The translations under genes and the position numbers were made by a program. Below, one piece after another: positions 1 to 64,000 of a stretch of DNA of 64,000 nt. The stretch covers positions 2,046,398-2,110,397 of the forward strand of contig NZ_KI912107.1 in assembly GCF_000517085.1 (NCBI RefSeq), given 5' to 3'. The notes under the pieces are model-generated. The model did no database searches. It saw only the letters and a list, made by a program, of their open reading frames with translations, and had not been told where the DNA came from. This DNA is from Saccharicrinis fermentans DSM 9555 = JCM 21142 (GTDB taxonomy: Bacteria; Bacteroidota; Bacteroidia; Bacteroidales; Marinilabiliaceae). Numbering within the stretch: position 1 is the stretch's first letter; each line of letters starts with the position of its first letter.

Positions 1-1
1 T

Positions 2-994
2 TCATTGTTTTTGAGCATTCCGCACATGCCGTCATTTCAAAAAGATATGATGGGAAATATGTTAGAACAACAGCTGGAACAAATGGATGAAATAGAGAAA
101 GATGAAAAGTTGGTAAAAGCCGGAAAAGAAAGCTCTATCATATCAAACAGGTACATTCAGGATCTTTATCGTTTTTACAAGCTACACCCCCAACACGGTC
201 AGTTTGAAGACGTATTTTCCTGGAGAATGGATTTTTATAATAAATGTTTTTTTAAACAATTAACAGATGGCATTCATGAGTTAAGACAGATTGCAGAATT
301 CTTCTTCAAAAAAGAATATTACCAAGAAGCCTCCGAAGCCTTTTATTTAATAGCACAACAGAGTATCGATAACATTGAAGTTATTCAAAAATTAGCTTAT
401 TGTTATCAACAATTAGAAACATACAATGAAGCACTAAATAACTACTTAAAGGCAGATATATTAAAACCAGAACAACTCTGGACAACAAAAAAAATTGCTT
501 TAATGTATAAACTGTTAAAAAAACCACAGAAGGCGTTGGAGTATTATCGCATCGCAGAAAGGCTTAAACCTGAGGATTTGCACACCCAGGCTTCAATAGG
601 TAACTGCCACCTCGACCTAAAAGATTATTCTCAAGCCCTCAAATACTATTTTAAAGTAGAATATCTTGACCAGAAAAACACTAAGATATGGCGTCCTATT
701 GCATGGTGCTCTTTTGTAACCGGAAACTATGACCAAGCCGAGAAATATTACCAAAAACTACTCGCTACAAACTCCAGGACCTACGATTTAGTGAATATAG
801 GACATGTACTATGGTGCAAAAACAATCGTAAAGAGGCTTTAAAATATTACCAAAAGTCCATCTTACAAATGAAAAATAAAGATGTTTTTTTTGATACATT
901 CAAGGAAGACATACCTGTTCTTCAGAAAAATGGCATTGCCAAAGAAGATATACCAATGATGTTAGACCAATTAAAATATTTACTGGAAGAATAA
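2..994 (+). CDS. Tetratricopeptide repeat protein, 5' end outside window
   Basis: The reading frame is open to the left edge and the first in-frame start is only a TTG, so this is the C-terminal part of a longer protein. About 330 residues are visible. From roughly residue 90 to 300 it consists of helical 34-residue TPR units with the usual small/aromatic spacing (AYCYQQLETYNEALNNYLKA, then ALEYYRIAERLKPEDL, ALKYYFKVEYLDQKN). TPR proteins are scaffolds for protein contacts. No enzymatic motif, signal peptide or membrane segment is visible in this part. It is followed 13 bp later by a DUF3859 gene on the same strand, suggesting co-transcription. The specific partner is unknown. Confidence 0.85.
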   Translation, partial: SLFLSIPHMPSFQKDMMGNMLEQQLEQMDEIEKDEKLVKAGKESSIISNRYIQDLYRFYKLHPQHGQFEDVFSWRMDFYNKCFFKQLTDGIHELRQIAEFFFKKEYYQEASEAFYLIAQQSIDNIEVIQKLAYCYQQLETYNEALNNYLKADILKPEQLWTTKKIALMYKLLKKPQKALEYYRIAERLKPEDLHTQASIGNCHLDLKDYSQALKYYFKVEYLDQKNTKIWRPIAWCSFVTGNYDQAEKYYQKLLATNSRTYDLVNIGHVLWCKNNRKEALKYYQKSILQMKNKDVFFDTFKEDIPVLQKNGIAKEDIPMMLDQLKYLLEE

Positions 995-1007
995 GTCCGA
1001 GAACAAC

Positions 1008-1397
1008 ATGGCAAAAAAGAATATTGATTCAGAATTATATAGCTACGGTATCTATTCCAGCTGGGATCGTAGCTCCAAAGAACTACCAAAGCTAAAAAAA
1101 ATCACGGATGAGATACCATTACAACTGGATATTGAATTCGGATATGTCATACGATTACGCGGAGCAAAAGGCAAACGGATACAATATAAAATTGACCATC
1201 CACCTTTTCTTGACGAACAAGGATCACCTGCGGAACCATTTACAGGTGAATACTTTGTCAACTCAAACGATTATGAATTCTTTCTCGGCGATACCATTTG
1301 GGAACCCATTCATAACAAAAAAGGAGAATGGACATTGACCACCTGGCTAGACGGAAAAGTGCTGTATAAAAAATCCTTGTACGTAAAAGGAGTCTAA
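1008..1397 (+). CDS. DUF3859 domain protein
   Basis: A 129-residue soluble protein. The start SYGIYSSWDRSSKELPKL, the middle LDIEFGYVIRLRGAKGK, and the end FFLGDTIWEPIHNKKG followed by WTLTTWLDGK match my memory of DUF3859, a small beta-rich family of unknown function common in Bacteroidota. There is no signal peptide and no membrane segment. It starts 13 bp after the TPR gene and is probably in the same transcript. The ATG at 1008 is the only sensible start. Family assignment is from recall; function is not known. Confidence 0.8.
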   Translation: MAKKNIDSELYSYGIYSSWDRSSKELPKLKKITDEIPLQLDIEFGYVIRLRGAKGKRIQYKIDHPPFLDEQGSPAEPFTGEYFVNSNDYEFFLGDTIWEPIHNKKGEWTLTTWLDGKVLYKKSLYVKGV

Positions 1398-1404
1398 TAC
1401 TCCA

Positions 1405-1557
1405 TTAATTCAATACCACGGTAATTAAGAAAAAAGTAAATCCCAATAGCGCAATAACCAATAATACTTCAATTACAAAAAACCAAAATATTTTCCGCTT
1501 CAACCTTATGGTATTATCCTGCGTTTTCCCAAACATGTCCTTAAACTTTAGTTTCAT
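1405..1557 (-). CDS. Small single-pass membrane protein, 50 residues
   Basis: A short open frame on the minus strand, convergent with the DUF3859 gene and ending 7 bp from it. It translates as a basic head (MKLKFKDMFGKTQDNTIRLK, then RK) followed by one hydrophobic helix of about 24 residues (IFWFFVIEVLLVIALLGF continuing to LITVVLN) that runs to the C-terminus. The positive-inside pattern predicts a cytoplasmic N-terminus. No clear ribosome site is visible, which is usual in this phylum. No family recognised. The clean head-plus-helix composition argues for a real gene, but homologs would be needed to prove it. Confidence 0.55.
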   Translation of the reverse strand: MKLKFKDMFGKTQDNTIRLKRKIFWFFVIEVLLVIALLGFTFFLITVVLN

Positions 1558-1994
1558 AAATCCGAAAATTACTCTCTTTTATTATTTTAGGTAAGTCAAT
1601 TATGTATGCATGCTTTTTATTTAATCATACACTCATATTGTTAAGTAATAACTTGACTTTTCCAGTACACACTCCACTAAACTTTGTGCCCTTTTAGTGA
1701 AGCAAACTTTTTAAAACTATTAAAAAAAGAAACGCTTTACAAGTTAAAAAAACTTAATGATACATATACACACTATTTTTGGACGATTTGCATATACTTG
1801 GAGAAATAAAAATGAAATTCACCCCCCATATAAATGTTTTTTTTACCCCCGGTCTAAACTGCATCATCTTTCCAAATGCATGCCTTCCAACAGCTATTTC
1901 ATGCAATTTCAAAACCGATAGCATCAAGAACTCTCAATTCTAAAGGTCATTTTATTTAACAATACTACTTTATTCCATATAAAAAAAGATATTC

Positions 1995-2063
1995 TTTGGG
2001 AAACTATCTCCTTATTAAAAATTATTGAATATAGGTTTTTATAAATGTAACCTTCTATGTTTT
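1995..2063 (+). repeat. Dispersed repeat family R4, copy 1
   Basis: Shares the pattern GGGAA-ACT-TCCTTAT, AAAATTATTGAATAT, TATAAATGTAACC and CTATGTTTT with 19408-19476, and more loosely with 2204-2268. Similarity judged by eye; gaps are needed. Confidence 0.45.
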
Positions 2064-2108
2064 TCTAGCATAAGTTTTCAAGTTTAAACTGTAGATAATG
2101 ACTGCAAG

Positions 2109-2194
2109 AAAACTACTGTTTTTTTTGTCTTTGATAAGAAAGCTTCAAAGACAAGGCTTTCGATATTTTTAAAACCAAGGAGTTTACTGATTGT
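2109..2194 (+). repeat. Dispersed repeat family R3, copy 1
   Basis: Nearly identical to the reverse complement of 46935-47022. The core is GTCTTTGATAAGAAAGCTTC followed by AAAGACAAGGCTTTCGATAT and AAACCAAGGAGTTTACTGAT. Inside it GTCTTTGA and TCAAAGAC form a perfect 8 bp inverted repeat around a 10 nt loop. Confidence 0.8.
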
Positions 2195-2203
2195 TGTGTG
2201 TTT

Positions 2204-2268
2204 AAATGGGGATTATTCATTCATTAGAAATTGTTTAATCAGGGTATTGCTAAATTGTAAGCTCTCTT
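2204..2268 (+). repeat. Dispersed repeat family R4, copy 2
   Basis: Matches 19408-19476 at AAATGGG-ATTA-TCATT and near the end at AAATTGTAA-CTCT. Lies directly after the R3 copy, so two repeat families abut here. Confidence 0.5.
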
Positions 2269-2790
2269 AACTTACTTAAATTGGTGCTTAAGATTGAATG
2301 TTATGTTTTACAAAGTGAGAGAAATAGCAACAATCATCAACAAACAGAAATAAAAAATGATACAATTGCTAAAAGAACATCCCTATAGCAACAGGAAACT
2401 TCTTTGTTTTCAACAAGAAGTCTATAAAATGCAGCATTACTATTCTCTCAAATAGAACACTAATTGACCACCCACAGAACCAATACACCAATCACAATAA
2501 CACATTGAAAAAATAGAATCAGATTGGGAAATTCCCATTTGCCAATGCCATATCTTGACACAACCAAAGAAGATAATTTGTTCATAATAATAAAGTAGTA
2601 TGGTTTCCAATGCAAAGATTGTTATAATAAATAAGTTTTTCGATTAAAATATTATTCACTTAATGAAACCTATGCTTTTTCAAACGAAACACCTATTTTT
2701 ACAAATAAAACATAGAAACGTGATATTTTTAGATATATTTTTATTTAATTTATCATACCGATTTTTTGAATATATTATTTGTAAATTCAT

Positions 2791-3534
2791 ATGCTGAAGG
2801 CTGTAATTATAGACGATGAGATTTCTGCAAGATTAAGTATTGAAAAGATATTACAAATGTACCTCCATGACGTTATTGAAGTAGTAGCTTCGGGGGATAA
2901 TTTAACAGATGCAATTTCATTTATCAAACAATATTCACCGGATATTGTATTTTTAGACATAACAATGCCCCATCAGTCAGGGCTCGATCTCTTTAACTAC
3001 TTTGATACTATTAGTTTTGATGTGATTTTTATTACCGCGCATCAACAATATGCGGTGGATGCTGTTGGACTAGGTGCGTCGGGTTACTTATTAAAACCCA
3101 TTAAACCTAAACAAATTGTAGATGCCGTTTTAAAAATTAATTTAAAGAAAAATAGCACCTCCCCTTCACAATCACAAAACAACGACGCAGCATACAACAC
3201 ATGTAAACTCCTGGTCAACCACCAAAAAGGTGTTCATATAGTATCATACAATGAAATAAAAGCCATTGTTGCGGACGGAAATTATTGTAAAATATTTAAA
3301 ACATCCGGAGACCCATTATACGTATCCAGAACCATTGGAAGCATTGAAGAAAATTTACCTCAAAATCATTTTTTTAGAACACATAGATCCTGCATTGTAA
3401 ACTTAAACTATATTACCGAAATTGACAAAGAGAAAAACCTGATACTATTATCTAATATAGAAACCCCTTTGGCCTCGGCCAATTTAAAACCGTTGATCGA
3501 AGAACTATCTAAACTTGCCAATAATCACATTTAA
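2791..3534 (+). CDS. LytTR-family two-component response regulator
   Basis: A 247-residue receiver plus LytTR DNA-binding protein. The receiver (about 1-115) has the acidic cluster D8-D9-E10, the phospho-acceptor D57 in FLDITMP, T82 and K102 in YLLKPIKP. After a polar linker, the LytTR domain (about 138-240) shows the family pattern VDGNYCKIF... and the ending FFRTHRSCIVNLNYITEID. These regulators bind promoter repeats as dimers when phosphorylated, usually by a 5TM or LytS-type kinase. No kinase gene is adjacent, so it is an orphan here. It converges with the DUF4294 gene, leaving only 2 bp between the stop codons. Confidence 0.93.
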   Translation: MLKAVIIDDEISARLSIEKILQMYLHDVIEVVASGDNLTDAISFIKQYSPDIVFLDITMPHQSGLDLFNYFDTISFDVIFITAHQQYAVDAVGLGASGYLLKPIKPKQIVDAVLKINLKKNSTSPSQSQNNDAAYNTCKLLVNHQKGVHIVSYNEIKAIVADGNYCKIFKTSGDPLYVSRTIGSIEENLPQNHFFRTHRSCIVNLNYITEIDKEKNLILLSNIETPLASANLKPLIEELSKLANNHI

Positions 3535-3536
3535 GA

Positions 3537-4139
3537 TTATAACATTCCATTATCAATCATTAGAATAATATGCTCAATCATAGCATCATCTCCCTGTGCA
3601 TCGAATTCGGATTTTAAATTTGATCCGAATATTCGAGCCACGGATTGCCACATAAAGGCAGAAAACCCACCTTTCAAATCTTTAATTAACTGATAACTGG
3701 TATCACCTGTTTCCCTGTCGATTAATTTTATCAACATTCTACCCTGGGAATAGGTTAACTTCTTTAAAGGTTGCTCAAATTCATTAAACAACTCTTTTTC
3801 AGAATGTTTTATAAATTCCTTTCGCTTCTTCTTACCCTTAATAGTATCAAGCGAAACCGATATTTCATTCAATCGTTTTTGAGCCAATCGTGCGTAGGGT
3901 AGTGTCTTTTTTATATTTACCACCATACGGTTATAGCGGTAGCGCTGACGTTTATTTTTGAATTTCCAAGGAGGAACTACCTTTATCTCCCCAATATCAA
4001 CATGAGGCAAGGTATCTCCATCAATCAGTTTTTTATCTACATAATTGACAACAGCCTTAATAGAATCTTGCGATTGCCCATAAAGCTGCGAAACAGTGAC
4101 AAATAACAAAAACAATATAATATGACGAATAATATACAT
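3537..4139 (-). CDS. DUF4294 secreted protein
   Basis: The start is set at the internal Met (MYIIRHIILFLLFVTVSQLY), which gives a classic signal peptide; the upstream ATG at 4172 would bury it behind 11 residues. The mature protein carries the recognisable run GEIKVVPPWKFKNKRQRYRY and LPYARLAQKRL, matching DUF4294, a Bacteroidota periplasmic family of unknown function. The basic middle (KGKKKRKEF) and helical C-terminus are typical. Expected location is periplasm. It stands alone between the convergent LytTR gene and a MITE-like repeat. Confidence 0.8.
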   Translation of the reverse strand: MYIIRHIILFLLFVTVSQLYGQSQDSIKAVVNYVDKKLIDGDTLPHVDIGEIKVVPPWKFKNKRQRYRYNRMVVNIKKTLPYARLAQKRLNEISVSLDTIKGKKKRKEFIKHSEKELFNEFEQPLKKLTYSQGRMLIKLIDRETGDTSYQLIKDLKGGFSAFMWQSVARIFGSNLKSEFDAQGDDAMIEHIILMIDNGML

Positions 4140-4246
4140 ATCCTGCAACGTGTATTTGAATAACGTAATCATTTAATATCGGTTGCATTTGTAAAGTCTT
4201 TTTTTTTAAACACCAGCATTTCATAAAAAAACCGGCCTTATCAAAC

Positions 4247-4409
4247 TCGGATGATGCATTAGAACTTCGTCGTAAGAATTAAAAGTACAATCAATCCAGA
4301 ACTTGTTGAAATGAAACATAGCACCGCAATGGTGAATTAAAACAAATCAACTTACATCCTGATTGACAATAACTTAAATTCGCAATTGCTTTTCTAATGC
4401 ATTTTCCGA
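4247..4409 (+). repeat. MITE-like repeat family R1, full copy A
   Basis: 163 bp with imperfect terminal inverted repeats: left TCGGATGATGCATTAGAA, right TTCTAATGCATTTTCCGA, 16 of 18 positions complementary. The interior is homologous along its length to 57402-57564. No open frame inside. It fills most of the spacer between DUF4294 and ychF. No target duplication is obvious. Confidence 0.8.
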
Positions 4410-4456
4410 CTTAAAGACCGGTTAAAATATCAATATAGTAATACTACTCCCTACTA

Positions 4457-5557
4457 CTATACATTAAATCTAAAATGCATAATATCTCCATCCTGCACCA
4501 CATATTCTTTTCCTTCAATACTCATCTTACCGGCTTCCTTACAACCTAACTCCGATTTATATTGTACAAAATCACTGTATTTGATTACTTCGGCTCGAAT
4601 AAAACCTTTTTCAAAGTCAGAGTGAATAACACCCGCAGCCTGCGGTGCAACTGCGCCTTTAGGATAGGTCCATGCACGCACTTCTTTCACACCCGCAGTA
4701 AAATATGTTTCTAAATTCAACAGTCTGTATGCAGAGCGGATTAACTTGGCAACGCCCGATTCCTTCAGACCTATATCTTCCAGAAACATTTGACGCTCTT
4801 CATAAGAATCCAACTCTGCAATATCGGCTTCTGTCTGCGCCGCAATAATTAACACTTCTGCATTTTCATCAGCAACTGCATTTTTAACGGCATCAACATA
4901 ACTATTACCATCAATAACCGATGCCTCGTCAACATTGCACACATAAAGAATAGGTTTATTTGTCAATAACCATAGATCATGAGCTACTTTCTCCTGCGTA
5001 TCTGTCAGCTCTACAGAACGAGCGGACTTACCTGATTCCAGTGCTTCTTTATATAAATAAAGCACTTCTACCAACTTCTTCATTTCAGGATCCTTGGAAG
5101 ATTTGGCTGCTTTTTCCGACTTCTGTAGCCTGGCTTCAACCGTTTCCAAATCCTTTAACTGAAGCTCCATATCAATCACTTCCTTATCGCGAACAGGATC
5201 TACAGAACCATCCACATGGGTAATATTATCGTTATCGAAACAACGTAAAACATGAATGATAGCATCTGTCTCACGTATGTTGGACAAGAATTTATTACCT
5301 AAACCTTCGCCCTTGCTTGCGCCTTTCACTAATCCCGCAATATCAACAATCTCAACGGTTGCAGGCAACACCCTTTGTGGCTGAACTAATTCTTCCAATT
5401 TAACCAACCGCTCATCGGGTACAGTAATAACCCCAACGTTCGGTTCTATGGTACAAAAAGGAAAGTTAGCCGACTGCGCTTTAGCATTCGATAGACAATT
5501 AAACAAGGTTGATTTACCTACATTGGGTAAACCTACGATTCCACATTGTAATCCCAT
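4457..5557 (-). CDS. ychF: Redox-regulated ATPase / GTPase YchF
   Basis: A 366-residue Obg-family P-loop NTPase of normal length. G1 is GLPNVGKST (9-17), G3 is [10 protein letters not shown] (72-81), and the family-specific G4 variant is NVDE near 210, which underlies the ATP rather than GTP preference of YchF/OLA1. A coiled coil occupies about 130-200, and a C-terminal TGS domain ends in the conserved [20 protein letters not shown]. YchF associates with ribosomes and influences oxidative-stress responses. The ATG at 5557 gives the family's usual MGLQCGIVG start. It is monocistronic here. Confidence 0.97.
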
Positions 5558-5754
5558 TTTTATATTAATTTCAGTGTCACTGTTGTCAAAAAAAATTTGT
5601 GCAAAAGTACATCAAATTTTTGGGTTGATAAAATTAGACCGCACTATATCCTTATTCAAAAGACAAAAGAGACAGAAACAAAGAAACACAAACTCGCTAC
5701 ACTCAAACTAATTTATTGTTAAAAATATTATTCAAACCAAACTTAAAAAATAAG

Positions 5755-7269
5755 TTACAAAATAGTAGAGTGAAATTCATCGAATTCTCCCTGATTCAAA
5801 AATTCAAGGGCGGCTTCCATCTCCTTATACATAATTTTATCCTCCTTCACAAAAGGCACATACGCTCTAAAAGCGGCTAAAAAACCCTCCAGATAAGGTG
5901 AAGTTTTCATCGGCCTTCTGAATTCAATAGCCTGAGCTGCATTTAATAACTCCACAGCCAACACACGTTCTACATTAATAGCAATCTTAAGCGCCTTTGT
6001 GGCCGCATTACCTCCCATACTCACATGGTCTTCTTGTTCATTCGATGACGGTATGGAGTCCACCGACGAAGGAGTAGCCATTTGTTTATTTAAACTTACA
6101 ATGGATGCCGCTGCATACTGAGGAATCATAAATCCAGAATTCAATCCTGGATTGGCCACTAAAAACTCGGGCAAGTCTCTTTCTCCGGATATCAGGCGAT
6201 AAGTTCTTCGCTCCGAAATACTGCCTATTTCAGCCATGGCAATACTTAAGAAATCCAAGGCTAAAGCCAATGGTTCACCATGAAAGTTACCTCCTGACAA
6301 AATCATTTCCTCATCAGGAAAGACTATTGGATTATCGGTCACTGAATTAATTTCGGTATAGACAACACCAGCCACGTAATTGATAGCGTCTTTAATAGCA
6401 CCGTGCACCTGAGGAACACAACGAAATGAATAAGGATCTTGAACTTGCTTATTGGCCTGATTTAATATTTCACTGCCCTGCAATAAGGCAGTGATATTTT
6501 TGGCCGTTTCCAATTGGCCGGGATGAGGTCTAAGTACATGTAGTTGTTCTTTAAAGGGATCTATCCTGCCATTAAAAGCATCAATAGATAAGGCTGCAAT
6601 AATATCGGCATACTTCGAAAGACGGAAAGTTTTTAATAAGGTATAGACAGCATGAGCGCTCATAAACTGCGTACCATTGAGTAATGCCAATCCTTCTTTT
6701 GCCTCCAGTGTAATTGGCTTCCATCCTTGCATCTTTAACATTTGAGCAGCACTCATAGTTTTCCCTTTGAAAAAAACCTCACCATAACCTATCAATGGCA
6801 AAAAAAGATGTGCCAGTGGAGCTAAATCTCCCGATGCCCCAAGCGATCCCTGTTCCAATACCACCGGATAAATTTGATGATTGTAGAAATCCAGAATTCG
6901 CTGTACTGTTTGAAGCTGAACACCAGACTTCCCCATACTTAATGCATGTGCTTTTAACAAAAGCATTGATCGCACCACTTCACGAGGTATTTCATTCCCG
7001 GCTCCACAAGCATGACTGATCAATAAGTTTTTCTGCAATTTACTCAAATCCTTTTTTGAGATGGGTTTATTGTGCAAAGCTCCAAACCCGGTATTGATAC
7101 CATATACCGGACCATCATGCTTATCTAAATAGTCATCTAAAAAATTCTTGCATGATTGAATAAGTTCTTTGGACTCCTCCGAAAGCTCAACCACAATATT
7201 CTGGTGCAGTAGCTCGTCTATCTTTTCAAATGTCAGAGGTTGAGGTGTTATATAATGCTTATTTTCCAT
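5755..7269 (-). CDS. hutH: Histidine ammonia-lyase
   Basis: The start is placed at Met-9 of the open frame (MENKHYITPQ), giving 504 residues, the usual family length. The self-cyclising Ala-Ser-Gly triad that forms the MIO cofactor is at 145-147 (GSLGASGDLAPLAH). Y56 lies in YGINTGFG, the substrate-selectivity pair is S85-H86 (LLISHACGAG), and the C-terminal half has SSNEQEDHVSMGGNA. The SH pair and QEDH motif favour histidine over tyrosine or phenylalanine. The reaction is L-histidine to urocanate plus ammonia. hutU, hutI and ftcD are not adjacent, so the catabolic pathway must be encoded elsewhere, or the enzyme has a separate role. Confidence 0.93.
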   Translation of the reverse strand: MENKHYITPQPLTFEKIDELLHQNIVVELSEESKELIQSCKNFLDDYLDKHDGPVYGINTGFGALHNKPISKKDLSKLQKNLLISHACGAGNEIPREVVRSMLLLKAHALSMGKSGVQLQTVQRILDFYNHQIYPVVLEQGSLGASGDLAPLAHLFLPLIGYGEVFFKGKTMSAAQMLKMQGWKPITLEAKEGLALLNGTQFMSAHAVYTLLKTFRLSKYADIIAALSIDAFNGRIDPFKEQLHVLRPHPGQLETAKNITALLQGSEILNQANKQVQDPYSFRCVPQVHGAIKDAINYVAGVVYTEINSVTDNPIVFPDEEMILSGGNFHGEPLALALDFLSIAMAEIGSISERRTYRLISGERDLPEFLVANPGLNSGFMIPQYAAASIVSLNKQMATPSSVDSIPSSNEQEDHVSMGGNAATKALKIAINVERVLAVELLNAAQAIEFRRPMKTSPYLEGFLAAFRAYVPFVKEDKIMYKEMEAALEFLNQGEFDEFHSTIL

Positions 7270-7412
7270 TTTCTTTGATTTTTTGAATAACAAATACTAA
7301 TCTATCCAACAAGGAATAATACAATCAAAAAAATGAAATCATGGAAAGCGGATATCACCTCCAAAAGAAATAAGATGATGACGAATATTTTTAAGTATTC
7401 TACCCATAATAA

Positions 7413-7440
7413 GCACGAGTCAAACATTTAAGACTCGTGC
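7413..7440 (-). terminator. Hairpin terminator after hisS
   Basis: Perfect 9 bp stem GCACGAGTC / GACTCGTGC around a 10 nt AT loop, 22 bp beyond the hisS stop, followed on the minus strand by a short T-rich run. Confidence 0.65.
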
Positions 7441-7461
7441 AAACTAAGTAAAATACTTCAT

Positions 7462-8823
7462 TTAGGCGATGACATTAATCACCTCTTCCACAGTCAGTAA
7501 TTGCTGTTCGCCTGTGGTCATATTTTTCAAGGTAAGTTTTCCTTGGTTCATCTCATCTTCACCTGCCATAGCCACAAATGCAATAGCCTTTTTGTTGGCA
7601 TAAGTCATCTGTTTCTTCATTTTGGCTGCATCAGGATATAACTCCGCATTGATGCCGGCCTTACGAATTTTTTGCAAGTTTTTTAATGAATACAAGGCTT
7701 CTTTTTCTCCAAAATTCACAAATAATAACTGGGTTGAAACAATAGATTCTTTAGGATAAAGATCCAACTGATTCATAACATCATAAATACGATCTGCTCC
7801 AAAAGAAATACCCACACCAGAAACATCTTTTAAGCCAAAGATACCTGTCAAATCATCATATCTACCTCCACCAGTGATACTGCCAATCTGCACATCCAAG
7901 GCTTTCACTTCGAAGATAGCTCCGGTATAATAATTTAAACCCCTGGCCAAGGTCAAATCTAGCTCTACCTCCGTGGATATATCCAAAGAAGCCAGGTATG
8001 CAAAAACAGTTTCTATTTCTTCAACACCTTTTAAACCAACTTCGGAATGCGCAAATACAGTTTTTAGGGTAGCTATTTTTTCTTGATTTGTTCCCGTTAA
8101 ATTGATGATTGGTTGCAATTGATCTACAGCTTCACGAGGCAATCCTTTCTGTTCCAACTCCTCATTAACCTTCTCAATACCAATCTTATCCAACTTATCA
8201 ATAGCCACAGTAATATCTACGATTTTATCCGCTGCTCCAATAATCTCGGCAATACCACTTAATATCTTACGGTTATTCATCTTAACCAACACCTGAATAT
8301 TTAAAGCCTGATACACATCATCCACAATTTGTATCAGCTCCACCTCATTCATTAAGGAATTTGATCCCACAACATCTACATCGCACTGAAAAAACTCCCT
8401 ATAGCGTCCTTTCTGTGGTCTATCCGCCCTCCAAACTGGTTGAATTTGATATCGCTTAAACGGAAAGGTAATCTCATTCTGGTGCTGCACTACAAAACGT
8501 GCGAAAGGCACCGTTAAATCATAACGAAGTCCTTTCTCCGATATTTGAGAGGTGATCTTTACCGAGTTTTTTTCGCTTAAAGAATGTGGGTCAGCCTTGG
8601 CTAAAAAATCACCTGAATTCAGTATCTTAAAAAGAAGCTTATCTCCTTCCTCACCATATTTTCCCATGAGGGTGGATAAATTCTCCATTGCTGGTGTCTC
8701 AATGGCCTGGTAACCATATTTTAAAAATACCGATTTAATGGTATCAAAAATAAAATTTCTTTTTGCCATTTCAACCGGTGAAAAATCTCTTGTTCCTTTT
8801 GGTATAGTGGGTTTTTGAGCCAT
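7462..8823 (-). CDS. hisS: Histidine-tRNA ligase
   Basis: A class II aminoacyl-tRNA synthetase that charges tRNA-His. The start is set at [16 protein letters not shown] (position 8823) because GTRDFSP opens all HisRS; the ten extra codons upstream are unlikely. Visible motifs are motif 2 ([11 protein letters not shown] and [14 protein letters not shown]), the HisRS signature [12 protein letters not shown], and motif 3 (GGGRYDDL, then [11 protein letters not shown]). The C-terminal anticodon-binding domain is about 360-453. Length 453 residues is normal. It has its own terminator and lies upstream of hutH, though the two share only histidine as a theme. Confidence 0.97.
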
Positions 8824-9106
8824 CTTGTAATTATTTTTTTTATTGAGACGCAAAGTTATTTAATTATTTTAAACTTATATCAGTTCCGATTATAAAACAA
8901 ATAGACACCGCCCCAATAGCTGCAAAAATACACCTAGTTGGCATGAATCAAATATATTCGTCTAAGAAAAGGAATAACAAACAAACAAAAACATAAAGTT
9001 CACCACTTAAACAAAACCAATCAGAAGTTTTAAGGTAAAAACATATAACCGATAGAAGAATTGAACAGATCCTGCATCTCTGTACAGAAAATTAACGAAG
9101 GGATAG

Positions 9107-10237
9107 ATGAACACAGTTAGAATACTGATTATTGGAAACGACGTAATTAACTTACAAATAATAAAAAGACAGCTACTTGACTTTGATGAGGAATGGTTAA
9201 TCATCAACAAGTCCTGCGACGATGCAATTCCGGAATTAAACCATACCTACTATAGCTTAATTTTAATAGACTGTGAGGAGCCTTCTGCCGAACTATTGGA
9301 AAAAATTCATTTTATTAAAAGATCCAACAAAAACTGGGATACACCCGTCTTAGTTAGCCTTCAAAATACAGAGCCAACAATTATAAAAAAACTATTAATT
9401 GCCGGCGCTTTAGATTTCATCCAAAAGCCATTTAAGAATGTTGAGCTATTTGCACGTGTACGTACTGCACTCACCTTATCTAGCTCCATTAAGAAACTAG
9501 AGAAACAAGCGCGTGTTATAAGCGAAGGCCAAAACAAAATACAGGAAATCGTATCTGGTCTACTTCCCAACGAAATAGTAACCGAACTCACTCTTTTTGG
9601 AGAATCAAAACCAAAAAAATACAGAGAGGCCTCTGTTTTATTTATTGACATGGTGGACTTTACAAAGAAATCAACTAAACTATCTCCCAAGATATTAATT
9701 GATGAGTTATCGCAAATATTCTCTTCTTTTGACCAAATCATTAAGAAAAATAATTGTACCCGTATTAAAACGATGGGCGATGGCTATCTGGCCGTTTCAG
9801 GGATCCCAACCCCCAACAAAAATCATGCTGAGAACCTCATAATGGCCGCCATAGACATTCGTGATTATTTAATAGAGCGAAACATAGAAAATCCGGTTAA
9901 ATGGGATGCCAAAATTGGTATTAACTCCGGTGAAGTAATTGGGAGTATACTTGGCACAAACAACTGTTTGTTTGATGTTTTTGGCGACACGGTCAATGTG
10001 GCTTCGAGAATGGAAAAGAAATGCGATCCCAACCAAATTAATGTAGGCATCAAAACATATATGCTTACGCGCGATAAATATAGGTTTATTGAGCGCTTAC
10101 CTAATCAGGTAAAAGGCATTGGGATAAAAAAAATGTATTACTTAAAATCAAAGGTTCAACCAAATAGTTTACATCCCAATACAACTGCGCCTCCCATTAA
10201 ATTCTCATTTAAATCAGAGATAGCGACAAATCGCTAA
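9107..10237 (+). CDS. Receiver-domain class III adenylate cyclase
   Basis: A 376-residue cytoplasmic protein. A receiver domain (1-120) keeps D55 and K108 but has GND in place of the usual acidic pair. A short coiled linker (125-150) leads to a class III cyclase domain (170-350). Catalytic residues are all visible: metal Asp D181 in FIDMVDFT and D225 in KTMGDGY, substrate-selecting K221 and D290 (FDVFGDTVN), and transition-state N297 and R301 (VNVASRM). The Lys/Asp pair predicts ATP as substrate and cAMP as product. Phosphorylation of the receiver by an unlinked kinase would control it. It converges on ettA with a shared hairpin between them. Confidence 0.92.
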   Translation: MNTVRILIIGNDVINLQIIKRQLLDFDEEWLIINKSCDDAIPELNHTYYSLILIDCEEPSAELLEKIHFIKRSNKNWDTPVLVSLQNTEPTIIKKLLIAGALDFIQKPFKNVELFARVRTALTLSSSIKKLEKQARVISEGQNKIQEIVSGLLPNEIVTELTLFGESKPKKYREASVLFIDMVDFTKKSTKLSPKILIDELSQIFSSFDQIIKKNNCTRIKTMGDGYLAVSGIPTPNKNHAENLIMAAIDIRDYLIERNIENPVKWDAKIGINSGEVIGSILGTNNCLFDVFGDTVNVASRMEKKCDPNQINVGIKTYMLTRDKYRFIERLPNQVKGIGIKKMYYLKSKVQPNSLHPNTTAPPIKFSFKSEIATNR

Positions 10238-10326
10238 ATCTGATACAACTTCTCAAACATTTGGGCACACCTGATCATACTTCTCATAGGCATTGGTTAT
10301 GCTGTTCAGCAAAAAAACTCATAAAA

Positions 10327-10353
10327 ATGGCCATACTTAAAAAGTACAGCCAT
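10327..10353. terminator. Bidirectional hairpin between cyclase and ettA
   Basis: ATGGC..TACTT and AGTA..GCCAT pair around AAAA, between two convergent genes. The stem has a two-base internal mismatch. Confidence 0.5.
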
Positions 10354-10375
10354 CATAAAATATAAGACGATAAAT

Positions 10376-12061
10376 TTATTCCATCAATTTTCTATATCTG
10401 ATTCTTTTGGGCGTTACATCACCCAATCTTCGTTTTTTATTTTCTTCGTACTCACTAAACGAACCTTCAAAAAAGTAAACCCCTGAATCTCCTTCAAATG
10501 CCAGTATGTGAGTAGCAATTCTATCCAAAAACCACCTGTCGTGTGAAATTACCACAGCACATCCTGCAAAATCATCCAAACCTTCTTCCAGCGCTCTTAA
10601 AGTATTCACATCAATATCATTGGTAGGCTCATCCAACAGCAATACATTGGCTTCTTCCTTTAATGTCATGGCAAGATGTAAGCGATTTCTCTCACCTCCG
10701 GAAAGCACTTTACACTTTTTCTCCTGATCACCGCCTGCAAAATTAAATCGGCTGATATAAGCCCTGGCATTAAGCTCACGCCCCCCCACTTTGATGGTTT
10801 CCTGACCATCCGCAATCACCTGAAAGATACTTTTTTCTGGATCAATGGCTTCGTGCGTTTGATCTACATAAGCTATTTTAACGGTTTCTCCTACTTCAAA
10901 GCTTCCTTTATCAACCCTCTCCTTACCCATAATCATTCTAAAGAGGGTTGTTTTACCTGCTCCATTGGGTCCAATTACTCCAACAATACCGTTTTTAGGA
11001 AGTACAAAATCTAAATTATCAAACAACAACTTATCATCAAACCCTTTGGCTACCTGGTGTGCCTCAATCACTTTATCCCCAAGTCTGGGTCCGTTCGGAA
11101 TAAAGATCTCCAGCTTCTCCTCCTTCTCCTTTACGCCTTCATCCATCAATTTATCGTAAGCCGACAGACGAGCTTTAGACTTAGCATGTCGTGCTTTGGG
11201 AGCCATCCTAACCCAGTCCAATTCTCTTTCAAGCGTTTTTCTTCTCTTAGAAGCAGTCTTTTCTTCCTGCGCCATACGATTGGTTTTCTGCTCCAACCAT
11301 GAAGAATAGTTACCTTTCCAAGGAATACCTTCTCCCCGATCCAATTCCAATATCCATCCGGCCACATTATCTAGAAAATAACGGTCGTGGGTAATTGAAA
11401 TAACAGTTCCCTTATATTGTTGTAGGTGCAACTCCAGCCACTGAACAGATTCTGCATCCAAATGGTTAGTAGGCTCATCCAACAGCAACACATCGGGCTC
11501 TTTCAATAACAAACGACACAGAGCTACCCGTCTTCTTTCACCACCGGAGAGGAACTTCACCTGTTTATCTTCTTCCGGACAACGCAGTGCATCCATAGCT
11601 CTTTCAAGCTTGGTATCCAGATTCCATGCATCATATTGATCTATCTTCTCCTGTAAAATCGTTTGCTCCTTCATTAAAGCCTCCATCTTATCAGGGTCTT
11701 CCAACACTTCAGGATCGGCAAATTTTTCATTTACCTGATTGTAAGCGTTTAATACGTCAACTACTTCCTGAACACCTTCTTCCACCACCTGCTTCACGGT
11801 TTTCTCATCGTCTAACACAGGCTCTTGCTCCAGATAACCCACAGAGAAACCTTGCGAAGAAACCACTTCTCCTTGATAGTCCTGGTCAATGCCGGCTATA
11901 ATTTTCATCAACGTTGACTTACCCGAGCCATTTAAACCAATGATACCGATTTTAGCACCATAAAAAAAGGAAAGGTAAATATTATTTAATATTTTTTTTT
12001 GGGGTGGTACCACTTTACTGACCCCAACCATTGAAAAAATAATCTTTTTATCGTCAGACAT
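10376..12061 (-). CDS. ettA: Energy-dependent translational throttle protein EttA (ABC-F)
   Basis: A 561-residue soluble protein with two ABC nucleotide-binding domains and no membrane segments, the ABC-F architecture. The first domain has GLNGSGKST and [15 protein letters not shown]; the second has GPNGAGKTT and [12 protein letters not shown]. Both carry Walker B LLLDEPTN. Between them lies the basic P-site tRNA-interaction linker ([16 protein letters not shown]). The length and the [17 protein letters not shown] stretch are typical of EttA rather than Uup or YheS. EttA binds the ribosomal E site and gates entry into elongation according to the ATP/ADP ratio. Confidence 0.95.
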
Positions 12062-12129
12062 AATTGCTTTGATATGTTGTTATTTATATTGATCGCCAAA
12101 TTTATCACAAATAAGTTTCATAAGGAAAC

Positions 12130-12178
12130 AATCATATAAAAACCCTGCTGACAATAGCCAACAGGGTTTTATATGATT
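12130..12178 (-). terminator. Strong hairpin terminator
   Basis: Arms AATCATATAAA(A)ACCCTG and CAGGGTTTTATATGATT pair over 17 bp with a single bulged A. It sits 13 bp past the stop of the minus-strand secreted protein gene and upstream of ettA, separating the two transcripts. Confidence 0.75.
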
Positions 12179-12191
12179 ATACCGGTAAAAA

Positions 12192-13040
12192 CTACTTCTT
12201 ACCCATTGCTTTAAAGTCCTTTAACAGCAATCCATCGCGGTTTTTCAGGTTTACCATGTGCCAGTCGAAATAATAAAATTGCGAATCGGCTGCACCAATG
12301 ATAATCTTATAACAACGCGCTTTATAACGTGTACCTTCAGGCCCTACCTTATGTAAAAAAACCACATCCGGATCTTTATCCTGAATGGCTTTGGTAACTT
12401 CTTCTTGCGTAACAATTTCAACGGTATACGGATATACCTTTTGGATTTTAGAAATAGTATTGGCATCCGGAGCCAAATCCTCTTTAACAACCAGTAATTT
12501 TTTATTACTCAAACTTTTTATGTTTTTGTTGTAATATTTAAACATATTTCTACTGATTATTTTAGGATCCTTATTCACTAATTTTACATGATCCTGGATA
12601 AAACGGATAAATCCTTCCATTTTATAGGCATAGCTATCATCTTCTACCCTCAGGTAAGATAGAGGAATCGAACACAAATCGGGCATGTCAGTAATAGAGT
12701 ACACATCTTTACCCATCAACAAACTTACAAAAGTATACCTGGCCTTGGTCTTGTCTCTATCGAAGGTTACCGTTGATGTAACAATAAACGAATAAGACGC
12801 ATCTCTACGTTTTTCTTCAAACTCCGACTGTGAAATAAACTCGTAATCTGTAAGATTCCAGACACTGGGCATCACTTTTTTAATCATAAAGTTAAAATCA
12901 GACATGGGATTTTCATCCATCACAACCAGGGTTTTGGTTTTTAAAAAATCCTTGTAGTCCTGAGGTACAGGTAAATGATCCTGTGCACCAACAGAAGTAA
13001 GCACAAACATCAATAATAGGTTAAAAACAATTTTCTTCAT
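12192..13040 (-). CDS. Secreted protein of unknown function
   Basis: A 282-residue protein with a clear signal peptide (MKKIVFNLLLMFVLTSVGAQ, cleavage after AQ or nearby). The mature part alternates strands and helices with two similar-looking halves, each containing a LVVMDE or LVVKED strand followed by a helix and a short YEFIS or YTVEIV strand, which suggests an internal duplication of an alpha/beta fold. Many lysines; no catalytic motif. I do not recognise the family. It is monocistronic with its own terminator. Periplasmic or outer-membrane-associated location is inferred from the signal only. Confidence 0.75.
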   Translation of the reverse strand: MKKIVFNLLLMFVLTSVGAQDHLPVPQDYKDFLKTKTLVVMDENPMSDFNFMIKKVMPSVWNLTDYEFISQSEFEEKRRDASYSFIVTSTVTFDRDKTKARYTFVSLLMGKDVYSITDMPDLCSIPLSYLRVEDDSYAYKMEGFIRFIQDHVKLVNKDPKIISRNMFKYYNKNIKSLSNKKLLVVKEDLAPDANTISKIQKVYPYTVEIVTQEEVTKAIQDKDPDVVFLHKVGPEGTRYKARCYKIIIGAADSQFYYFDWHMVNLKNRDGLLLKDFKAMGKK

Positions 13041-13650
13041 CGTAAAAATATTTATTCATTAATTTTTAACAGCCATATGGAACTGTTCCCATAAATCTGA
13101 TCATCCTCGTCTATGATCCAACAACTTGTTACCCAACGAAGGAATACAAGCGACCATTACGATTTGATATTTTAATGCCCTTTTTACACGGCACAATGAT
13201 TTTGCTACCTTTATAACGAGCAAAATCTATTATTGTTACCTTCTATCCGCCAAGACAAAAATAATTATACGAAACTGGCACGGGCAGTGCAAATAATTAA
13301 ACACACAAATAAATGATTAAAATCTGCACAGATCAGTAAAGTCTCACTAAGTTCCAAACATATAAATTCAACATAATTACACACTCAACCACATTCATCA
13401 AGACTGATAAATTTTGATTTTCTTATTTGGTAATGCTTTTTTATAATATCTTTATCATTCGTTTGATTAAATTAAATCTGATTTATTCAATAATTGTAGT
13501 AATAAGAATCTAAAAACAAAGATGTTTAGATTCGTAATAGATAATTTATATAAGTCAGGTTAAGATAATACAACAACATTTCATTGATAGAAATAAGTCA
13601 TTCAAATTATTTCGTTACATTTGGATCATTGCCTTATAGACATTAAAAAC
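13041..13650. other. 610 bp intergenic region upstream of two divergent genes
   Basis: Separates the minus-strand secreted protein from the plus-strand sensor protein, so it should carry both promoters. A TAnnTTTG box is visible for the plus-strand gene (13616-13623). I see no open frame and none of the repeat families found elsewhere in the window. Confidence 0.5.
13616..13623 (+). promoter_or_regulatory. Bacteroidota -7 promoter box
   Basis: TACATTTG matches the phylum consensus TAnnTTTG exactly and lies 27 bp before the ATG at 13651. A -33 TTTG box at the expected spacing is not evident. The box overlaps the TTG at 13621, arguing against that codon as the start. Confidence 0.45.
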
Positions 13651-15390
13651 ATGAAGTTCATTAACAAATTCTTATTACTATTTTCATTCGACCAGGACGA
13701 AGAACTGGAAGTAGAAACCAAAACAACGTTGCTTTTAACCAATGTTTTAAATTTCTTTCTTTTTGTCATTATCTTTATTGAGGGTATTGTATCTCTTTTA
13801 GAAGAGAGCCTATTCTTTGCCGGTCCCTTACTATTTTTAAGCGTTCTATTTGCGTTTAATTACCTGTACATGGGAAGGAGACCCAACACCCTTTATTACA
13901 AAGAGATATTATTTACATTTGTTATTTTAACCTTTCTCTTTTTCACCATCTTCGGAGGATCCACAGGGGTAAATATTTTTTGGATAGGTTCTTTTCCTTT
14001 TATAGCCATTAATTTATTTGGCCGAAATAAAGGAGCCATAGCCTCTCTGGCGTTATTTGCATTTGTATTATTAGACTTCTTGGTATTAAGCACCTATATT
14101 CCCAAAGCTCAAACGTATAGCTTAAACATTGAAATTTTCGCATCCATATTTTTTATTTTTTCATTTGTTATTGCCTATACACTTAAATTTATCTTTGCTG
14201 AAGTCATGCTTACGAAAGAGCGTGCGATGATCAACTCTCAAAATTCCAAGACCTCACAAGAGGAGCAAATATCTAATCTATCCAGACAAATTCGAACCCC
14301 CTTAAGTAATATTACGGGCATCCTAGATATCTTAGGAAAAACCGAACTAACGGATGACCAACGAGATTACATCAACACCATCCATGCTTCAGCAAACAAT
14401 ATGGTAAACGTAGTGTCCAACATGGTTTCTACACAAAAAACAGGACTCAACCCTATACCGGAAGAAAAAATCAGTTTTAACCTTTATTCTACGCTCAACA
14501 ATACAATAAGACTATTTTCTGAAAGTAACGATAAGCAAAAATTCAGTCTATCTTTTTCTGCCGATATCCCGTCCACAATGACAGGAAATGCCATTAAAAC
14601 CAAACAAATATTTTTGAATATTTTAAACGGCATTGCCAAATATAATACTTCAGAAGACAAGCAAATTAATATTGAAGTTTCACGATCCAACAATATGCCT
14701 GGTACTATTGAATTACTTTTCAAACTCACTAGTTATGGATCTATACCATTCCCTAAAGAATACAAGTCCGACGAATCATTGTACAACAATGATATATTAA
14801 GACTTAACACATCAAAACACATTCAATTTTTAGAGCTTGGTCTCACCCAAAAATTAATAGAACAGGATGGACATAACTTTTCCATTAGTCCCGATCCGGA
14901 AAAGACAACTTTTGAATTTGGGATCACCTTTTTTGAGAATACCCAAAGCTATTCAGTACAGAACATCAAAGAGAAAGTTTCTACCACAGACTCATTTTTC
15001 AAAGCTTCTGTTGACATAAAGGATGCCAATATATTATTGGTAGAAGACAACTTTAGTAACCAACAGATTATGATATTATATATCAAAAATGAAGTAAAGA
15101 AAATAGAGGTTGCCTACAATGGGAAAGAAGCTTTAGATAAATTTGGCAAAGCAAAGTACGACCTAATTCTTATGGATGTTCAGATGCCCATAATGGATGG
15201 TTTTAAAGCCACACAAAAAATACGCGAAATAGAAAAAAGCACCAATACACACACGCCGATTATAGCCGTTACTGCAAATGCTTTTCCTGAAGATAAGGAA
15301 AGGTGTATAGTAAGCGGAATGGATGATTACATTAGTAAACCATTTCAACCAGAAGATTTAATTCAAAAAATAAAACACCATTTGAGTTAA
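13651..15390 (+). CDS. Membrane hybrid sensor protein with degenerate kinase and intact receiver
   Basis: 579 residues from the ATG at 13651. Six hydrophobic helices fill 25-185. A HisKA-like helix pair follows (205-262), but the usual SHEIRTP is SRQIRTP, so the phospho-accepting His is R212. The ATPase-like part (275-430) has a weak N-box (FLNILNGIAKYN), and where the G1 DTGxGI should be there is LTSYGSIPF. The C-terminal receiver (458-579) is complete: E465-D466, D509 in LMDVQMPIMDG, T541 and K563. So the protein probably cannot autophosphorylate, but its receiver could take phosphate from another kinase or act as a sink. The membrane part may sense an unknown signal. Confidence 0.88.
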   Translation: MKFINKFLLLFSFDQDEELEVETKTTLLLTNVLNFFLFVIIFIEGIVSLLEESLFFAGPLLFLSVLFAFNYLYMGRRPNTLYYKEILFTFVILTFLFFTIFGGSTGVNIFWIGSFPFIAINLFGRNKGAIASLALFAFVLLDFLVLSTYIPKAQTYSLNIEIFASIFFIFSFVIAYTLKFIFAEVMLTKERAMINSQNSKTSQEEQISNLSRQIRTPLSNITGILDILGKTELTDDQRDYINTIHASANNMVNVVSNMVSTQKTGLNPIPEEKISFNLYSTLNNTIRLFSESNDKQKFSLSFSADIPSTMTGNAIKTKQIFLNILNGIAKYNTSEDKQINIEVSRSNNMPGTIELLFKLTSYGSIPFPKEYKSDESLYNNDILRLNTSKHIQFLELGLTQKLIEQDGHNFSISPDPEKTTFEFGITFFENTQSYSVQNIKEKVSTTDSFFKASVDIKDANILLVEDNFSNQQIMILYIKNEVKKIEVAYNGKEALDKFGKAKYDLILMDVQMPIMDGFKATQKIREIEKSTNTHTPIIAVTANAFPEDKERCIVSGMDDYISKPFQPEDLIQKIKHHLS

Positions 15391-15415
15391 AACTACAGAG
15401 CTCACATTTCGAAGC

Positions 15416-18361
15416 TTATTCCCCGGGGATGGCTATCACACCCATCCCCTTTTTACCATCTATTTTTACAACGGCCGCTCGATGGAGTCGAACATGCTTC
15501 ATCCACTCATCTTCATACACAGCAGGTTTTGACATAAGATATTCTTCATTATAATAACCGCTACCCGTTACTGTATTCACAGTCATATACCCCACCCTCA
15601 ACGAGGTTAGATTTTGAAAGAAGTGTGTTCCCTGACTAGGGTCCACACAAAAGCCATGTAATGCAGTCTCTATAATAACTCTGGCACCTGATATCTGTGC
15701 CCATTTAACAGGAATACCTAATTTCGGATCCTGCGACCCCCACCTCCCTGGTCCAATTAATATATAATTACGATGATCCGAAAGTAAAATATGATTCAAT
15801 TTTTCAATTCTACTTACCATATTAATCATATTTGCAGGAGAAAAACCTACAGACTTCACAAATATAAAATCACAAATATCATCAATAATCCCATTCCCCA
15901 GGGCCGATTTGGAATAAACAAGCTGTTCCTCCGGACAAAGTTCTTCGAGGTTTTCCTTCAAAGCCTCCTCCCCTTCAACAGTTGGCCGTATTTGCAAGGG
16001 ATAAAAAACAGGTTTTTCATTGGTTTTTTGCAGATCCACCGCAAATTCTACTTCAACCGGCTGATTCATTTCTTTTTGCCCTATCTCCAGTATCTTTTTC
16101 ACTACCTGAGCCAATGGAAATACTTCATTTTTCAGGATATTCGAGAAAGTCACCAAGGGTATACCCTTAGACATTACCCCATCACGAATAATGTTATTTT
16201 GATAATCATAAACGGAACCCAGCCACCTTAAAGATCCATCCTCTAAAGCCTGTTTAATATCAAGGTATTGAAGATTTACAGCATCGTTGACAGAAGGAAC
16301 AAATGTGGTATTGTCCAAGTCCAATGCAAAAAACTTTTTTTGTGTCTCCCTTATGGTCATTTCAGGAGAAGACAATTGCAATGCCTTCTTGGGATAACTG
16401 GGTGAAAAACGCAATGAAACACCCCCTTCTACAATCTGTTTTCCCAACCCTAAAGCTACATTCACAATTCCCTCCTCTGCTTTTTCTGGACCGATAGGAT
16501 AAAAGTTCACCGATCGTGCCACGCCTGAAATAGTCGGATAAAAACGGTTTCCATGCTGCTGTCCAACCACTTCCTGAAGCACAATACCCATCCTTTCTTC
16601 GTCAATAATATTCATGGTAGCCTGCATATAAGCCTTACTGCTCTTAAAAAAAACAGATGCATAAACACACTTTACAGCATCCCCTATTTGTTTCATCACC
16701 ACCTCAACTTCATCGGTATTGGAAACCATATATGTAGAATAAATACCCGCAAACGGTTGATAGTGACTATCTTCCAATACACTCGAAGAGCGAATAGCTA
16801 TGGGATTGTCAATAGCTGAAATAAACTTACGCAAATAATGATCAGATCTATGCGGTAACTTGGCATTCACAAAATGTTCAAGTATGTCCTCATCGGACAT
16901 ATCAGACAATGCAACCTCATACAAATTATTCATTTCCATAAACAACTCAAATATATCCGTACCAATAACCACTGTTCTAGGTATGGTTATATCTACCTGC
17001 TCAAAATGTAACTCACTGCTATTTTTAGTGATAATATTATTTAAAAAGGCCAAGCCTCTGGCTTTACCTCCAATGGAACCTTCACCTATCCGTGCAAACT
17101 TCACATACTTATCGTACTTATTGGGATCAAAGGTGGCAATCACTCCTTTGTTCTTGGATATTCTAAAGCTAATAATGGCGTCATATAAAAATTGCTTGGA
17201 AGCCTCCAGACTGTCAAAATCCTCAATACGAAAATTCCTGATCATTTCGGCAATGGGAAACAGCGCTCTGGCCTTCAACCATTTTGACACATGATCTCGC
17301 TCAAAATGATAACGCAAAGAACTATCTGGTAAATCAAATAGCTTTTCTTGCAACTCCTTAAGATTACTCACTCTTCCAACTTCCTGATGCGACTCAGGAT
17401 CCATAAAAATAAAGTCCCCAAAAGCCAAATTCACCTTTAAAAAATGCTTCAATTCCTGCAAAAGACTTTTGGAATATTTATATAGAAAACCAACGCGAAT
17501 TTCTTTGGCCACCTGAGCCACAGATATATCTGATGACTGTAATAAAAAAGGCATAAAAGCATTTTCACGCTTAACCGTTTTAGCTAGTTCTATACCTGCA
17601 TTATCAATTTTTTCTCCATTCCTTTGGAAAGACACATCTGAAATAACACCTAACACATTACTTTTATATTTCTGGTAAGTGTCGATCGCTTCTTCATAAT
17701 TTCGTGCCAATAAAATCTTAGGTCGCCCTCGCATACGCATCATCTTCTGATGTTCATTTAAACCCTCCATCATAAACTTCTTGGACTGGTTAAAAACAAT
17801 GCGATAAATAATAGGCAAATAACTCGAATAATATCTAATAGAGTCCTCCACCAATATAATACACTGAACACCCACCGATAAAATATCAAGTTCAGCGTTC
17901 ATCTCATCTTCAATCAATTTTATAATAGCCACCAATATATCGGCATTACCCAACCAACAAAAAACATAATCAATCGCACTGGTATCTTCCCTACCCAACT
18001 TAATACTCACCTCGCGAGAGAATGGTGTTAAAACAACAATGGGAATATTAGGATAGTCAGCCTTCACATTCTTCGAAAGACTAAAAGGATCCATACCTCC
18101 CACACTCAACATAGATATGATTAAGTCAACAGGTTCATTATGTAATACCTTAAAAGCTTCCTCTGCTGTTGTAACCTGGATAAATCTAGGCGGATAACGC
18201 AAGTTCAAAGCCACATACTCATTAAAAATCTGTTCTTCAATCCTTCCATCCTCTTCCAACAGAAATGCATCATAACTACTGGAAATTAACAGAACGGATT
18301 GAATTCGCTTCTGCATTAATTTATTAAACTCTGTTTGGGTAAATATACTTGAGAAATCCAT
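15416..18361 (-). CDS. Large PEP/pyruvate-binding domain protein with receiver-like N-terminus
   Basis: 981 residues. The N-terminal 330 residues resemble one or two receiver-type alpha/beta folds (DLIISMLSVGGMDPFSL, IPIVVLTPFS) without a full phosphorylation site. From about 420 a PPDK/PEP-synthase ATP-grasp region begins with RIGEGSIGGKARGLAFLNNI and PIAIRSSSVLEDSHYQPFAG, the nucleotide-binding signature. The C-terminal part has ILIGPGRWGSQDPKLGIPV. The swivelling phosphohistidine domain (TGG-THxA type) and the PEP-binding TIM barrel of true PEP synthase are absent. It therefore cannot perform the complete PpsA reaction by itself; a regulatory or different phosphotransfer role is likely. 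It converges with the hybrid sensor gene. Confidence 0.85.
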   Translation of the reverse strand: MDFSSIFTQTEFNKLMQKRIQSVLLISSSYDAFLLEEDGRIEEQIFNEYVALNLRYPPRFIQVTTAEEAFKVLHNEPVDLIISMLSVGGMDPFSLSKNVKADYPNIPIVVLTPFSREVSIKLGREDTSAIDYVFCWLGNADILVAIIKLIEDEMNAELDILSVGVQCIILVEDSIRYYSSYLPIIYRIVFNQSKKFMMEGLNEHQKMMRMRGRPKILLARNYEEAIDTYQKYKSNVLGVISDVSFQRNGEKIDNAGIELAKTVKRENAFMPFLLQSSDISVAQVAKEIRVGFLYKYSKSLLQELKHFLKVNLAFGDFIFMDPESHQEVGRVSNLKELQEKLFDLPDSSLRYHFERDHVSKWLKARALFPIAEMIRNFRIEDFDSLEASKQFLYDAIISFRISKNKGVIATFDPNKYDKYVKFARIGEGSIGGKARGLAFLNNIITKNSSELHFEQVDITIPRTVVIGTDIFELFMEMNNLYEVALSDMSDEDILEHFVNAKLPHRSDHYLRKFISAIDNPIAIRSSSVLEDSHYQPFAGIYSTYMVSNTDEVEVVMKQIGDAVKCVYASVFFKSSKAYMQATMNIIDEERMGIVLQEVVGQQHGNRFYPTISGVARSVNFYPIGPEKAEEGIVNVALGLGKQIVEGGVSLRFSPSYPKKALQLSSPEMTIRETQKKFFALDLDNTTFVPSVNDAVNLQYLDIKQALEDGSLRWLGSVYDYQNNIIRDGVMSKGIPLVTFSNILKNEVFPLAQVVKKILEIGQKEMNQPVEVEFAVDLQKTNEKPVFYPLQIRPTVEGEEALKENLEELCPEEQLVYSKSALGNGIIDDICDFIFVKSVGFSPANMINMVSRIEKLNHILLSDHRNYILIGPGRWGSQDPKLGIPVKWAQISGARVIIETALHGFCVDPSQGTHFFQNLTSLRVGYMTVNTVTGSGYYNEEYLMSKPAVYEDEWMKHVRLHRAAVVKIDGKKGMGVIAIPGE

Positions 18362-18463
18362 AGGCTCTTAAACGAATAATATGGTAAGCGTTTACTTGTA
18401 CCGTAAAGTTACATAAATAGTTTTGTTCTCAAGAATACAATAAAAATTATAAGTTCTAATAAA

Positions 18464-18540
18464 TCCGCATGATACATTGGACTTGGTTACAAGAGTTAAA
18501 GGTACGATGAATCAAGCCCTCCATTGAGATATATGAACTA
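18464..18540 (+). repeat. R1 repeat, left-end copy C
   Basis: TCCGCATGATACATTGGACT and the following ACAAGAGTTAAAGGTACGAT match the first 50 bp of copy A with scattered changes. The right half is missing at this point and a right end appears after the next gene. Confidence 0.6.
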
Positions 18541-18624
18541 CCAAAATTATTTTATAATTTTAAAGAAATATAGTTACGTCGAGAATCAATAAAAATTTGC
18601 TTTACATTAATTAAAACGACAAAC

Positions 18625-19293
18625 ATGAAACATGAATGGAGAAAGAAAGAGAAAGAGATATATCTACCCAAGAACAAACCTCAAACAATAAAGGTACCTC
18701 CTTATAAATACTTAACAATTGAAGGTCAAGGAAACCCTAACAACCAGGCTTTCTCCGAATACATTGGAGTTTTATACTCGTTATCATATGCTATCAAAAT
18801 GAGCTATAAAAAAGGAAGTAAACCTGAAGGCTATATTGATTATACAGTTTATCCTCTGGAAGGTATCTGGGACATTAATGAAGAAGCAAAAAAGAATTTT
18901 ACGGGTACCATAAATAAGGACGATTTAATATATAAATTAATGATAAGGCAGCCTGATTTTGTTGACACAGACTTTGTTCAGCAAATAATAGCACAAACAA
19001 AAGATAAAAAACCACATAAATTATTGAGTTCTGTAAAATTTGAAACAATAGAAGAAGGAACTTGTATACAGATGCTGCATTTAGGAAGCTATGATAACGA
19101 ACCTGAGAGTTTCAAGCTTATGGAAGCATATGCTACAGAACACGACTTGGAACGACACTCAAAAATTCATAAGGAAATATACTTGTCGGATGCCAGAAAA
19201 ACTGCACCAGAAAAATTAAAAACAGTATTAAGATTTCAGGTAAAACCTAAAAAATGTAAAAGTAACGAAGTGACTTCTTTTGAAGCCATTTAA
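18625..19293 (+). CDS. GyrI-like small-molecule-binding domain protein
   Basis: 222 residues, cytoplasmic. The opening VPPYKYLTIEGQGNPNNQAF and later FETIEEGTCIQMLHLGSYDN followed by EPESF match stand-alone GyrI-like (SHS2/SOUL-like) proteins, which bind small hydrophobic or cationic ligands, and some of which act as hydrolases on such compounds. The ending REIYLSDARK-type run (HKEIYLSDARKTAPEKLKTV) is typical of the family. There is no DNA-binding domain, so it is not an AraC-type regulator. It is flanked on both sides by halves of the R1 repeat, in the same orientation. Confidence 0.85.
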   Translation: MKHEWRKKEKEIYLPKNKPQTIKVPPYKYLTIEGQGNPNNQAFSEYIGVLYSLSYAIKMSYKKGSKPEGYIDYTVYPLEGIWDINEEAKKNFTGTINKDDLIYKLMIRQPDFVDTDFVQQIIAQTKDKKPHKLLSSVKFETIEEGTCIQMLHLGSYDNEPESFKLMEAYATEHDLERHSKIHKEIYLSDARKTAPEKLKTVLRFQVKPKKCKSNEVTSFEAI

Positions 19294-19297
19294 AGGC

Positions 19298-19345
19298 GTA
19301 ATAGATTTTCTAATGCATTTTCCGGGTTCATAGCTTCTTGCCTAC
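19298..19345 (+). repeat. R1 repeat, right-end copy D
   Basis: ATTTTCTAATGCATTTTCCG plus GGTTCATAGCTTCTTGCC match the right end and outside flank of copy B (GGGTTTAATTCCTTCTTGCC). The left half is absent here. Confidence 0.65.
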
Positions 19346-19373
19346 ACTGGCCCCGGGGCTATTGTTCTGACCC
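19341..19373 (-). repeat. Dispersed repeat family R5, copy 1
   Basis: On the minus strand reads CCGCAGGGCGGGTCAGAACA then ATAGCCCCGGGG, matching 31479-31510 (CCGCAGGGTTGATCAGGACT, TTAGCCCCGGG). Markedly GC-rich against its surroundings. Confidence 0.55.
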
Positions 19374-19407
19374 GCCCTGCGGTTTCTTTATTGGTAATTG
19401 GGTATTC

Positions 19408-19476
19408 AAATGGGAATTACTCATTAGCTGAAAATTATCGAATATGCTTATAGAAAAATTGTAACCCTCTATATTT
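19408..19476 (+). repeat. Dispersed repeat family R4, copy 3
   Basis: AAATGGGAATTACTCATT, GAAAATTATCGAATATGC and AAATTGTAACCCTCTAT are the best preserved parts of the family also seen at 1995-2063 and 2204-2268. Confidence 0.5.
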
Positions 19477-19540
19477 TAATTGAAGATGCTCCATAGATTG
19501 ACCCTCAAAGCTCACACTCTAAACCTTATACCAGAAACCC

Positions 19541-19607
19541 TTCAACTCGCCAACTTAACGACTTAACAACGCCTCAACATAGCAACTCTCCAACTTCGCA
19601 ACTTAAA
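19541..19607. repeat. Low-complexity CAACTT-rich tract
   Basis: Irregular short-period run built from CAACT, GCCAAC, TTAACGAC and CTCCAACTTCGCAACTT units. No open frame of note. May be a decayed tandem repeat. Confidence 0.4.
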
Positions 19608-19639
19608 GATATCGGCACATACTTCACATGAAGACATAA

Positions 19640-19671
19640 AAAAAGAGGAATCTAACGATTCCTCTCTTTTT
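19640..19671 (-). terminator. Terminator of the exbB/exbD operon
   Basis: AGAGGAATC / GATTCCTCT stem with a TAAC loop, A-run before and T-run after, 19 bp past the last exbD stop. Works as a rho-independent terminator in either direction. Confidence 0.8.
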
Positions 19672-19690
19672 ACTAAAGTATATAGACTTT

Positions 19691-20161
19691 CTAATACTCT
19701 GCTTTCTTACGCGCCGAATAATTAATTTTTAGCGCTTGCGCTTTACGCAATGCCTGCTTAATTTCGGTAATAATACCCATCGGACAATCAAAATCAGCTT
19801 TGATTGAAGTAGTCATCTTAGGACGATCACTTTCTTTCATTGCATCACGCTCTTGCGCAATATAACTTTGAATGTCAGAAACAGTAGCAAAGGCATCGTT
19901 TAGCTGAACTCGAGGTTCAGTACCATACATTCCTTGGTACTTTTTAGTTGGAAGACCCACATAAATATAGGTCACCAAACTTTTCTTCTCCAGTTTAGCT
20001 AGCTCTGTCGCTTCAGGAACCTGAATCTTCACTTTTAAATCCACCTCTTTCATAGTTGTTGATACCATGAAAAAGAATAAAAGCATAAATACGATATCAG
20101 GCAAAGAAGCTGTACTAATAGCAGGAGTAGCTTTACCCCCTTTTTTTCTAAACTTTGCCAT
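19691..20161 (-). CDS. exbD: Biopolymer transport protein ExbD, second copy
   Basis: 156 residues: a short basic cytoplasmic tail, one membrane helix, then a periplasmic domain. The proton-path Asp is D22 in SLPDIVFMLLFFFMVSTTM. ExbD with ExbB converts proton-motive force to mechanical work on TonB for outer-membrane SusC-type and siderophore receptors. It lies 2 bp downstream of another exbD. Two different ExbD proteins after one ExbB is a common Bacteroidota arrangement. The C-terminal ITEIKQALRKAQALKINYSA resembles the ExbD periplasmic end. Confidence 0.93.
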   Translation of the reverse strand: MAKFRKKGGKATPAISTASLPDIVFMLLFFFMVSTTMKEVDLKVKIQVPEATELAKLEKKSLVTYIYVGLPTKKYQGMYGTEPRVQLNDAFATVSDIQSYIAQERDAMKESDRPKMTTSIKADFDCPMGIITEIKQALRKAQALKINYSARKKAEY

Positions 20162-20163
20162 AA

Positions 20164-20736
20164 TTATTTACCGATATTTTTAGGTTCAGCCTCAGAAATA
20201 CGTTGAGGAAAAATTGTACGAACAATCTTTTGTTCATCACTATCCAATTCTTCGTAATCTTTACCCCATTCTTTCCGAGCAAATTCATTTCTTACCTCAG
20301 TATAAGCTCTTTGAAGTTCATTTTGAACCATCAAATAGGCTTGATATTGAGTACCGTTATCATTCTGCAAAGAAATTACACCTTTTGATATCTCACATAT
20401 TCTGAAATTTTCCACTTCAACTTGTTTGAATTCTGGCAATTTCGCATCTCTATCTGGATTCAATATAAATTTCTTAGCTGCATCCTTGAGTTCTTCTACC
20501 CTCATTGGTTTACCTTTCACCAATAATTGATTTTTACTGTTCAAAAGAACTGTAAAAACGTTCCTATCTTTAATTGGTGGAGTATCTTCAATTTCATCAG
20601 GTACTGGTGGTGGCAAACGTCTAGCCAAACCTGTATCTGTAGACATGGTAGTAGTTACAAGGAAGAATATTAGCAGAAGGAATGCGATATCGGCCATAGA
20701 GCCGGCATTCACTTCTGGTATTTCTCTTTTTCCCAT
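20164..20736 (-). CDS. exbD: Biopolymer transport protein ExbD, first copy
   Basis: 190 residues, longer than the second copy. The membrane Asp is D16 in SMADIAFLLLIFFLVTTTM, followed by a proline-rich segment (RRLPPPVPDEIEDTPP) and a periplasmic domain carrying an insertion (QVEVENFRICEISKGVISLQ) not seen in the other ExbD. Part of the four-gene ExbB operon with short spacings (13 bp upstream, 2 bp downstream). The two ExbD subunits may form a heteromeric peptidoglycan-binding stalk; this is inference. Confidence 0.93.
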   Translation of the reverse strand: MGKREIPEVNAGSMADIAFLLLIFFLVTTTMSTDTGLARRLPPPVPDEIEDTPPIKDRNVFTVLLNSKNQLLVKGKPMRVEELKDAAKKFILNPDRDAKLPEFKQVEVENFRICEISKGVISLQNDNGTQYQAYLMVQNELQRAYTEVRNEFARKEWGKDYEELDSDEQKIVRTIFPQRISEAEPKNIGK

Positions 20737-20749
20737 AATTACCTCCTAA

Positions 20750-21196
20750 TTATTTGAATAATCTTGACAATTCACCTCCAAAGATGGCAACAACCACAAG
20801 ACCTAAAAGTACGTAAGTACCATAAAGGAATGCACCTGCTAACTTAAGCATTGAAGGAACATTATCCTGTCCTTCATAGCCACCTAAATCCATTGGTGTT
20901 CCGTCAGCAATACTGTATGACACAAGTCCAATCACAAACAAAACTGCAATTGAAATTAAACTTCTAACAGCATTTTTCGGATTCATTACTACATGCATTA
21001 CTTCAAATAGGATGGTAATAGCAGCAGCTCCTACTACTAAAAACTTAGCCCAATTCAGAATCGTATCAGTGTAAACTGGTGTTAGAAAAGTTTCTCCAGG
21101 AACTTCACCTCCTGTAAAAAACATAATCGTTAACACGGCAGTTACAGCTATCAATGCATATAGTACAAAACTTAATATTTTTGAAAGCTTACCCAT
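20750..21196 (-). CDS. Four-helix membrane protein of the ExbB/ExbD operon
   Basis: 148 residues with four hydrophobic segments (about 8-28, 48-68, 78-98, 118-142) and a short polar loop GTPMDLGGYEGQDN. No named family recalled with certainty. It is encoded between exbB and the first exbD, with 7 bp and 13 bp spacing, and this position is recurrent in Bacteroidota. The context implies an accessory membrane subunit of the ExbB/ExbD energy transducer. No charged residue in a helix suggests a proton path of its own. Confidence 0.85.
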   Translation of the reverse strand: MGKLSKILSFVLYALIAVTAVLTIMFFTGGEVPGETFLTPVYTDTILNWAKFLVVGAAAITILFEVMHVVMNPKNAVRSLISIAVLFVIGLVSYSIADGTPMDLGGYEGQDNVPSMLKLAGAFLYGTYVLLGLVVVAIFGGELSRLFK

Positions 21197-21203
21197 GTTC
21201 TAA

Positions 21204-22019
21204 TTATTTTTTCAAGTTGTATTTTACCAAGATATCTAGTAATGAAATAGAAGCATCTTCCATACTATTTACAATACCATCAATTTTAGAAACGATGTAA
21301 TTGTAAAATACCTGAAGAATGATAGCTACGATCAAACCAGATACAGTAGTAATAAGTGCTACTTTAATACCTCCTGCTACAGCAGTTGCTGAGATATCAC
21401 CCATTGCTTGAATCTTGTCAAAGGCTTCAATCATACCGATTACTGTTCCCATAAATCCAAGCATAGGAGCCAGTGCGATAAATAAAGAAATCCATGTTAA
21501 ACCTTTTTCTAACAGACCCATTTGTACTGATCCGTATGAAACAACAGATTTCTCTACTACTTCAACACCCTCATCAATACGGTCTAAACCTTGATAGAAA
21601 ATAGAAGCAACAGGTCCTCTAGTGTTTCGACACACTTCTTTTGCAGCTTCAACACCACCTTCAGCCAAAGAATCTTCAATACTTTGAAGTAATTTTTTAG
21701 TATTAGTAGAAGCAAGATTCAAATAAATGATTCTTTCAATTGCTAATGCTAATCCAAAAATTAAACATAAAAGTACGAAACTCATAAAGATAGCTCCACC
21801 TTCGATGAATTTTGCTTTAATTTGTTTGTGAATCCCCTTAGGGGCTTCTACATCATCCATTGCGGCCATATCATCTACGGCTGCTTCGTCCACATTTTCA
21901 GTGGCAACTTCCTCAACAGTTTCTACTTCTTCTGCACCAGTTTCATCCTGAGCGTAAATAGTTGATGCTCCGAAAGTCATCATCCCGAAAACTGCAAAAA
22001 ACGCAAATAGCTTTTTCAT
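21204..22019 (-). CDS. exbB: MotA/TolQ/ExbB proton channel protein
   Basis: 271 residues. It begins with a signal-like helix (MKKLFAFFAVFGMMTFGAST) and a strongly acidic stretch at about 24-58 (TGAEEVETVEEV...), an extension not present in enterobacterial ExbB. The core has three membrane helices, with the conserved LAPMLGFMGTVIGMIEAF and the proton-channel helix GGIKVALITTVSGLIVAIIL. First gene of the ExbB operon. Function: proton-driven partner of TonB. The acidic N-terminus would be periplasmic; its role is unknown. Confidence 0.93.
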   Translation of the reverse strand: MKKLFAFFAVFGMMTFGASTIYAQDETGAEEVETVEEVATENVDEAAVDDMAAMDDVEAPKGIHKQIKAKFIEGGAIFMSFVLLCLIFGLALAIERIIYLNLASTNTKKLLQSIEDSLAEGGVEAAKEVCRNTRGPVASIFYQGLDRIDEGVEVVEKSVVSYGSVQMGLLEKGLTWISLFIALAPMLGFMGTVIGMIEAFDKIQAMGDISATAVAGGIKVALITTVSGLIVAIILQVFYNYIVSKIDGIVNSMEDASISLLDILVKYNLKK

Positions 22020-22171
22020 AGTCTGTAAAAAATTTTTGATTTGTATTAGTTTGTTAATACTATAGTTTAATTGCTAATAATTCCCTTTTTAAAGCAATAA
22101 ACAAGTTAATAAATGAAATTCTTAGATTTTCGGGTGTGCAAATTACAAAAAAATCAGGAAATACAAACTGT

Positions 22172-23197
22172 TTAGATATAGATTTCCCCTTTTAATGATT
22201 TATTTAAACCAATCTTCACTTCTTCGATATTTATCGCATTACCTAACAGGTACATAAGCTTGGTGATGGCAGCCTCGGTTGTGATGTCTCCTCCACTAAA
22301 AACACCCATTTCTAACAAATGTAAACCTGTTTCATACCTTTCCATGGCTACACTTCCGGCTAAACATTGCGTAACATTTAAAATAATGAGCCCTTTTTGC
22401 ACCGCTTTTTCAACCATTCCTAAAAAACGTTTGTCCGTTGGCGCATTACCTGAACCAAATGTCTCAAGCACCAGCGCCTTCAGTCCCGGCGTTTGTAATA
22501 TGGTTTCTAAAAAGGCCTCATTCATACCTGGAAACAACTTTAACAATCCTACATTATTATCCATCTTTTTGGCCACAGAAAACGGAGCTCCCTCTTTTAT
22601 TTTTTGAATATACGGGTGATTATACTTTATGTGTATGCCCACTTCGGCCAGTGGCGGGTAATTATCGGATCGAAAAGCACGAAAATGCTCTGCATTATAC
22701 TTGGTGGTTCTGTTTCCCCGGAACAGTTTATCCTGAAAAAATATACATACTTCAGGTACCATAGCTGCTCCTTCATGATAGGTTGAAGCAATATCCAATG
22801 CTGTAATCAGATTCTCCTTACCATCGGTACGTATGGTACTCAGGGGTAACTGACTACCGGTAAACACCACAGGCTTGCCTAAATTCTGCAACATAAAACT
22901 TAAAGCACTGGCGGTATAGGCCATGGTATCGGTGCCATGCAAAACCACAAATCCATCGTAGGCACAATAATTCTCTTCGATGATAGTACCTATTTTTAAC
23001 CATATCTCTGGATTCATATCAGAAGAATCCACGATGGGATTAAAAGAAGTGCTATCTACACTAAAATCGAAACGTTTTAATTCAGGCACCTTTTCTTCTA
23101 TCATAGAGAAATTAAAAGGTATAAGGGAGTTTGTTTCCGGATCATTGGCCATACCAATGGTTCCCCCTGTATAAATGATGAGTACTTTACGTTTCAA
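22172..23197 (-). CDS. ansA: Type I (cytoplasmic) L-asparaginase
   Basis: 341 residues. The nucleophilic Thr is in YTGGTIGM (T13), and the second triad is HGTDTMAYTASALSF (T89-D90, with the lysine of FTGSQLPLSTIRTDGKEN further on). Absence of a signal peptide and the length favour the cytoplasmic type I enzyme. It hydrolyses L-asparagine to aspartate and ammonia. The TatD gene lies 86 bp upstream on the same strand; joint transcription is possible. Nearby glutamate dehydrogenase gives a loose nitrogen theme. Confidence 0.95.
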   Translation of the reverse strand: MKRKVLIIYTGGTIGMANDPETNSLIPFNFSMIEEKVPELKRFDFSVDSTSFNPIVDSSDMNPEIWLKIGTIIEENYCAYDGFVVLHGTDTMAYTASALSFMLQNLGKPVVFTGSQLPLSTIRTDGKENLITALDIASTYHEGAAMVPEVCIFFQDKLFRGNRTTKYNAEHFRAFRSDNYPPLAEVGIHIKYNHPYIQKIKEGAPFSVAKKMDNNVGLLKLFPGMNEAFLETILQTPGLKALVLETFGSGNAPTDKRFLGMVEKAVQKGLIILNVTQCLAGSVAMERYETGLHLLEMGVFSGGDITTEAAITKLMYLLGNAINIEEVKIGLNKSLKGEIYI

Positions 23198-23283
23198 TTC
23201 AATCCTCCTATATTATAATTTAATCTTAAACAAATGACAGTCTGGTATTTTTTTGTACGGCATGCTTTTATCCTCAATGGGTA

Positions 23284-24054
23284 TTACAAAGCAAAAAGAC
23301 GTCTTGCATTTTGTGATGTGATTCTATCAACTTCTTCTTCGGTAGTAGCAAACAATTCTGCCACTTTATTTTTTACATGCTGCACATACAAAGGTTCATT
23401 TCTTTTACCTCTATATGGCACAGGCGTCAGATATGGTGCATCAGTTTCCAACACCAGATCATCTAGGCTAAGCTGTTTTACTACATCCCCAAGCCCTGAA
23501 TTTTTAAATGTTAATACACCATTAATTCCTAACTTAAAACATCCATAACTTAAAAATTTTCTGGCCTGTTCTAAATTTCCTGTAAAACTATGGCATACAC
23601 CCCATACTCCATCCAAGCTAACACTATCAAGTACCTCAAAAATGGTATCAAAGGCTTCTCTAACATGAAGAACCACGGGTAAATGGTATTTTTTTGCCCA
23701 ACCAATTTGAATTTTTAAAGCGGCTACCTGCTCCGCAATATAAGTTTTATCCCAGTATAGGTCGATTCCTATTTCACCAACAGCACAAAACTTTCTTTTT
23801 TGAAACCATGCTTCCATGGCAGCTAACTGTTGCATAAATTCACTGCCCACTGAGGTTGGGTGCAAACCCATCATTGAAAGACACTTATCAGGATACTTAT
23901 CCTGAATATGCAGCATGGGTTCAATGGAATCCAAATCCACGTTGGGCATTAAAATATACTCCACTCCTGCAGCAAATGCCCTTTGAATCATTTCATCTCT
24001 ATCCTCATCAAATTGTTCAGAATATATGTGTGAATGTGTATCTATAACCGACAT
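23284..24054 (-). CDS. TatD-family metal-dependent hydrolase
   Basis: The start is moved to MSVIDTHSHIYSEQF (24054), the family opening; the 14 codons upstream are not conserved-looking. 256 residues forming an amidohydrolase TIM barrel. Metal ligands visible are H7 and H9 (THSH), the Glu of AVGEIGIDLYWD, the His of VVLHVREAF and CHSFTG, and the Asp of LETDAPYLTP. TatD enzymes are 3'-5' DNA exonucleases/DNases or related deoxyribonuclease-like hydrolases. Exact substrate cannot be assigned. It sits upstream of ansA. Confidence 0.93.
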   Translation of the reverse strand: MSVIDTHSHIYSEQFDEDRDEMIQRAFAAGVEYILMPNVDLDSIEPMLHIQDKYPDKCLSMMGLHPTSVGSEFMQQLAAMEAWFQKRKFCAVGEIGIDLYWDKTYIAEQVAALKIQIGWAKKYHLPVVLHVREAFDTIFEVLDSVSLDGVWGVCHSFTGNLEQARKFLSYGCFKLGINGVLTFKNSGLGDVVKQLSLDDLVLETDAPYLTPVPYRGKRNEPLYVQHVKNKVAELFATTEEEVDRITSQNARRLFAL

Positions 24055-24200
24055 AAAGTATTTCGTCCTAAAAAAATATTTCCCAAAAATAATCATTTGA
24101 GCCTATTAATATCATGAATCTCTGCTTCTTTTAAACATTTTTAAGTGTCCACACTGCAAAATCAGAATATCCAAGCAAGTGATTCATATATCTCAAATAG

Positions 24201-24235
24201 AAAACCCTGAAGAGAATCAATCCATTCAGGGTTTT
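24201..24235 (-). terminator. Hairpin terminator after gdhA
   Basis: Perfect 11 bp stem AAAACCCTGAA / TTCAGGGTTTT with a 13 nt loop, 28 bp past the gdhA stop. The arm CCCTG/CAGGG is the same as in the terminator at 12130. Confidence 0.8.
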
Positions 24236-24262
24236 AATGATTATTTTCTTCTTCTCATTTTC

Positions 24263-25600
24263 TTATACAACTCCCTGAGCAATCATGGCATCTGCCACTT
24301 TTACAAAACCACCCACATTGGCACCTTTGATGTAGTTAACTTTTCCATTCAATTCTGTACCATATTGAACGCACACCTTATGGATGTTAATCATAATTTC
24401 ATTCAACCTTTTATCTACTTCTACCTCATTCCAGTTAAATCGCATGCTGTTTTGACTCATTTCTAGTCCTGAAACCGCAACTCCACCAGCATTAACAGCC
24501 TTACCAGGTGCAAAAATAATTTTTTCTGTAGCTAAAAATGCGGCTTCTGCAGTACATCCCATATTAGAAGCTTCTGCAATCAACTGACAACCATTTTCAA
24601 TTAACATCTTACAGTCATCCTCATTTAATTCGTTTTGAATTGCACAAGGAATAGCCACGTCGACTTTTTGTTGCCAGGGTTTTTTACCTTCGAAAAATTC
24701 AACACCATATTTTTCGGCATAAGGTTGAATCACGTCCTGATTTGAAGCGCGCAATTCTAACAAAAAGTCTATTTTTTCTCCTGACACTCCTTCCGGATCA
24801 TAAATATATCCATCTGGTCCTGATAAAGTAACCACTTTACCTCCCAATTCAACGGCCTTTTGAGCTGCCCCCCAGGCCACATTACCAAAGCCGGATAAAG
24901 CCACAGTTTTTCCTTTCAAGGTTTCTCCCTTGGCGGCCAACATTTCACGGACAAAATAAATTGCACCAAAACCAGTCGCTTCTGGACGAATGAGGCTACC
25001 TCCAAACTCTTGCCCTTTTCCGGTTAATACTCCTGTAAATTCATTACGTAATTTTTTATACTGACCAAAAAGATAACCTATTTCACGACCGCCAACACCA
25101 ATGTCACCAGCTGGAACATCCGTGTTAGGTCCAATATGACGGAACAACTCACTCATAAAGGCCTGACAAAAACGCATTATTTCATTATCAGACTTTCCTT
25201 TCGGATTAAAATCAGATCCTCCTTTACCGCCTCCCATAGGCAGACTGGTCAGACTGTTTTTAAATGTTTGCTCAAAACCTAAGAACTTTAGGCCACTCAG
25301 GGTCACACTAGGGTGAAATCGCAGACCGCCTTTATAGGGACCTATTGCGCTATTAAATTCTACTCTAAAGCCCCTATTCACCTGAACTTCGCCGCTATCA
25401 TCAACCCATGGCACTCTGAACATGATAACACGCTCAGGCTCTGTCATACGCTCAAGTATCTTAGCTTTTTGATAATGTGGATTTTCTTGATAAAAGTCCC
25501 AAACTGTTTCTACAACTTCTTCAACAGCTTGTAAAAATTCATCCTCTCCCGGATTTTTCATCCTAACACCATCTATAAACTCTTTTATTTTTGCATCCAT
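24263..25600 (-). CDS. gdhA: NADP-type glutamate dehydrogenase
   Basis: 445 residues, the size of the hexameric biosynthetic enzyme. The catalytic region PMGGGKGGSDFNPKGKSD carries the substrate lysines. The Rossmann part is VALSGFGNVAWGAAQKAVEL, and the C-terminus has AVNAGGVAVSGLEMSQNS. It interconverts 2-oxoglutarate plus ammonia and glutamate. The conserved DVPAGDIGVGGREIGYLFG is typical of the anabolic S-50 group, which suggests NADPH use. It has its own terminator and probably its own promoter in the 180 bp spacer to cobQ. Confidence 0.96.
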   Translation of the reverse strand: MDAKIKEFIDGVRMKNPGEDEFLQAVEEVVETVWDFYQENPHYQKAKILERMTEPERVIMFRVPWVDDSGEVQVNRGFRVEFNSAIGPYKGGLRFHPSVTLSGLKFLGFEQTFKNSLTSLPMGGGKGGSDFNPKGKSDNEIMRFCQAFMSELFRHIGPNTDVPAGDIGVGGREIGYLFGQYKKLRNEFTGVLTGKGQEFGGSLIRPEATGFGAIYFVREMLAAKGETLKGKTVALSGFGNVAWGAAQKAVELGGKVVTLSGPDGYIYDPEGVSGEKIDFLLELRASNQDVIQPYAEKYGVEFFEGKKPWQQKVDVAIPCAIQNELNEDDCKMLIENGCQLIAEASNMGCTAEAAFLATEKIIFAPGKAVNAGGVAVSGLEMSQNSMRFNWNEVEVDKRLNEIMINIHKVCVQYGTELNGKVNYIKGANVGGFVKVADAMIAQGVV

Positions 25601-25782
25601 GGTAATACGTTTAAATTGCGTTTGTTTAAAATCAAAATTATATAATTCAAAATATCTAAATTATGACTTTTAACAACATTTTAAGTTTTTAAATTAAAAG
25701 CGCGTCACAAACCAATAAAAAAGAGGACTTCACCCCTTACACTAGCTACTCGTATACAAAACACTTTTAAATTGTAAGTCAT

Positions 25783-27258
25783 TTATCGTTTCAGGAGTTT
25801 ATATATATAATCCAAGTCCATATATTGACGTATATAATCCGCCAACTGATCGTAATTTTTCTCCTTATATTCTACATAGTCAAAGTCATGATTTTCTACA
25901 CCGAATTCACCTAACAGTTCGTTTATAACAACTTGATTATCCAGTATACCATGAAAATAGGATCCCCAACATTTCTCATTTACCCAACAGCCCTCATCGC
26001 TTCCATCCGGCAACTTGTTCACTGGCATATATGCTTCATTTACAGGATTTGTTTTACCCATATGTATTTCATAACCATGACACAGTTCATCCTGATCTTT
26101 AAAGTAAAAATCACCTTGTTCTGTAACTTTAGAATTTTCCAGAACGGTTTCTACCGGAAGCAAGCACAGCCCCTCAGTTTCCAATGCTGCACCTTCGATA
26201 CCATCAGGATCTTTGATGGCAACACCCATCATTTGATACCCACCACAAATACCGATAACTGTTTTACCATTCCTGTATGCATTTTGTATTTCCTGATCTA
26301 CTCCCAGGGACTTGAGCCTATTTAAATCAGCGATCGTGTTCTTGGAGCCAGGAAGAATAATGATATCTGCATTTTTTAATTCTTCCTTTTCTAAGGTATA
26401 ATAAAGATGAACCGAAGGATGCATGGACAAAGCATTAAAGTCGGTAAAATTCGAGAGCTGCTCTAATCTAACCACTGCAATATTTACCTTACCCGCAATG
26501 GCGTGTTTATTCTTATTAGTAAGACTAACTGAATCTTCTTCTTCTATATATAAATCGGCAAAATGAGGCAGTACACCAACAACTGGTTTTCCTGTTAATT
26601 CCTCCAATATTTGTTTTCCTTCCTCAAACAAACGTGCATCCCCCCTGAATTTATTAACAATAATCCCTTTCACCGCCTCTTTCTCTTCCTGTGTCAGCAA
26701 GGCAATTGTACCATACACACTTCCAAAAATGCCTCCACGATCTATATCAGCCACCAAATATACATCTGCTCCAGTTCTCAATGCAATACGCATATTGGTG
26801 ATATCTCTCTTTTTTAGGTTTAGCTCAGATATGCTTCCTGCTCCCTCCATAACAATAGGATTAAACTGAGCATTCAGTTTTTGAAAAGAATCCACTGCTG
26901 CTTCAAATAATTCGGCCCTGTCATTCTCCTTAAAATACGCATAGGCAGACTGATCACCAACCGGCTTACCCAGCAACACTATTTGAGACTTCATCTCTCC
27001 CGTTGGCTTCAACAGCACCGGATTCATATAGACCGAGGGCGCCGTCTGGCATGCTTCAGCCTGAACAGCCTGTGCCCTTCCTATCTCCAGTCCTTCGGGA
27101 GTTGCATAACTATTGAGCGACATATTTTGCGCCTTAAAGGGAGCCGGATTAAAACCATCCTGCTTAAAGACCCTACAAAATCCTGCATTTACCAAGCTCT
27201 TTCCCGCATCCGAACATGTGCCCACAAACATTATAGGCCTTAGTTTATGATTGTTCAT
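25783..27258 (-). CDS. cobQ: Cobyric acid synthase
   Basis: 491 residues. N-terminal dethiobiotin-synthetase-like ATPase (GTCSDAGKSLVNAGFCRVF, then PFKAQNMSLNSYATPEG), and C-terminal type I glutamine amidotransferase with the nucleophile Cys in IGICGGYQMMG and a His-x-Glu region near CWGSYFHGILDN. It amidates four side chains of adenosylcobyrinate during cobalamin synthesis. No other cob/cbi gene and no recognisable B12 riboswitch are adjacent, so it may serve salvage or belong to a scattered pathway. Confidence 0.95.
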   Translation of the reverse strand: MNNHKLRPIMFVGTCSDAGKSLVNAGFCRVFKQDGFNPAPFKAQNMSLNSYATPEGLEIGRAQAVQAEACQTAPSVYMNPVLLKPTGEMKSQIVLLGKPVGDQSAYAYFKENDRAELFEAAVDSFQKLNAQFNPIVMEGAGSISELNLKKRDITNMRIALRTGADVYLVADIDRGGIFGSVYGTIALLTQEEKEAVKGIIVNKFRGDARLFEEGKQILEELTGKPVVGVLPHFADLYIEEEDSVSLTNKNKHAIAGKVNIAVVRLEQLSNFTDFNALSMHPSVHLYYTLEKEELKNADIIILPGSKNTIADLNRLKSLGVDQEIQNAYRNGKTVIGICGGYQMMGVAIKDPDGIEGAALETEGLCLLPVETVLENSKVTEQGDFYFKDQDELCHGYEIHMGKTNPVNEAYMPVNKLPDGSDEGCWVNEKCWGSYFHGILDNQVVINELLGEFGVENHDFDYVEYKEKNYDQLADYIRQYMDLDYIYKLLKR

Positions 27259-27560
27259 ATTATTATAAAATTAATAGACATTCAATAATCACCTAGCTCA
27301 ACACCCAAGCCGAGTTAAGATGCTCCAAAGGTAATATTATAGTATTTGAATGAGTAAATATTCGCAATGCTAAATTAATTTCATTCATGGTCTTGCTTTA
27401 TTTTACTACAACCCTATTTATATTTTTCCCAGGCACAGAACAGGTATCTAACTGATCTAATGAACACTTTAGCTTTACGCATCTATATATTTTGTTTTTT
27501 ATAAGCAAAAAGAAGAAATTGCCTTTCAAATAACTAAAAAAAAATTCAACAAACGCACTG
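27259..27560. other. Intergenic region between divergent cobQ and glycosidase genes
   Basis: 302 bp between divergent genes. On the minus strand a 31-codon frame (27388-27293) starts MNEINLALRIF and ends 35 bp before cobQ; I cannot support it as a gene. No B12-box or other riboswitch core seen. Confidence 0.4.
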
Positions 27561-30209
27561 ATGAAAATATTGACTTTTATTATCGTTTTAGCCAGCTTGA
27601 TTAGCTGTCAAAACAAATCAAAAACTTTATACCAAAACTCAGATTTTTCCATTTATCCTAACAAGGTAACCCAAGGCCCTTTTGTAGCAGAAGTACAACC
27701 CGATGGTTCCATTACCAGCAATTACAAAAGTCCCTCCAACCAACCACCCCAAAGAACCATAGAAATCAAATTCAGTATTAACCAAAAAGACAACGAATTA
27801 CCCTTTGCCACCAACCATCAAATTGTAGTGAAACCTAAAAATGGACAATATACCACGCCCCTGATTACTTTTGGGAAGCAATTCATTGATAAAGAGCCTG
27901 GTACACATGAAGCCCTAGAGTCCGACATCAGCATGACTGTAAAATTAGATATGAACCCTGTATTCCAATCTTTTGAAAAAGATGGATATTACCAAGACTT
28001 GAACGGGCATAAGATTTATAAGGAAGATTTTAAAGGTGTTTTTTTGGCTGGTAACATCACGCCCCTCAACTTTGATTTTGAAAACCTACAAGAAAACGTA
28101 CAGTTAAAAGACAGCAATAACGACCACATTTACGAACTTACTATAGACATTAACACCTTTGACCCCGATAGATACGTTAAGCCCCAATGGAAGCTTTCAA
28201 AGGATATTTCAAACTATCCACAATTAAAAAGCGACCATCAGTTAATAGAAGCATTGTACAACATGGCTTTGGAAGAGACTGTATTACTAAGCGAACAAGA
28301 CGGGACCTTTAGGACAGGTGCCAAATGGTCTGGAGTCTGGACGAGGGATGTAAGTTATTCTATCGTTTTAGGCATGGGCATGGTTGATATTCAAAGAGCT
28401 AAAAAATCGTTGTTAAAGAAAACAAACAGAAACAGGATTATTCAAGATACAGGATCAGGAGGGGCATGGCCAGTATCATCCGATAGAACAACCTGGGCTA
28501 TGGCTGCTTGGGAGATATATTTAATATCAGGCGATCCATTGTGGTTAGATTACTGTTATCAGGTGATCAGCAATAGCGTAGAAGACGACAGGATAGTGGT
28601 TTTTAACCCAGACTATGGATTGTACCGAGGAGAGTCATCATTTTTAGATTGGCGTATTCAAACCTACCCAAGATGGATGGACAATGTAGATATCTATAGT
28701 TCCATGAATCTGGGTACCAACCTGGTTCATTACCGAACCTTGCACATCCTATCAAAAATGGCTGAACTACAGAAACAAACAGTGCAAGCTGAAAAATATG
28801 CCCAATGGGCAGCCCAACTAAAAGAAGCCATCAACCAACATTTTTGGAATGAAGAAAAAGGATATTACTCCCAATACCTTTACGGCAGAAACTTCACATA
28901 CCATTCACCAAAATCCGAAGCACTTGGAGAGAGCTTCTCTGTACTATTTGATGTTGCCGATGACAGAAAGGCATCCGTGATTGAAAACACCCCTGTTCTT
29001 ACCTGGGGTATTCCTTGTGTATATCCGCAGATACCAGATATTCGACCATACCATAATAATGGAATCTGGCCTTTTGTACAATCCTTTTGGAATATGTCTG
29101 CGGCCAAAGCAGCAAACGAAACAGCCTTAGAACATGGACTAAGCGCCTTATACCGAGCATCTGCTATGTTTTTGACCAATAAAGAAAATATGGTGGCTGA
29201 GAACGGAGATTTCATAACAGCACTCAACTCTGACAGACAATTATGGAGTGTTGCAGGCAACTTGGGTATGGTATATAAAATATTGTTTGGTATTCAATTT
29301 ACGCCAGATAATAAAATTACTTTTTCGCCTTTTATCCCCCAAAGCTATCGTGGTGAAATGCAGTTAAGCAATTTAAAAATAAGAAACAAGGAGTTTACCA
29401 TTACCATTAACGGATACGGAAACCAAATAAAGACATTTATATTAGATGGCAAAGAAAGTGCTTTACATGAGGTGTCACTGGTGGGAAAAGCAAAGCATAC
29501 GATAGAAATAGAAATGGCCAATAAGACTATTGGAGGCCGCATAAACCTGGTGCACAACAAATTTCATTTAAACACCCCACAAGCACATATTCAAAAAAAC
29601 ACACTCATTTGGAACAAAATTGATGGTGCACAAGCATATGAGATCTTTAAAAACGGTCAACCATTAGAAACCTCCAAAGAAAACTATATCGATCAGCTAA
29701 TAACAAATGCCGAATATACAATCAGAGCCATCGATAAACAAGGTGACATGTCATTTTTAAGCGAACCTGTTTTATACAGTCCGGAATTAATTAGAACGAA
29801 TATTAAACCCTTTACCAAAGACAAAGGCCTTACTGTAGACGCATCTCCCAAAAACTTCATTGAAGTTTCCAAAACAAAAAACAGAACGCTGGAGTGGACA
29901 ACTTCTATTACGGAACCAGGCCATTACAAACTTTATTTTGAATATGCCAACGGCAATGGCCCTTGGAATACAGACAACAAGTGCGCCATCAGAACACTAT
30001 GGATTAACAACACCAAGGTAGCACCTATCATCATGGCGCAACGAGGCTTAAATGAATGGGCCAACATTGGCCATTCCAATATAATAGATGTTCAATTGAA
30101 AAAAAGTAAGAATACCTTTAAAATCAGCTTTGAGCCAGAGAACGAAAATATGAATTTTGATAACAACAAAGCTCTCATAGGAAATATGTGCATGATTAAA
30201 ACAGAATAA
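27561..30209 (+). CDS. Six-hairpin glycosidase lipoprotein
   Basis: 882 residues with a lipoprotein signal (MKILTFIIVLASLISC, acylated Cys C16). Beta-rich N-terminal domain to about 215, then an (alpha/alpha)6 barrel of roughly 220-600 with the motifs GVWTRDVSYSIVLGMG (likely acid Asp), GLYRGESSFLDWR and DNVDIYSSMNLGTNLVHYRT. A fibronectin-like module follows (about 660-745), and then a C-terminal jelly-roll CBM-like module. The fold matches the clan of GH63/GH78-type six-hairpin enzymes; the exact substrate is not readable. Likely periplasm- or surface-facing. It converges with the Omp85 gene. Possible role in polysaccharide use, with the GH2 enzyme 3 kb downstream. Confidence 0.8.
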   Translation: MKILTFIIVLASLISCQNKSKTLYQNSDFSIYPNKVTQGPFVAEVQPDGSITSNYKSPSNQPPQRTIEIKFSINQKDNELPFATNHQIVVKPKNGQYTTPLITFGKQFIDKEPGTHEALESDISMTVKLDMNPVFQSFEKDGYYQDLNGHKIYKEDFKGVFLAGNITPLNFDFENLQENVQLKDSNNDHIYELTIDINTFDPDRYVKPQWKLSKDISNYPQLKSDHQLIEALYNMALEETVLLSEQDGTFRTGAKWSGVWTRDVSYSIVLGMGMVDIQRAKKSLLKKTNRNRIIQDTGSGGAWPVSSDRTTWAMAAWEIYLISGDPLWLDYCYQVISNSVEDDRIVVFNPDYGLYRGESSFLDWRIQTYPRWMDNVDIYSSMNLGTNLVHYRTLHILSKMAELQKQTVQAEKYAQWAAQLKEAINQHFWNEEKGYYSQYLYGRNFTYHSPKSEALGESFSVLFDVADDRKASVIENTPVLTWGIPCVYPQIPDIRPYHNNGIWPFVQSFWNMSAAKAANETALEHGLSALYRASAMFLTNKENMVAENGDFITALNSDRQLWSVAGNLGMVYKILFGIQFTPDNKITFSPFIPQSYRGEMQLSNLKIRNKEFTITINGYGNQIKTFILDGKESALHEVSLVGKAKHTIEIEMANKTIGGRINLVHNKFHLNTPQAHIQKNTLIWNKIDGAQAYEIFKNGQPLETSKENYIDQLITNAEYTIRAIDKQGDMSFLSEPVLYSPELIRTNIKPFTKDKGLTVDASPKNFIEVSKTKNRTLEWTTSITEPGHYKLYFEYANGNGPWNTDNKCAIRTLWINNTKVAPIIMAQRGLNEWANIGHSNIIDVQLKKSKNTFKISFEPENENMNFDNNKALIGNMCMIKTE

Positions 30210-30224
30210 TATGGGCTCCAATAA

Positions 30225-31382
30225 CTAAAAAGCTTCGCTAATGGATAGGTATAAACCTCTATTATCTTTCCCAAAACCATAATCCATGCGAACATTCAAT
30301 CGGGGTTGGATTTCATATCTGACCCCGACCCCAAAATTAGTCAGCCATTGATTCATATAGCTGTAAGATGGAGCAACCGAGCCAATGCCTACCCAACTCA
30401 CAAAACCCCAAGAACTGTTATAATTTCCTTGTCGATTGCTTGTACGTCGTGAGAACATATGACGGTATTCCATGATTCCAAAAAACATACTCTTATCTCT
30501 AAACCTACCCATTTGATATCCACGTAGATCAAACATTGTTCCTAAATACGGTAACTCAGTCCAAGGCACCGATCCGTCTGCGTAAATACTTTTGGCCTGC
30601 ATAGCCAGCGTTTTTCTGTAAGCCAATGAAAAATACTTGCGTGCATCTATGGTTAACTTAGTAAATTGATGTCCGGAGAGATTAATAATCTTGTTATATT
30701 CAGAAAATGCGATACTAAACAAGCTACCATCATGCGCATTTTGCACATTATCACGACTATCGTACTCTATCACAAAACCCAAACCTACATTTGATATATC
30801 TGTTCCATACTGATTTACATATACTTCTTGAGTCATAAAATCATTGAGCAGAGTAGCACTGGTGTTATTAACATCATAGCTCAAACCAAGGAAAAGACTG
30901 TTGGTTATTTTTTTTACAACCTGTCCTTCAAAAGACCACCATTGACGATGATAATTCGTAGTTTGATTAGAACTGGAACTGCGATTACCGGCTTCGTACC
31001 CTACCCCCCAATAATTATCTGGCATATCCCTATAATAAAAACGTCCCAGTATTCTATACTTATCATCTTTACCATATAAATAAGGAAAACACGAAAAAGA
31101 AATGGAATTATTGGTACTGTAGCCCAACGAAAAAGGAATACTTGATCTTCCCAAAATAGGATTATCTGCTTGCACTTTAAACGAAATCAATGCACCTGCT
31201 GTCATCATCAACTCCAATTCTGGAGAATAAGAAGGAGCAATATATGGCGTAAGCATAAAATTTTTTACCAAACCAGCATTTGTTAAAGAATCTGTACTAG
31301 ACTGCGCTATTGTTGAATGCAAACAAATACTCCAACAAGCTAAAAAACATATAACAACACTAAACTTTCCCAAAGAAAACAT
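30225..31382 (-). CDS. Omp85/BamA-family outer-membrane beta-barrel protein
   Basis: 385 residues, signal peptide (FSVVICFLACWSICLHSTIA) and a beta-barrel ending in F (LYLSISEAF), the outer-membrane signature. The barrel contains the Omp85 lock motif LRGYQMGRFRDK (the RGY of strand 6 loop) and an amphipathic strand pattern throughout. There is no room for POTRA domains, so it is a barrel-only member (D15/BamA C-terminal family). Such single-barrel proteins are common in Bacteroidota with unknown clients. It is convergent with the glycosidase gene, leaving 15 bp between them. Confidence 0.85.
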   Translation of the reverse strand: MFSLGKFSVVICFLACWSICLHSTIAQSSTDSLTNAGLVKNFMLTPYIAPSYSPELELMMTAGALISFKVQADNPILGRSSIPFSLGYSTNNSISFSCFPYLYGKDDKYRILGRFYYRDMPDNYWGVGYEAGNRSSSSNQTTNYHRQWWSFEGQVVKKITNSLFLGLSYDVNNTSATLLNDFMTQEVYVNQYGTDISNVGLGFVIEYDSRDNVQNAHDGSLFSIAFSEYNKIINLSGHQFTKLTIDARKYFSLAYRKTLAMQAKSIYADGSVPWTELPYLGTMFDLRGYQMGRFRDKSMFFGIMEYRHMFSRRTSNRQGNYNSSWGFVSWVGIGSVAPSYSYMNQWLTNFGVGVRYEIQPRLNVRMDYGFGKDNRGLYLSISEAF

Positions 31383-31478
31383 TTACCTCAACCAAATATA
31401 CCACCAAACATACCAAAGATACGCAATATACACATTTCAACAATACATCCAATAAAATACCCAACAACCTGTCAATAG

Positions 31479-31510
31479 GCCGCAGGGTTGATCAGGACTT
31501 TAGCCCCGGG
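31479..31510 (+). repeat. Dispersed repeat family R5, copy 2
   Basis: GCCGCAGGGTTGATCAGGAC then TTTAGCCCCGGG, homologous to the minus strand of 19341-19373. Confidence 0.55.
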
Positions 31511-31544
31511 ATCCGCATTGCCCTTGGCAAAAAACTGAGAACCC

Positions 31545-31593
31545 ACAAAATGCATTATAAAATCTATTACAAGGATTCTAATGCATCCTCCGG
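31545..31593 (+). repeat. R1 repeat, short foldback remnant E
   Basis: AAAATGCATTATAAA and ATTCTAATGCATCCTCCGG look like the two R1 ends with almost the entire interior deleted. Immediately outside is GGGTTGAATCAACAAG, like the flank of copies B and D. Confidence 0.5.
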
Positions 31594-31644
31594 GTTGAAT
31601 CAACAAGATATTCCGATACATATACCAAATTTAATAATCATTAA

Positions 31645-33166
31645 TTCTACTTTAACAGATTAAAATGATCACTGAAAAAACGATAATTTAGTATTGTTTT
31701 TCTTTCGTAATAAACAGTAAATTAGTATATTGCAATTGAAACAAAGAACAAAACTCAAGTTTGCAATGGGTAACGGGCGAAAAACTTAAAAAAATATACG
31801 AATAATGGTAAAACACTGCTAGCGGTCAACAACCGACTTGAAGTGTATTTATCTGAATTTCAGCACCATTTTAAAAATAGAACAAAATCCAACTTCGACA
31901 AAGCTACTCAATACGTCGAAGGTCTAGCTTTAAGCGATTTGAAAAACATCGAACGCATCACTGAGACATTAAACGCAGACTACCATAAGATGCAGCATTT
32001 TATCACCGAATCCAATTGGGATGCAAGAGCTGTCATCGACCAAATAGCAAATCAGGTAGACCAATCACTCCCAAACCAAAAATTAAAAGGATTACTCATA
32101 GACGAAAGCGGATGGGTGAAAAAAGGTGACAAAAGCATTGGTGTTGATCACCAGTATTGCGGGAACGTTGGGAAGACTGCAAACTCGCAGGTTGCAGTTT
32201 TTGGTTGCTTGTGCACGGACAAATATGCAGCGTTGGTCGACACGAGACTGTACCTTCCAAGGTCATGGTGTACTAACAACGCCAGGTGTGAAACTGCTGG
32301 CATCCCCAAAGAGGACAGGGTTTTCAAGACAAAACCGGAGCTGGCTACAGATATTGTGAAGCACCAACTGGAAATGGGTATCGAGTTCGATTACGTTGGG
32401 GGGGATGGACTTTATGGCAATGACCTTGCGTTTACCCGTTCGGTTGAGGATATGGGTTTGGTGTACATGCTTGACATTCATAGCGATCAAAAAATCCACC
32501 TTGAAAAACCAGAACTACATATTCCAGAGCGAAAGAGCAATCGTGGGCGCCCACCCAAAAGGCCGAAGGCAAGCACCCCATCGGTAAACGCTAACGAATA
32601 TATAGAAACGCTTACAAACAAGGACTGGAAAAAGCTTGACATTCGTGATTCTGCCAAGGGAAAGCTGAAGGGATTGTTCCATTTTAAGACAGTTTACATT
32701 TGGGATAAGGTTCAGAACATTGTTGAGAAACGGTTGCTGGTCATTTCGAAAAGAAAGACAAAGCAGGGAGTAGAAATAAAATATTCGTTCACTAACGCAG
32801 AACTTGCTCAATACACGCATCAGGCGCTGGCATACATGCAGGCACAACGCTTTTTCATTGAGCATAGCTTCAAAGAGCAAAAACAGATAGTAGGCTTGGA
32901 TCAGTTCCAAACCCGCAAATGGCTGTCATGGCATCACCAAGTAGCCCTCAACTTAATGGTGGGCAGCTTTATGCTGAAAGAAAAACTATTGAATCAAGAC
33001 GAAGTCCCATTGTTGTCGGCAAGAGACATTATGGATTTTATGGTATACAAATTTTATCGTGAAATGACCGATGAACGGATGCTGGAAAAACTGCAGCAGC
33101 GACATGAAAAGCGACAGCGTGACATAGACCTCTGTTATTCAAAGCAATAAATCTGTTAAAGTAGAA
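31645..33166 (+). mobile_element. Complete IS701-type insertion sequence, 1522 bp
   Basis: Perfect 17 bp terminal inverted repeats: TTCTACTTTAACAGATT at 31645-31661 and its complement at 33150-33166. The element is flanked on both sides by TTAA (31641-31644 and 33167-33170), a 4 bp target duplication of the size this family makes. It holds one transposase gene, whose stop codon overlaps the right repeat by one base. No frameshift or internal stop, so it looks intact and recent. It inserted between the Omp85 gene and the GH2 gene, 120 bp before the GH2 start. Confidence 0.92.
31843..33150 (+). CDS. IS701-family DDE transposase
   Basis: 435 residues if the GTG at 31843 is the start; the frame is open back to 31774 with no ATG, so the true start may be a little upstream. 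The family signature is GLLIDESGWVKKGDKSIGVD followed by HQYCGNVGKTANSQVAVFG, containing the first catalytic Asp. The second is in YVGGDGLYGND, and the Glu lies in FIEHSFKEQKQIVGLDQFQ, as expected for the DDE fold. It cuts and pastes the element at its terminal repeats. Codon use has more G/C at third positions than neighbours in the middle part, in line with foreign origin. Confidence 0.93.
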   Translation: MYLSEFQHHFKNRTKSNFDKATQYVEGLALSDLKNIERITETLNADYHKMQHFITESNWDARAVIDQIANQVDQSLPNQKLKGLLIDESGWVKKGDKSIGVDHQYCGNVGKTANSQVAVFGCLCTDKYAALVDTRLYLPRSWCTNNARCETAGIPKEDRVFKTKPELATDIVKHQLEMGIEFDYVGGDGLYGNDLAFTRSVEDMGLVYMLDIHSDQKIHLEKPELHIPERKSNRGRPPKRPKASTPSVNANEYIETLTNKDWKKLDIRDSAKGKLKGLFHFKTVYIWDKVQNIVEKRLLVISKRKTKQGVEIKYSFTNAELAQYTHQALAYMQAQRFFIEHSFKEQKQIVGLDQFQTRKWLSWHHQVALNLMVGSFMLKEKLLNQDEVPLLSARDIMDFMVYKFYREMTDERMLEKLQQRHEKRQRDIDLCYSKQ

Positions 33167-33286
33167 TTAAATACACCTAACTTATTACAGAAGCAATTCT
33201 CCCCCACATTGTCATTAATTTGTAACCCTAGAATAAATGAAATAGCCATAAATTGTGGCCATAAATTAACTTCAATTGATAATATA

Positions 33287-36208
33287 ATGTCTAAAACAAA
33301 TCTACTTTTAGCCTTACTTATTCTGGTCACCAATGCATTTTCACAGAATAAGCAATTACCGTATGGCTATCCTGATTCTAATCGGAAAAAAGAATGTATC
33401 AACACAGGTTGGAAATTTCACTTGGGGGAACCAGAAGCTCATTACTACAAAAAAGAAACCGATGATTCAAAATGGGAAAACATCAGTATACCACACACCC
33501 TAAAGCCCACTTCATTAACACTGGATTTTAGCACTGACACCAAGGATCAGCCAACCTTTCACCGCAGCGTAGGTTGGTACCGAAAATATATTCAAGTAAG
33601 TGCTACAGCCCGCAAAAAAATATTTCTTGAATTTGAAGGAGCACATCAGGTAACCGATTTATGGGTGAACGGTAAACATGTGGGACAGTTTGCAGTGACA
33701 GGTTACACTCCCTTTCACTTTGACATTTCAGATTATGTGCAAAGAGGAAAAGAAAACTTGATTACTCTGATGGTAGACAACCGAAGGAACGAGAACATAC
33801 CACCAGATGCCGGTCCCTTTGACTATGTAAAATTCAGTGGCCTTTATCGCGATGTGTACCTGGTTGAAACCGACCCTGTGCACATTACTTATAATTGGGA
33901 GAAAACCAACGCAGGTATCACCATCACCACACCAAGTGTGGATCCCATAAATATGAATGCAACCATTCATATTAAAACATTTGTTCGAAACGAAAATACC
34001 ACCCCCAAGAACTGTGAAGTCATCAATAGAATTATTGATAAGCAAGGGGTTGTAGTACTCAAGTTAGTTTCAAGCCAAGAAATCGCCCCTGGTAGCGATA
34101 TAGAATTTAGCCAGATTGGTGGTATTGAGGATGACCTTCACCTTTGGGATACCCATCATCCATATCTATATCGCGTGAACACAGAAGTGAGAGTGGACGG
34201 AAAAAGTGCTGATTGCCTTGAGAATAGACTTGGTATCAGAACTTTTAGACTAGATAATAAAAAAGGCTTTATGCTGAATGAGAAACCCATTGATCTCATT
34301 GGCTTTAATCGTCATCAGCACTATGGATATCTGGGCGACGCACTTCCCAACTCACTACATTACAAAGACATGCTTCAATTCAAACAACTTGGATTTAATG
34401 TAATGCGCACAGCCCACTATCCACAAGACAATGCCATTATGGAAGCTTGTGATGAGTTAGGTATACTGGTATACGAAGAAGCCCCTACCTGGATAACCAT
34501 GAACAACACCAAACGCTGGTTTGCTAATCTAGAAACGGCAGCCCGTAGAATGGTTCGTAATCACCGTAACCATCCTTCTATCGTGATCTGGGGAGCAGGA
34601 ATCAACCACCGTGGCTATGTACCACAAATTCATTACGCAATCAAACAAGAAGACCCCAATCGTTTAACGGCGTCACAAAGTGCGCGTTGGACAGGATGGC
34701 AGGCATCCGGACTAACAGATATCAATGCCAATATGCTCTACGGTCCGTTTATCTGGGATCGCTCAGAGCCCATGCTTGCCATGGAGGGTCATTCAGGTCC
34801 CCAAGAGGTAGCAATTCATAAACGAGATCCTAAAATGACAGGAATCATCTCATGGACAGCCCACGCATACTACACCTTCCACCCTACACACGCCAAATAC
34901 AAGAGCATGAAGGACAGAACCAGAAGTGGAGCGATGACTATTTTTCGCCAACCTAAAAAAGGGCTTCTATGGTATCCTTCAGAAATGAGAAAAGAACCTT
35001 TTTTACATATTGAACAAGATTGGAAAAAAGATATCAAGATACTTGAGGTATATTCAAATGCAGACGAAGTTGAACTATTTGTCAACGGAGAATCCTATTT
35101 AAGACAAACACCATCAAGTGATTCTGTATACATTGGCTTAGACCATCCACCTTATCATTTTCAAATATCCAACTATGAAGCAGGAGAGTTAAAAGCAGTT
35201 GGCTACAAAGATGGAAAAGAATTTGTATCGCAAACAATCCGCACACCCGGTAAAGCAAAAAAACTACAACTAATTATCGATACCATTGGTCGTAAATTTG
35301 AAGCTGATGGTTCAGATATTTTAGTAGCATACGCCAGAGTATTAGACAATAATGGAACATGGGTCAAAGATTCCGTTGGTGAGGTAAGCTTCTCAATAAC
35401 TGGTCCGGCAAAGATATATGGTAATGATGCCAACATAAATGCCAACCCTATGTTTATTGAAACAGGAGAAGCCCCTATATTAATTCAGGCAGGAACCAAT
35501 CCTGGCAAAATAACTCTAAGAGCCAAAAGCAAAGGATTAAAATCAGCAACAGCCACATTCAGATCGGTTACCAAAGAAAATGATATGATACTGGCCAATG
35601 CACAAGCCATCTATGATTTTGAACGTTTAAGAGTTGACCTGGGAGCAAAAGATCAACTCATACAATTTGGTTGGACACCATGGAGCTCCACAGACAACCA
35701 ACCATCCTCCATTCATCTGGAAGCCTTCGGAGGTATTGATGCCAGCATTAAAACCAACTCCGACAACGGAGTTTTGCGTTGGCTTGGAGAAATGAATGTT
35801 ATTGGAAAATATGGATTTGCATATGGCGAAGGAGTCCTGGGCATTGATCCAAAGGGCATGACACTTGAATTTATGCATTTACCCAAGGGTGTTTATAAAT
35901 TAACAACATGGCATCACGCACCCCGCACCAACAGCGACTTGATGGATACCAATGTGGATAAACTCAAAAAATTACAAATCCATAAATTGCCATATGCCCA
36001 AGAAATATATATCCAGGCAGATGACAAAGAAGTATCCAGAGTGCAAACTACAGAAGGTAAAGAAATGCAATTTTCTCCGGTGGCAACAGCCGAAACCATT
36101 CTTGTTTCAGACGGAACTAATCCGGTAAGAATTGTGTTTAAAGACGGACAAAGTAACAAAGGTGTTTGGCTAAATGCATTCGAACTATCAGAATGGTTTA
36201 ATAAATAG
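33287..36208 (+). CDS. GH2-family beta-galactosidase-like glycosidase
   Basis: 973 residues from MSKTNLLLALLILVTNAFSQ, which gives a proper signal peptide; the upstream frame start would spoil it. GH2 layout: sugar-binding jelly roll (20-200, LEFEGAHQVTDLWVNGKHVG), Ig-like (200-320), TIM barrel (320-590, with IDLIGFNRHQHYGYLGDALP and NVMRTAHYPQDNAIMEACDE), then Ig-like domains and a C-terminal malectin-like module (about 790-970). Nucleophile candidate E500 (MLAMEGHSGP). The acid/base site, normally Asn-Glu, reads WGAGINHRG with H441, so it is atypical. Likely acts on galactose- or glucuronide-containing polysaccharide outside the cytoplasm. Confidence 0.88.
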   Translation: MSKTNLLLALLILVTNAFSQNKQLPYGYPDSNRKKECINTGWKFHLGEPEAHYYKKETDDSKWENISIPHTLKPTSLTLDFSTDTKDQPTFHRSVGWYRKYIQVSATARKKIFLEFEGAHQVTDLWVNGKHVGQFAVTGYTPFHFDISDYVQRGKENLITLMVDNRRNENIPPDAGPFDYVKFSGLYRDVYLVETDPVHITYNWEKTNAGITITTPSVDPINMNATIHIKTFVRNENTTPKNCEVINRIIDKQGVVVLKLVSSQEIAPGSDIEFSQIGGIEDDLHLWDTHHPYLYRVNTEVRVDGKSADCLENRLGIRTFRLDNKKGFMLNEKPIDLIGFNRHQHYGYLGDALPNSLHYKDMLQFKQLGFNVMRTAHYPQDNAIMEACDELGILVYEEAPTWITMNNTKRWFANLETAARRMVRNHRNHPSIVIWGAGINHRGYVPQIHYAIKQEDPNRLTASQSARWTGWQASGLTDINANMLYGPFIWDRSEPMLAMEGHSGPQEVAIHKRDPKMTGIISWTAHAYYTFHPTHAKYKSMKDRTRSGAMTIFRQPKKGLLWYPSEMRKEPFLHIEQDWKKDIKILEVYSNADEVELFVNGESYLRQTPSSDSVYIGLDHPPYHFQISNYEAGELKAVGYKDGKEFVSQTIRTPGKAKKLQLIIDTIGRKFEADGSDILVAYARVLDNNGTWVKDSVGEVSFSITGPAKIYGNDANINANPMFIETGEAPILIQAGTNPGKITLRAKSKGLKSATATFRSVTKENDMILANAQAIYDFERLRVDLGAKDQLIQFGWTPWSSTDNQPSSIHLEAFGGIDASIKTNSDNGVLRWLGEMNVIGKYGFAYGEGVLGIDPKGMTLEFMHLPKGVYKLTTWHHAPRTNSDLMDTNVDKLKKLQIHKLPYAQEIYIQADDKEVSRVQTTEGKEMQFSPVATAETILVSDGTNPVRIVFKDGQSNKGVWLNAFELSEWFNK

Positions 36209-36268
36209 TATTGCGCGTTCAATCGTCGAAATGCATTGAAATACGATTACCAATTAAAAGTAAACTAT

Positions 36269-36312
36269 CCATGGTGAGCGGAGAAATCCCTAAAACCTCC
36301 CACTCACCATGG
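36269..36312 (+). terminator. Hairpin after the GH2 gene
   Basis: 10 bp stem CCATGGTGAG / CTCACCATGG with a 24 nt loop, 60 bp past the GH2 stop. Loop is long and no T-run is tight behind it, so moderate confidence. Confidence 0.5.
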
Positions 36313-36489
36313 TATTAATTATTCGATCAATACAAAATAATGACAGCCCTTGGTATGGCAAAACAAACGCAGCATTAATTACCTATAAATAAAGCCACTA
36401 TCACTCACATAAATCAATTCTCTTGCTTCTTTTATGATTTATTAAGATGATTTTAACAAATTCAACTTACCTCAGCAATTAGATTATAT

Positions 36490-36497
36490 TACATTTG
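36490..36497 (+). promoter_or_regulatory. Bacteroidota -7 promoter box before the nhaD-trkH group
   Basis: TACATTTG is an exact TAnnTTTG match, 17 bp before the ATG at 36515. No good -33 TTTG at the standard spacing. Confidence 0.4.
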
Positions 36498-36514
36498 TGC
36501 GATTTTCATCAACC

Positions 36515-36838
36515 ATGAGCACATTAACGTTACATATTTTCATTTGCCTTTTTAGTTTGTGGCAGTCGGATCAATTGCCAGATGAAGGTTTCTCGGCAAA
36601 TCATTGTACCGATTGCTACTTCGACTTTGTGTTTGACTCAATATCAGACTCTACAAGTCCGGTTGATTTAAATGACAAAAAGAAACACAAAGCAGTTTAC
36701 CCTGTTTATAAGGATTCTCATGTTTGCTATCTGCAACATGTACCCCTTTGCATATGCTTTGCAGCAAGCCCTACCCTCTCCTGTTCAATTCTGTTTGAAT
36801 CAGACACTTCTCCACCCATCTCATTATATATTTCATAG
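36515..36838 (+). CDS. Small cysteine-containing secreted protein, unknown
   Basis: 107 residues from the ATG at 36515 (a GTG 18 bp upstream overlaps the promoter box). The first 16 residues (MSTLTLHIFICLFSLW) could be a short signal or membrane anchor. Seven cysteines are scattered (NHCTDCYF, SHVCYLQHVPLCICF, LSCSIL), and the middle is acidic then basic. Codon use looks like that of real genes here, and a TAnnTTTG box lies just upstream. It precedes nhaD by 93 bp. No family recognised. Metal binding is possible from the cysteines but is not shown. Confidence 0.45.
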   Translation: MSTLTLHIFICLFSLWQSDQLPDEGFSANHCTDCYFDFVFDSISDSTSPVDLNDKKKHKAVYPVYKDSHVCYLQHVPLCICFAASPTLSCSILFESDTSPPISLYIS

Positions 36839-36931
36839 AAAGAGCTAAGCGCTCCTTATTTTTTTATTAAAATCCTACATGGCTAAGAGAGGGCTGTGTA
36901 GACATACCTTAACATTATAATACTTATATCA

Positions 36932-38305
36932 ATGTTTTTATTAATGCTTGCAGTATTCATAATAGGATATGGATTTATCGTATTCGAACACATCAACCAC
37001 ATCAATAAAGCAGCTATTGCATTACTAATTGGTTCACTAACCTGGGCAATCTATGCCATTGGTGGTTCTGGAATTTTAGAGTTAGGTTTTAGTTCAGCAT
37101 GGCAGAATTTTTCTGCAGCAGCACATGGCTCAGCAAATATCAAAGAGTTTATTACACACCATGAGTTATACCATCACTTATCTGAGATATCTTCTATCTT
37201 ATTCTTTTTAATGGGAGCAATGACCATTGTTGAATTAGTAGATAAGTACCAGGGTTTTAGAATCATAACCAGCAAGATAAATAGTTCCAGTGCCGTTAAA
37301 TTACTTTGGATTATCAGTTTACTCACCTTCTTTATGTCGGCTGTACTGGACAACCTAACCACTACAATTGTAATACTTACCGTATTAAGAAAATTACTAT
37401 CCCAAAAGGATAACCGTTGGATATTTGCCAGTATGGTTGTGGTATCAGCCAATGCAGGGGGTGCATGGTCACCTATTGGTGATGTTACCACCATTATGCT
37501 TTGGATTGGAAGCCAGGTAACTGCAGGACACATTGTCACATCCGTAATATTACCCAGCTTGGTGAATGTCATCATATCCACCTTCTTATTTTCTCTGCTA
37601 ATAAAAGGGCAAACCATCCGACCTGTATTATCCGAAAACGAAACACGCGAATTTACAACACATCAAGAGCGGGTTTTTATGCTAGTTGTTGGAACACTAG
37701 CTTTAATTTCGGTACCTATATTTAAAACCATCACACACCTGCCTCCATACTTAGGAATGCTGTTGGGCTTAGCTGTACTATGGATCATGACAGACCGCTA
37801 TTTAAAAAACAGATCGGCAGAAGACAAACGTACATTAACGGTTACAGCAGTTATCAGATCCATTGACATTCCAACTATTCTGTTTTTTCTAGGCATATTA
37901 AGTGCAGTATCGGCACTGCAGTCAGCAGGTCATTTGGACTTGATGGCTCAGGTCATGGATGAAAAAGTAAAAAACATCTATGTGATCAATATGCTCATTG
38001 GTATAGTTTCTTCTATTGTTGATAATGTTCCTTTGGTAGCCGCATCCATGGGTATGTATAACATATCTGGTGCAGAAGCAGTAGGCTACTTAGCTAACTT
38101 TGCACAGGATGGTAATTTTTGGTCATTTTTAGCTTACTGTGCTGGTACAGGCGGCAGCATACTCATTATCGGATCTGCAGCCGGCGTTGCTGCTATGGGA
38201 CTTGAAAAGATAGACTTTATGTGGTATATGAAAAAAGTTAGTGTTATTGCACTAGCTGGATACTTAGGAGGTGCTTTAACCTTCTACCTACAGACACTGC
38301 TTTAG
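36932..38305 (+). CDS. nhaD: NhaD-type Na+/H+ antiporter
   Basis: 457 residues with about 12 membrane helices. The ArsB/NhaD ion-transporter signature is seen in SAVLDNLTTTIVILTVLRKL (conserved Asp-Asn) and its repeat-related partner SSIVDNVPLVAASMGMY, plus ANAGGAWSPIGDVTTIMLWI and CAGTGGSILIIGSAAGVAAM. NhaD exchanges internal Na+ (or Li+) for H+ and is typical of marine and alkaliphilic bacteria. trkH follows 23 bp downstream, so both are likely one transcript for Na+ export and K+ import. Confidence 0.92.
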   Translation: MFLLMLAVFIIGYGFIVFEHINHINKAAIALLIGSLTWAIYAIGGSGILELGFSSAWQNFSAAAHGSANIKEFITHHELYHHLSEISSILFFLMGAMTIVELVDKYQGFRIITSKINSSSAVKLLWIISLLTFFMSAVLDNLTTTIVILTVLRKLLSQKDNRWIFASMVVVSANAGGAWSPIGDVTTIMLWIGSQVTAGHIVTSVILPSLVNVIISTFLFSLLIKGQTIRPVLSENETREFTTHQERVFMLVVGTLALISVPIFKTITHLPPYLGMLLGLAVLWIMTDRYLKNRSAEDKRTLTVTAVIRSIDIPTILFFLGILSAVSALQSAGHLDLMAQVMDEKVKNIYVINMLIGIVSSIVDNVPLVAASMGMYNISGAEAVGYLANFAQDGNFWSFLAYCAGTGGSILIIGSAAGVAAMGLEKIDFMWYMKKVSVIALAGYLGGALTFYLQTLL

Positions 38306-38328
38306 CTAATATTCGTTATTAGACTTCT

Positions 38329-39777
38329 ATGTTAGACAAAAAAATTATCTTGAGCGCTTTCGGACTCGCCCTTATGTTCGAAAGTGCTTTTATGATTCTC
38401 TGTGCGGTCGTATCCCTTATTTATGGAGATACAGATTTACAAGCCCTGATGATCTCATCAGCCATTACCTTTTTTACAGGAGGAATTTGCTGGTTTTTCA
38501 ATAAAACGAACCACAAAGTACAACTCAAGCGAGAGAGTTTTATTATTGTCACTACAGTATGGGTTGTTATGTCAATATTTGGAGCCCTTCCCTACCTGTT
38601 AAGTGGAGCCATTAATAATTTCACAGATGCCTTCTTCGAAGCCATATCTGGCTTTACAACCACAGGAGCTTCAGTTATTAACGATATTGAAGCATTACCC
38701 CATGGAATTTTATTTTGGAGAAGCATCACTCATCTGATAGGTGGAATGGGTATTATTGTTCTTGCGGTTGCCATCCTTCCTTATTTTGGCTTTGGAGGCA
38801 TGCAGTTATATAATGCCGAAGCCGCCGGGGTGGTGAATGACAAACTACATCCCAAAATAACCCGAACCGCAAAGAGTCTATGGGGTATTTATGTATTACT
38901 AGTAGCACTTGAAACTATTTTTCTAATCTTGGGAGGCATGCCTTTATTTGATGCACTCTGCCATAGTTTTAGTACTGTTGCCTCGGGTGGATTCTCCACT
39001 AAAAACGACAGTATTGCTGGGTACTCGCCATATATACAATATGTTATTATCGTCTTTATGCTTTTTGCAGGAACTAATTTTTCGTTATTCTATTTCTTGG
39101 GCAGAGGTAATTGGAAAAAGTTCATTTCCAACTCAGAACTTAAAGTGTATCTATATATTACTTTCATCACCACTGTTTTTATAGCAATTACACTCATTTC
39201 TCTTGATCATTTCCCAGCAGAAGAGTCTTTTAGGGCCTCGCTTTTTCAGGTATCCAGTATAATCACAAGTACGGGATTTGTAACGGCCGATTATACCTCA
39301 TGGCATCCCTATATTACCTTTATTTTTTTCATTCTCATGTTTAGTGGTGCTTGTGTAGGTAGTACATCCGGTGGCATTAAACTATTCCGCCATATGATAC
39401 TCTTTAAAAGCATTCAAATTGAATTTAAAAGAATGACCCATCCACAAGCCATTATACCGCTAAAAATTGGTAATAAATCAATTTCTGTAGAAGTGATATA
39501 CAAAGTACTGGCCTTTTTAATGCTATATGCAACCATATGTGCCATTGGAATATTTTCATTGACCTTGACAGGTATGAATGTAGAATCTGCTTCGGGAGCC
39601 GTGGCCACCTCTATGGGTGGAATTGGTCCTGGTTTGGGAACGGTGGGACCCATCCATAATTTCTTTGCCGTACCAGCTATTGGCAAATGGATCTTGTCTG
39701 CACTCATGTTATTAGGACGTCTAGAGTTATTTTCTGTTCTAATATTGTTCTCCACAAATTTTTGGCGTCATCATTAA
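38329..39777 (+). CDS. trkH: Trk-type potassium uptake channel subunit TrkH
   Basis: 482 residues, eight or more membrane helices and four P-loop filter motifs. Visible filters are SGFTTTGASV, STVASGGFST, SSIITSTGFVTADY and a C-terminal SMGGIGPGLGTVGP. It forms the K+-conducting subunit; the cytoplasmic NAD/ATP-binding partner TrkA is not in the window. It is co-oriented with and 23 bp from nhaD, implying joint salt or pH homeostasis. Conserved GSTSGGIKLFRH near the end is a TrkH hallmark. Confidence 0.93.
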   Translation: MLDKKIILSAFGLALMFESAFMILCAVVSLIYGDTDLQALMISSAITFFTGGICWFFNKTNHKVQLKRESFIIVTTVWVVMSIFGALPYLLSGAINNFTDAFFEAISGFTTTGASVINDIEALPHGILFWRSITHLIGGMGIIVLAVAILPYFGFGGMQLYNAEAAGVVNDKLHPKITRTAKSLWGIYVLLVALETIFLILGGMPLFDALCHSFSTVASGGFSTKNDSIAGYSPYIQYVIIVFMLFAGTNFSLFYFLGRGNWKKFISNSELKVYLYITFITTVFIAITLISLDHFPAEESFRASLFQVSSIITSTGFVTADYTSWHPYITFIFFILMFSGACVGSTSGGIKLFRHMILFKSIQIEFKRMTHPQAIIPLKIGNKSISVEVIYKVLAFLMLYATICAIGIFSLTLTGMNVESASGAVATSMGGIGPGLGTVGPIHNFFAVPAIGKWILSALMLLGRLELFSVLILFSTNFWRHH

Positions 39778-39851
39778 CCTGATTTATTCATAGCGGAATA
39801 AAAACACTATCTCTAAAAATCTTTTTATCTTGCCTCACAAAAAACAACCTA

Positions 39852-40616
39852 ATGAAAATAATATCATGGAATGTAAACGGCCTAAGGGCTGTTGCTAAAA
39901 AGAATTTCTTTGAAGATTTTAAGCATATAGATGCCGATATTTTTTGTTTGCAAGAAACCAAAGCACAAGATGATCAGGTAGCTGAAGTATTAAAAACACT
40001 GGAAGGTTATCATGTTTATTCCAATTCGGCAGAGAAAAAAGGTTATTCAGGTACGGCTGTATTATCAAAAGAAAAACCATTGAAAGTCACCACGAACATA
40101 GGTATTCCTGAACACGATACCGAAGGCAGGGTTCTAACATTGGAGTATGAAAAATTTTACCTGGTAAATGTTTATGTACCTAATTCAGGCAGCGAACTAA
40201 AGCGTTTAAGTTATCGACAGGATTGGGACAAGGCTTTTTTTGAATACCTAAAAAAACTAGAAAAAGAGAAACCGATATTAACCTGTGGTGATTTTAATGT
40301 GGCACACACAGACATAGACCTAGCACGCCCCAAACCCAATTACAATAAAGCGGCTGGTTATATGCAGGAAGAAATTGACGGCATGGATCGTTATACCCGT
40401 GGTGGACTCAAAGATACTTTCCGTCATTTTTACCCTGATTTAAAAGATAAATATTCGTGGTGGAGCTACCGTGCTGGAGCTAGAGGCAAAAATGTAGGCT
40501 GGAGAATCGATTATTTTTTAGCCAGCGAAAGCTTTCTTCCATCCATTAAAGACGCTTTTATCATGAATGAGGTTATGGGCTCCGATCATTGTCCAGTTGG
40601 AGTAATCCTACACTAA
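39852..40616 (+). CDS. xth: Exodeoxyribonuclease III
   Basis: 254 residues, EEP fold. Motifs: ISWNVNGLRAVAKK (Asn), CLQETKAQDDQ (metal Glu), YVPNSGSELKRLSYR, GDFNVAHTDIDLARP (catalytic Asp-Asn), and SDHCPVGVIL (Asp-His at the end). It repairs abasic sites by cutting 5' to them and degrades 3' ends. The sequence is closest to the ExoA/XthA form that includes GWRIDYFLAS. The ATG at 39852 gives MKIISWNVNG, the family start. It ends in a strong bidirectional terminator. Confidence 0.96.
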   Translation: MKIISWNVNGLRAVAKKNFFEDFKHIDADIFCLQETKAQDDQVAEVLKTLEGYHVYSNSAEKKGYSGTAVLSKEKPLKVTTNIGIPEHDTEGRVLTLEYEKFYLVNVYVPNSGSELKRLSYRQDWDKAFFEYLKKLEKEKPILTCGDFNVAHTDIDLARPKPNYNKAAGYMQEEIDGMDRYTRGGLKDTFRHFYPDLKDKYSWWSYRAGARGKNVGWRIDYFLASESFLPSIKDAFIMNEVMGSDHCPVGVILH

Positions 40617-40620
40617 TAAA

Positions 40621-40660
40621 CTTCACTCCACAGATTGTTATTTTAATCTGTGGAGTGAAG
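40621..40660. terminator. Perfect bidirectional hairpin terminator
   Basis: 16 bp perfect stem CTTCACTCCACAGATT / AATCTGTGGAGTGAAG around GTTATTTT, 4 bp past the xth stop and 14 bp past the stop of the converging gene. Confidence 0.85.
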
Positions 40661-40674
40661 CCCAAATGAATAAA

Positions 40675-41352
40675 CTACTTACTTTTCAGTTTTATTACCA
40701 GTACACCATTTCCGGCTCTAACCCCCCATTCGGCTGCATCTTCAGGCGCTAACACCTCAATAGTAGAGACCTGCATAGGTGAAATGGATGAAATATCGTC
40801 AGTAGGAATACCGTCCACCACACACAAAGCCCACTGTCCTGCATTGATCGATTGAGGTCGTGAACTCAGAAAAACCCGATTGGCACCATTTACCTCTTCG
40901 CACTTAGCCATTGGATACTTATTTTGCAGTAACTCACAGATATCTTGAAATTTTGAAAAATCATTGTTCTCATCCATTAAATTCTCCACAGCATAATCCA
41001 TCTCTTCCAAGGTCATATATCCTTTCTTAACAGCACTTTTCCTTGCCGATGAATTAGAGAGGAGTATCATATTGCATTCTATGTGAGATCTATCCTTCAC
41101 ACTAAACCTTTCTGCCATGAATCCATCTGCTGTAACAATAAGTACATCCTTAGGATGACACAAGATTTTGAAATACCCCAAGGAGTCTGTTTTTACCAAT
41201 TTCTTAGATTTTTTCGCCTTTACTTGCACTCCTTTCATGGCATAACGGTTAAAGGAAGTAACAAGGCCGGTTATTTCTTTTGTTTGTGCTGTAACCGACA
41301 AGGCAAGCAACACGAGTAAAAAACTAAGTTTAAAGATTTTTTGGTTCATCAT
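40675..41352 (-). CDS. Secreted CarboxypepD_reg plus TonB-plug-like protein
   Basis: 225 residues with a signal peptide (FKLSFLLVLLALSVTAQ). An Ig-like CarboxypepD_reg fold (25-95: ITGLVTSFNRYAMKGVQVKA, SLGYFKIL) is followed by a helical linker, and then a run that copies the SusC/TonB plug (ALCVVDGIPTDDISSISPMQ, STIEVLAPEDAAEWGVRAGN, GVLVIKLK). It looks like the N-terminal part of a SusC-type receptor without the barrel. Short proteins of this kind recur in Bacteroidota. Whether it is a decayed receptor or a functional periplasmic partner is open; the intact signal and clean ending favour a functional protein. Confidence 0.8.
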   Translation of the reverse strand: MMNQKIFKLSFLLVLLALSVTAQTKEITGLVTSFNRYAMKGVQVKAKKSKKLVKTDSLGYFKILCHPKDVLIVTADGFMAERFSVKDRSHIECNMILLSNSSARKSAVKKGYMTLEEMDYAVENLMDENNDFSKFQDICELLQNKYPMAKCEEVNGANRVFLSSRPQSINAGQWALCVVDGIPTDDISSISPMQVSTIEVLAPEDAAEWGVRAGNGVLVIKLKSK

Positions 41353-41465
41353 TATATTTAAAGCTTTATATTTCGTACGATATTACCAAAAAAACCACCC
41401 AGTATAAAGAATAAAACAGGAGGTATTTAGGGGATATTTTCGTTCAACCCAATTTTTCAAGCATT

Positions 41466-43124
41466 TTATTCATTTTTTACATAACCATATTTCTCCATCA
41501 TAGAATCGGCCGTATATCTTAACACCTTAGGTTTTCCAGAGCCTCTAGCCTCTTTAATAGCCACTTTCCACTCTTCACGTAAAGTATTCAATATTTCACT
41601 GTGCTTTTTATTATGCACCAGGTTATTTAATTCATGCGGATCGTCCTTTAGGTTATATAACTCCTCATACACAGGCTTCTCTCCATTTAACGGTCCTTCA
41701 ACAAAGGTACGATACAGGGCAATATCAGGATCGTGAACCGAATACAGCATTTTATTAATATTTACGCCCAAATCTTTAGCGATGGCAATTTTAACTGAAG
41801 CTGAGAGATTCTCATTTTTATAATAGCGTATATATTTCCACTCTTTATTTTGAATGGATTCGCAACGAGGATTACCAAATTGTGTTGACCAAAGATTTTC
41901 CGTAAACAGATAATCTCTTACCTTTTCCTGCTTGCCACTTATCAAGGCCGATAGATCTTTACCTTGAAACTCCTTAGGTTCCACAATACCTGCATAGCTT
42001 ATCATTGTAGAAGTAATATCAATGGTTTGCACCAACTCATCACACACCCTACCTCTCACCTTCTTTTTATCCATAGGATTATACACAATCATAGGCACAT
42101 GGGTTGTTTCCTCATAACAAAGAGCTTTGCCACCCAAACCTTGTTGTCCCATAAATAAACCATGATCAGAAGTATAAATGATAATGGTATTTTTATCCAG
42201 TCCTTTTTCTTTTAATGTCTTTCTGAGATTTCCAAATAGTCCGTCAATTCCTGTCATAGCTTGCATCTGCCGAATCAAACGTTCCCTATTATCCTTAGGA
42301 TTATCCACATAATTATAACCTGCCTGACGATCATAAGCCCTATGAATCTCAACAGGCAATTTTGGCTCTTTTATATCTGCTTTGGCCACATAATTTTCAG
42401 GCATGGGTATCTCCAAATCGCGATACAAATCACGATAAATCACAGAATCAGTGGCTAACTGTTTCATGCTTCCTGTACTAGCCCCATGAGGAAGATTAAA
42501 ACATATACTCAAACAAAATGGCTTATCTTTGGGACGTTGATCAATAAAATGAAGTGCTCCCTCCATCCTATGTTCATTGCTGAAAAAATCGTCCACTCCT
42601 TCATTTATGATTTCCACCTGTGTATCATGTTTAGCACTCTTAAAAATCTTATGTCGTTTTTTAGGGTAGAATGACAGATGTCCGTGTCCAGCATACCAAT
42701 AATCAAACGACTTCTCCATTAATCCACTCTGATAACCACCATCTCCAATAGGTGAATGATTCTTACCAATATAACCTGTATAATAACCATTATTCCGCAT
42801 AACAACTGGATACGATTTGTCCCAAGCCTCCGGGGAAACACTGGTACCTGAATTAAAATTCACACCATGTTTACGTTCAAACTGTCCCAGCAAAATAGAA
42901 ACACGGCTGGGAGTACAAATAGCACTGGTAACATGGGCATTGGAGAAACGCACACCATCATCAGCCAACTTGTCAATATTTGGTGTTTTAACAATGGGAT
43001 TTCCTTCACACCCTAATAAACCGCATTGCTGATCATCGGTTAAAACAAATATAATATTAGATTTTTCCTGAGCATTAACCACCATAGCCCAAAGGATAAG
43101 AAAAAATGATATTTTAGATTTCAT
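41466..43124 (-). CDS. S1-family sulfatase (formylglycine type)
   Basis: 552 residues from MKSKISFFLILWAMVVNAQ (signal peptide). The catalytic cysteine converted to formylglycine is C70 in CTPSRVSILLG. Metal ligands include D30-D31 (LTDDQQ) and the later YTSDHGLFMGQQG Asp-His pair. It removes sulfate esters from a carbohydrate or similar substrate in the periplasm. Length and the HGASTGS and ELYNLKDDPHELNNL segments are family-typical. The upstream ATG at 43145 is discounted because the signal peptide begins at 43124. An R2 leader element ends 25 bp before this start. Confidence 0.93.
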   Translation of the reverse strand: MKSKISFFLILWAMVVNAQEKSNIIFVLTDDQQCGLLGCEGNPIVKTPNIDKLADDGVRFSNAHVTSAICTPSRVSILLGQFERKHGVNFNSGTSVSPEAWDKSYPVVMRNNGYYTGYIGKNHSPIGDGGYQSGLMEKSFDYWYAGHGHLSFYPKKRHKIFKSAKHDTQVEIINEGVDDFFSNEHRMEGALHFIDQRPKDKPFCLSICFNLPHGASTGSMKQLATDSVIYRDLYRDLEIPMPENYVAKADIKEPKLPVEIHRAYDRQAGYNYVDNPKDNRERLIRQMQAMTGIDGLFGNLRKTLKEKGLDKNTIIIYTSDHGLFMGQQGLGGKALCYEETTHVPMIVYNPMDKKKVRGRVCDELVQTIDITSTMISYAGIVEPKEFQGKDLSALISGKQEKVRDYLFTENLWSTQFGNPRCESIQNKEWKYIRYYKNENLSASVKIAIAKDLGVNINKMLYSVHDPDIALYRTFVEGPLNGEKPVYEELYNLKDDPHELNNLVHNKKHSEILNTLREEWKVAIKEARGSGKPKVLRYTADSMMEKYGYVKNE

Positions 43125-43149
43125 ATGTTTATATATTTCTTTCAAAGGT

Positions 43150-43218
43150 CATATGAAACTTGCCTAAGTTAATCATTCTCGTATGTGAGAAGTACTTTAT
43201 CGTGGCTCGTTTCATATG
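43150..43218 (-). repeat. Leader inverted-repeat family R2, copy 1
   Basis: CATATGAAACTTGCC and GGCTCGTTTCATATG are the ends of a 69 bp element, complementary apart from two bases in the middle. The inner part TTCTCGTATGTGAGAA is itself a hairpin. Related copies lie before two other genes, and the distance to the sulfatase ATG is 25 bp. Confidence 0.75.
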
Positions 43219-43346
43219 TCTATAATTTATTTTCAACAATCTCTTGAAACGCATCCGTATAGGCCCCCATTACAAATAATGGCTGCCCTTAATGCATATT
43301 TATTATCAATCATTTAATTGTATTACAACAGAAACAATACGATGTA

Positions 43347-44750
43347 CTACCTCTTTTCACCACTTGTAGCTCTCTTAATATAAGCATCTCTTTTAGCCTC
43401 TTCCTTAGATATATTTTCGGCATGCGGATCAGTCCATAAGCCAGGCACAGTTCCTTTCCTCCACTGGGCATATAATCCCTGAAGTTCCTTTAAAACATCC
43501 GGTTTCTCTGCTGCCAGATTAGTATGCTCATACGGATCTTTCTCCATATCAAATAAAAGAAATCGATTTTTATAGGCAGACATTACCATTTTGTATTTAC
43601 CATGACGTACAGCATAACCTGCACCATCAGAATATCTCCAAAACAAAGTTTGATGAGGCTCACTCTTTATCTCTCCTTTAAAATAAGGAAGTAAGTTAAC
43701 TCCATCAAGATTTTTTGATTTAGGACACTTCACTCTTGTTGCAGCCAAGGCAGTGGGAAAAATATCCAAAGCAGAAACAGCATGTTCATATACCCGTCCA
43801 CTTGGTATTTTTCCTTTCCATGTTACCGAAAACGGTATACGAATACCTCCCTCAAAGAGCATTCCTTTATGCCCCCTGTAAGGATAGTTACTGGCTCCAT
43901 TCGTAGCTCCTCCATTATCACTATAATAAAAGATGATGGTATTCTCATATTCACCCGCATCTTTCAGCTTTTGAATTACTTTACCAACACCCTCATCCAT
44001 ACCAACAACCATGGCCGCATAGGCTGCACGGAATCCATCTTCGATATGACTGACCTTATCAGTATATTGTTTTGTAGCATGCACGGGTGAATGTGGTGCA
44101 TTATAGGCCAAATACATAAAAAAAGGTTTGTCTTTTTGTGTATATTCATCGATATAATTCACAGCCTCTTCTGTGAAGTTATCCGTAAGATAAGTTATTT
44201 CAGACATGGGAACAGGTTTACCATCTCTTAATATCCCTCCCATGGCTCCTCTTCCTTTTTTGGGCACCCCCCAATAACTAAGGCCTCCACCCCAGAAACC
44301 ATACCAATCATCAAACCCACGTTTATTTGGCCAATAATCAGTCGAATCGCCCAAATGCCATTTTCCAATCGCACAAGTCTGAAAATCATTCTTTTTAAAC
44401 AACTCCGACAGCATTAATTCATTCAAAGGCAATCCATCATCTGCTTCTGCATCATCGTAAGGTAAATTACATTCGTGACCAAAACGATGCTGGTATCTCC
44501 CTGATAATAACCCTGCCCTACTAGGACTACAATATGGGTGCGAAGCATAACCCTGCGAACAGATAATTCCATCCTTCGCTAAAGCATCTAAATTAGGTGT
44601 TGGAATATCCTTTGCTCCATTAAAACCAACATCTCCCCAACCTTGGTCGTCGGACAAAATAATTAAAACATTAGGAACTGTTTTTTTTTTAATCGCATTA
44701 ATTGTTAAAAAAGGCACTGCCAAAAGCAGCAAAACTAGAAAACGTTTCAT
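43347..44750 (-). CDS. Arylsulfatase-type S1 sulfatase
   Basis: 467 residues with a signal peptide (MKRFLVLLLLAVPFLTINA). The formylglycine Cys is C74 in CSPSRAGLLSGRYQHRFG, with D34-D35 (LSDDQGWGD) as metal ligands and FYYSDNGGATNGASNYPYRG carrying the later Asp-Asn. It resembles the arylsulfatase A-like group seen in marine Bacteroidota. It is on the same strand as the other sulfatase, about 220 bp upstream of it; the two differ enough to be separate genes rather than a recent duplication. Maturation needs an anSME or FGE enzyme, not found here. Confidence 0.94.
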   Translation of the reverse strand: MKRFLVLLLLAVPFLTINAIKKKTVPNVLIILSDDQGWGDVGFNGAKDIPTPNLDALAKDGIICSQGYASHPYCSPSRAGLLSGRYQHRFGHECNLPYDDAEADDGLPLNELMLSELFKKNDFQTCAIGKWHLGDSTDYWPNKRGFDDWYGFWGGGLSYWGVPKKGRGAMGGILRDGKPVPMSEITYLTDNFTEEAVNYIDEYTQKDKPFFMYLAYNAPHSPVHATKQYTDKVSHIEDGFRAAYAAMVVGMDEGVGKVIQKLKDAGEYENTIIFYYSDNGGATNGASNYPYRGHKGMLFEGGIRIPFSVTWKGKIPSGRVYEHAVSALDIFPTALAATRVKCPKSKNLDGVNLLPYFKGEIKSEPHQTLFWRYSDGAGYAVRHGKYKMVMSAYKNRFLLFDMEKDPYEHTNLAAEKPDVLKELQGLYAQWRKGTVPGLWTDPHAENISKEEAKRDAYIKRATSGEKR

Positions 44751-44935
44751 GGTGTTTATTTTAAATATCTAATAGTAATATTTTGAGATATTCAAAATTA
44801 GTAAGAAGCCTTACTTTAAGTGAGAATTTTATATTGAAAATTAGGGGGTGATTAATGTTTTATGGGATAACATTAGCAGTAACATTACACAAAAACTCTA
44901 CTTTGTGTTTTTTTGAAGGAGACAATAACTTTCTA

Positions 44936-46120
44936 TTACAGATTCTTCAGGGCTGCTTTTTTTCTTGTTTCATAGCTTGCAACAAGAATAGCGGCTCCAA
45001 TTCCTACCCCCATTACGATGTAAGAGGCCAACGAAAAAACACTAGATGCACCATAGCGCTCCATTAAATACCCATTCACCTGGGTACCCATTGCTGCTCC
45101 TAAAAACAAATTAAAAGAAGCCAAAGACATCACTGTCCCTTTCATTTGCCGCAATTCTTCCTGCAAGGTAGCTAATAATGTTGACTGAAGAAAAATAAAT
45201 GTGATCCCAAAACCCAATAATCCTACAGCTTGCCACCCTAAAACATTGGTGTATGCAAGTATGCTCAACGCGATAAATCCTAAAAAACCAGCACTTACTA
45301 AAAAACCATTTTTTAATATTTTTCTTAGATATGGGGCAATGCGTCCACCCAATACGGTTCCTACGCCATACAAGGACAGCACCAATCCAACGTTAAATAC
45401 ATTCAATCCAGTTCGCTCCATGATGCTCACCCCAGAAAAGGTGAAACTACCTAAAATAGCAAATCCAATAAAAAAAATAACACTCACTTTGCGCAAAAAA
45501 CGTTTATTAGAAAGGGCCAATTTATAGGATCCCCAGATGTTTAGCTGCCGTGTTACTGATTTGTCCTTCTTAAGCACCTTCAACATAACCATTGCCAAAA
45601 TAAACTCAGCAACTCCATATGCGAAGTAAACCAAACGCCAGGAACCAAAATAAGCAATAGCACCTCCAATAGCGGTTGCCATTGCTCCTCCTAAAAAAGC
45701 AATTCCCAACACCTTGCCTATAGCTTTCTGACGTTCACTATCGTTGTACATTTCTCCCACTAGGGCTATCGAAACAGGAATAATACCCGCCCCAAACAAT
45801 CCATTCATAGCCCTCAGAAAAACCAATGATGGCAAATCGTAGGCCAAGGCACCCAACATACTAAATACAGCCGTTCCAATAGCAGCCATATTAACAACCT
45901 TTGCCTTTCCATACCTATCGGCCAAGGGACCAAACAACAAGGTAAACAAGCCAAAAGCCATCATATAAGACGTAACCGAAAAAGCTGCAGTACTAATACT
46001 TAAGCCTAAATCTTTGGCTATATCGCTTAATAGTGCTGCAGCAGCCAGGTTATCGCCATTTGCCAAAAAGGTAATACCCCCTAACAAGCAAAGGGTCATA
46101 CCTTTCGTTCTATTCTCCAT
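44936..46120 (-). CDS. Major facilitator superfamily transporter
   Basis: 394 residues, 12 predicted helices. The loop 2-3 signature is LLFGPLADRYGKAKVVNMAA (GPLADRYG), and MEYVNG-type C-terminal repeats are present. The arrangement SIALVGEMYNDSERQKAIGK with EERL-like polar loops is typical of drug:H+ antiporters (DHA1, as in AraJ or YdhP). Substrate unknown. It lies upstream of the sulfatases on the same strand, with 185 bp spacing, so a link to them is only positional. Confidence 0.9.
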   Translation of the reverse strand: MENRTKGMTLCLLGGITFLANGDNLAAAALLSDIAKDLGLSISTAAFSVTSYMMAFGLFTLLFGPLADRYGKAKVVNMAAIGTAVFSMLGALAYDLPSLVFLRAMNGLFGAGIIPVSIALVGEMYNDSERQKAIGKVLGIAFLGGAMATAIGGAIAYFGSWRLVYFAYGVAEFILAMVMLKVLKKDKSVTRQLNIWGSYKLALSNKRFLRKVSVIFFIGFAILGSFTFSGVSIMERTGLNVFNVGLVLSLYGVGTVLGGRIAPYLRKILKNGFLVSAGFLGFIALSILAYTNVLGWQAVGLLGFGITFIFLQSTLLATLQEELRQMKGTVMSLASFNLFLGAAMGTQVNGYLMERYGASSVFSLASYIVMGVGIGAAILVASYETRKKAALKNL

Positions 46121-46226
46121 TTTGCATGCTTTTCTTTTTTTTACAAAGGTGTCATTTCGGGTCTAAACATATACACCAAAGCTCATCTCCTTCACCATAT
46201 CCGTTATGCCAAACCCGATACAACCG

Positions 46227-46775
46227 TTATTTTCTCCATGCATATTTCTTGAAACCTTCGTCTACAGGTGTTTCAGCAATACGATTGGTATAATTACTGA
46301 TTACTTTTTGTGATAAACCCAAAATAACTTCCAATACTTGCTGTTGTTGATAACCTGCCGCAAAAAATGCGTTTAATTCATCTTCAGAAACAGCACCTCT
46401 TTTTTGAACTACGGCAAGGGTAAACTCATGTAGCGCCTGTAACTTTTCGGTAGGCATAGCTGTTCCATTGCGCAGCGCTTCTGTAATTGCATCATCTACC
46501 TTCATCATCTTGGCAATTCCGGTATGAGCTGGCACACAATAATGACACTCATGTTCCACATTAATCGTCTGCCAAACAACCGTTAACTCATCGTTGTTAA
46601 AGGATGTCTCGGTAAATAACTTATGTAAGGTCTGATAAGCCTCAAGTGTTTCTGGCGATGCTGCTAACACACCATGTAATCCCGGTATGCTGCCAAACGC
46701 TTTTAATGAATTCTGTAAAATTGGCTGACTTTTTTCCGGTGCCGAAGACACATCGTGAATTTTAAATGTACTCAT
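46227..46775 (-). CDS. Carboxymuconolactone decarboxylase-family (AhpD-like) protein
   Basis: 182 residues, all-helical. The redox motif is EHECHYCVPAHTGIAKMM, i.e. CxxC followed by His, as in AhpD-type alkylhydroperoxidases. It lacks a decarboxylase-specific context. Location cytoplasm. Together with the peroxiredoxin-like gene 270 bp away on the same strand it suggests a peroxide-response pair; this is inference from proximity, as an R3 repeat separates them. Confidence 0.9.
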   Translation of the reverse strand: MSTFKIHDVSSAPEKSQPILQNSLKAFGSIPGLHGVLAASPETLEAYQTLHKLFTETSFNNDELTVVWQTINVEHECHYCVPAHTGIAKMMKVDDAITEALRNGTAMPTEKLQALHEFTLAVVQKRGAVSEDELNAFFAAGYQQQQVLEVILGLSQKVISNYTNRIAETPVDEGFKKYAWRK

Positions 46776-46838
46776 AAAATTTATTTTTAATTATTATTGT
46801 TTTTCTATGCAATTGCTTAGTAATATATTTCTACAATA

Positions 46839-47024
46839 ATGTATGCTATCTTGCATTTCTCAAAGCACACCTTAAATAGTCTTTGCAAGAAAACTCCAAA
46901 TACTGCGTTATTCTCATTTTTGAAACAGTCATTTACAATCAGTAAACTCCTTGGTTTCAAAAATATCGAAAGCCTTGTCTTTGAAGTTTTCTTATCAAAG
47001 ACAGAAAAAACGGTCGTTTTATAG
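46839..47024 (+). repeat. R3 repeat copy 2 with a 61-codon open frame
   Basis: The minus strand of 46935-47022 is nearly identical to 2109-2194. On the plus strand the whole 186 bp is an open frame starting MYAILHFSKHTLNSLCKKTP and ending FLSKTEKTVVL. The frame is not preserved as a gene in the 2.1 kb copy, so I treat this as a repeat rather than a protein gene. It lies between two convergence-free minus-strand genes. Confidence 0.7.
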
Positions 47025-47045
47025 TCTGAGAACGAAGGCTATTCG

Positions 47046-47609
47046 TTATGATTTTGCAAATACAGACTGTATTCCTGCAAAGGATTTTAAAATATCCATA
47101 TCTACATGGTCGTCAAGATGATTGCCATATTTTGCCATGACCACTTTAAAGTTTTCATCTATAAAAAAATCAGCCGGAATAAGGGTTCCACTGGCCTCTT
47201 TGTCTTCTGGCAAATTTAGGTGTGCCACCTCACGCTTTGCCTTTAAGGGGTTACTATGTAAAAAAGTATTGGCCATCTTCATCATTGAATTTTCAACTCC
47301 ATAAAGCTTATAAATCAGCTTTTCATGATCTCCAATAACTGGCCATTCACTAATTCCTCGATGAAATGAACTGGAAGATATTTTTTCATTGGAACTTTCA
47401 AACAACATTAACATCTGCACCCCTGCATTTTTTAACTTTTGCTTAAGCATCATTAACTGGTGCACTCTTCTGTTACAGAAAGGACAATTAACATTACGGT
47501 AAAAACCAAGTATAATTTTTCTTCCTTTAAAATCTGATAAACGAATGGTATTACCATTCAAATCAACAGCACTAAAATCTTTCGCAAACTGTCCTACTTT
47601 TATGTCCAT
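47046..47609 (-). CDS. Peroxiredoxin-like AhpC/TSA-fold protein
   Basis: 187 residues with a thioredoxin fold. The redox centre is NVNCPFCNRRVHQLM (CPFC), a variant found in peroxiredoxin-like and CPxC redoxins. The beginning DIKVGQFAKDFSAVDLNGNT and GLIPADFFID-like (SGTLIPADFFIDENFKVVMA) segment match AhpC/TSA family members of Bacteroidota. Probably reduces peroxides or disulfides in the cytoplasm. It has no signal peptide. Neighbouring AhpD-like gene suggests related function. Confidence 0.88.
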   Translation of the reverse strand: MDIKVGQFAKDFSAVDLNGNTIRLSDFKGRKIILGFYRNVNCPFCNRRVHQLMMLKQKLKNAGVQMLMLFESSNEKISSSSFHRGISEWPVIGDHEKLIYKLYGVENSMMKMANTFLHSNPLKAKREVAHLNLPEDKEASGTLIPADFFIDENFKVVMAKYGNHLDDHVDMDILKSFAGIQSVFAKS

Positions 47610-47912
47610 AATTTCTTTTTATACATGTCTACTTACCAAAACAAAACATCCTTCTTTAACTGTCAATGGTCACTCAAAAGCTTTTAAATAACCATTGGGA
47701 CAAATATTAACAGCACAAATCTAAGCAACTGCTTTGTTATTTCCAAATTTTATTCCAATTATCTATGATGAGCGGTTGAGATTCAATAAATCCTCTACTT
47801 ATTTAATGAATAAATATTTTATATTGATAACATATCAACATGTTAGCACTTAACCCTTCGATTGCAGCGTAAATTAAAGGCCAGTGGAAGCAGATAGATA
47901 TCAAGGTGCTAT
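47610..47912. other. Intergenic region, 303 bp
   Basis: No gene, terminator or repeat seen. A short palindrome AACAT-ATCAAC-ATGTT near 47830 is not convincing as a site. It should hold the promoter of the peroxiredoxin-like gene. Confidence 0.4.
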
Positions 47913-49271
47913 TTAATCTTTAATTAATTTCCCTATACTCACATATTGATCGTACTTGATGTAGTAAATATAAAGTCCTTTTTCCAAAGCACTTATATCA
48001 ACGCTCTCAGCGTTATTGATCGTTGACGAAATTATTTTGTTTCCATCAATATTATATAATTCAAACAATACATAGAAATATTCGCTGGGGCAATTTACGT
48101 AAATAATTTCCCGTGCCGGATTCGGATAAACATTTACAGCTTCCGAAAAAAGGTACTGAGTATCGGTTCCTGTTTCAATTGTAGTAGAATAGTAATATCC
48201 GACTTCTCCATATCTTTCCTCTTGTTTTGTTTCAGGATTGTATTTGCTAAGACTTGTATTTAAAAGCTTATGATGAAACTTTAATTCCTGATGTGTTAAA
48301 TAATTTGATAATAAAATATCACCCCAAAAGAACGAAAAGTCAAATTCATACGTTTTCCAGCTAATATTATGCTGAATAGAACCATCCTCCACAGGAGGCT
48401 TTATAAACACATTTGCATTTCTTTTTAAATAATCATTTTCATCATAACTATACCCTTTTCTATTTGTTAATCTCCAATGATCGTCACTTGCATTGTCCCA
48501 TTCATAGCTTGACAAAGTAATTAAGCGCCATTGCAAATCATACAAATACCATTCTTTTCGTATCTCAACACACTTATTAGCAACACTATCCCAAGACGAA
48601 TAAAAAACATAATGTAGTTCATTATCATTTATATACTCATAATCAATTTTCTCTTGCAATTGCCATTTCTGCGAATTGACATACCACGCATACAAACTAT
48701 CTGTTAAAGGTTGACCTTGCGCATTATAACTACAATCTAATTTCTCTGTCAACTGCCAATCATCTAAATCATATCGCCACTTATAGCAAAGTTTTTGAAT
48801 CAAAACCTTGTCTTCGTTATAAATACACTCCCATTTTCTTTCTTTATTCCACTGATCATTTGACCATGCAAATTGAATATTCACCACACCGCTTATTAAC
48901 TCGTCGTATTGCGATTCCTCCTTTATACAATCTAGCCACTTGTTGTCACCAGCACTCCATACTGAATAAACCCAAGCAATCTCATTACAATTATCATCGT
49001 ATTCAAACGCTTCTTTAATATATTGTTTATCCCAAGCGCTGGTCATTTCATCGTAGCTACACACAATAATACTATCCAATTTCTCCTTAAAGAGGTATTT
49101 TGGCCTTAAATTACGTTGAATAACTCTATGTTCTGACTCATAAAGCTGTCCTTGCATATCTTGAACTGAATACTGATGTAATAAAGAAATCGAATTCGAG
49201 GACTTTCTTTGTCCAAAAGTCAACAAATAGAAACATAAACCAATAATCAAAAATAAATACTGCCTTTTCAT
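47913..49271 (-). CDS. T9SS type A sorting-domain cell-surface protein
   Basis: 452 residues with a signal peptide (YLFLIIGLCFYLLTFGQ). The body has about six irregular repeats of Y/W-rich strands (DEMTSAWDKQYIKEAFEYDD, WQLTEKLDCSYNAQGQPLTD), resembling Bacteroidota YD-like surface repeats. The C-terminal 75 residues are a classic sorting domain: NVYPNPAREIIYVNC, then ELYNIDGNKIISSTI, and ALEKGLYIYYIKYDQYVSIG. This domain directs export through the type IX secretion system and attachment or release at the surface. Substrate or partner unknown. Monocistronic. Confidence 0.9.
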   Translation of the reverse strand: MKRQYLFLIIGLCFYLLTFGQRKSSNSISLLHQYSVQDMQGQLYESEHRVIQRNLRPKYLFKEKLDSIIVCSYDEMTSAWDKQYIKEAFEYDDNCNEIAWVYSVWSAGDNKWLDCIKEESQYDELISGVVNIQFAWSNDQWNKERKWECIYNEDKVLIQKLCYKWRYDLDDWQLTEKLDCSYNAQGQPLTDSLYAWYVNSQKWQLQEKIDYEYINDNELHYVFYSSWDSVANKCVEIRKEWYLYDLQWRLITLSSYEWDNASDDHWRLTNRKGYSYDENDYLKRNANVFIKPPVEDGSIQHNISWKTYEFDFSFFWGDILLSNYLTHQELKFHHKLLNTSLSKYNPETKQEERYGEVGYYYSTTIETGTDTQYLFSEAVNVYPNPAREIIYVNCPSEYFYVLFELYNIDGNKIISSTINNAESVDISALEKGLYIYYIKYDQYVSIGKLIKD

Positions 49272-49343
49272 CCTTATATTTTTTGTACAAACACAAAATA
49301 AAAGAATGATTTACGAAGTAAAGTTGCCTCAGGATAACTTATA

Positions 49344-49955
49344 CTATTTTTTGCTTCTATAAAAACACTTCTTTTCCTTGCTATATTGTTGCGGTGTCAT
49401 ATTTAAATAACTAGCCACATACTTATCTTGTGTATCTTTCAGAATATAGTCAGCCCGCTCTACTATTTCATGAAAGAGAGAGAAGCGTTTTGAAGGATTT
49501 CTATTTTGCAATACAACCATTCTATTTTCGCGATCGAGTAGAATTCTTTCATATATTTTAAACATGAGGTAACTAAATTCATGGTTGTTTTGGGCTAATG
49601 TTTCTATATCTTTCTTTTCTATGGAAATGATGGTTGTATTGATGATAGCTTCATGTACTTCGAGAGATGGCGATCCGTCAATATAACTTTTAAGATTATT
49701 AAAACCCAAGCCTTTAGGCGTAATATTTATGGTCTTGCACTCTCCTTCGTCAAAAACATATTGATGCACAACTCCCTTCAACACGATACTTGCCTTTGTT
49801 TCAACTTCTCCTATCTTTAGGATAGATTCTCCTTTTTTGTAAAAGTTCTTGGTAAAGTAAATGCCTATCTCTTCCAGTGTTTTTTGTGAAATCTGACTGA
49901 ACGGTTTAATAAATGCATGCAATAGCTCAAAATCATGTGTACTTAAGTCATTCAT
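49344..49955 (-). CDS. Crp/Fnr-family transcriptional regulator
   Basis: About 203 residues if started at MNDLSTHDFELLHAFI (49955); an ATG 12 bp upstream is equally possible, and the much longer frame (to 50054) is unlikely. An N-terminal cyclic-nucleotide-binding fold (25-125, with FTKNFYKKGESILKIGEVET and ASIVLKGVVHQYVFDEGE) is followed by a long dimer helix and a C-terminal winged-helix-like end (YVASYLNMTPQQYSKEKKCF). The final recognition helix ends sooner than in classic Bacteroidota members (TPETLSRIRKK), so DNA contact may differ. It is divergent from the flavin/ferredoxin gene, a plausible target. Confidence 0.85.
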   Translation of the reverse strand: MNDLSTHDFELLHAFIKPFSQISQKTLEEIGIYFTKNFYKKGESILKIGEVETKASIVLKGVVHQYVFDEGECKTINITPKGLGFNNLKSYIDGSPSLEVHEAIINTTIISIEKKDIETLAQNNHEFSYLMFKIYERILLDRENRMVVLQNRNPSKRFSLFHEIVERADYILKDTQDKYVASYLNMTPQQYSKEKKCFYRSKK

Positions 49956-50304
49956 ACTTCTTATCATTTTCTTAGGAGCGTAAAACAGTAATGCAAGGCC
50001 TGATAACGCTCTTCGTTTTTGTTGATAATAAAAGTAACAATAATAAATAAACAATTAATGCACTCATTAATAAAGGCAAGCGAGAATGTATCCTGCATAG
50101 AGAAATATAAAGAAGCTTCAAGACAGAATCATCTTCATATAGAAGAGCCATGGGGAGCTATTATAAAAAACATACCACATTACTATTGAACCGTTTTTTG
50201 CGAACATTATTCGTATAAAAAAGAGCAAATGTATCGTATTTAGGAGCAAAATTACCTTTTGCGGTATTTTCATTTCAAGGAATTTTGTAGCCTAAAATTA
50301 TCAC
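49956..50304. other. Divergent intergenic region between Crp-family and flavin/ferredoxin genes
   Basis: 349 bp. Both promoters should be here. A near-match to the -7 box (TACCTTTTG, one base too long) lies about 50 bp before the ATG at 50305. No clear Crp-type palindrome recognised. Confidence 0.4.
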
Positions 50305-50928
50305 ATGGAAACAAAGGAATATTTTAAGATTTTAGTAGATGAAATCCATTCCGTTGTTATCGCAACAAGCGATAATAACGGATTACCAACAACACGAGTA
50401 ATCGACATGATGCTTTTTGACAATGAAGGCATATACTTTTTAACAGCCAAAGGGAAAACTTTTTATGAGCAATTAATGTATAAATCTTATGTGTCGGTAA
50501 GTGGAATGACAGCAAGTACAGGCTCAATGGGAAAAAAAGCCATTTCAATTTCTGGTGCTGTGCGAAATATTGGCTCCAATAAATTAGATGCCATTTTTGA
50601 AAAGAATAAGTACATGTCAGAAATTTATCCCACAGCTAAAAGTCGCACAGCCCTAGAGGTTTTCTGTTTGTATAGAGGTCAAGGGGAATATTTCGATTTG
50701 TCAACAAAACCGATTACACGCGGTAGTTTTTCGTTTGGTGGTCAAAAACTAAAGACATTCGGCTATTATATTAGCGACAATTGTCATGGCTGCGGATTGT
50801 GCGTAGAGAAATGCCCACAAAATTGTATAGACAGTGGAACGCCATTTGAAATTAAACAGGAACATTGTTTACATTGTGGAAACTGCTACGAAGTCTGCCC
50901 TAAAAGTGCAGTAATTAAACTTAAATAA
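50305..50928 (+). CDS. FMN-binding PNPOx-like protein fused to 2[4Fe-4S] ferredoxin
   Basis: 207 residues. N-terminal split-barrel flavin-binding domain (1-130: SVVIATSDNNGLPTTRVIDM, YVSVSGMTASTGS), then a bacterial ferredoxin domain with two clusters: CHGCGLCVEKCP and CLHCGNCYEVCP. Such fusions are likely flavin-iron-sulfur oxidoreductases that pass electrons between NAD(P)H or a donor and an unknown acceptor. Cytoplasmic. Divergently transcribed from the Crp-type regulator, which is a common pairing for redox- or nucleotide-sensing switches. A DUF427 fragment follows 13 bp downstream. Confidence 0.9.
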   Translation: METKEYFKILVDEIHSVVIATSDNNGLPTTRVIDMMLFDNEGIYFLTAKGKTFYEQLMYKSYVSVSGMTASTGSMGKKAISISGAVRNIGSNKLDAIFEKNKYMSEIYPTAKSRTALEVFCLYRGQGEYFDLSTKPITRGSFSFGGQKLKTFGYYISDNCHGCGLCVEKCPQNCIDSGTPFEIKQEHCLHCGNCYEVCPKSAVIKLK

Positions 50929-50941
50929 TAGGTTAATATAA

Positions 50942-51133
50942 AAAGAATATTTAAAAGAAAGCGAGACCCAAACAGTTTGTCACTGGAAGGGAACAGCTTC
51001 CTATTATGATTTGCAAGTGGATGGGAAAGTAAACACCGACACCCTTTGGCACTACCCCACTCCATCGGGACTTGCCCAAAGTATAAGGAATCGCGTAGCT
51101 TTTTGGAAGGGAGTAGAGCTTGTTAACGACTAG
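50942..51133 (+). pseudogene. 5'-truncated DUF427 protein remnant
   Basis: Translating from 50942 gives 63 residues ending in a TAG: EYLKESETQTVCHWKGTASY then YDLQVDGKVNTDT, WHYPTPSGLAQSIRNRVAFW and KGVELVND. This is the conserved C-terminal two thirds of DUF427 (CxWKGTASYYxVxVDGK). A stop lies immediately upstream and there is no start codon in the open part, so the first 30 or so residues are missing. Frame intact otherwise. Either an old partial deletion or a fragment carried by rearrangement; it abuts the converging MutS-like gene by 10 bp. Confidence 0.85.
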
Positions 51134-51143
51134 AATCAGGTTT

Positions 51144-52466
51144 CTATTCATGAATAATATCTAGAATACCTTCATTTTCGATGATTATCATCCCATGCCT
51201 ATCATCCGTTATGCCATCCGCTAATTTGTATGGATATGTTGGTACACTCCCTTTCATTACGGTTGGTAAATATTTAAAGAACAAACGATCATTACTTTCT
51301 TTCAATGTTTGTCCAGCCTCCATAATATGCGTAGAGATGATGAATGCACCTTTGCGTTTTGAGAAAGCATCCACAATAGAAACAGTACCATCATAAGCAT
51401 CTTTTACATTAGTTCCTTTAAACAATTCATCAAAGACAATTACCAATTGTTTATCAGAAGCTACTTCTTGTGCAATATACTTTACTCTTAACACTTCCGC
51501 ATAAAAGTGTGAGTACCCCATTACTAAATTATCAGGCACATTAATAGAAGTATAAATTCCATCATGCAAGGCAAAATTCATTTCTTTTGCTGCAACTGGA
51601 AACCCCATATGTGCCAAATAAATTGCAATAGAAAATGACTTCATAAATGTTGATTTACCGGCCATATTTGCACCTGTTAAAAAGAATACATTCTTATTTT
51701 CACCTATATAAACATCATTGGCAATTGCATTGGGTATTGCAGGATGGTATACTCCTTTTATATCAATAAATTTTTCTGATTTATCCACTGCATTTGCATA
51801 GCGATAGCCCTTTTCTCTAGCCAAATTAGATACTGCAATATAAATATCCAATTCATAAATTTCATTCAGCAATTCAGTGATTCGATCGTTCAAATAAGCC
51901 CTAAAAATATAATCCAGTTTAAATACATTTTTAAACGACAAAGGTTTTTGTTCAATGCAGGCATAAGCCAAATCAAAATGCTTATCAGTTAATAAATCAA
52001 GGTTTTTTTTAGCCTGTGCATGATAAGCAGTATTTCGAGCAGCTTGCTCAACACCCACCATTAAGTCTTTAAGCCTAGCAAATATTTCGATGGTTTTCTC
52101 TAGTCCCTCTCTAAAAGCCGAATAATCTTTATCTCCAGCCACAAAGTCTAAAAACTTAATCTTTGCAATATTCACAGCAGCGAGCAATCTATTTTTTGAT
52201 TCTGTATTTCGTAAATAATTTTCAACGATATCAAACTCTTTTTCTGTAAACGGCAATGCAATATTTATTTTCTCAAATAGTGCAAAAATATCTCTTCGTT
52301 TATTTATAGAGAGGATATCATCAAAAGGATGTTGAAACATTTTCTCTAACAGTCTGCCACCACCAGAAGTAATGGTATGGTTAAACAAACTAAAGATGGA
52401 GTTATTTTTATAACGCCCCAATATATTCAGGTCATCTAATGTTTGTTTATCAGTAACAAATCCCAT
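51144..52466 (-). CDS. Short MutS-like ATPase, copy 2
   Basis: 440 residues, the core/lever helices plus the ABC-type ATPase of MutS, without the mismatch-reading N-terminal domains. The start LNILGRYKNNSIFSLFNHTI aligns with the beginning of MutS domain III. ATPase motifs: GANMAGKSTFMKSFSIAIYL (Walker A), VIVFDELFKGTNVKDAYDGT (Walker B), and ISTHIMEAG (His switch). It lacks an Smr tail. Close paralog of the next gene and only 5 bp from it. Role unknown; such proteins occur across Bacteroidota and are not proven repair factors. Confidence 0.9.
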   Translation of the reverse strand: MGFVTDKQTLDDLNILGRYKNNSIFSLFNHTITSGGGRLLEKMFQHPFDDILSINKRRDIFALFEKINIALPFTEKEFDIVENYLRNTESKNRLLAAVNIAKIKFLDFVAGDKDYSAFREGLEKTIEIFARLKDLMVGVEQAARNTAYHAQAKKNLDLLTDKHFDLAYACIEQKPLSFKNVFKLDYIFRAYLNDRITELLNEIYELDIYIAVSNLAREKGYRYANAVDKSEKFIDIKGVYHPAIPNAIANDVYIGENKNVFFLTGANMAGKSTFMKSFSIAIYLAHMGFPVAAKEMNFALHDGIYTSINVPDNLVMGYSHFYAEVLRVKYIAQEVASDKQLVIVFDELFKGTNVKDAYDGTVSIVDAFSKRKGAFIISTHIMEAGQTLKESNDRLFFKYLPTVMKGSVPTYPYKLADGITDDRHGMIIIENEGILDIIHE

Positions 52467-52471
52467 TTCTC

Positions 52472-53800
52472 TTATTTTTTTAAAATATCCAATATTTTTT
52501 CATTATTGATAATCACCATTCCGTGTCTATCTTCTGTAATGCCTTCCGTAATCTGATAGGTATATTTAGGAACCTTGCCGTTCATTAATGTTGGAAGGTA
52601 GACAAACATAATATTGTCACGTAGTTTTTTCAACGCCTCGCCTGCTTCTATGATATGGGTCGAAATAACAAATGTACATTTACGTTTACTGGCAAAAGCA
52701 TCCATTACAGCAACCGTTGCATCGTAAGCATCTTTTACATTTGTTCCTCGAAAAAGCTCATCAAATACAACTATCATGCGGTCATTATTTCGTAAACTTT
52801 CTGCCACTTTTTTAACACGCGCAACCTCTGCATAAAAATGTGAAAATCCCATATTTAAATTATCGGCAAGATTAATGGTAGTAAACATTCCATTTTGAAT
52901 GCTGAAACGAATCTTTTCTGCAGGAACAGGAAAGCCCATATGACATAAATAAATGGCAATACTAAACGTTTTCATAAAAGTGGATTTTCCAGCCATATTT
53001 GCACCTGTCAAAAACACCATATTATTATCTTCAGTAATCTTAATATTATTAGAAATAGCATTGGGTACTAAAGGATGATAAACTCCTTTCATTTCTATAA
53101 GATTAGCTTCATCGTTTACGATTTCAGCAAAAGAAAAATTATGAAGCATGGAAATCTCTGCCAATGCCAAATACACATCAATTTCATAGACATAATAAAG
53201 TAGTTTTAAAATATCTTCTTTACTTTCAGTAAAACGAAACAATTGATCAAACTCAGCTGTTTTGGTATAGTTAGGTTTACTAATCTTTTGGAGTTCTGTA
53301 ACAAAGGAGAAGTTCCTTTTATTTAGAATTTCATTGATTGTTCCAATTGTTTTACCAAATTCTGCTGTCGATCCATTGCCATCAAGTGAATTCAAAAAGC
53401 TTTTCAAATCCAAGATAAACTGAAGCGTATTCACCACCCCCTTTTGCAATTGTTGATAGCCTGAATCTGCACCAATCGCAGAATTAAATTTCCGTTGCAA
53501 ATTATCTTGATGAGCTGATAAACGGGTTCGTTCATCTATATTCTTTAAATAATCCTCTACAACATCAAAAGCTTCTTTTTTAAATGAAAATGTCAGTTCT
53601 TTTTCCTTAAAGAATTTGATCATGTTCACCCTATTCATAATCTCATCCTCGCTAGAACGAGGATAAAGAAACATATCTCGCATTAGATTGGCTCCACCTC
53701 GGGTTTTAGTGCGGTTATAAAAACTAAACACATCATCCCCTTTATAACCTCCAACCATTTTCAAATCCCCAATGGTTTGCTTATCTATTTTAAATACCAT
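52472..53800 (-). CDS. Short MutS-like ATPase, copy 1
   Basis: 442 residues, same architecture as its neighbour and recognisably homologous along its whole length (LKMVGGYKGDDVFSFYNRTK, GANMAGKSTFMKTFSIAIYL, VVFDELFRGTNVKDAYDATV, STHIIEAGEALKKL). Both keep Walker A, Walker B and the switch His, so both should hydrolyse ATP. They have diverged well below near-identity, indicating an old tandem duplication kept by selection. Probably a dimer or heterodimer with DNA-clamp geometry; inference. First gene of the two-gene unit. Confidence 0.9.
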   Translation of the reverse strand: MVFKIDKQTIGDLKMVGGYKGDDVFSFYNRTKTRGGANLMRDMFLYPRSSEDEIMNRVNMIKFFKEKELTFSFKKEAFDVVEDYLKNIDERTRLSAHQDNLQRKFNSAIGADSGYQQLQKGVVNTLQFILDLKSFLNSLDGNGSTAEFGKTIGTINEILNKRNFSFVTELQKISKPNYTKTAEFDQLFRFTESKEDILKLLYYVYEIDVYLALAEISMLHNFSFAEIVNDEANLIEMKGVYHPLVPNAISNNIKITEDNNMVFLTGANMAGKSTFMKTFSIAIYLCHMGFPVPAEKIRFSIQNGMFTTINLADNLNMGFSHFYAEVARVKKVAESLRNNDRMIVVFDELFRGTNVKDAYDATVAVMDAFASKRKCTFVISTHIIEAGEALKKLRDNIMFVYLPTLMNGKVPKYTYQITEGITEDRHGMVIINNEKILDILKK

Positions 53801-53834
53801 ATATTTTGATATGTATAAGACTTCCTTTCATCAA

Positions 53835-53874
53835 GGCCTCAGTCATCCTGAAAATACATCAGGATGACGGGCCT
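53835..53874 (-). terminator. Hairpin terminator of the ABC operon
   Basis: GTCATCCTGA / TCAGGATGAC stem with loop AAATACA, extended by GGCCT / GGGCCT with a mismatch. It follows the permease gene (minus strand) by 37 bp and precedes the MutS-like pair. Confidence 0.7.
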
Positions 53875-53910
53875 AAAAATCAAAGGATGATCTTTGTTTA
53901 TTCCTCTTTA

Positions 53911-56349
53911 TTACCTTCCGCGCCTTCTTAACCAGATGAATAACAAAATCATAGCAAACATAGCAGGTATAAGAAGTCTATAAAGAAACTCATACATACC
54001 TATTTCATCTTTTTCCAAAAGCATATTATCATCTAGGTTTAAAGGACGACGCACATTTACAGGGCTTTCCTCATGGGTTAACCAATAAAACATACGGCTG
54101 ATAAAATCATAATTTCCGGATACAATACCAGTTCTACGAATTGAGATTTCACCATTAGCAAAGCAATCCGCATCTCCTAAAATCAATATACGTTGTTCTT
54201 TACCCTCTACATTTCTAGCCAAAGTTAACCCAGTTACTAAGGCACCTCCTAATTCGCCTTCTACAGGGTTATACATTGGAAAATCATCAATAAAATCTGT
54301 CACGTCTAATTCATTCCAACTTCCATGAAACTTACCTCTATCTGCAGGTTTAGCTTCACGTCCTTTTAACATTTCCAGCATACGTTTTTGATCTTCAGAT
54401 AATCCGGCAGGTTCTTCGGGCTCAACATAATCACCTCTTAAGCTTTCCACTTCAGAAGCGCTAGGTAAGTTACCTATAACATCAGAAACCAATTCTTGCG
54501 TATAAACAAAACCCGACTTTTCATGACCCAACTTTTCATCATAAGAAAGCGACAAAGCTCCAGGCATAGTCACAACTCTCTTGTTGGGTGAACCATTGGG
54601 GGGAGCAGATGTTACAAAATCCATGGTATATCCTTTGTTAAATTCAACAACCTGACCTGGATTAAATTTAACATCAAACTGTTGAACCAAGGGATTCATC
54701 ACCGCTTGACGTTTTATATCTGCTGCAATGACTAAATTACCACCCCTATCGATATACTCGTTTAAATGCATCATTTCCATATCCGAAAAATGCTCTTTAG
54801 ATTCTGCAACTATTAATATATCTATATAAGACGGAACTGTTTTCTGCAAATTCAAGGATGTAAAATCAATACCATTGTTCAGCATACTCTCTCTGAATTG
54901 CTTATCCTTAACAACTGTAAAATACCCTCTGGTTCCCATATTATCTATATCCCTTTCACCATGACCATTCACAAAACCAACCATAGGAAGAGTTTCTACT
55001 AACCCTTTTAGTGCAGCTGTAATTTGTGCTTCGGAAGGATTCCTAGTCATATCATCATACCAATGTAAAAAGGCAATTTTACCATCTTCTGTTTCAATTT
55101 TTCTTACACAGCGATTTAACTCAGCTTGGAGATTAATTTCGTCTTTAAATGCGGATGCAGGTTTAATTTTATCCACATCCATATTATAGACATTACAATA
55201 TTTCTCCAATATTTGCTGCTCAGTCTTACCAGAATTTGCTCTAATAAATCTCTGGTAATCTTTTTCGTACATGGGTGTTGCATAGTAATATTTATACTCC
55301 AACTCAATATTAGGATAGAATCGGTAATATTTTTCAAAAAATGCTTGATCCCTTTTTTGGCTTCTAGGCGAAACACTCCGGAAATTAAGACCATAAATAT
55401 TAGCATAGGTTGTAATTTTAATCTTCCCCTCAAACTTTGACATTACTTCCTGGCTTGACTTAGTTAAAGTGTTCAGATTATTACGAGTGGAATCATAATA
55501 TTTCATCATGGAAGGGACTGTAGAAACGTAGCCCAATAAAGCAACCACCAAAAATGCCGATACATATCTACCTATTGATATATATCGAGAACTCTTTTCT
55601 CTGATTCCTTTTAAACGGAAAATAGAAAATGTAATAAACAGTCCAGATACAAAAACAAAGTACAATACATCTTCAGTACAAATCAGTCCATCAATAAAGG
55701 TTCTTGATCTGCCATTTAGAGATAGCCAATATGTAATGTCACGAATAAAATCCACATCCTGCCATAAATTTCCAATTTTCCCCAAAGAAAAAAGCAAGAA
55801 AATGGTACCAATGGCAGCTACAATTTGGTAAGAAGTAATAGACGATACAAATAAACCTATTGCCGAGTAAGCACACATAAGCAGAAACAAGCCTAACACA
55901 CCTGTAATAACCTGTCCGAAGTCAAAAAAATCGATACCAGCAAATCCTAGCAGACCGGCAAGTAAAACAACAATGGACATGGCAAAACTAAATACAACAG
56001 CCGCTAAATATTTACCTAATACAATTTGTTTGTTCGATATGGGTGATGAATACAATAATTTAATGGACCCAGAACTAAACTCCTTACTCATTAAGCCCAT
56101 CGTTACTAATGGAAGAAAAATAAACAACCACTCTTGTATTCCACTAAAGTAACCACGTCCTCCCCCATATAATTGAGCAGTAACCGGACTTTGACCATAT
56201 CCAAGTGAAAAACGATGTACCCAACTACTCATTTGGTCCACAATCTCAAAGCCTGATTGAACAGAGAAAATGATCAAGACCAACCATGCGATTGGTGAAA
56301 AGAACATCTTCTGAAGTTCCATTTTTGCTATTACTAATATTTCTTTCAT
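53911..56349 (-). CDS. Fused ABC-2 permease and GldG-like protein
   Basis: 812 residues from MKEILVIAKMELQK (56349); the extra 7 codons upstream are discounted. Six helices of an ABC-2 permease (1-245, with SSGSIKLLYSSPISNKQIVL) correspond to GldF. The rest (about 265-775) is a GldG/IFT52-like periplasmic domain (VVALLGYVSTVPSMMKYYDS, then FVNGHGERDIDNMGTRGYFT, ILIVAESKEHFSD) ending in a last membrane helix (LLIPAMFAMILLFIWLRRRG). It partners the ATPase gene just upstream. GldF and GldG are separate in gliding bacteria, so this is a natural fusion. Substrate unknown. An R2 element ends 25 bp before the start. Confidence 0.88.
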   Translation of the reverse strand: MKEILVIAKMELQKMFFSPIAWLVLIIFSVQSGFEIVDQMSSWVHRFSLGYGQSPVTAQLYGGGRGYFSGIQEWLFIFLPLVTMGLMSKEFSSGSIKLLYSSPISNKQIVLGKYLAAVVFSFAMSIVVLLAGLLGFAGIDFFDFGQVITGVLGLFLLMCAYSAIGLFVSSITSYQIVAAIGTIFLLFSLGKIGNLWQDVDFIRDITYWLSLNGRSRTFIDGLICTEDVLYFVFVSGLFITFSIFRLKGIREKSSRYISIGRYVSAFLVVALLGYVSTVPSMMKYYDSTRNNLNTLTKSSQEVMSKFEGKIKITTYANIYGLNFRSVSPRSQKRDQAFFEKYYRFYPNIELEYKYYYATPMYEKDYQRFIRANSGKTEQQILEKYCNVYNMDVDKIKPASAFKDEINLQAELNRCVRKIETEDGKIAFLHWYDDMTRNPSEAQITAALKGLVETLPMVGFVNGHGERDIDNMGTRGYFTVVKDKQFRESMLNNGIDFTSLNLQKTVPSYIDILIVAESKEHFSDMEMMHLNEYIDRGGNLVIAADIKRQAVMNPLVQQFDVKFNPGQVVEFNKGYTMDFVTSAPPNGSPNKRVVTMPGALSLSYDEKLGHEKSGFVYTQELVSDVIGNLPSASEVESLRGDYVEPEEPAGLSEDQKRMLEMLKGREAKPADRGKFHGSWNELDVTDFIDDFPMYNPVEGELGGALVTGLTLARNVEGKEQRILILGDADCFANGEISIRRTGIVSGNYDFISRMFYWLTHEESPVNVRRPLNLDDNMLLEKDEIGMYEFLYRLLIPAMFAMILLFIWLRRRGR

Positions 56350-56374
56350 ATGCTTAATTTTATCTTTCAATGGA

Positions 56375-56442
56375 CATATGGAACTCGCCAGAATTTAATC
56401 ATTCCACAGTATGTGAAATAATTCACTTGACTCGTTTCATAT
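56375..56442 (-). repeat. Leader inverted-repeat family R2, copy 2
   Basis: CATATGGAACTCGCC and GACTCGTTTCATAT bound a 68 bp unit. The interior keeps the AATCATT and GTATGTGA blocks of copy 1. Ends 25 bp before the permease ATG, the same distance as copy 1. Confidence 0.7.
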
Positions 56443-56454
56443 AATTATTCCTTT

Positions 56455-57372
56455 TTATTTAGACAGTGCCGAGAAAACATCGTTTAATGAATTTTTCTCT
56501 AAATTAATTTCCTCTAAGCGCCAATCCTGTTTAACACTCTCCTTAACAATTCGCTCGGCAGCACCATTCAGGTTGTCAAATCTGAATCTATAATCAGGAC
56601 CTCCCAGTTCTTCAACACTTTCAACGCCATCAATTTTCATAAGCACATCCACTGATGGCATTTCAAGCAACCTAACTTTGATAGAATTGGGAGCCAAATA
56701 GTTATCAAACTCTTCTGTTTTACCAGAGAAAACCAATTTTCCACTCTCAATCATTAAAATATAATCACAAATAGCCTGAACCTCTGTAAGCATATGTGTT
56801 GACAATAGTACAGCACATTCTTTCGCTATTTCTTTAATTAATCCACGGATTCCTATAATTTGATTCGGGTCCAATCCATTGGTAGGTTCATCTAACACAA
56901 TTAATGCAGGCTTATGAATAATTGCTTGTGCAATTCCCACGCGTTGTTGATATCCACCTGAAAGATTTTTAATTAAACGTTTTCTAAAATGGGTGATGGA
57001 ACATATATCCATTACCTCCTCCACTGCAGTTTTTAAATCCTTGGATCCAATTTTTCTTAGCTGCGCACAGTTGGTTAAATACTCCTCTACTGTAGTATCC
57101 AGATATAAAGGTGGTTTTTGTGGCAAAAAACCAATTAATTTCTTTGCCGAAATAGGATCTCGTGACATATCTATTCCTTTGATATAAATATTACCCTGAG
57201 ATTGCCTTAACACCCCACTCATAATATTCATTGTAGTCGATTTACCAGCACCATTGGAGCCCAAAAGACCATATATCCCATTTTGTGGAATCTCAAAACT
57301 TACATCTTTTACTGCCCACTGTATGCTGTAACGGTGTGATAAGTTTTCGACTCTGACTAATGCATTATTCAT
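56455..57372 (-). CDS. ABC transporter ATP-binding protein, GldA-like
   Basis: 305 residues. Walker A GLLGSNGAGKST, Q-loop FLPQKPPLYLDTTVEEYL, signature LSGGYQQRVGIAQAI, Walker B LIVLDEPTNGLDP, and the switch His in LLSTHMLTEVQAI. The C-terminal 80 residues (VRLLEMPSVDVLMKIDGVES) form the usual ABC-2 exporter accessory part. It is the ATPase for the fused permease that follows. Together they resemble a GldA-GldFG exporter. First gene of the operon; an R1 repeat lies upstream. Confidence 0.92.
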   Translation of the reverse strand: MNNALVRVENLSHRYSIQWAVKDVSFEIPQNGIYGLLGSNGAGKSTTMNIMSGVLRQSQGNIYIKGIDMSRDPISAKKLIGFLPQKPPLYLDTTVEEYLTNCAQLRKIGSKDLKTAVEEVMDICSITHFRKRLIKNLSGGYQQRVGIAQAIIHKPALIVLDEPTNGLDPNQIIGIRGLIKEIAKECAVLLSTHMLTEVQAICDYILMIESGKLVFSGKTEEFDNYLAPNSIKVRLLEMPSVDVLMKIDGVESVEELGGPDYRFRFDNLNGAAERIVKESVKQDWRLEEINLEKNSLNDVFSALSK

Positions 57373-57401
57373 TCTTCGAAAAATTTAATTGATTTTTATA
57401 T

Positions 57402-57564
57402 CCGGATAATGTATTAGAACTTCGTCATGAGAATTAAAAGGGCCATCCATCAAGAACCTGTTTAAATGAGACATAGCACCGCTATGGAAAATAAAAACAA
57501 GTTAGCTGGCGACTTGCTTGGCAACAGTTTTAATTCGCAATAAATTTTCTAATACATTATTCGG
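57402..57564 (+). repeat. R1 repeat, full copy B
   Basis: 163 bp with termini CCGGATAATGTATTAGAA and TTCTAATACATTATTCGG, 17 of 18 complementary. Interior homologous to copy A (CTTCGTC-TGAGAATTAAAAG, AACATAGCACCGC-ATGG, TTTAATTCGCAA). Outside right it continues GGGTTTAATTCCTTCTTGCC, shared with copy D. Confidence 0.8.
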
Positions 57565-57655
57565 GTTTAATTCCTTCTTGCCCAAAACAACAAGCTACAT
57601 AACAACTCATGCTATTTCTTCTAAGATCTTAAAATCGGGTTTGTCGATTATATCT

Positions 57656-59041
57656 TTATTTGACTCCAATATTTAACGAGTTAAATAAATCGATTATTTC
57701 CGGATTCGAAGGACGTGGTGCATGCTGAGTTACAATTACACCTTCTGGGTCCAATAATATAAAACGAGGAATTGATCTAATTATATAATCTTGTACAAAT
57801 TGAGAATTAAAGGAACTATCTGCAAGCACTTGAATACCACCCAGTTTTTTATCTACAATCATTTTTTTCCATTTATCATGATCTTTAGAATCATCAACCG
57901 AAATACTCAAAAAACGAATATTCTTGCCGCGATAGGCTTTTTCTAACTTCTTTAAATGCGGCAATTCAGCAACACAAGGTCCACACCATGTGGCCCAAAC
58001 ATCTATAAAAACATATTTCCCTTTTAGGTCATCCAACGAAAGCGTTCCTCCTGCATTGTTCTCATAATCAACAAACTTTGGTGACTGGCGACCTTGATTT
58101 AGTTCAATTAATCTATTGTAAATTTTGGTAATCTTAGCATTATTTTCTTCGTTTGTAGAAGCAGCCATAAATATTTTGTAAAATTCCTCAAATTTTCCTG
58201 TATTATAAATGGTACTTTCCGCTCCAGAGATAATCAGTTCGTTCTTTATGGTTTGATTTGGAATGGTTGAATAGATGGTAACCTTTATAAGACCGTAATC
58301 AATGGAGTCTTTTTTAATTAATTGATTGATTTTTTTATTATAAAAACGATTAACTATTTCTTTATAGGCACCCGAAAAGTAAAAATCAACCTCATTATTC
58401 AGATCTACATCATTTAATCCTACCAACAAACTTTTAGAAGGTTTATAGTCTCGCTTTTGAGCCCATTGCCTATGATAACCACCGGCGTAACGTGATAATT
58501 CATTTAAATACTCATAATTTAGATTGCGTTTTTCTAAAGCTATAAAGGCAGGAGCCATTCCTTGGGCTGCATCTAATTGGGCATTTAAGGTATTACATAG
58601 TCCCTTAAATTTATTTTCAAAATCAGCTTCTTCCAACTTATAAACATCCATGCCTTTACCTTTTAGTTCCGCTATCATTTTATTCTTAGCTAAAAGATAG
58701 TTTGTGGCTTCAGCCCCTATACCTGAAACATCTAGGGAATTAAGAAAATCCTTGGCATCTGCTGTAATGTTAATAGCACTCCCATTGTCTAAATATACAC
58801 TCATCTTATTTTTACCTGCAGTTAGCAAATATAATCCAGGATTCGCATTGATTGTATCGGCGAAATTACCATTTGAATCAATCGAAATTTTCTTGCTAAA
58901 CGACTTATCCGCTTTTATTAACCATACCTCTTTATTATCAATATTGTCAATTTTACCAGTAAATAGGGCATACTTCGGAGTTTCTTTGATGCAGGCCACC
59001 AGATTTAAAACCAATACTAAACTAAATAATACTTTCTTCAT
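57656..59041 (-). CDS. TlpA-family thiol-disulfide lipoprotein with DUF4369
   Basis: 461 residues from [17 protein letters not shown], a lipoprotein signal with the modified Cys C17; 26 upstream codons of the long frame fall in the R2 repeat and are discounted. N-terminal DUF4369 (20-130, [20 protein letters not shown]), a helical linker, and a C-terminal thioredoxin fold with [12 protein letters not shown], where the active cysteines are C353 and C356, preceded by YVFIDV. It reduces or isomerises disulfides at the periplasmic face. Adjacent to a SusCD operon but separated by a strong terminator. Confidence 0.92.
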
Positions 59042-59064
59042 ACGTTTAAATTTATTTTTAAGGC

Positions 59065-59121
59065 CATATAAATTAATCATACCCCTGTTGAAAGAAGCTA
59101 TTTCCATGGCTCGTTCCATAT
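59065..59121 (-). repeat. Leader inverted-repeat family R2, copy 3 (left arm shortened)
   Basis: Keeps the right end GGCTCGTTCCATAT and inner TTAATCATAC, while the left arm is cut to CATATA. It ends 23 bp before the TlpA ATG. Here the leader is in frame with the TlpA gene, producing the false longer N-terminus. Confidence 0.65.
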
Positions 59122-59260
59122 ACTCTAATTAATGTTTATATGGGTGTTTTATATTGGCAACAGCTCTTGATGAACTTTAAGATATTGATTGATTCAAACC
59201 CGTGTCATTCAGGAATGATCGGTCTAGATCATTTATGAATAGAGCAGGCTAGCATTTCAT

Positions 59261-59304
59261 ATAATCTACCCAAGCTATATATGCCTATAGCTTAAGTAGA
59301 TTAT
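59261..59304 (-). terminator. Long hairpin terminator of the SusCD operon
   Basis: ATAATCTAC / GTAGATTAT and AAGCTATA / TATAGCTT pair into a long interrupted stem, 14 bp past the stop of the PKD lipoprotein, and followed by a T-rich tail on the minus strand. Confidence 0.8.
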
Positions 59305-59317
59305 CTAAAAAATTCAA

Positions 59318-60754
59318 TTAGTCATCTAATTTATGTTCTATTTCAACAACTTTAGAATCAATTTCGTAGGTTTCTAAAATAACGCCGCCATCAAGCATGT
59401 CGCGTATTTCAATTTTTGATCCTGCACCATTATCATATACAACAGCTAAAATACCACCTTCCTTATGTACCTCTAGTTTTTTAACATCCCCAGTTAATAC
59501 AAGATAATCTTGATTAATAACATCAGACACCCTATTGTAGCGATGAAGTTTATTTCCCTGAGAAAAATAGGTAAAATCATACACGTTATCATTAGCATAT
59601 TGCGAATTATCATCCACTAAACCAGGTGCAAGCTCTATGTTTGCGTAAGATTCAAAACCATTATACCAAGATGACATAAACCTTTGCAGGTAGTAAGTTC
59701 CCGAATCATCCTTAAGAACAGATATAACCTGGTAAGTAGAACGTACCTGCTCCATATACATACAATCCATATTTAAGTTTCCTGGATCAAAAAGATCATT
59801 ATCTGGATCAATCATCACCGTAGGTATTAACTTATAATAATCCATATAATAGCCATTCATTGCATTTACCACATATCGTTTATTTTTTTCATCAAAATAC
59901 ACAACATGCGCAGCCGACGCAGCAAATTTATCAGTTATATAATAATCACCCTCTGCAGGAAATTCCCACCATCCATCTTCAAGATACCTACCTGGTTTAG
60001 CATACAATTTTCCACCTGCTAACATAGGCCAACCGTAGCTATCCGTCCTATCATTAATTCCAGATGCTGTAAATGGGAATTCCAGACTGTTTGTTGAATT
60101 GAACCGATCTGTGATATATGTATCCAGTTTCATAGAAATTCCATCGAAATAGGCACCACCTTCACTCGTACAAATAAACATTTGGTTCCATCCAAGATAA
60201 GTATTCCAGTTAAAGCCAATATTAATAGGGGTTCCAGTTAGACTTACCTTGGCTACATTCTCAAAAACATCTACAACATGATCCTCCGTAATTTCAGAAA
60301 TAAAGTCAAATTCGGCTAAACCATCTTTTTCTTTTAGGATGGCCCACCCCTGACTAAATGGAGTCACAACATATAATTCAATGGGTTTATTATATCTAAC
60401 ATCATGTTTTGTGTCATAAACAGAATAGACTAAATTTTGCAAACCGGGAGATAACGAAGTAAGCATATTCAAATCTTTATCTGTACTTATCGTATCTGCC
60501 ACCCAAGCACCTGAACCTAAAGCTGGTATATACCAGGCATAAGAACGATCTTCTTCTGGAATATCAGTAATAATATCTCCATAAATAACCACATTACTAC
60601 CAATAATTGCATTTTGTTCTGTTGGTAGGTTCGAAAAATCAACTCCATTCAATTCAATGTAATCGTAATCACCATCATCTTTTATACAGGATACCATAAC
60701 GGATCCTATTAATAAACTATATATAATTCTATTTACAATTTTCATTTTGTTCAT
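59318..60754 (-). CDS. PKD-like family lipoprotein
   Basis: 478 residues (or 475 from the second Met). Lipoprotein signal IIYSLLIGSVMVSC. After a PKD-like Ig domain (IIGSNVVIYGDIITDIPEED) the body is a repeated beta structure that resembles a propeller (WAILKEKDGLAEFDFIS, VVYFDEKNKRYVVNAMNGYY, KLEVHKEGGILAVVYDNGAG). This family accompanies SusC/SusD pairs and is thought to be a surface-exposed ligand-binding lipoprotein. Starts 2 bp after DUF4843 ends, so coupled. Last gene of the operon. Confidence 0.85.
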   Translation of the reverse strand: MNKMKIVNRIIYSLLIGSVMVSCIKDDGDYDYIELNGVDFSNLPTEQNAIIGSNVVIYGDIITDIPEEDRSYAWYIPALGSGAWVADTISTDKDLNMLTSLSPGLQNLVYSVYDTKHDVRYNKPIELYVVTPFSQGWAILKEKDGLAEFDFISEITEDHVVDVFENVAKVSLTGTPINIGFNWNTYLGWNQMFICTSEGGAYFDGISMKLDTYITDRFNSTNSLEFPFTASGINDRTDSYGWPMLAGGKLYAKPGRYLEDGWWEFPAEGDYYITDKFAASAAHVVYFDEKNKRYVVNAMNGYYMDYYKLIPTVMIDPDNDLFDPGNLNMDCMYMEQVRSTYQVISVLKDDSGTYYLQRFMSSWYNGFESYANIELAPGLVDDNSQYANDNVYDFTYFSQGNKLHRYNRVSDVINQDYLVLTGDVKKLEVHKEGGILAVVYDNGAGSKIEIRDMLDGGVILETYEIDSKVVEIEHKLDD

Positions 60755-60756
60755 TT

Positions 60757-61533
60757 TTAGTTAAGTGTATTTACAACTAAATCCCCATTCTCATCATATA
60801 TTGGAGCATCCGGATGACTCTCTAACCACTTTCCAAAGCCGTACATTATAGCAAATACAGTTGCATCATTATACTGCCATTCGCCCACATAAGTATTAAA
60901 CCTACTTATATGTTCTCCAATTGGATTGGTACCATCCATTACATCGTTGTACTCCATCCACAACAAACATTTGGTTACCGTAAATTCCCCAATATAAGGA
61001 TAAGTACCACTAACGCCTGCGTACTTAGTCCAGGGATACCACCAATCAGGTTGAGCTAAAAAGTCACTAAATCGCAAGGTATACACCTGGCTAAAAGACG
61101 AAGTAAAATTATCATTTGAAGTGATTTTTAATCCTACAGTGTATTCTGTATCTTTCATATCCGGAGTTCTCAATATATTAACGATTAGGTTTCCTCCCGG
61201 AGATTGATTAGTAATCAGCTGTATATCTGGGTCAATAACAAAATGTGTACCTTCTACAGCCGTTGTCAGAGTATCAACAATTTCAACCGAAAATACTCGG
61301 TCCTTATCAGACATTTCACCTGACACCAATACGGGAATCTCAATAATCTTCTCCTCTGTTGATTCATCCTCAAATAAGAAGGTAAAATATTTTGAAGGAT
61401 ATTCACCTTCCGCATTCACTTCGTCTTCATAATAAACATAATCAACACCTCGATATTTGGTCACTTCGTCTTTTGAACAGGAAAGAACAAATACCCAAAA
61501 GATAAGTATTATAGATATATTTTTAGTTTTCAT
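60757..61533 (-). CDS. DUF4843 lipoprotein
   Basis: 258 residues with lipoprotein signal IILIFWVFVLSC. The early block YRGVDYVYYEDEVNAEGEYP and Ig-like strand pattern (IIEIPVLVSGEMSDKDRVFS, GTHFVIDPDIQLITNQSPGG) match DUF4843, an accessory lipoprotein seen between SusD and PKD-like genes. It probably lies at the outer-membrane face and aids substrate capture; the ligand is unknown. Forms part of the susC-susD-DUF4843-PKD operon with short spacings. Confidence 0.9.
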   Translation of the reverse strand: MKTKNISIILIFWVFVLSCSKDEVTKYRGVDYVYYEDEVNAEGEYPSKYFTFLFEDESTEEKIIEIPVLVSGEMSDKDRVFSVEIVDTLTTAVEGTHFVIDPDIQLITNQSPGGNLIVNILRTPDMKDTEYTVGLKITSNDNFTSSFSQVYTLRFSDFLAQPDWWYPWTKYAGVSGTYPYIGEFTVTKCLLWMEYNDVMDGTNPIGEHISRFNTYVGEWQYNDATVFAIMYGFGKWLESHPDAPIYDENGDLVVNTLN

Positions 61534-61580
61534 ATTATTTTATTTAAATGATATTTTTTGATCATTTCTCTAGCCAAATA

Positions 61581-63071
61581 TTAATTAGGAATATTACCAA
61601 ATTCCAACTCATTATCAGGCAATGGAAAAATATAGTTTTCTGGAGTTACTGTACGTGTCCATTTTGTTCCCATGGTAGGTATATTTAGCAGTTGTAGTCT
61701 TTTATACATATAAAATGTTTGTCCCTCCAAGTAGGTTTCCTTACGAAACTCCTTAACAATAGCACCTAATACATCGCCAGTAATATCACTCAACTCCACG
61801 TCTCTTCTTTCCTTGATTGTGTTAACATACCCAATGGCTTTATCAACATCTGACTCAATGGTGGCTTCTGCAGCAATTAACATCAACTCTGTTATTCTAA
61901 TTAAAGGCACAGTTCTATGTTGCATAAAAGTAACCCACCCCAAATCACTAAAATACTTCTGAATGGGTACATCTTGGTCATACTTTATAGATACCGATCT
62001 TTGACCTAACTGGTTAGTTTTCATTAAATTTAGATATCTCCAGTCATTTCCACCCAGTCCCGGCGTAGGATCCTGATACCATACAGCAGGAGCCACCAAT
62101 TTTTCGAATACAATATCTGCATAGTTATCGCTTGATGTTGCCGTATGATATTGATACTCATATTCACCAAAGTTTGACGAATAATAATCATCTAAATTAG
62201 ATACATTCAATGCTGCTACCAGCTCATTAACGAACAGTAAATCCTTTTGGTCATCACTACCATTTAAACGTTCAGGAGATACCCATTCCCAATCAAACTC
62301 ATTAATTACTTTTTCGGCATACAGCAATGCATTTGGCTTATCATTCATTGTGATATAGACTCTTGCTTTGAGTGCCAAAACAGCATAATAATTCATGTGG
62401 TACATGCGTTCATTCGGATCAAATAAAATACCAGCATAACTACCAACTATTGGGTCTACTTCTTCAAGTAAAACCTGGGCAGCATCAAGGTCTTCTAAAA
62501 TTTTCTCATAAACACCGGCAATAGGAAGATGAGGATACCTCGCCCTCTCATATTTTGTTACATAAGGAATTTGCGGATCTTCATTGGTACCATCTACATA
62601 AGCATCACCAAACATTCTTAATAAATCAAAATGAATAAATGCCCTAATAGCAAATGCTTCAGCTTTCATCAATTTTAAATCATCTTGATGAAATAATTCA
62701 GCCTTGGCATCAATATTATCCAATATTAAATTATCATTGGCCACAGTTTTATAGAGGTTACTCCAAATAGAGCTAATAGTGGACCTGGCAGCTGATGATT
62801 CATAATTAAAATCTGCTATTGGAAAATATGTTGCTGAACCAATATGACTTTGTGCAGCTTGTTCCAATGCGCCATACATTAATTGATGGCCATACAAACT
62901 TTGACCTGCCATTGAAAGATAAACTCCATTGAGCATTTCTTTAAAACCATCTGCTGATGTTACCTGAACTTTCAGGTCAATATCTGTTGCAGGTGATACA
63001 TCCAGCCAGTCGCTACAGGCAAAAAATGATTGGCTTATTACGATTATTAAAACAAATATTTTATTTTTCAT
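61581..63071 (-). CDS. susD: SusD/RagB-family nutrient-binding lipoprotein
   Basis: 496 residues with lipoprotein signal FVLIIVISQSFFAC. SusD_N is seen in CSDWLDVSPATDIDLKVQVT and FKEMLNGVYLSMAG; TPR-like helices carry AFAIRAFIHFDLLRMFGDAY. The C-terminal part is RVDELMLIAAE-like (LIRITELMLIAAEATIESDV and REFRKETYLEGQTFYMYKRL). SusD lids the SusC channel and binds the ligand at the surface. It directly follows susC (11 bp). No glycosidase in the operon, so the ligand could be a peptide or other oligomer. Confidence 0.95.
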   Translation of the reverse strand: MKNKIFVLIIVISQSFFACSDWLDVSPATDIDLKVQVTSADGFKEMLNGVYLSMAGQSLYGHQLMYGALEQAAQSHIGSATYFPIADFNYESSAARSTISSIWSNLYKTVANDNLILDNIDAKAELFHQDDLKLMKAEAFAIRAFIHFDLLRMFGDAYVDGTNEDPQIPYVTKYERARYPHLPIAGVYEKILEDLDAAQVLLEEVDPIVGSYAGILFDPNERMYHMNYYAVLALKARVYITMNDKPNALLYAEKVINEFDWEWVSPERLNGSDDQKDLLFVNELVAALNVSNLDDYYSSNFGEYEYQYHTATSSDNYADIVFEKLVAPAVWYQDPTPGLGGNDWRYLNLMKTNQLGQRSVSIKYDQDVPIQKYFSDLGWVTFMQHRTVPLIRITELMLIAAEATIESDVDKAIGYVNTIKERRDVELSDITGDVLGAIVKEFRKETYLEGQTFYMYKRLQLLNIPTMGTKWTRTVTPENYIFPLPDNELEFGNIPN

Positions 63072-63082
63072 CTTTCTTAAGT

Positions 63083-64000
63083 TTAAAAGTTAGCACGTAA
63101 TCCCATAGAGAAAGAACGAGCATAAGGATACGAAGTACCACGCTCCATCTTAACAGTTGACCAATTAAAAACGTCACTCATATTAAACGAAAGACGCATT
63201 GATTCCATACCCAATTTTGTGTAGAATCTTTCTGGCAGGTAATAATTTATATTCATCGAGCTTAAATTAATATAGCTATAGTCCTGAACAAAACGATCAC
63301 TAGCGGGGGTATAACTCATATTACCCCAGTTAAGTACATTACTTTTAAACCTTACTACATCACCAGGTTCCATCCAGGTTTCTTCCAATACCCTTCTATC
63401 CACATTGTAATACTTATTTGAGTTTTCAACTTTATCAACCAAAGTATAGTTATATTGCTGAGCACCCATGCTATACGAAAAGGTAAAGCTCATTTCCAAG
63501 GGACCATAAGCTACATTTGTTCCAAAGTTTCCTCTAAGTGTAGCTTCTGTATCCCCTACGATTACTTTATCCTCGGCATTCCAAGTAAAAGTTGGCTCTC
63601 CATCCTTGGTAAGGAAAATTTCTTTACCTGTCATAGGATCAATACCTAATGATCTAACCGCATAAATTGCTGTATTGGATTCACCCTCCTCAAACCTTAC
63701 ATAAAAATCATGAGATGTTTCATTAATATAAGAAGTTGACGAACCATTATTCTCTTCGTATTCCTGTAATTCAGCATCGGTTAATCCGGCTTGATCACTC
63801 AATTCATTATATGATTTTAAAGCATTACCTATCCCAAGAATTTTTGATTTATTCTGATAACCAGACAAGTACACATTCCATTTAATTTTATCTCTGTTCA
63901 TCAATTTAGCACGAAGCGCAAACTCAAAACCTTTATTTTCCATCTCTCCAAGATTTTCTTTAAATGAATTGAATCCGATTGAAGGTGGAGTTGTGACATC
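63083..64000 (-). CDS. susC: SusC/RagA TonB-linked outer-membrane transporter, C-terminal part
   Basis: The frame stays open to the right edge, and the ATG at 63943 is internal, so this is the last 305 or so residues of a roughly 1000-residue barrel. Visible are the GFEFALRAKLMNRDKIKWNV strand, the SusC-type YALSLGIDPMTGKEIFLTK-like block (YAVRSLGIDPMTGKEIFLTK), and the ending MERGTSYPYARSFSMGLRAN plus F, the barrel terminus. It imports the substrate captured by SusD, driven by TonB-ExbB-ExbD, of which a set is encoded at 20-22 kb. N-terminal plug is outside the window. Confidence 0.95.
   Translation of the reverse strand, partial: DVTTPPSIGFNSFKENLGEMENKGFEFALRAKLMNRDKIKWNVYLSGYQNKSKILGIGNALKSYNELSDQAGLTDAELQEYEENNGSSTSYINETSHDFYVRFEEGESNTAIYAVRSLGIDPMTGKEIFLTKDGEPTFTWNAEDKVIVGDTEATLRGNFGTNVAYGPLEMSFTFSYSMGAQQYNYTLVDKVENSNKYYNVDRRVLEETWMEPGDVVRFKSNVLNWGNMSYTPASDRFVQDYSYINLSSMNINYYLPERFYTKLGMESMRLSFNMSDVFNWSTVKMERGTSYPYARSFSMGLRANF

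Follow-up and report, generated by a model that had tools for sequence, protein, structure and literature searches.

Short repeats of prokaryotes and the start-codon unit

The hairpin of REP elements has at its foot a tetranucleotide tag, GTAG/GTGG/CGTC, that is conserved, and RUP, ERIC, Correia and RPE are small mobile repeats akin to MITEs. The IS200/IS605 family combines a hairpin, a fixed short target, guide pairing and a joined-end form, while attC sites have boxes with the consensus RYYYAAC / GTTRRRY. The GTAG/CGTC tag of REP elements is named in the title of PMC3733652, and the main text of a 2024 review of prokaryotic MITEs (PMC10969869) nowhere has the words 'start codon'. TAACTGA heptamer repeats, known from Beggiatoaceae and some Bacteroidetes, number 169 sets in one genome and, in the passages of PMC4679880 that deal with them, lie mostly in one orientation just upstream of the starts of genes whose functions follow no pattern.

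The unit considered here was met three times in the window, the whole 64,000-nucleotide stretch that was analysed. Like REP/BIME elements with their RAYT it is short, palindromic, non-coding, present in more than 100 copies per genome and mainly outside genes, but it lies in a single orientation relative to the gene, its end coincides with the start codon, its alignment inspected by eye lacks the REP tag, in any of the three forms, at the hairpin foot, and its genome (G000) has no intact RAYT by PF01797. With MITEs it shares non-autonomy, the lack of a conserved ORF, young near-identical copies and a short target word at both ends, whereas its inverted repeat is internal and not terminal (the ends CGAGCC... 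and ...AAACAY are not complementary) and it targets a single fixed word that is in most cases a start codon; no autonomous transposon with the same ends was noticed in the loci read. Non-autonomous IS200/IS605 derivatives also have a hairpin near one end and a fixed short target (here ATGAA(A) at the joints, the left ATGAAA being part of the pattern that defined the named-genome set below), with possible guide pairing and a possible joined-end form, but no Y1 gene tracks the unit copies (PF01797), and we know of no start-codon preference among such derivatives. Integron cassettes with attC resemble it in their imperfect hairpin site, tandem stacking and possible circular form, yet G000 has no integron integrase over the cut-off and the unit's ATGAAAC and GTTCCAT do not match the attC boxes. 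The TAACTGA repeats, as far as those passages describe them, are 7-bp direct repeats in contrast to a 90-bp hairpin unit, and their largest class stops 1 nt short of the start codon, which the present unit includes. Titles and abstract openings, with few subscription papers among them, yielded no description of this element.

The copies in the window

Read on the minus strand, the 3' arm of unit 1, GTTTCATATG, ends at 43150, 25 bp from the sulfatase ATG at 43124-43122; that of unit 2 ends at 56375, again 25 bp from the permease ATG at 56349-56347; and unit 3 (59119-59036), which is degenerate with about 12 bp of its 3' arm gone around GGCGAGTTCC, stands 23 bp from the ATG at 59041. This bears out the distances and the shared strand of repeat and gene given in an earlier note. 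The ends which that note described, CATATGAAAC..GCC / GGC..GTTTCATATG, are true of copies 1 and 2 only, since copy 3 has lost that part of its arm, and its length of about 70 bp has to be extended to about 90 bp because the spacer too belongs to the element, whose end is the start codon itself. A profile built from 36 units, window units 1 and 2 among them, scores copies 1, 2 and 3 at 70.5, 76.6 and 36.9 bits, and the genome contains at least 160 matches (150 of 4850 candidates scored), so the repeat does exceed chance. The genes that follow are indeed unrelated: Pfam assigns them to sulfatase, to ABC-2 membrane plus ABC_transp_aux (a Gld-type permease) and to the AhpC-TSA/thioredoxin fold. 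Unit 2 fills almost the entire gap between an ABC ATPase gene and the permease gene. The features are as follows.

43119..43215, minus: unit 1, of type 1, spanning 91 bp (left ATG to right ATG) and a further ATGAAA; precedes the sulfatase gene (70.5 bits)
43210..43215, minus: left ATGAAA of unit 1 (sequence read; unit boundary from joints)
43150..43159, minus: 3' arm of unit 1, GTTTCATATG, complement of CATATGAAAC
43125..43149, minus: A-rich tail (25 nt) of the leader in unit 1, similar to a native translation-initiation region
43119..43124, minus: right ATGAAA of unit 1, the sulfatase start and second codon (sequence, Pfam)
43216..43236, minus: probable relic tail, TTGAAAATAAATTATAGACAT, of an older upstream unit, the rest lost
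56344..56440, minus: unit 2, type 1, between the gene of the ABC ATPase (56455-57372) and that of the permease (76.6 bits)
56375..56384, minus: 3' arm of unit 2, GTTCCATATG (sequence read)
56344..56349, minus: right ATGAAA of unit 2, where the ABC-2/Gld-like permease begins (sequence, Pfam)
59036..59119, minus: unit 3, degenerate, left ATGGAACGAGCC kept, right end CGT followed by ATGAAG (36.9 bits)
59036..59041, minus: right ATGAAG of unit 3, where the thioredoxin-fold protein begins (Pfam, profile)
13269..13367, plus: decayed relic of a sister family (type 2, ATGAAACTGGCATGGCC...), right joint ATAAAT, without a gene start

A family positioned on gene starts

The unit is non-coding and about 84-90 bp long, running from ATGAAA into CGAGCC, the hairpin, an A-rich leader and CAY, and then a last ATGAAA, which forms the start codon and codon 2 of the gene that follows. 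It is matched in 24 of 40 relatives, or 25 of 41 genomes with its own counted. In genome contigs the first exact pattern had no match and a looser one found at least 118 stretches; a single exact pattern had none in viral contigs, nor did one blastn query each find any in plasmids or phages. A conserved upstream peptide (MKRAM..HTGE) was rejected on reading because its frame is not maintained in relatives and type-B units.

Does the position hold away from the window? Among 161 copies in G000, 97 end on an ORF of at least 60 aa (among them 768881, wrongly called, since it lies in a different repeat), 26 on another unit, 30 on something classed as short and 8 on no ATG. A second set, from named genomes, was found by a pattern that included the left end and not the right, with a gene taken as an ORF of at least 60 aa, or of at least 30 aa if running off the locus; of its 119 copies 90 are on a gene, 12 are tandem-like in that they abut another unit, 11 are short, 2 are on ORFs of 30-59 aa and 4 have no ATG or meet the locus edge. 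Constant spacing, common strand and leader position thus extend well beyond the window, as the two gene counts testify, and further copies scattered at random distances on both strands, which were looked for, are not observed, though a minority is off gene starts. Starts account for just 142 of the 345 ATGAAA words that are either starts or intergenic in the named-genome loci (203 being intergenic non-starts), so that 90 of 103 copies on starts greatly exceeds expectation (p about 2e-22 in a binomial test, with copies treated as independent). A right ATG is present in 115 named copies, and thirteen of these precede neither a gene nor another unit; four of the thirteen lie in sense inside open frames near their 3' ends, and one lies antisense where an open frame ends. 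Overall a minority of copies is inside open frames, in another repeat or in DNA without a gene start. The host genes, to go by their N-termini, look unrelated (LeuB, KsgA, peptidase T, lipoproteins, permeases).

Insertion and recent spread

In sister species 31 homologous loci of four unit-bearing genes have no unit at the start. The MFS gene is instructive: in G004 it starts ATGAAT without a unit, and in G000 the left joint is ATGAAAC with the right joint still ATGAAT. The left flanks bear the native A-rich signature at -13..-11 (0.63-0.73 A in 62 flanks versus 0.64-0.69 at 96 native starts), and the unit's own tail has it too (0.84-0.96, n=90). In G000 31 copies are at least 93% identical to one consensus, 26 of them on genes, which marks a recent spread; of the 28 young copies outside tandems and the other repeat, 26 sit on starts. 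Many young copies overlie or adjoin an older unit or its tail, and in the 22 tandem pairs, one of which has opposite polarity, the young unit is gene-proximal in 12 of 13 informative cases. The family, its position, the lineage-specific insertions and the stacking order, like the covariation described below, are direct observations. Because sister starts lack the unit and near-identical copies mark a recent spread, the repeat is, on sequence comparison, a non-coding mobile element inserting at ATGAA(A) and not a fixed regulatory leader, and the constant spacing is a consequence of that insertion. The preference of the earlier note for a leader element 'rather than a random insertion' consequently gives way, in view of the unit-free sister starts, the tandem stacking, the recent near-identical subfamily and the copies inside open frames or in DNA without a gene start; the role in translation or mRNA stability that it proposed is no more than a possibility.

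ATGAA stands at both ends of the unit, as a target-site duplication would leave it, and exchange within a word common to unit and target would account for this just as well. The exchange point is placed no finer than ATGAA, so the ATG now in use may be the unit's or the host's. One right joint in the named set is ATGCAA and would limit the shared word to ATG unless it has mutated. At 5566238, where orthologues were compared to judge whether a left GTG is native, their N-termini are not conserved.

Hairpin and covariation

The 3' arm and the right joint vary together. Across 115 copies CATGTG goes with CAC in 60 and CATATG with CAT in 42, against three wobble (CATGTG/CAT), one mismatched (CATATG/CAC) and nine other combinations; only two independent switches fall on well-supported branches, and 21 on the best tree regardless of support. 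With the left flank base the arm has no clear association (T32 G16 C15 A9 versus T18 C14 G10 A5). Since pairing of arm and right end completes the stem only when the ends are joined, the covariation suggests an intermediate with joined ends. RNAalifold gave no consensus pair on 36 units, so model R1 is one of sequence only, and a chimera test of the inner hairpin was negative (mean stem 3.35 observed and 3.35 in chimeras). Of four single copies folded against shuffles two were well below them (z -4.05 and -4.98) and two weakly so (z -2.05 and -1.62). Rfam had no match in the whole window at the gathering score and, for copy 1 at a loose threshold, one match at chance level (E 3.8).

Alternative readings and the putative mobilizing enzyme

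Might the unit be a regulatory 5' leader RNA, a binding site or switch of a large regulon kept for control of translation or mRNA stability, with mobility secondary? Leader position, constant spacing, the single strand, the two copies that fold well below shuffles and an arm that could pair with the left ATGAAAC or the start codon as a possible switch would all suit it. Against it are host genes that look unrelated, the absence of the unit from all 31 homologous loci of the four tested genes, the Rfam result, an upstream frame that on reading is not kept, the negative inner-stem test and the copies inside open frames and another repeat, which make this reading quite unlikely. Insertion at any ATGAAA, the excess at starts being what selection leaves once gene-breaking copies are lost, fits a target that is a short DNA word and the five non-start copies in or at the end of open frames, but intergenic non-start words, more numerous than starts, should be equally tolerated, and starts carry 90 of the 103 named copies and 26 of the 28 young ones; it is a possible account, and a doubtful one. 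A spread of the leaders through exchange among copies already present, by homologous recombination or gene conversion and without dedicated mobility, might be read from the many young copies next to older units or tails, but young copies at 5566238, 23065, 2193649, 5244971, 1719954 and 5764999 have unrelated left flanks and share little beyond the ATGAA word with their host sites, so this is very improbable.

A REP-like or IS200/605-derived element served by a Y1 (HUH) transposase would resemble the unit in its subterminal hairpin, short fixed target and guide pairing, by analogy with IS200/605 logic also in the arm/right-end covariation and possible joined-end form, and a divergent Y1 protein may lie below the reach of the Pfam model. 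PF01797 (Y1/RAYT) counts do not follow unit copy number across genomes, though: G000, with its 31 near-identical copies, has just four matches, each short or broken (the open frames measure 95, 141, 105 and 54 aa, and two contain stops), G014, G018, G022 and G023 have copies and no match, and the Y1 remnant at 1571187 appears on reading to belong with a different repeat; this origin is unlikely. Nor do reverse transcriptase counts (PF00078) follow copy number, G009 and G013 with 68 and 69 unit matches having no RT match, and the sole genome of 41 with an integron integrase over the cut-off, G031, has no unit match. Y1/RAYT, reverse transcriptase and integron integrase as mobilizer are thus not supported by these profile counts.

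The start codon as a probable insertion site

In all likelihood the unit is a mobile element, about 84-90 bp long and without coding content, that inserts at ATGAA(A) with a strong preference for start codons and is presumably moved in trans by an enzyme. A joined-end intermediate, circular or tandem, would contain ...CAYATGAAACGAGCC..., and in it the 3' arm would pair with the unit's own right end (CAYATGAAA) and the stem become complete. Insertion, with a strong preference for an ATGAAA that is a gene start, would then leave one word at each end: the right ATGAAA would serve as start codon, usually with the Lys codon, behind the unit's own A-rich initiation region, so that host genes would presumably continue to be translated, and the left one with the old leader would be stranded about 90 bp upstream. 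Because new copies would usually land at the current start codon, older units would be displaced upstream, to decay there.

Somewhat short of an even chance, in our estimate, is the larger proposition of a new class of mobile element with the start codon as its niche: DNA with a guide hairpin complete only when its ends are joined, inserted at the ATGAA of start codons by a recombinase, supplying each host gene with a Bacteroidota initiation region and accumulating harmlessly in hundreds of leaders while rewiring translation. Bacteroidota ribosomes, according to PMC9976891, do not recognize Shine-Dalgarno sequences, and the unit, if rightly understood, would be a natural, repeatedly tested and portable initiation region for the group. 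The element would solve the problem of insertion into a gene-dense genome by landing on a start codon and providing the gene with a new start region; among mobile elements this would be an unusual means of avoiding damage. It would also point to an enzyme with start-codon preference. Well over 100 5' leaders per such genome would then be insertions, many of them recent, and such leaders can mislead the annotation of promoters, leader RNAs and start sites.

The repeat unit and its copies in the window

Reading of the sequence confirmed the three copies of the inverted-repeat leader that the earlier note had placed before unrelated starts. All are on the minus strand, as are the genes behind them, which by Pfam encode a sulfatase (copy 1), an ABC-2/Gld-like permease (copy 2) and a thioredoxin-fold protein (copy 3). 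In each case the repeated unit extends past the hairpin, through the spacer and onto the gene, its last six bases being the start and second codons (ATGAAA; ATGAAG in copy 3). At copy 2 the gap separating an ATPase gene (ending at 56455) from the start of the partner permease gene measures 105 bp, of which the unit fills 91; this looks like insertion into an operon. Between the two ATGAAA-like words at its ends, here termed left and right joints, the unit has the following parts.

Left end: ATGAAACGAGCCATGA, then a variable inner part
Apical stretch: like CACA.AGG.GAATGA, retained in many copies
3' arm of the hairpin: GGCGAGTTCCATRTG
Tail: mostly A at -13 to -11, with CAY preceding the ATG

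Of 90 measured from start to start, 79 are 88-91 bp long. Sister types, type 2 (~93 bp) and type B, have the architecture and an apical motif in common with the unit, and units at two loci in different assemblies (L195 and L238) have in their inner part one and the same additional palindrome, CCCGATAGCTATCGGG, which may be a small repeat nested in the unit. A decayed type-2 unit at 13269-13367 of the window has a right joint without a start codon, so that old units outlast loss of their gene start. Elsewhere in the window the inverted repeat at 46887-46993, with arms AAGAAAACTCCAAATACTGCG... and ...CCTTGTCTTTGAAGTTTTCTT, resembles by eye a separate 270-bp REP-like family, and the adjacent same-strand ORFs of 440 and 442 aa at 51144-53800, stretches of which are 74% and 79% identical in DNA, read as a tandem gene duplication.

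Distribution and age

A blast search with copy 1 gave at least 52 matches (40 of 189 candidates scored), and a sequence model built from 36 units gave at least 160 in the S. fermentans genome (150 of 4850 scored). The 578 kb of that genome that were read, in stretches picked because matches lie there, hold 161 unit hits, 149 of them near full length. Matches occur in 25 of 41 genomes, its own counted, and in 17 of 33 genera. An exact two-ended pattern found at least 118 stretches in named genomes; the 80 matches listed are all from Bacteroidota by record title, mostly from the Bacteroidales Carboxylicivirga, Saccharicrinis, Labilibacter, Labilibaculum, Natronoflexus, Plebeiobacterium and Prolixibacteraceae, with a few titled Chitinophaga or Cyclobacteriaceae.

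A single consensus is matched at 93% identity or more by 31 S. fermentans copies; of these young copies 26 are on genes, 2 in the 270-bp repeat, 1 in tandem and 2 short. Tandem pairs of near-full units number 22, of which 13 are informative; in 12 of these the young unit is the one nearer the gene and in 1 it is the distal one, which argues that newcomers usually land at the current start codon.

Insertion at start codons

To the earlier note the near-constant spacing suggested that the leader was a 5' RNA element and not a random insertion. The pattern is true but the conclusion is half right, the unit being a mobile repeat. Four genes that carry a unit at their start in S. fermentans, named by reading of the sequence as LeuB, KsgA, an MFS transporter and one other, were compared with their homologues at 31 loci, taking the best match from each sister genome. 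Not one had it there (one unit lies elsewhere in locus L288), and the denial of insertion is not supported by those 31 starts. Unit starts arise by insertion, not inheritance. For the MFS gene a relative (G004) runs straight into ATGAAT, and S. fermentans has left joint ATGAAAC and that same ATGAAT on the right, so the host codon was kept on the right with exchange within ATGAA. In named copies the right -1 base tracks the unit arm and the left one is without clear link to it, which fits a left flank made of host DNA. The A-rich -13 to -11 signature of native starts is also still present in left flanks, as it should be if the unit split the native initiation region from its gene.

In S. fermentans the 161 hits comprise 97 running onto an ORF of 60 aa or more (one, at 768881, a false call within the 270-bp repeat), 26 into another unit, 30 onto a short ORF (6 followed by a type-2 unit, 8 in the 270-bp repeat) and 8 without ATG. 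The model used there includes the unit's 3' end, and more weight is therefore put on the named set, whose pattern omits that end while demanding the left ATGAAA. Its 119 distinct copies divide into 90 on genes, 12 tandem-like, 11 short, 2 on ORFs of 30-59 aa and 4 without ATG or at a locus edge; right joints of the 90 are ATGAAA in 85, ATGAAT in 3, ATGAAC in 1 and ATGCAA in 1. By simple ORF calling, ATGAAA outside units in these loci is at a start 142 times, intergenic 203 times and coding 1016 times. With copies taken as independent, starts account for 90 of 103 versus 41% by chance over start and intergenic sites. Of the 13 non-start copies, 4 lie within open frames, in sense orientation and close to the frame's 3' end, and 1 is antisense at an open-frame end, so what is targeted is a DNA word rather than a start codon in itself, and words at starts are strongly preferred on top of that. 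A CAY end in 12 of 72 left flanks without obvious older tail, versus 2 of 142 native ATGAAA starts, hints at further sequence preference.

Arm and joint covariation

The arm CATRTG covaries with the right CAYATG (n = 115: 60 and 42 matched in the two forms, 3 wobble, 1 mismatch, 9 other), both forms being found, by reading, within at least 8 named assemblies. A tree of 106 units allowed 21 independent switches, 2 of them on supported branches, where the joint follows the arm (1.9 of 2 on average). Pairing of the arm with ATGAAA is interrupted at one base in 117 of 119 named copies; at that position copy 1 of the window does pair. Since the left CAY position is host DNA in an integrated single copy, selection for arm/right-joint pairing would fit best a joined-end form.

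Candidate mobilisers and known systems

PF01797 (Y1/RAYT) has four matches in S. fermentans, short or broken, and none in four copy-bearing relatives. The Y1 remnant at 1571187 seems, by reading, to belong with the 270-bp repeat, in nine loci of which a type-B unit rides as passenger. At L099 (2214700-2221500 of the contig that holds the window) a short frame at 2217582 has a weak likeness to Y1 and lies ~2 kb or less from units at 2216748 and 2219284. Reverse transcriptase has 29 domain matches in S. fermentans, several equal in score, versus 0-6 in the other eight genomes of the genus; as mobiliser it is not supported, two relatives (G009 and G013) having 68 and 69 unit matches and no match to it. 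The search for integron integrase gave none above cut-off in S. fermentans. Other tyrosine recombinases are numerous, the candidates not being separable by these searches; five of equal score (149951, 1273822, 1331340, 1812946, 1833576) may represent a mobile element in their own right.

In broad terms the unit is one of the small non-autonomous mobile repeats, and it differs from REP/RAYT, MITE, IS200/605 and integron cassettes in one or more of the defining features tested for each. Titles and abstract openings listed by the literature searches yielded no description of a start-codon niche; the nearest published pattern found, TAACTGA repeats (PMC4679880), is different in kind.

Possible consequences for the host gene

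Single-copy folding compared with shuffles was well below in 2 of 4 copies and weakly below in 2; no consensus RNA structure was found in the unit alignment, and no Rfam family fits. The unit may have a regulatory role. It looks, from its sequence, as if it carries a full Bacteroidota initiation region, so that host genes should stay translated behind it.
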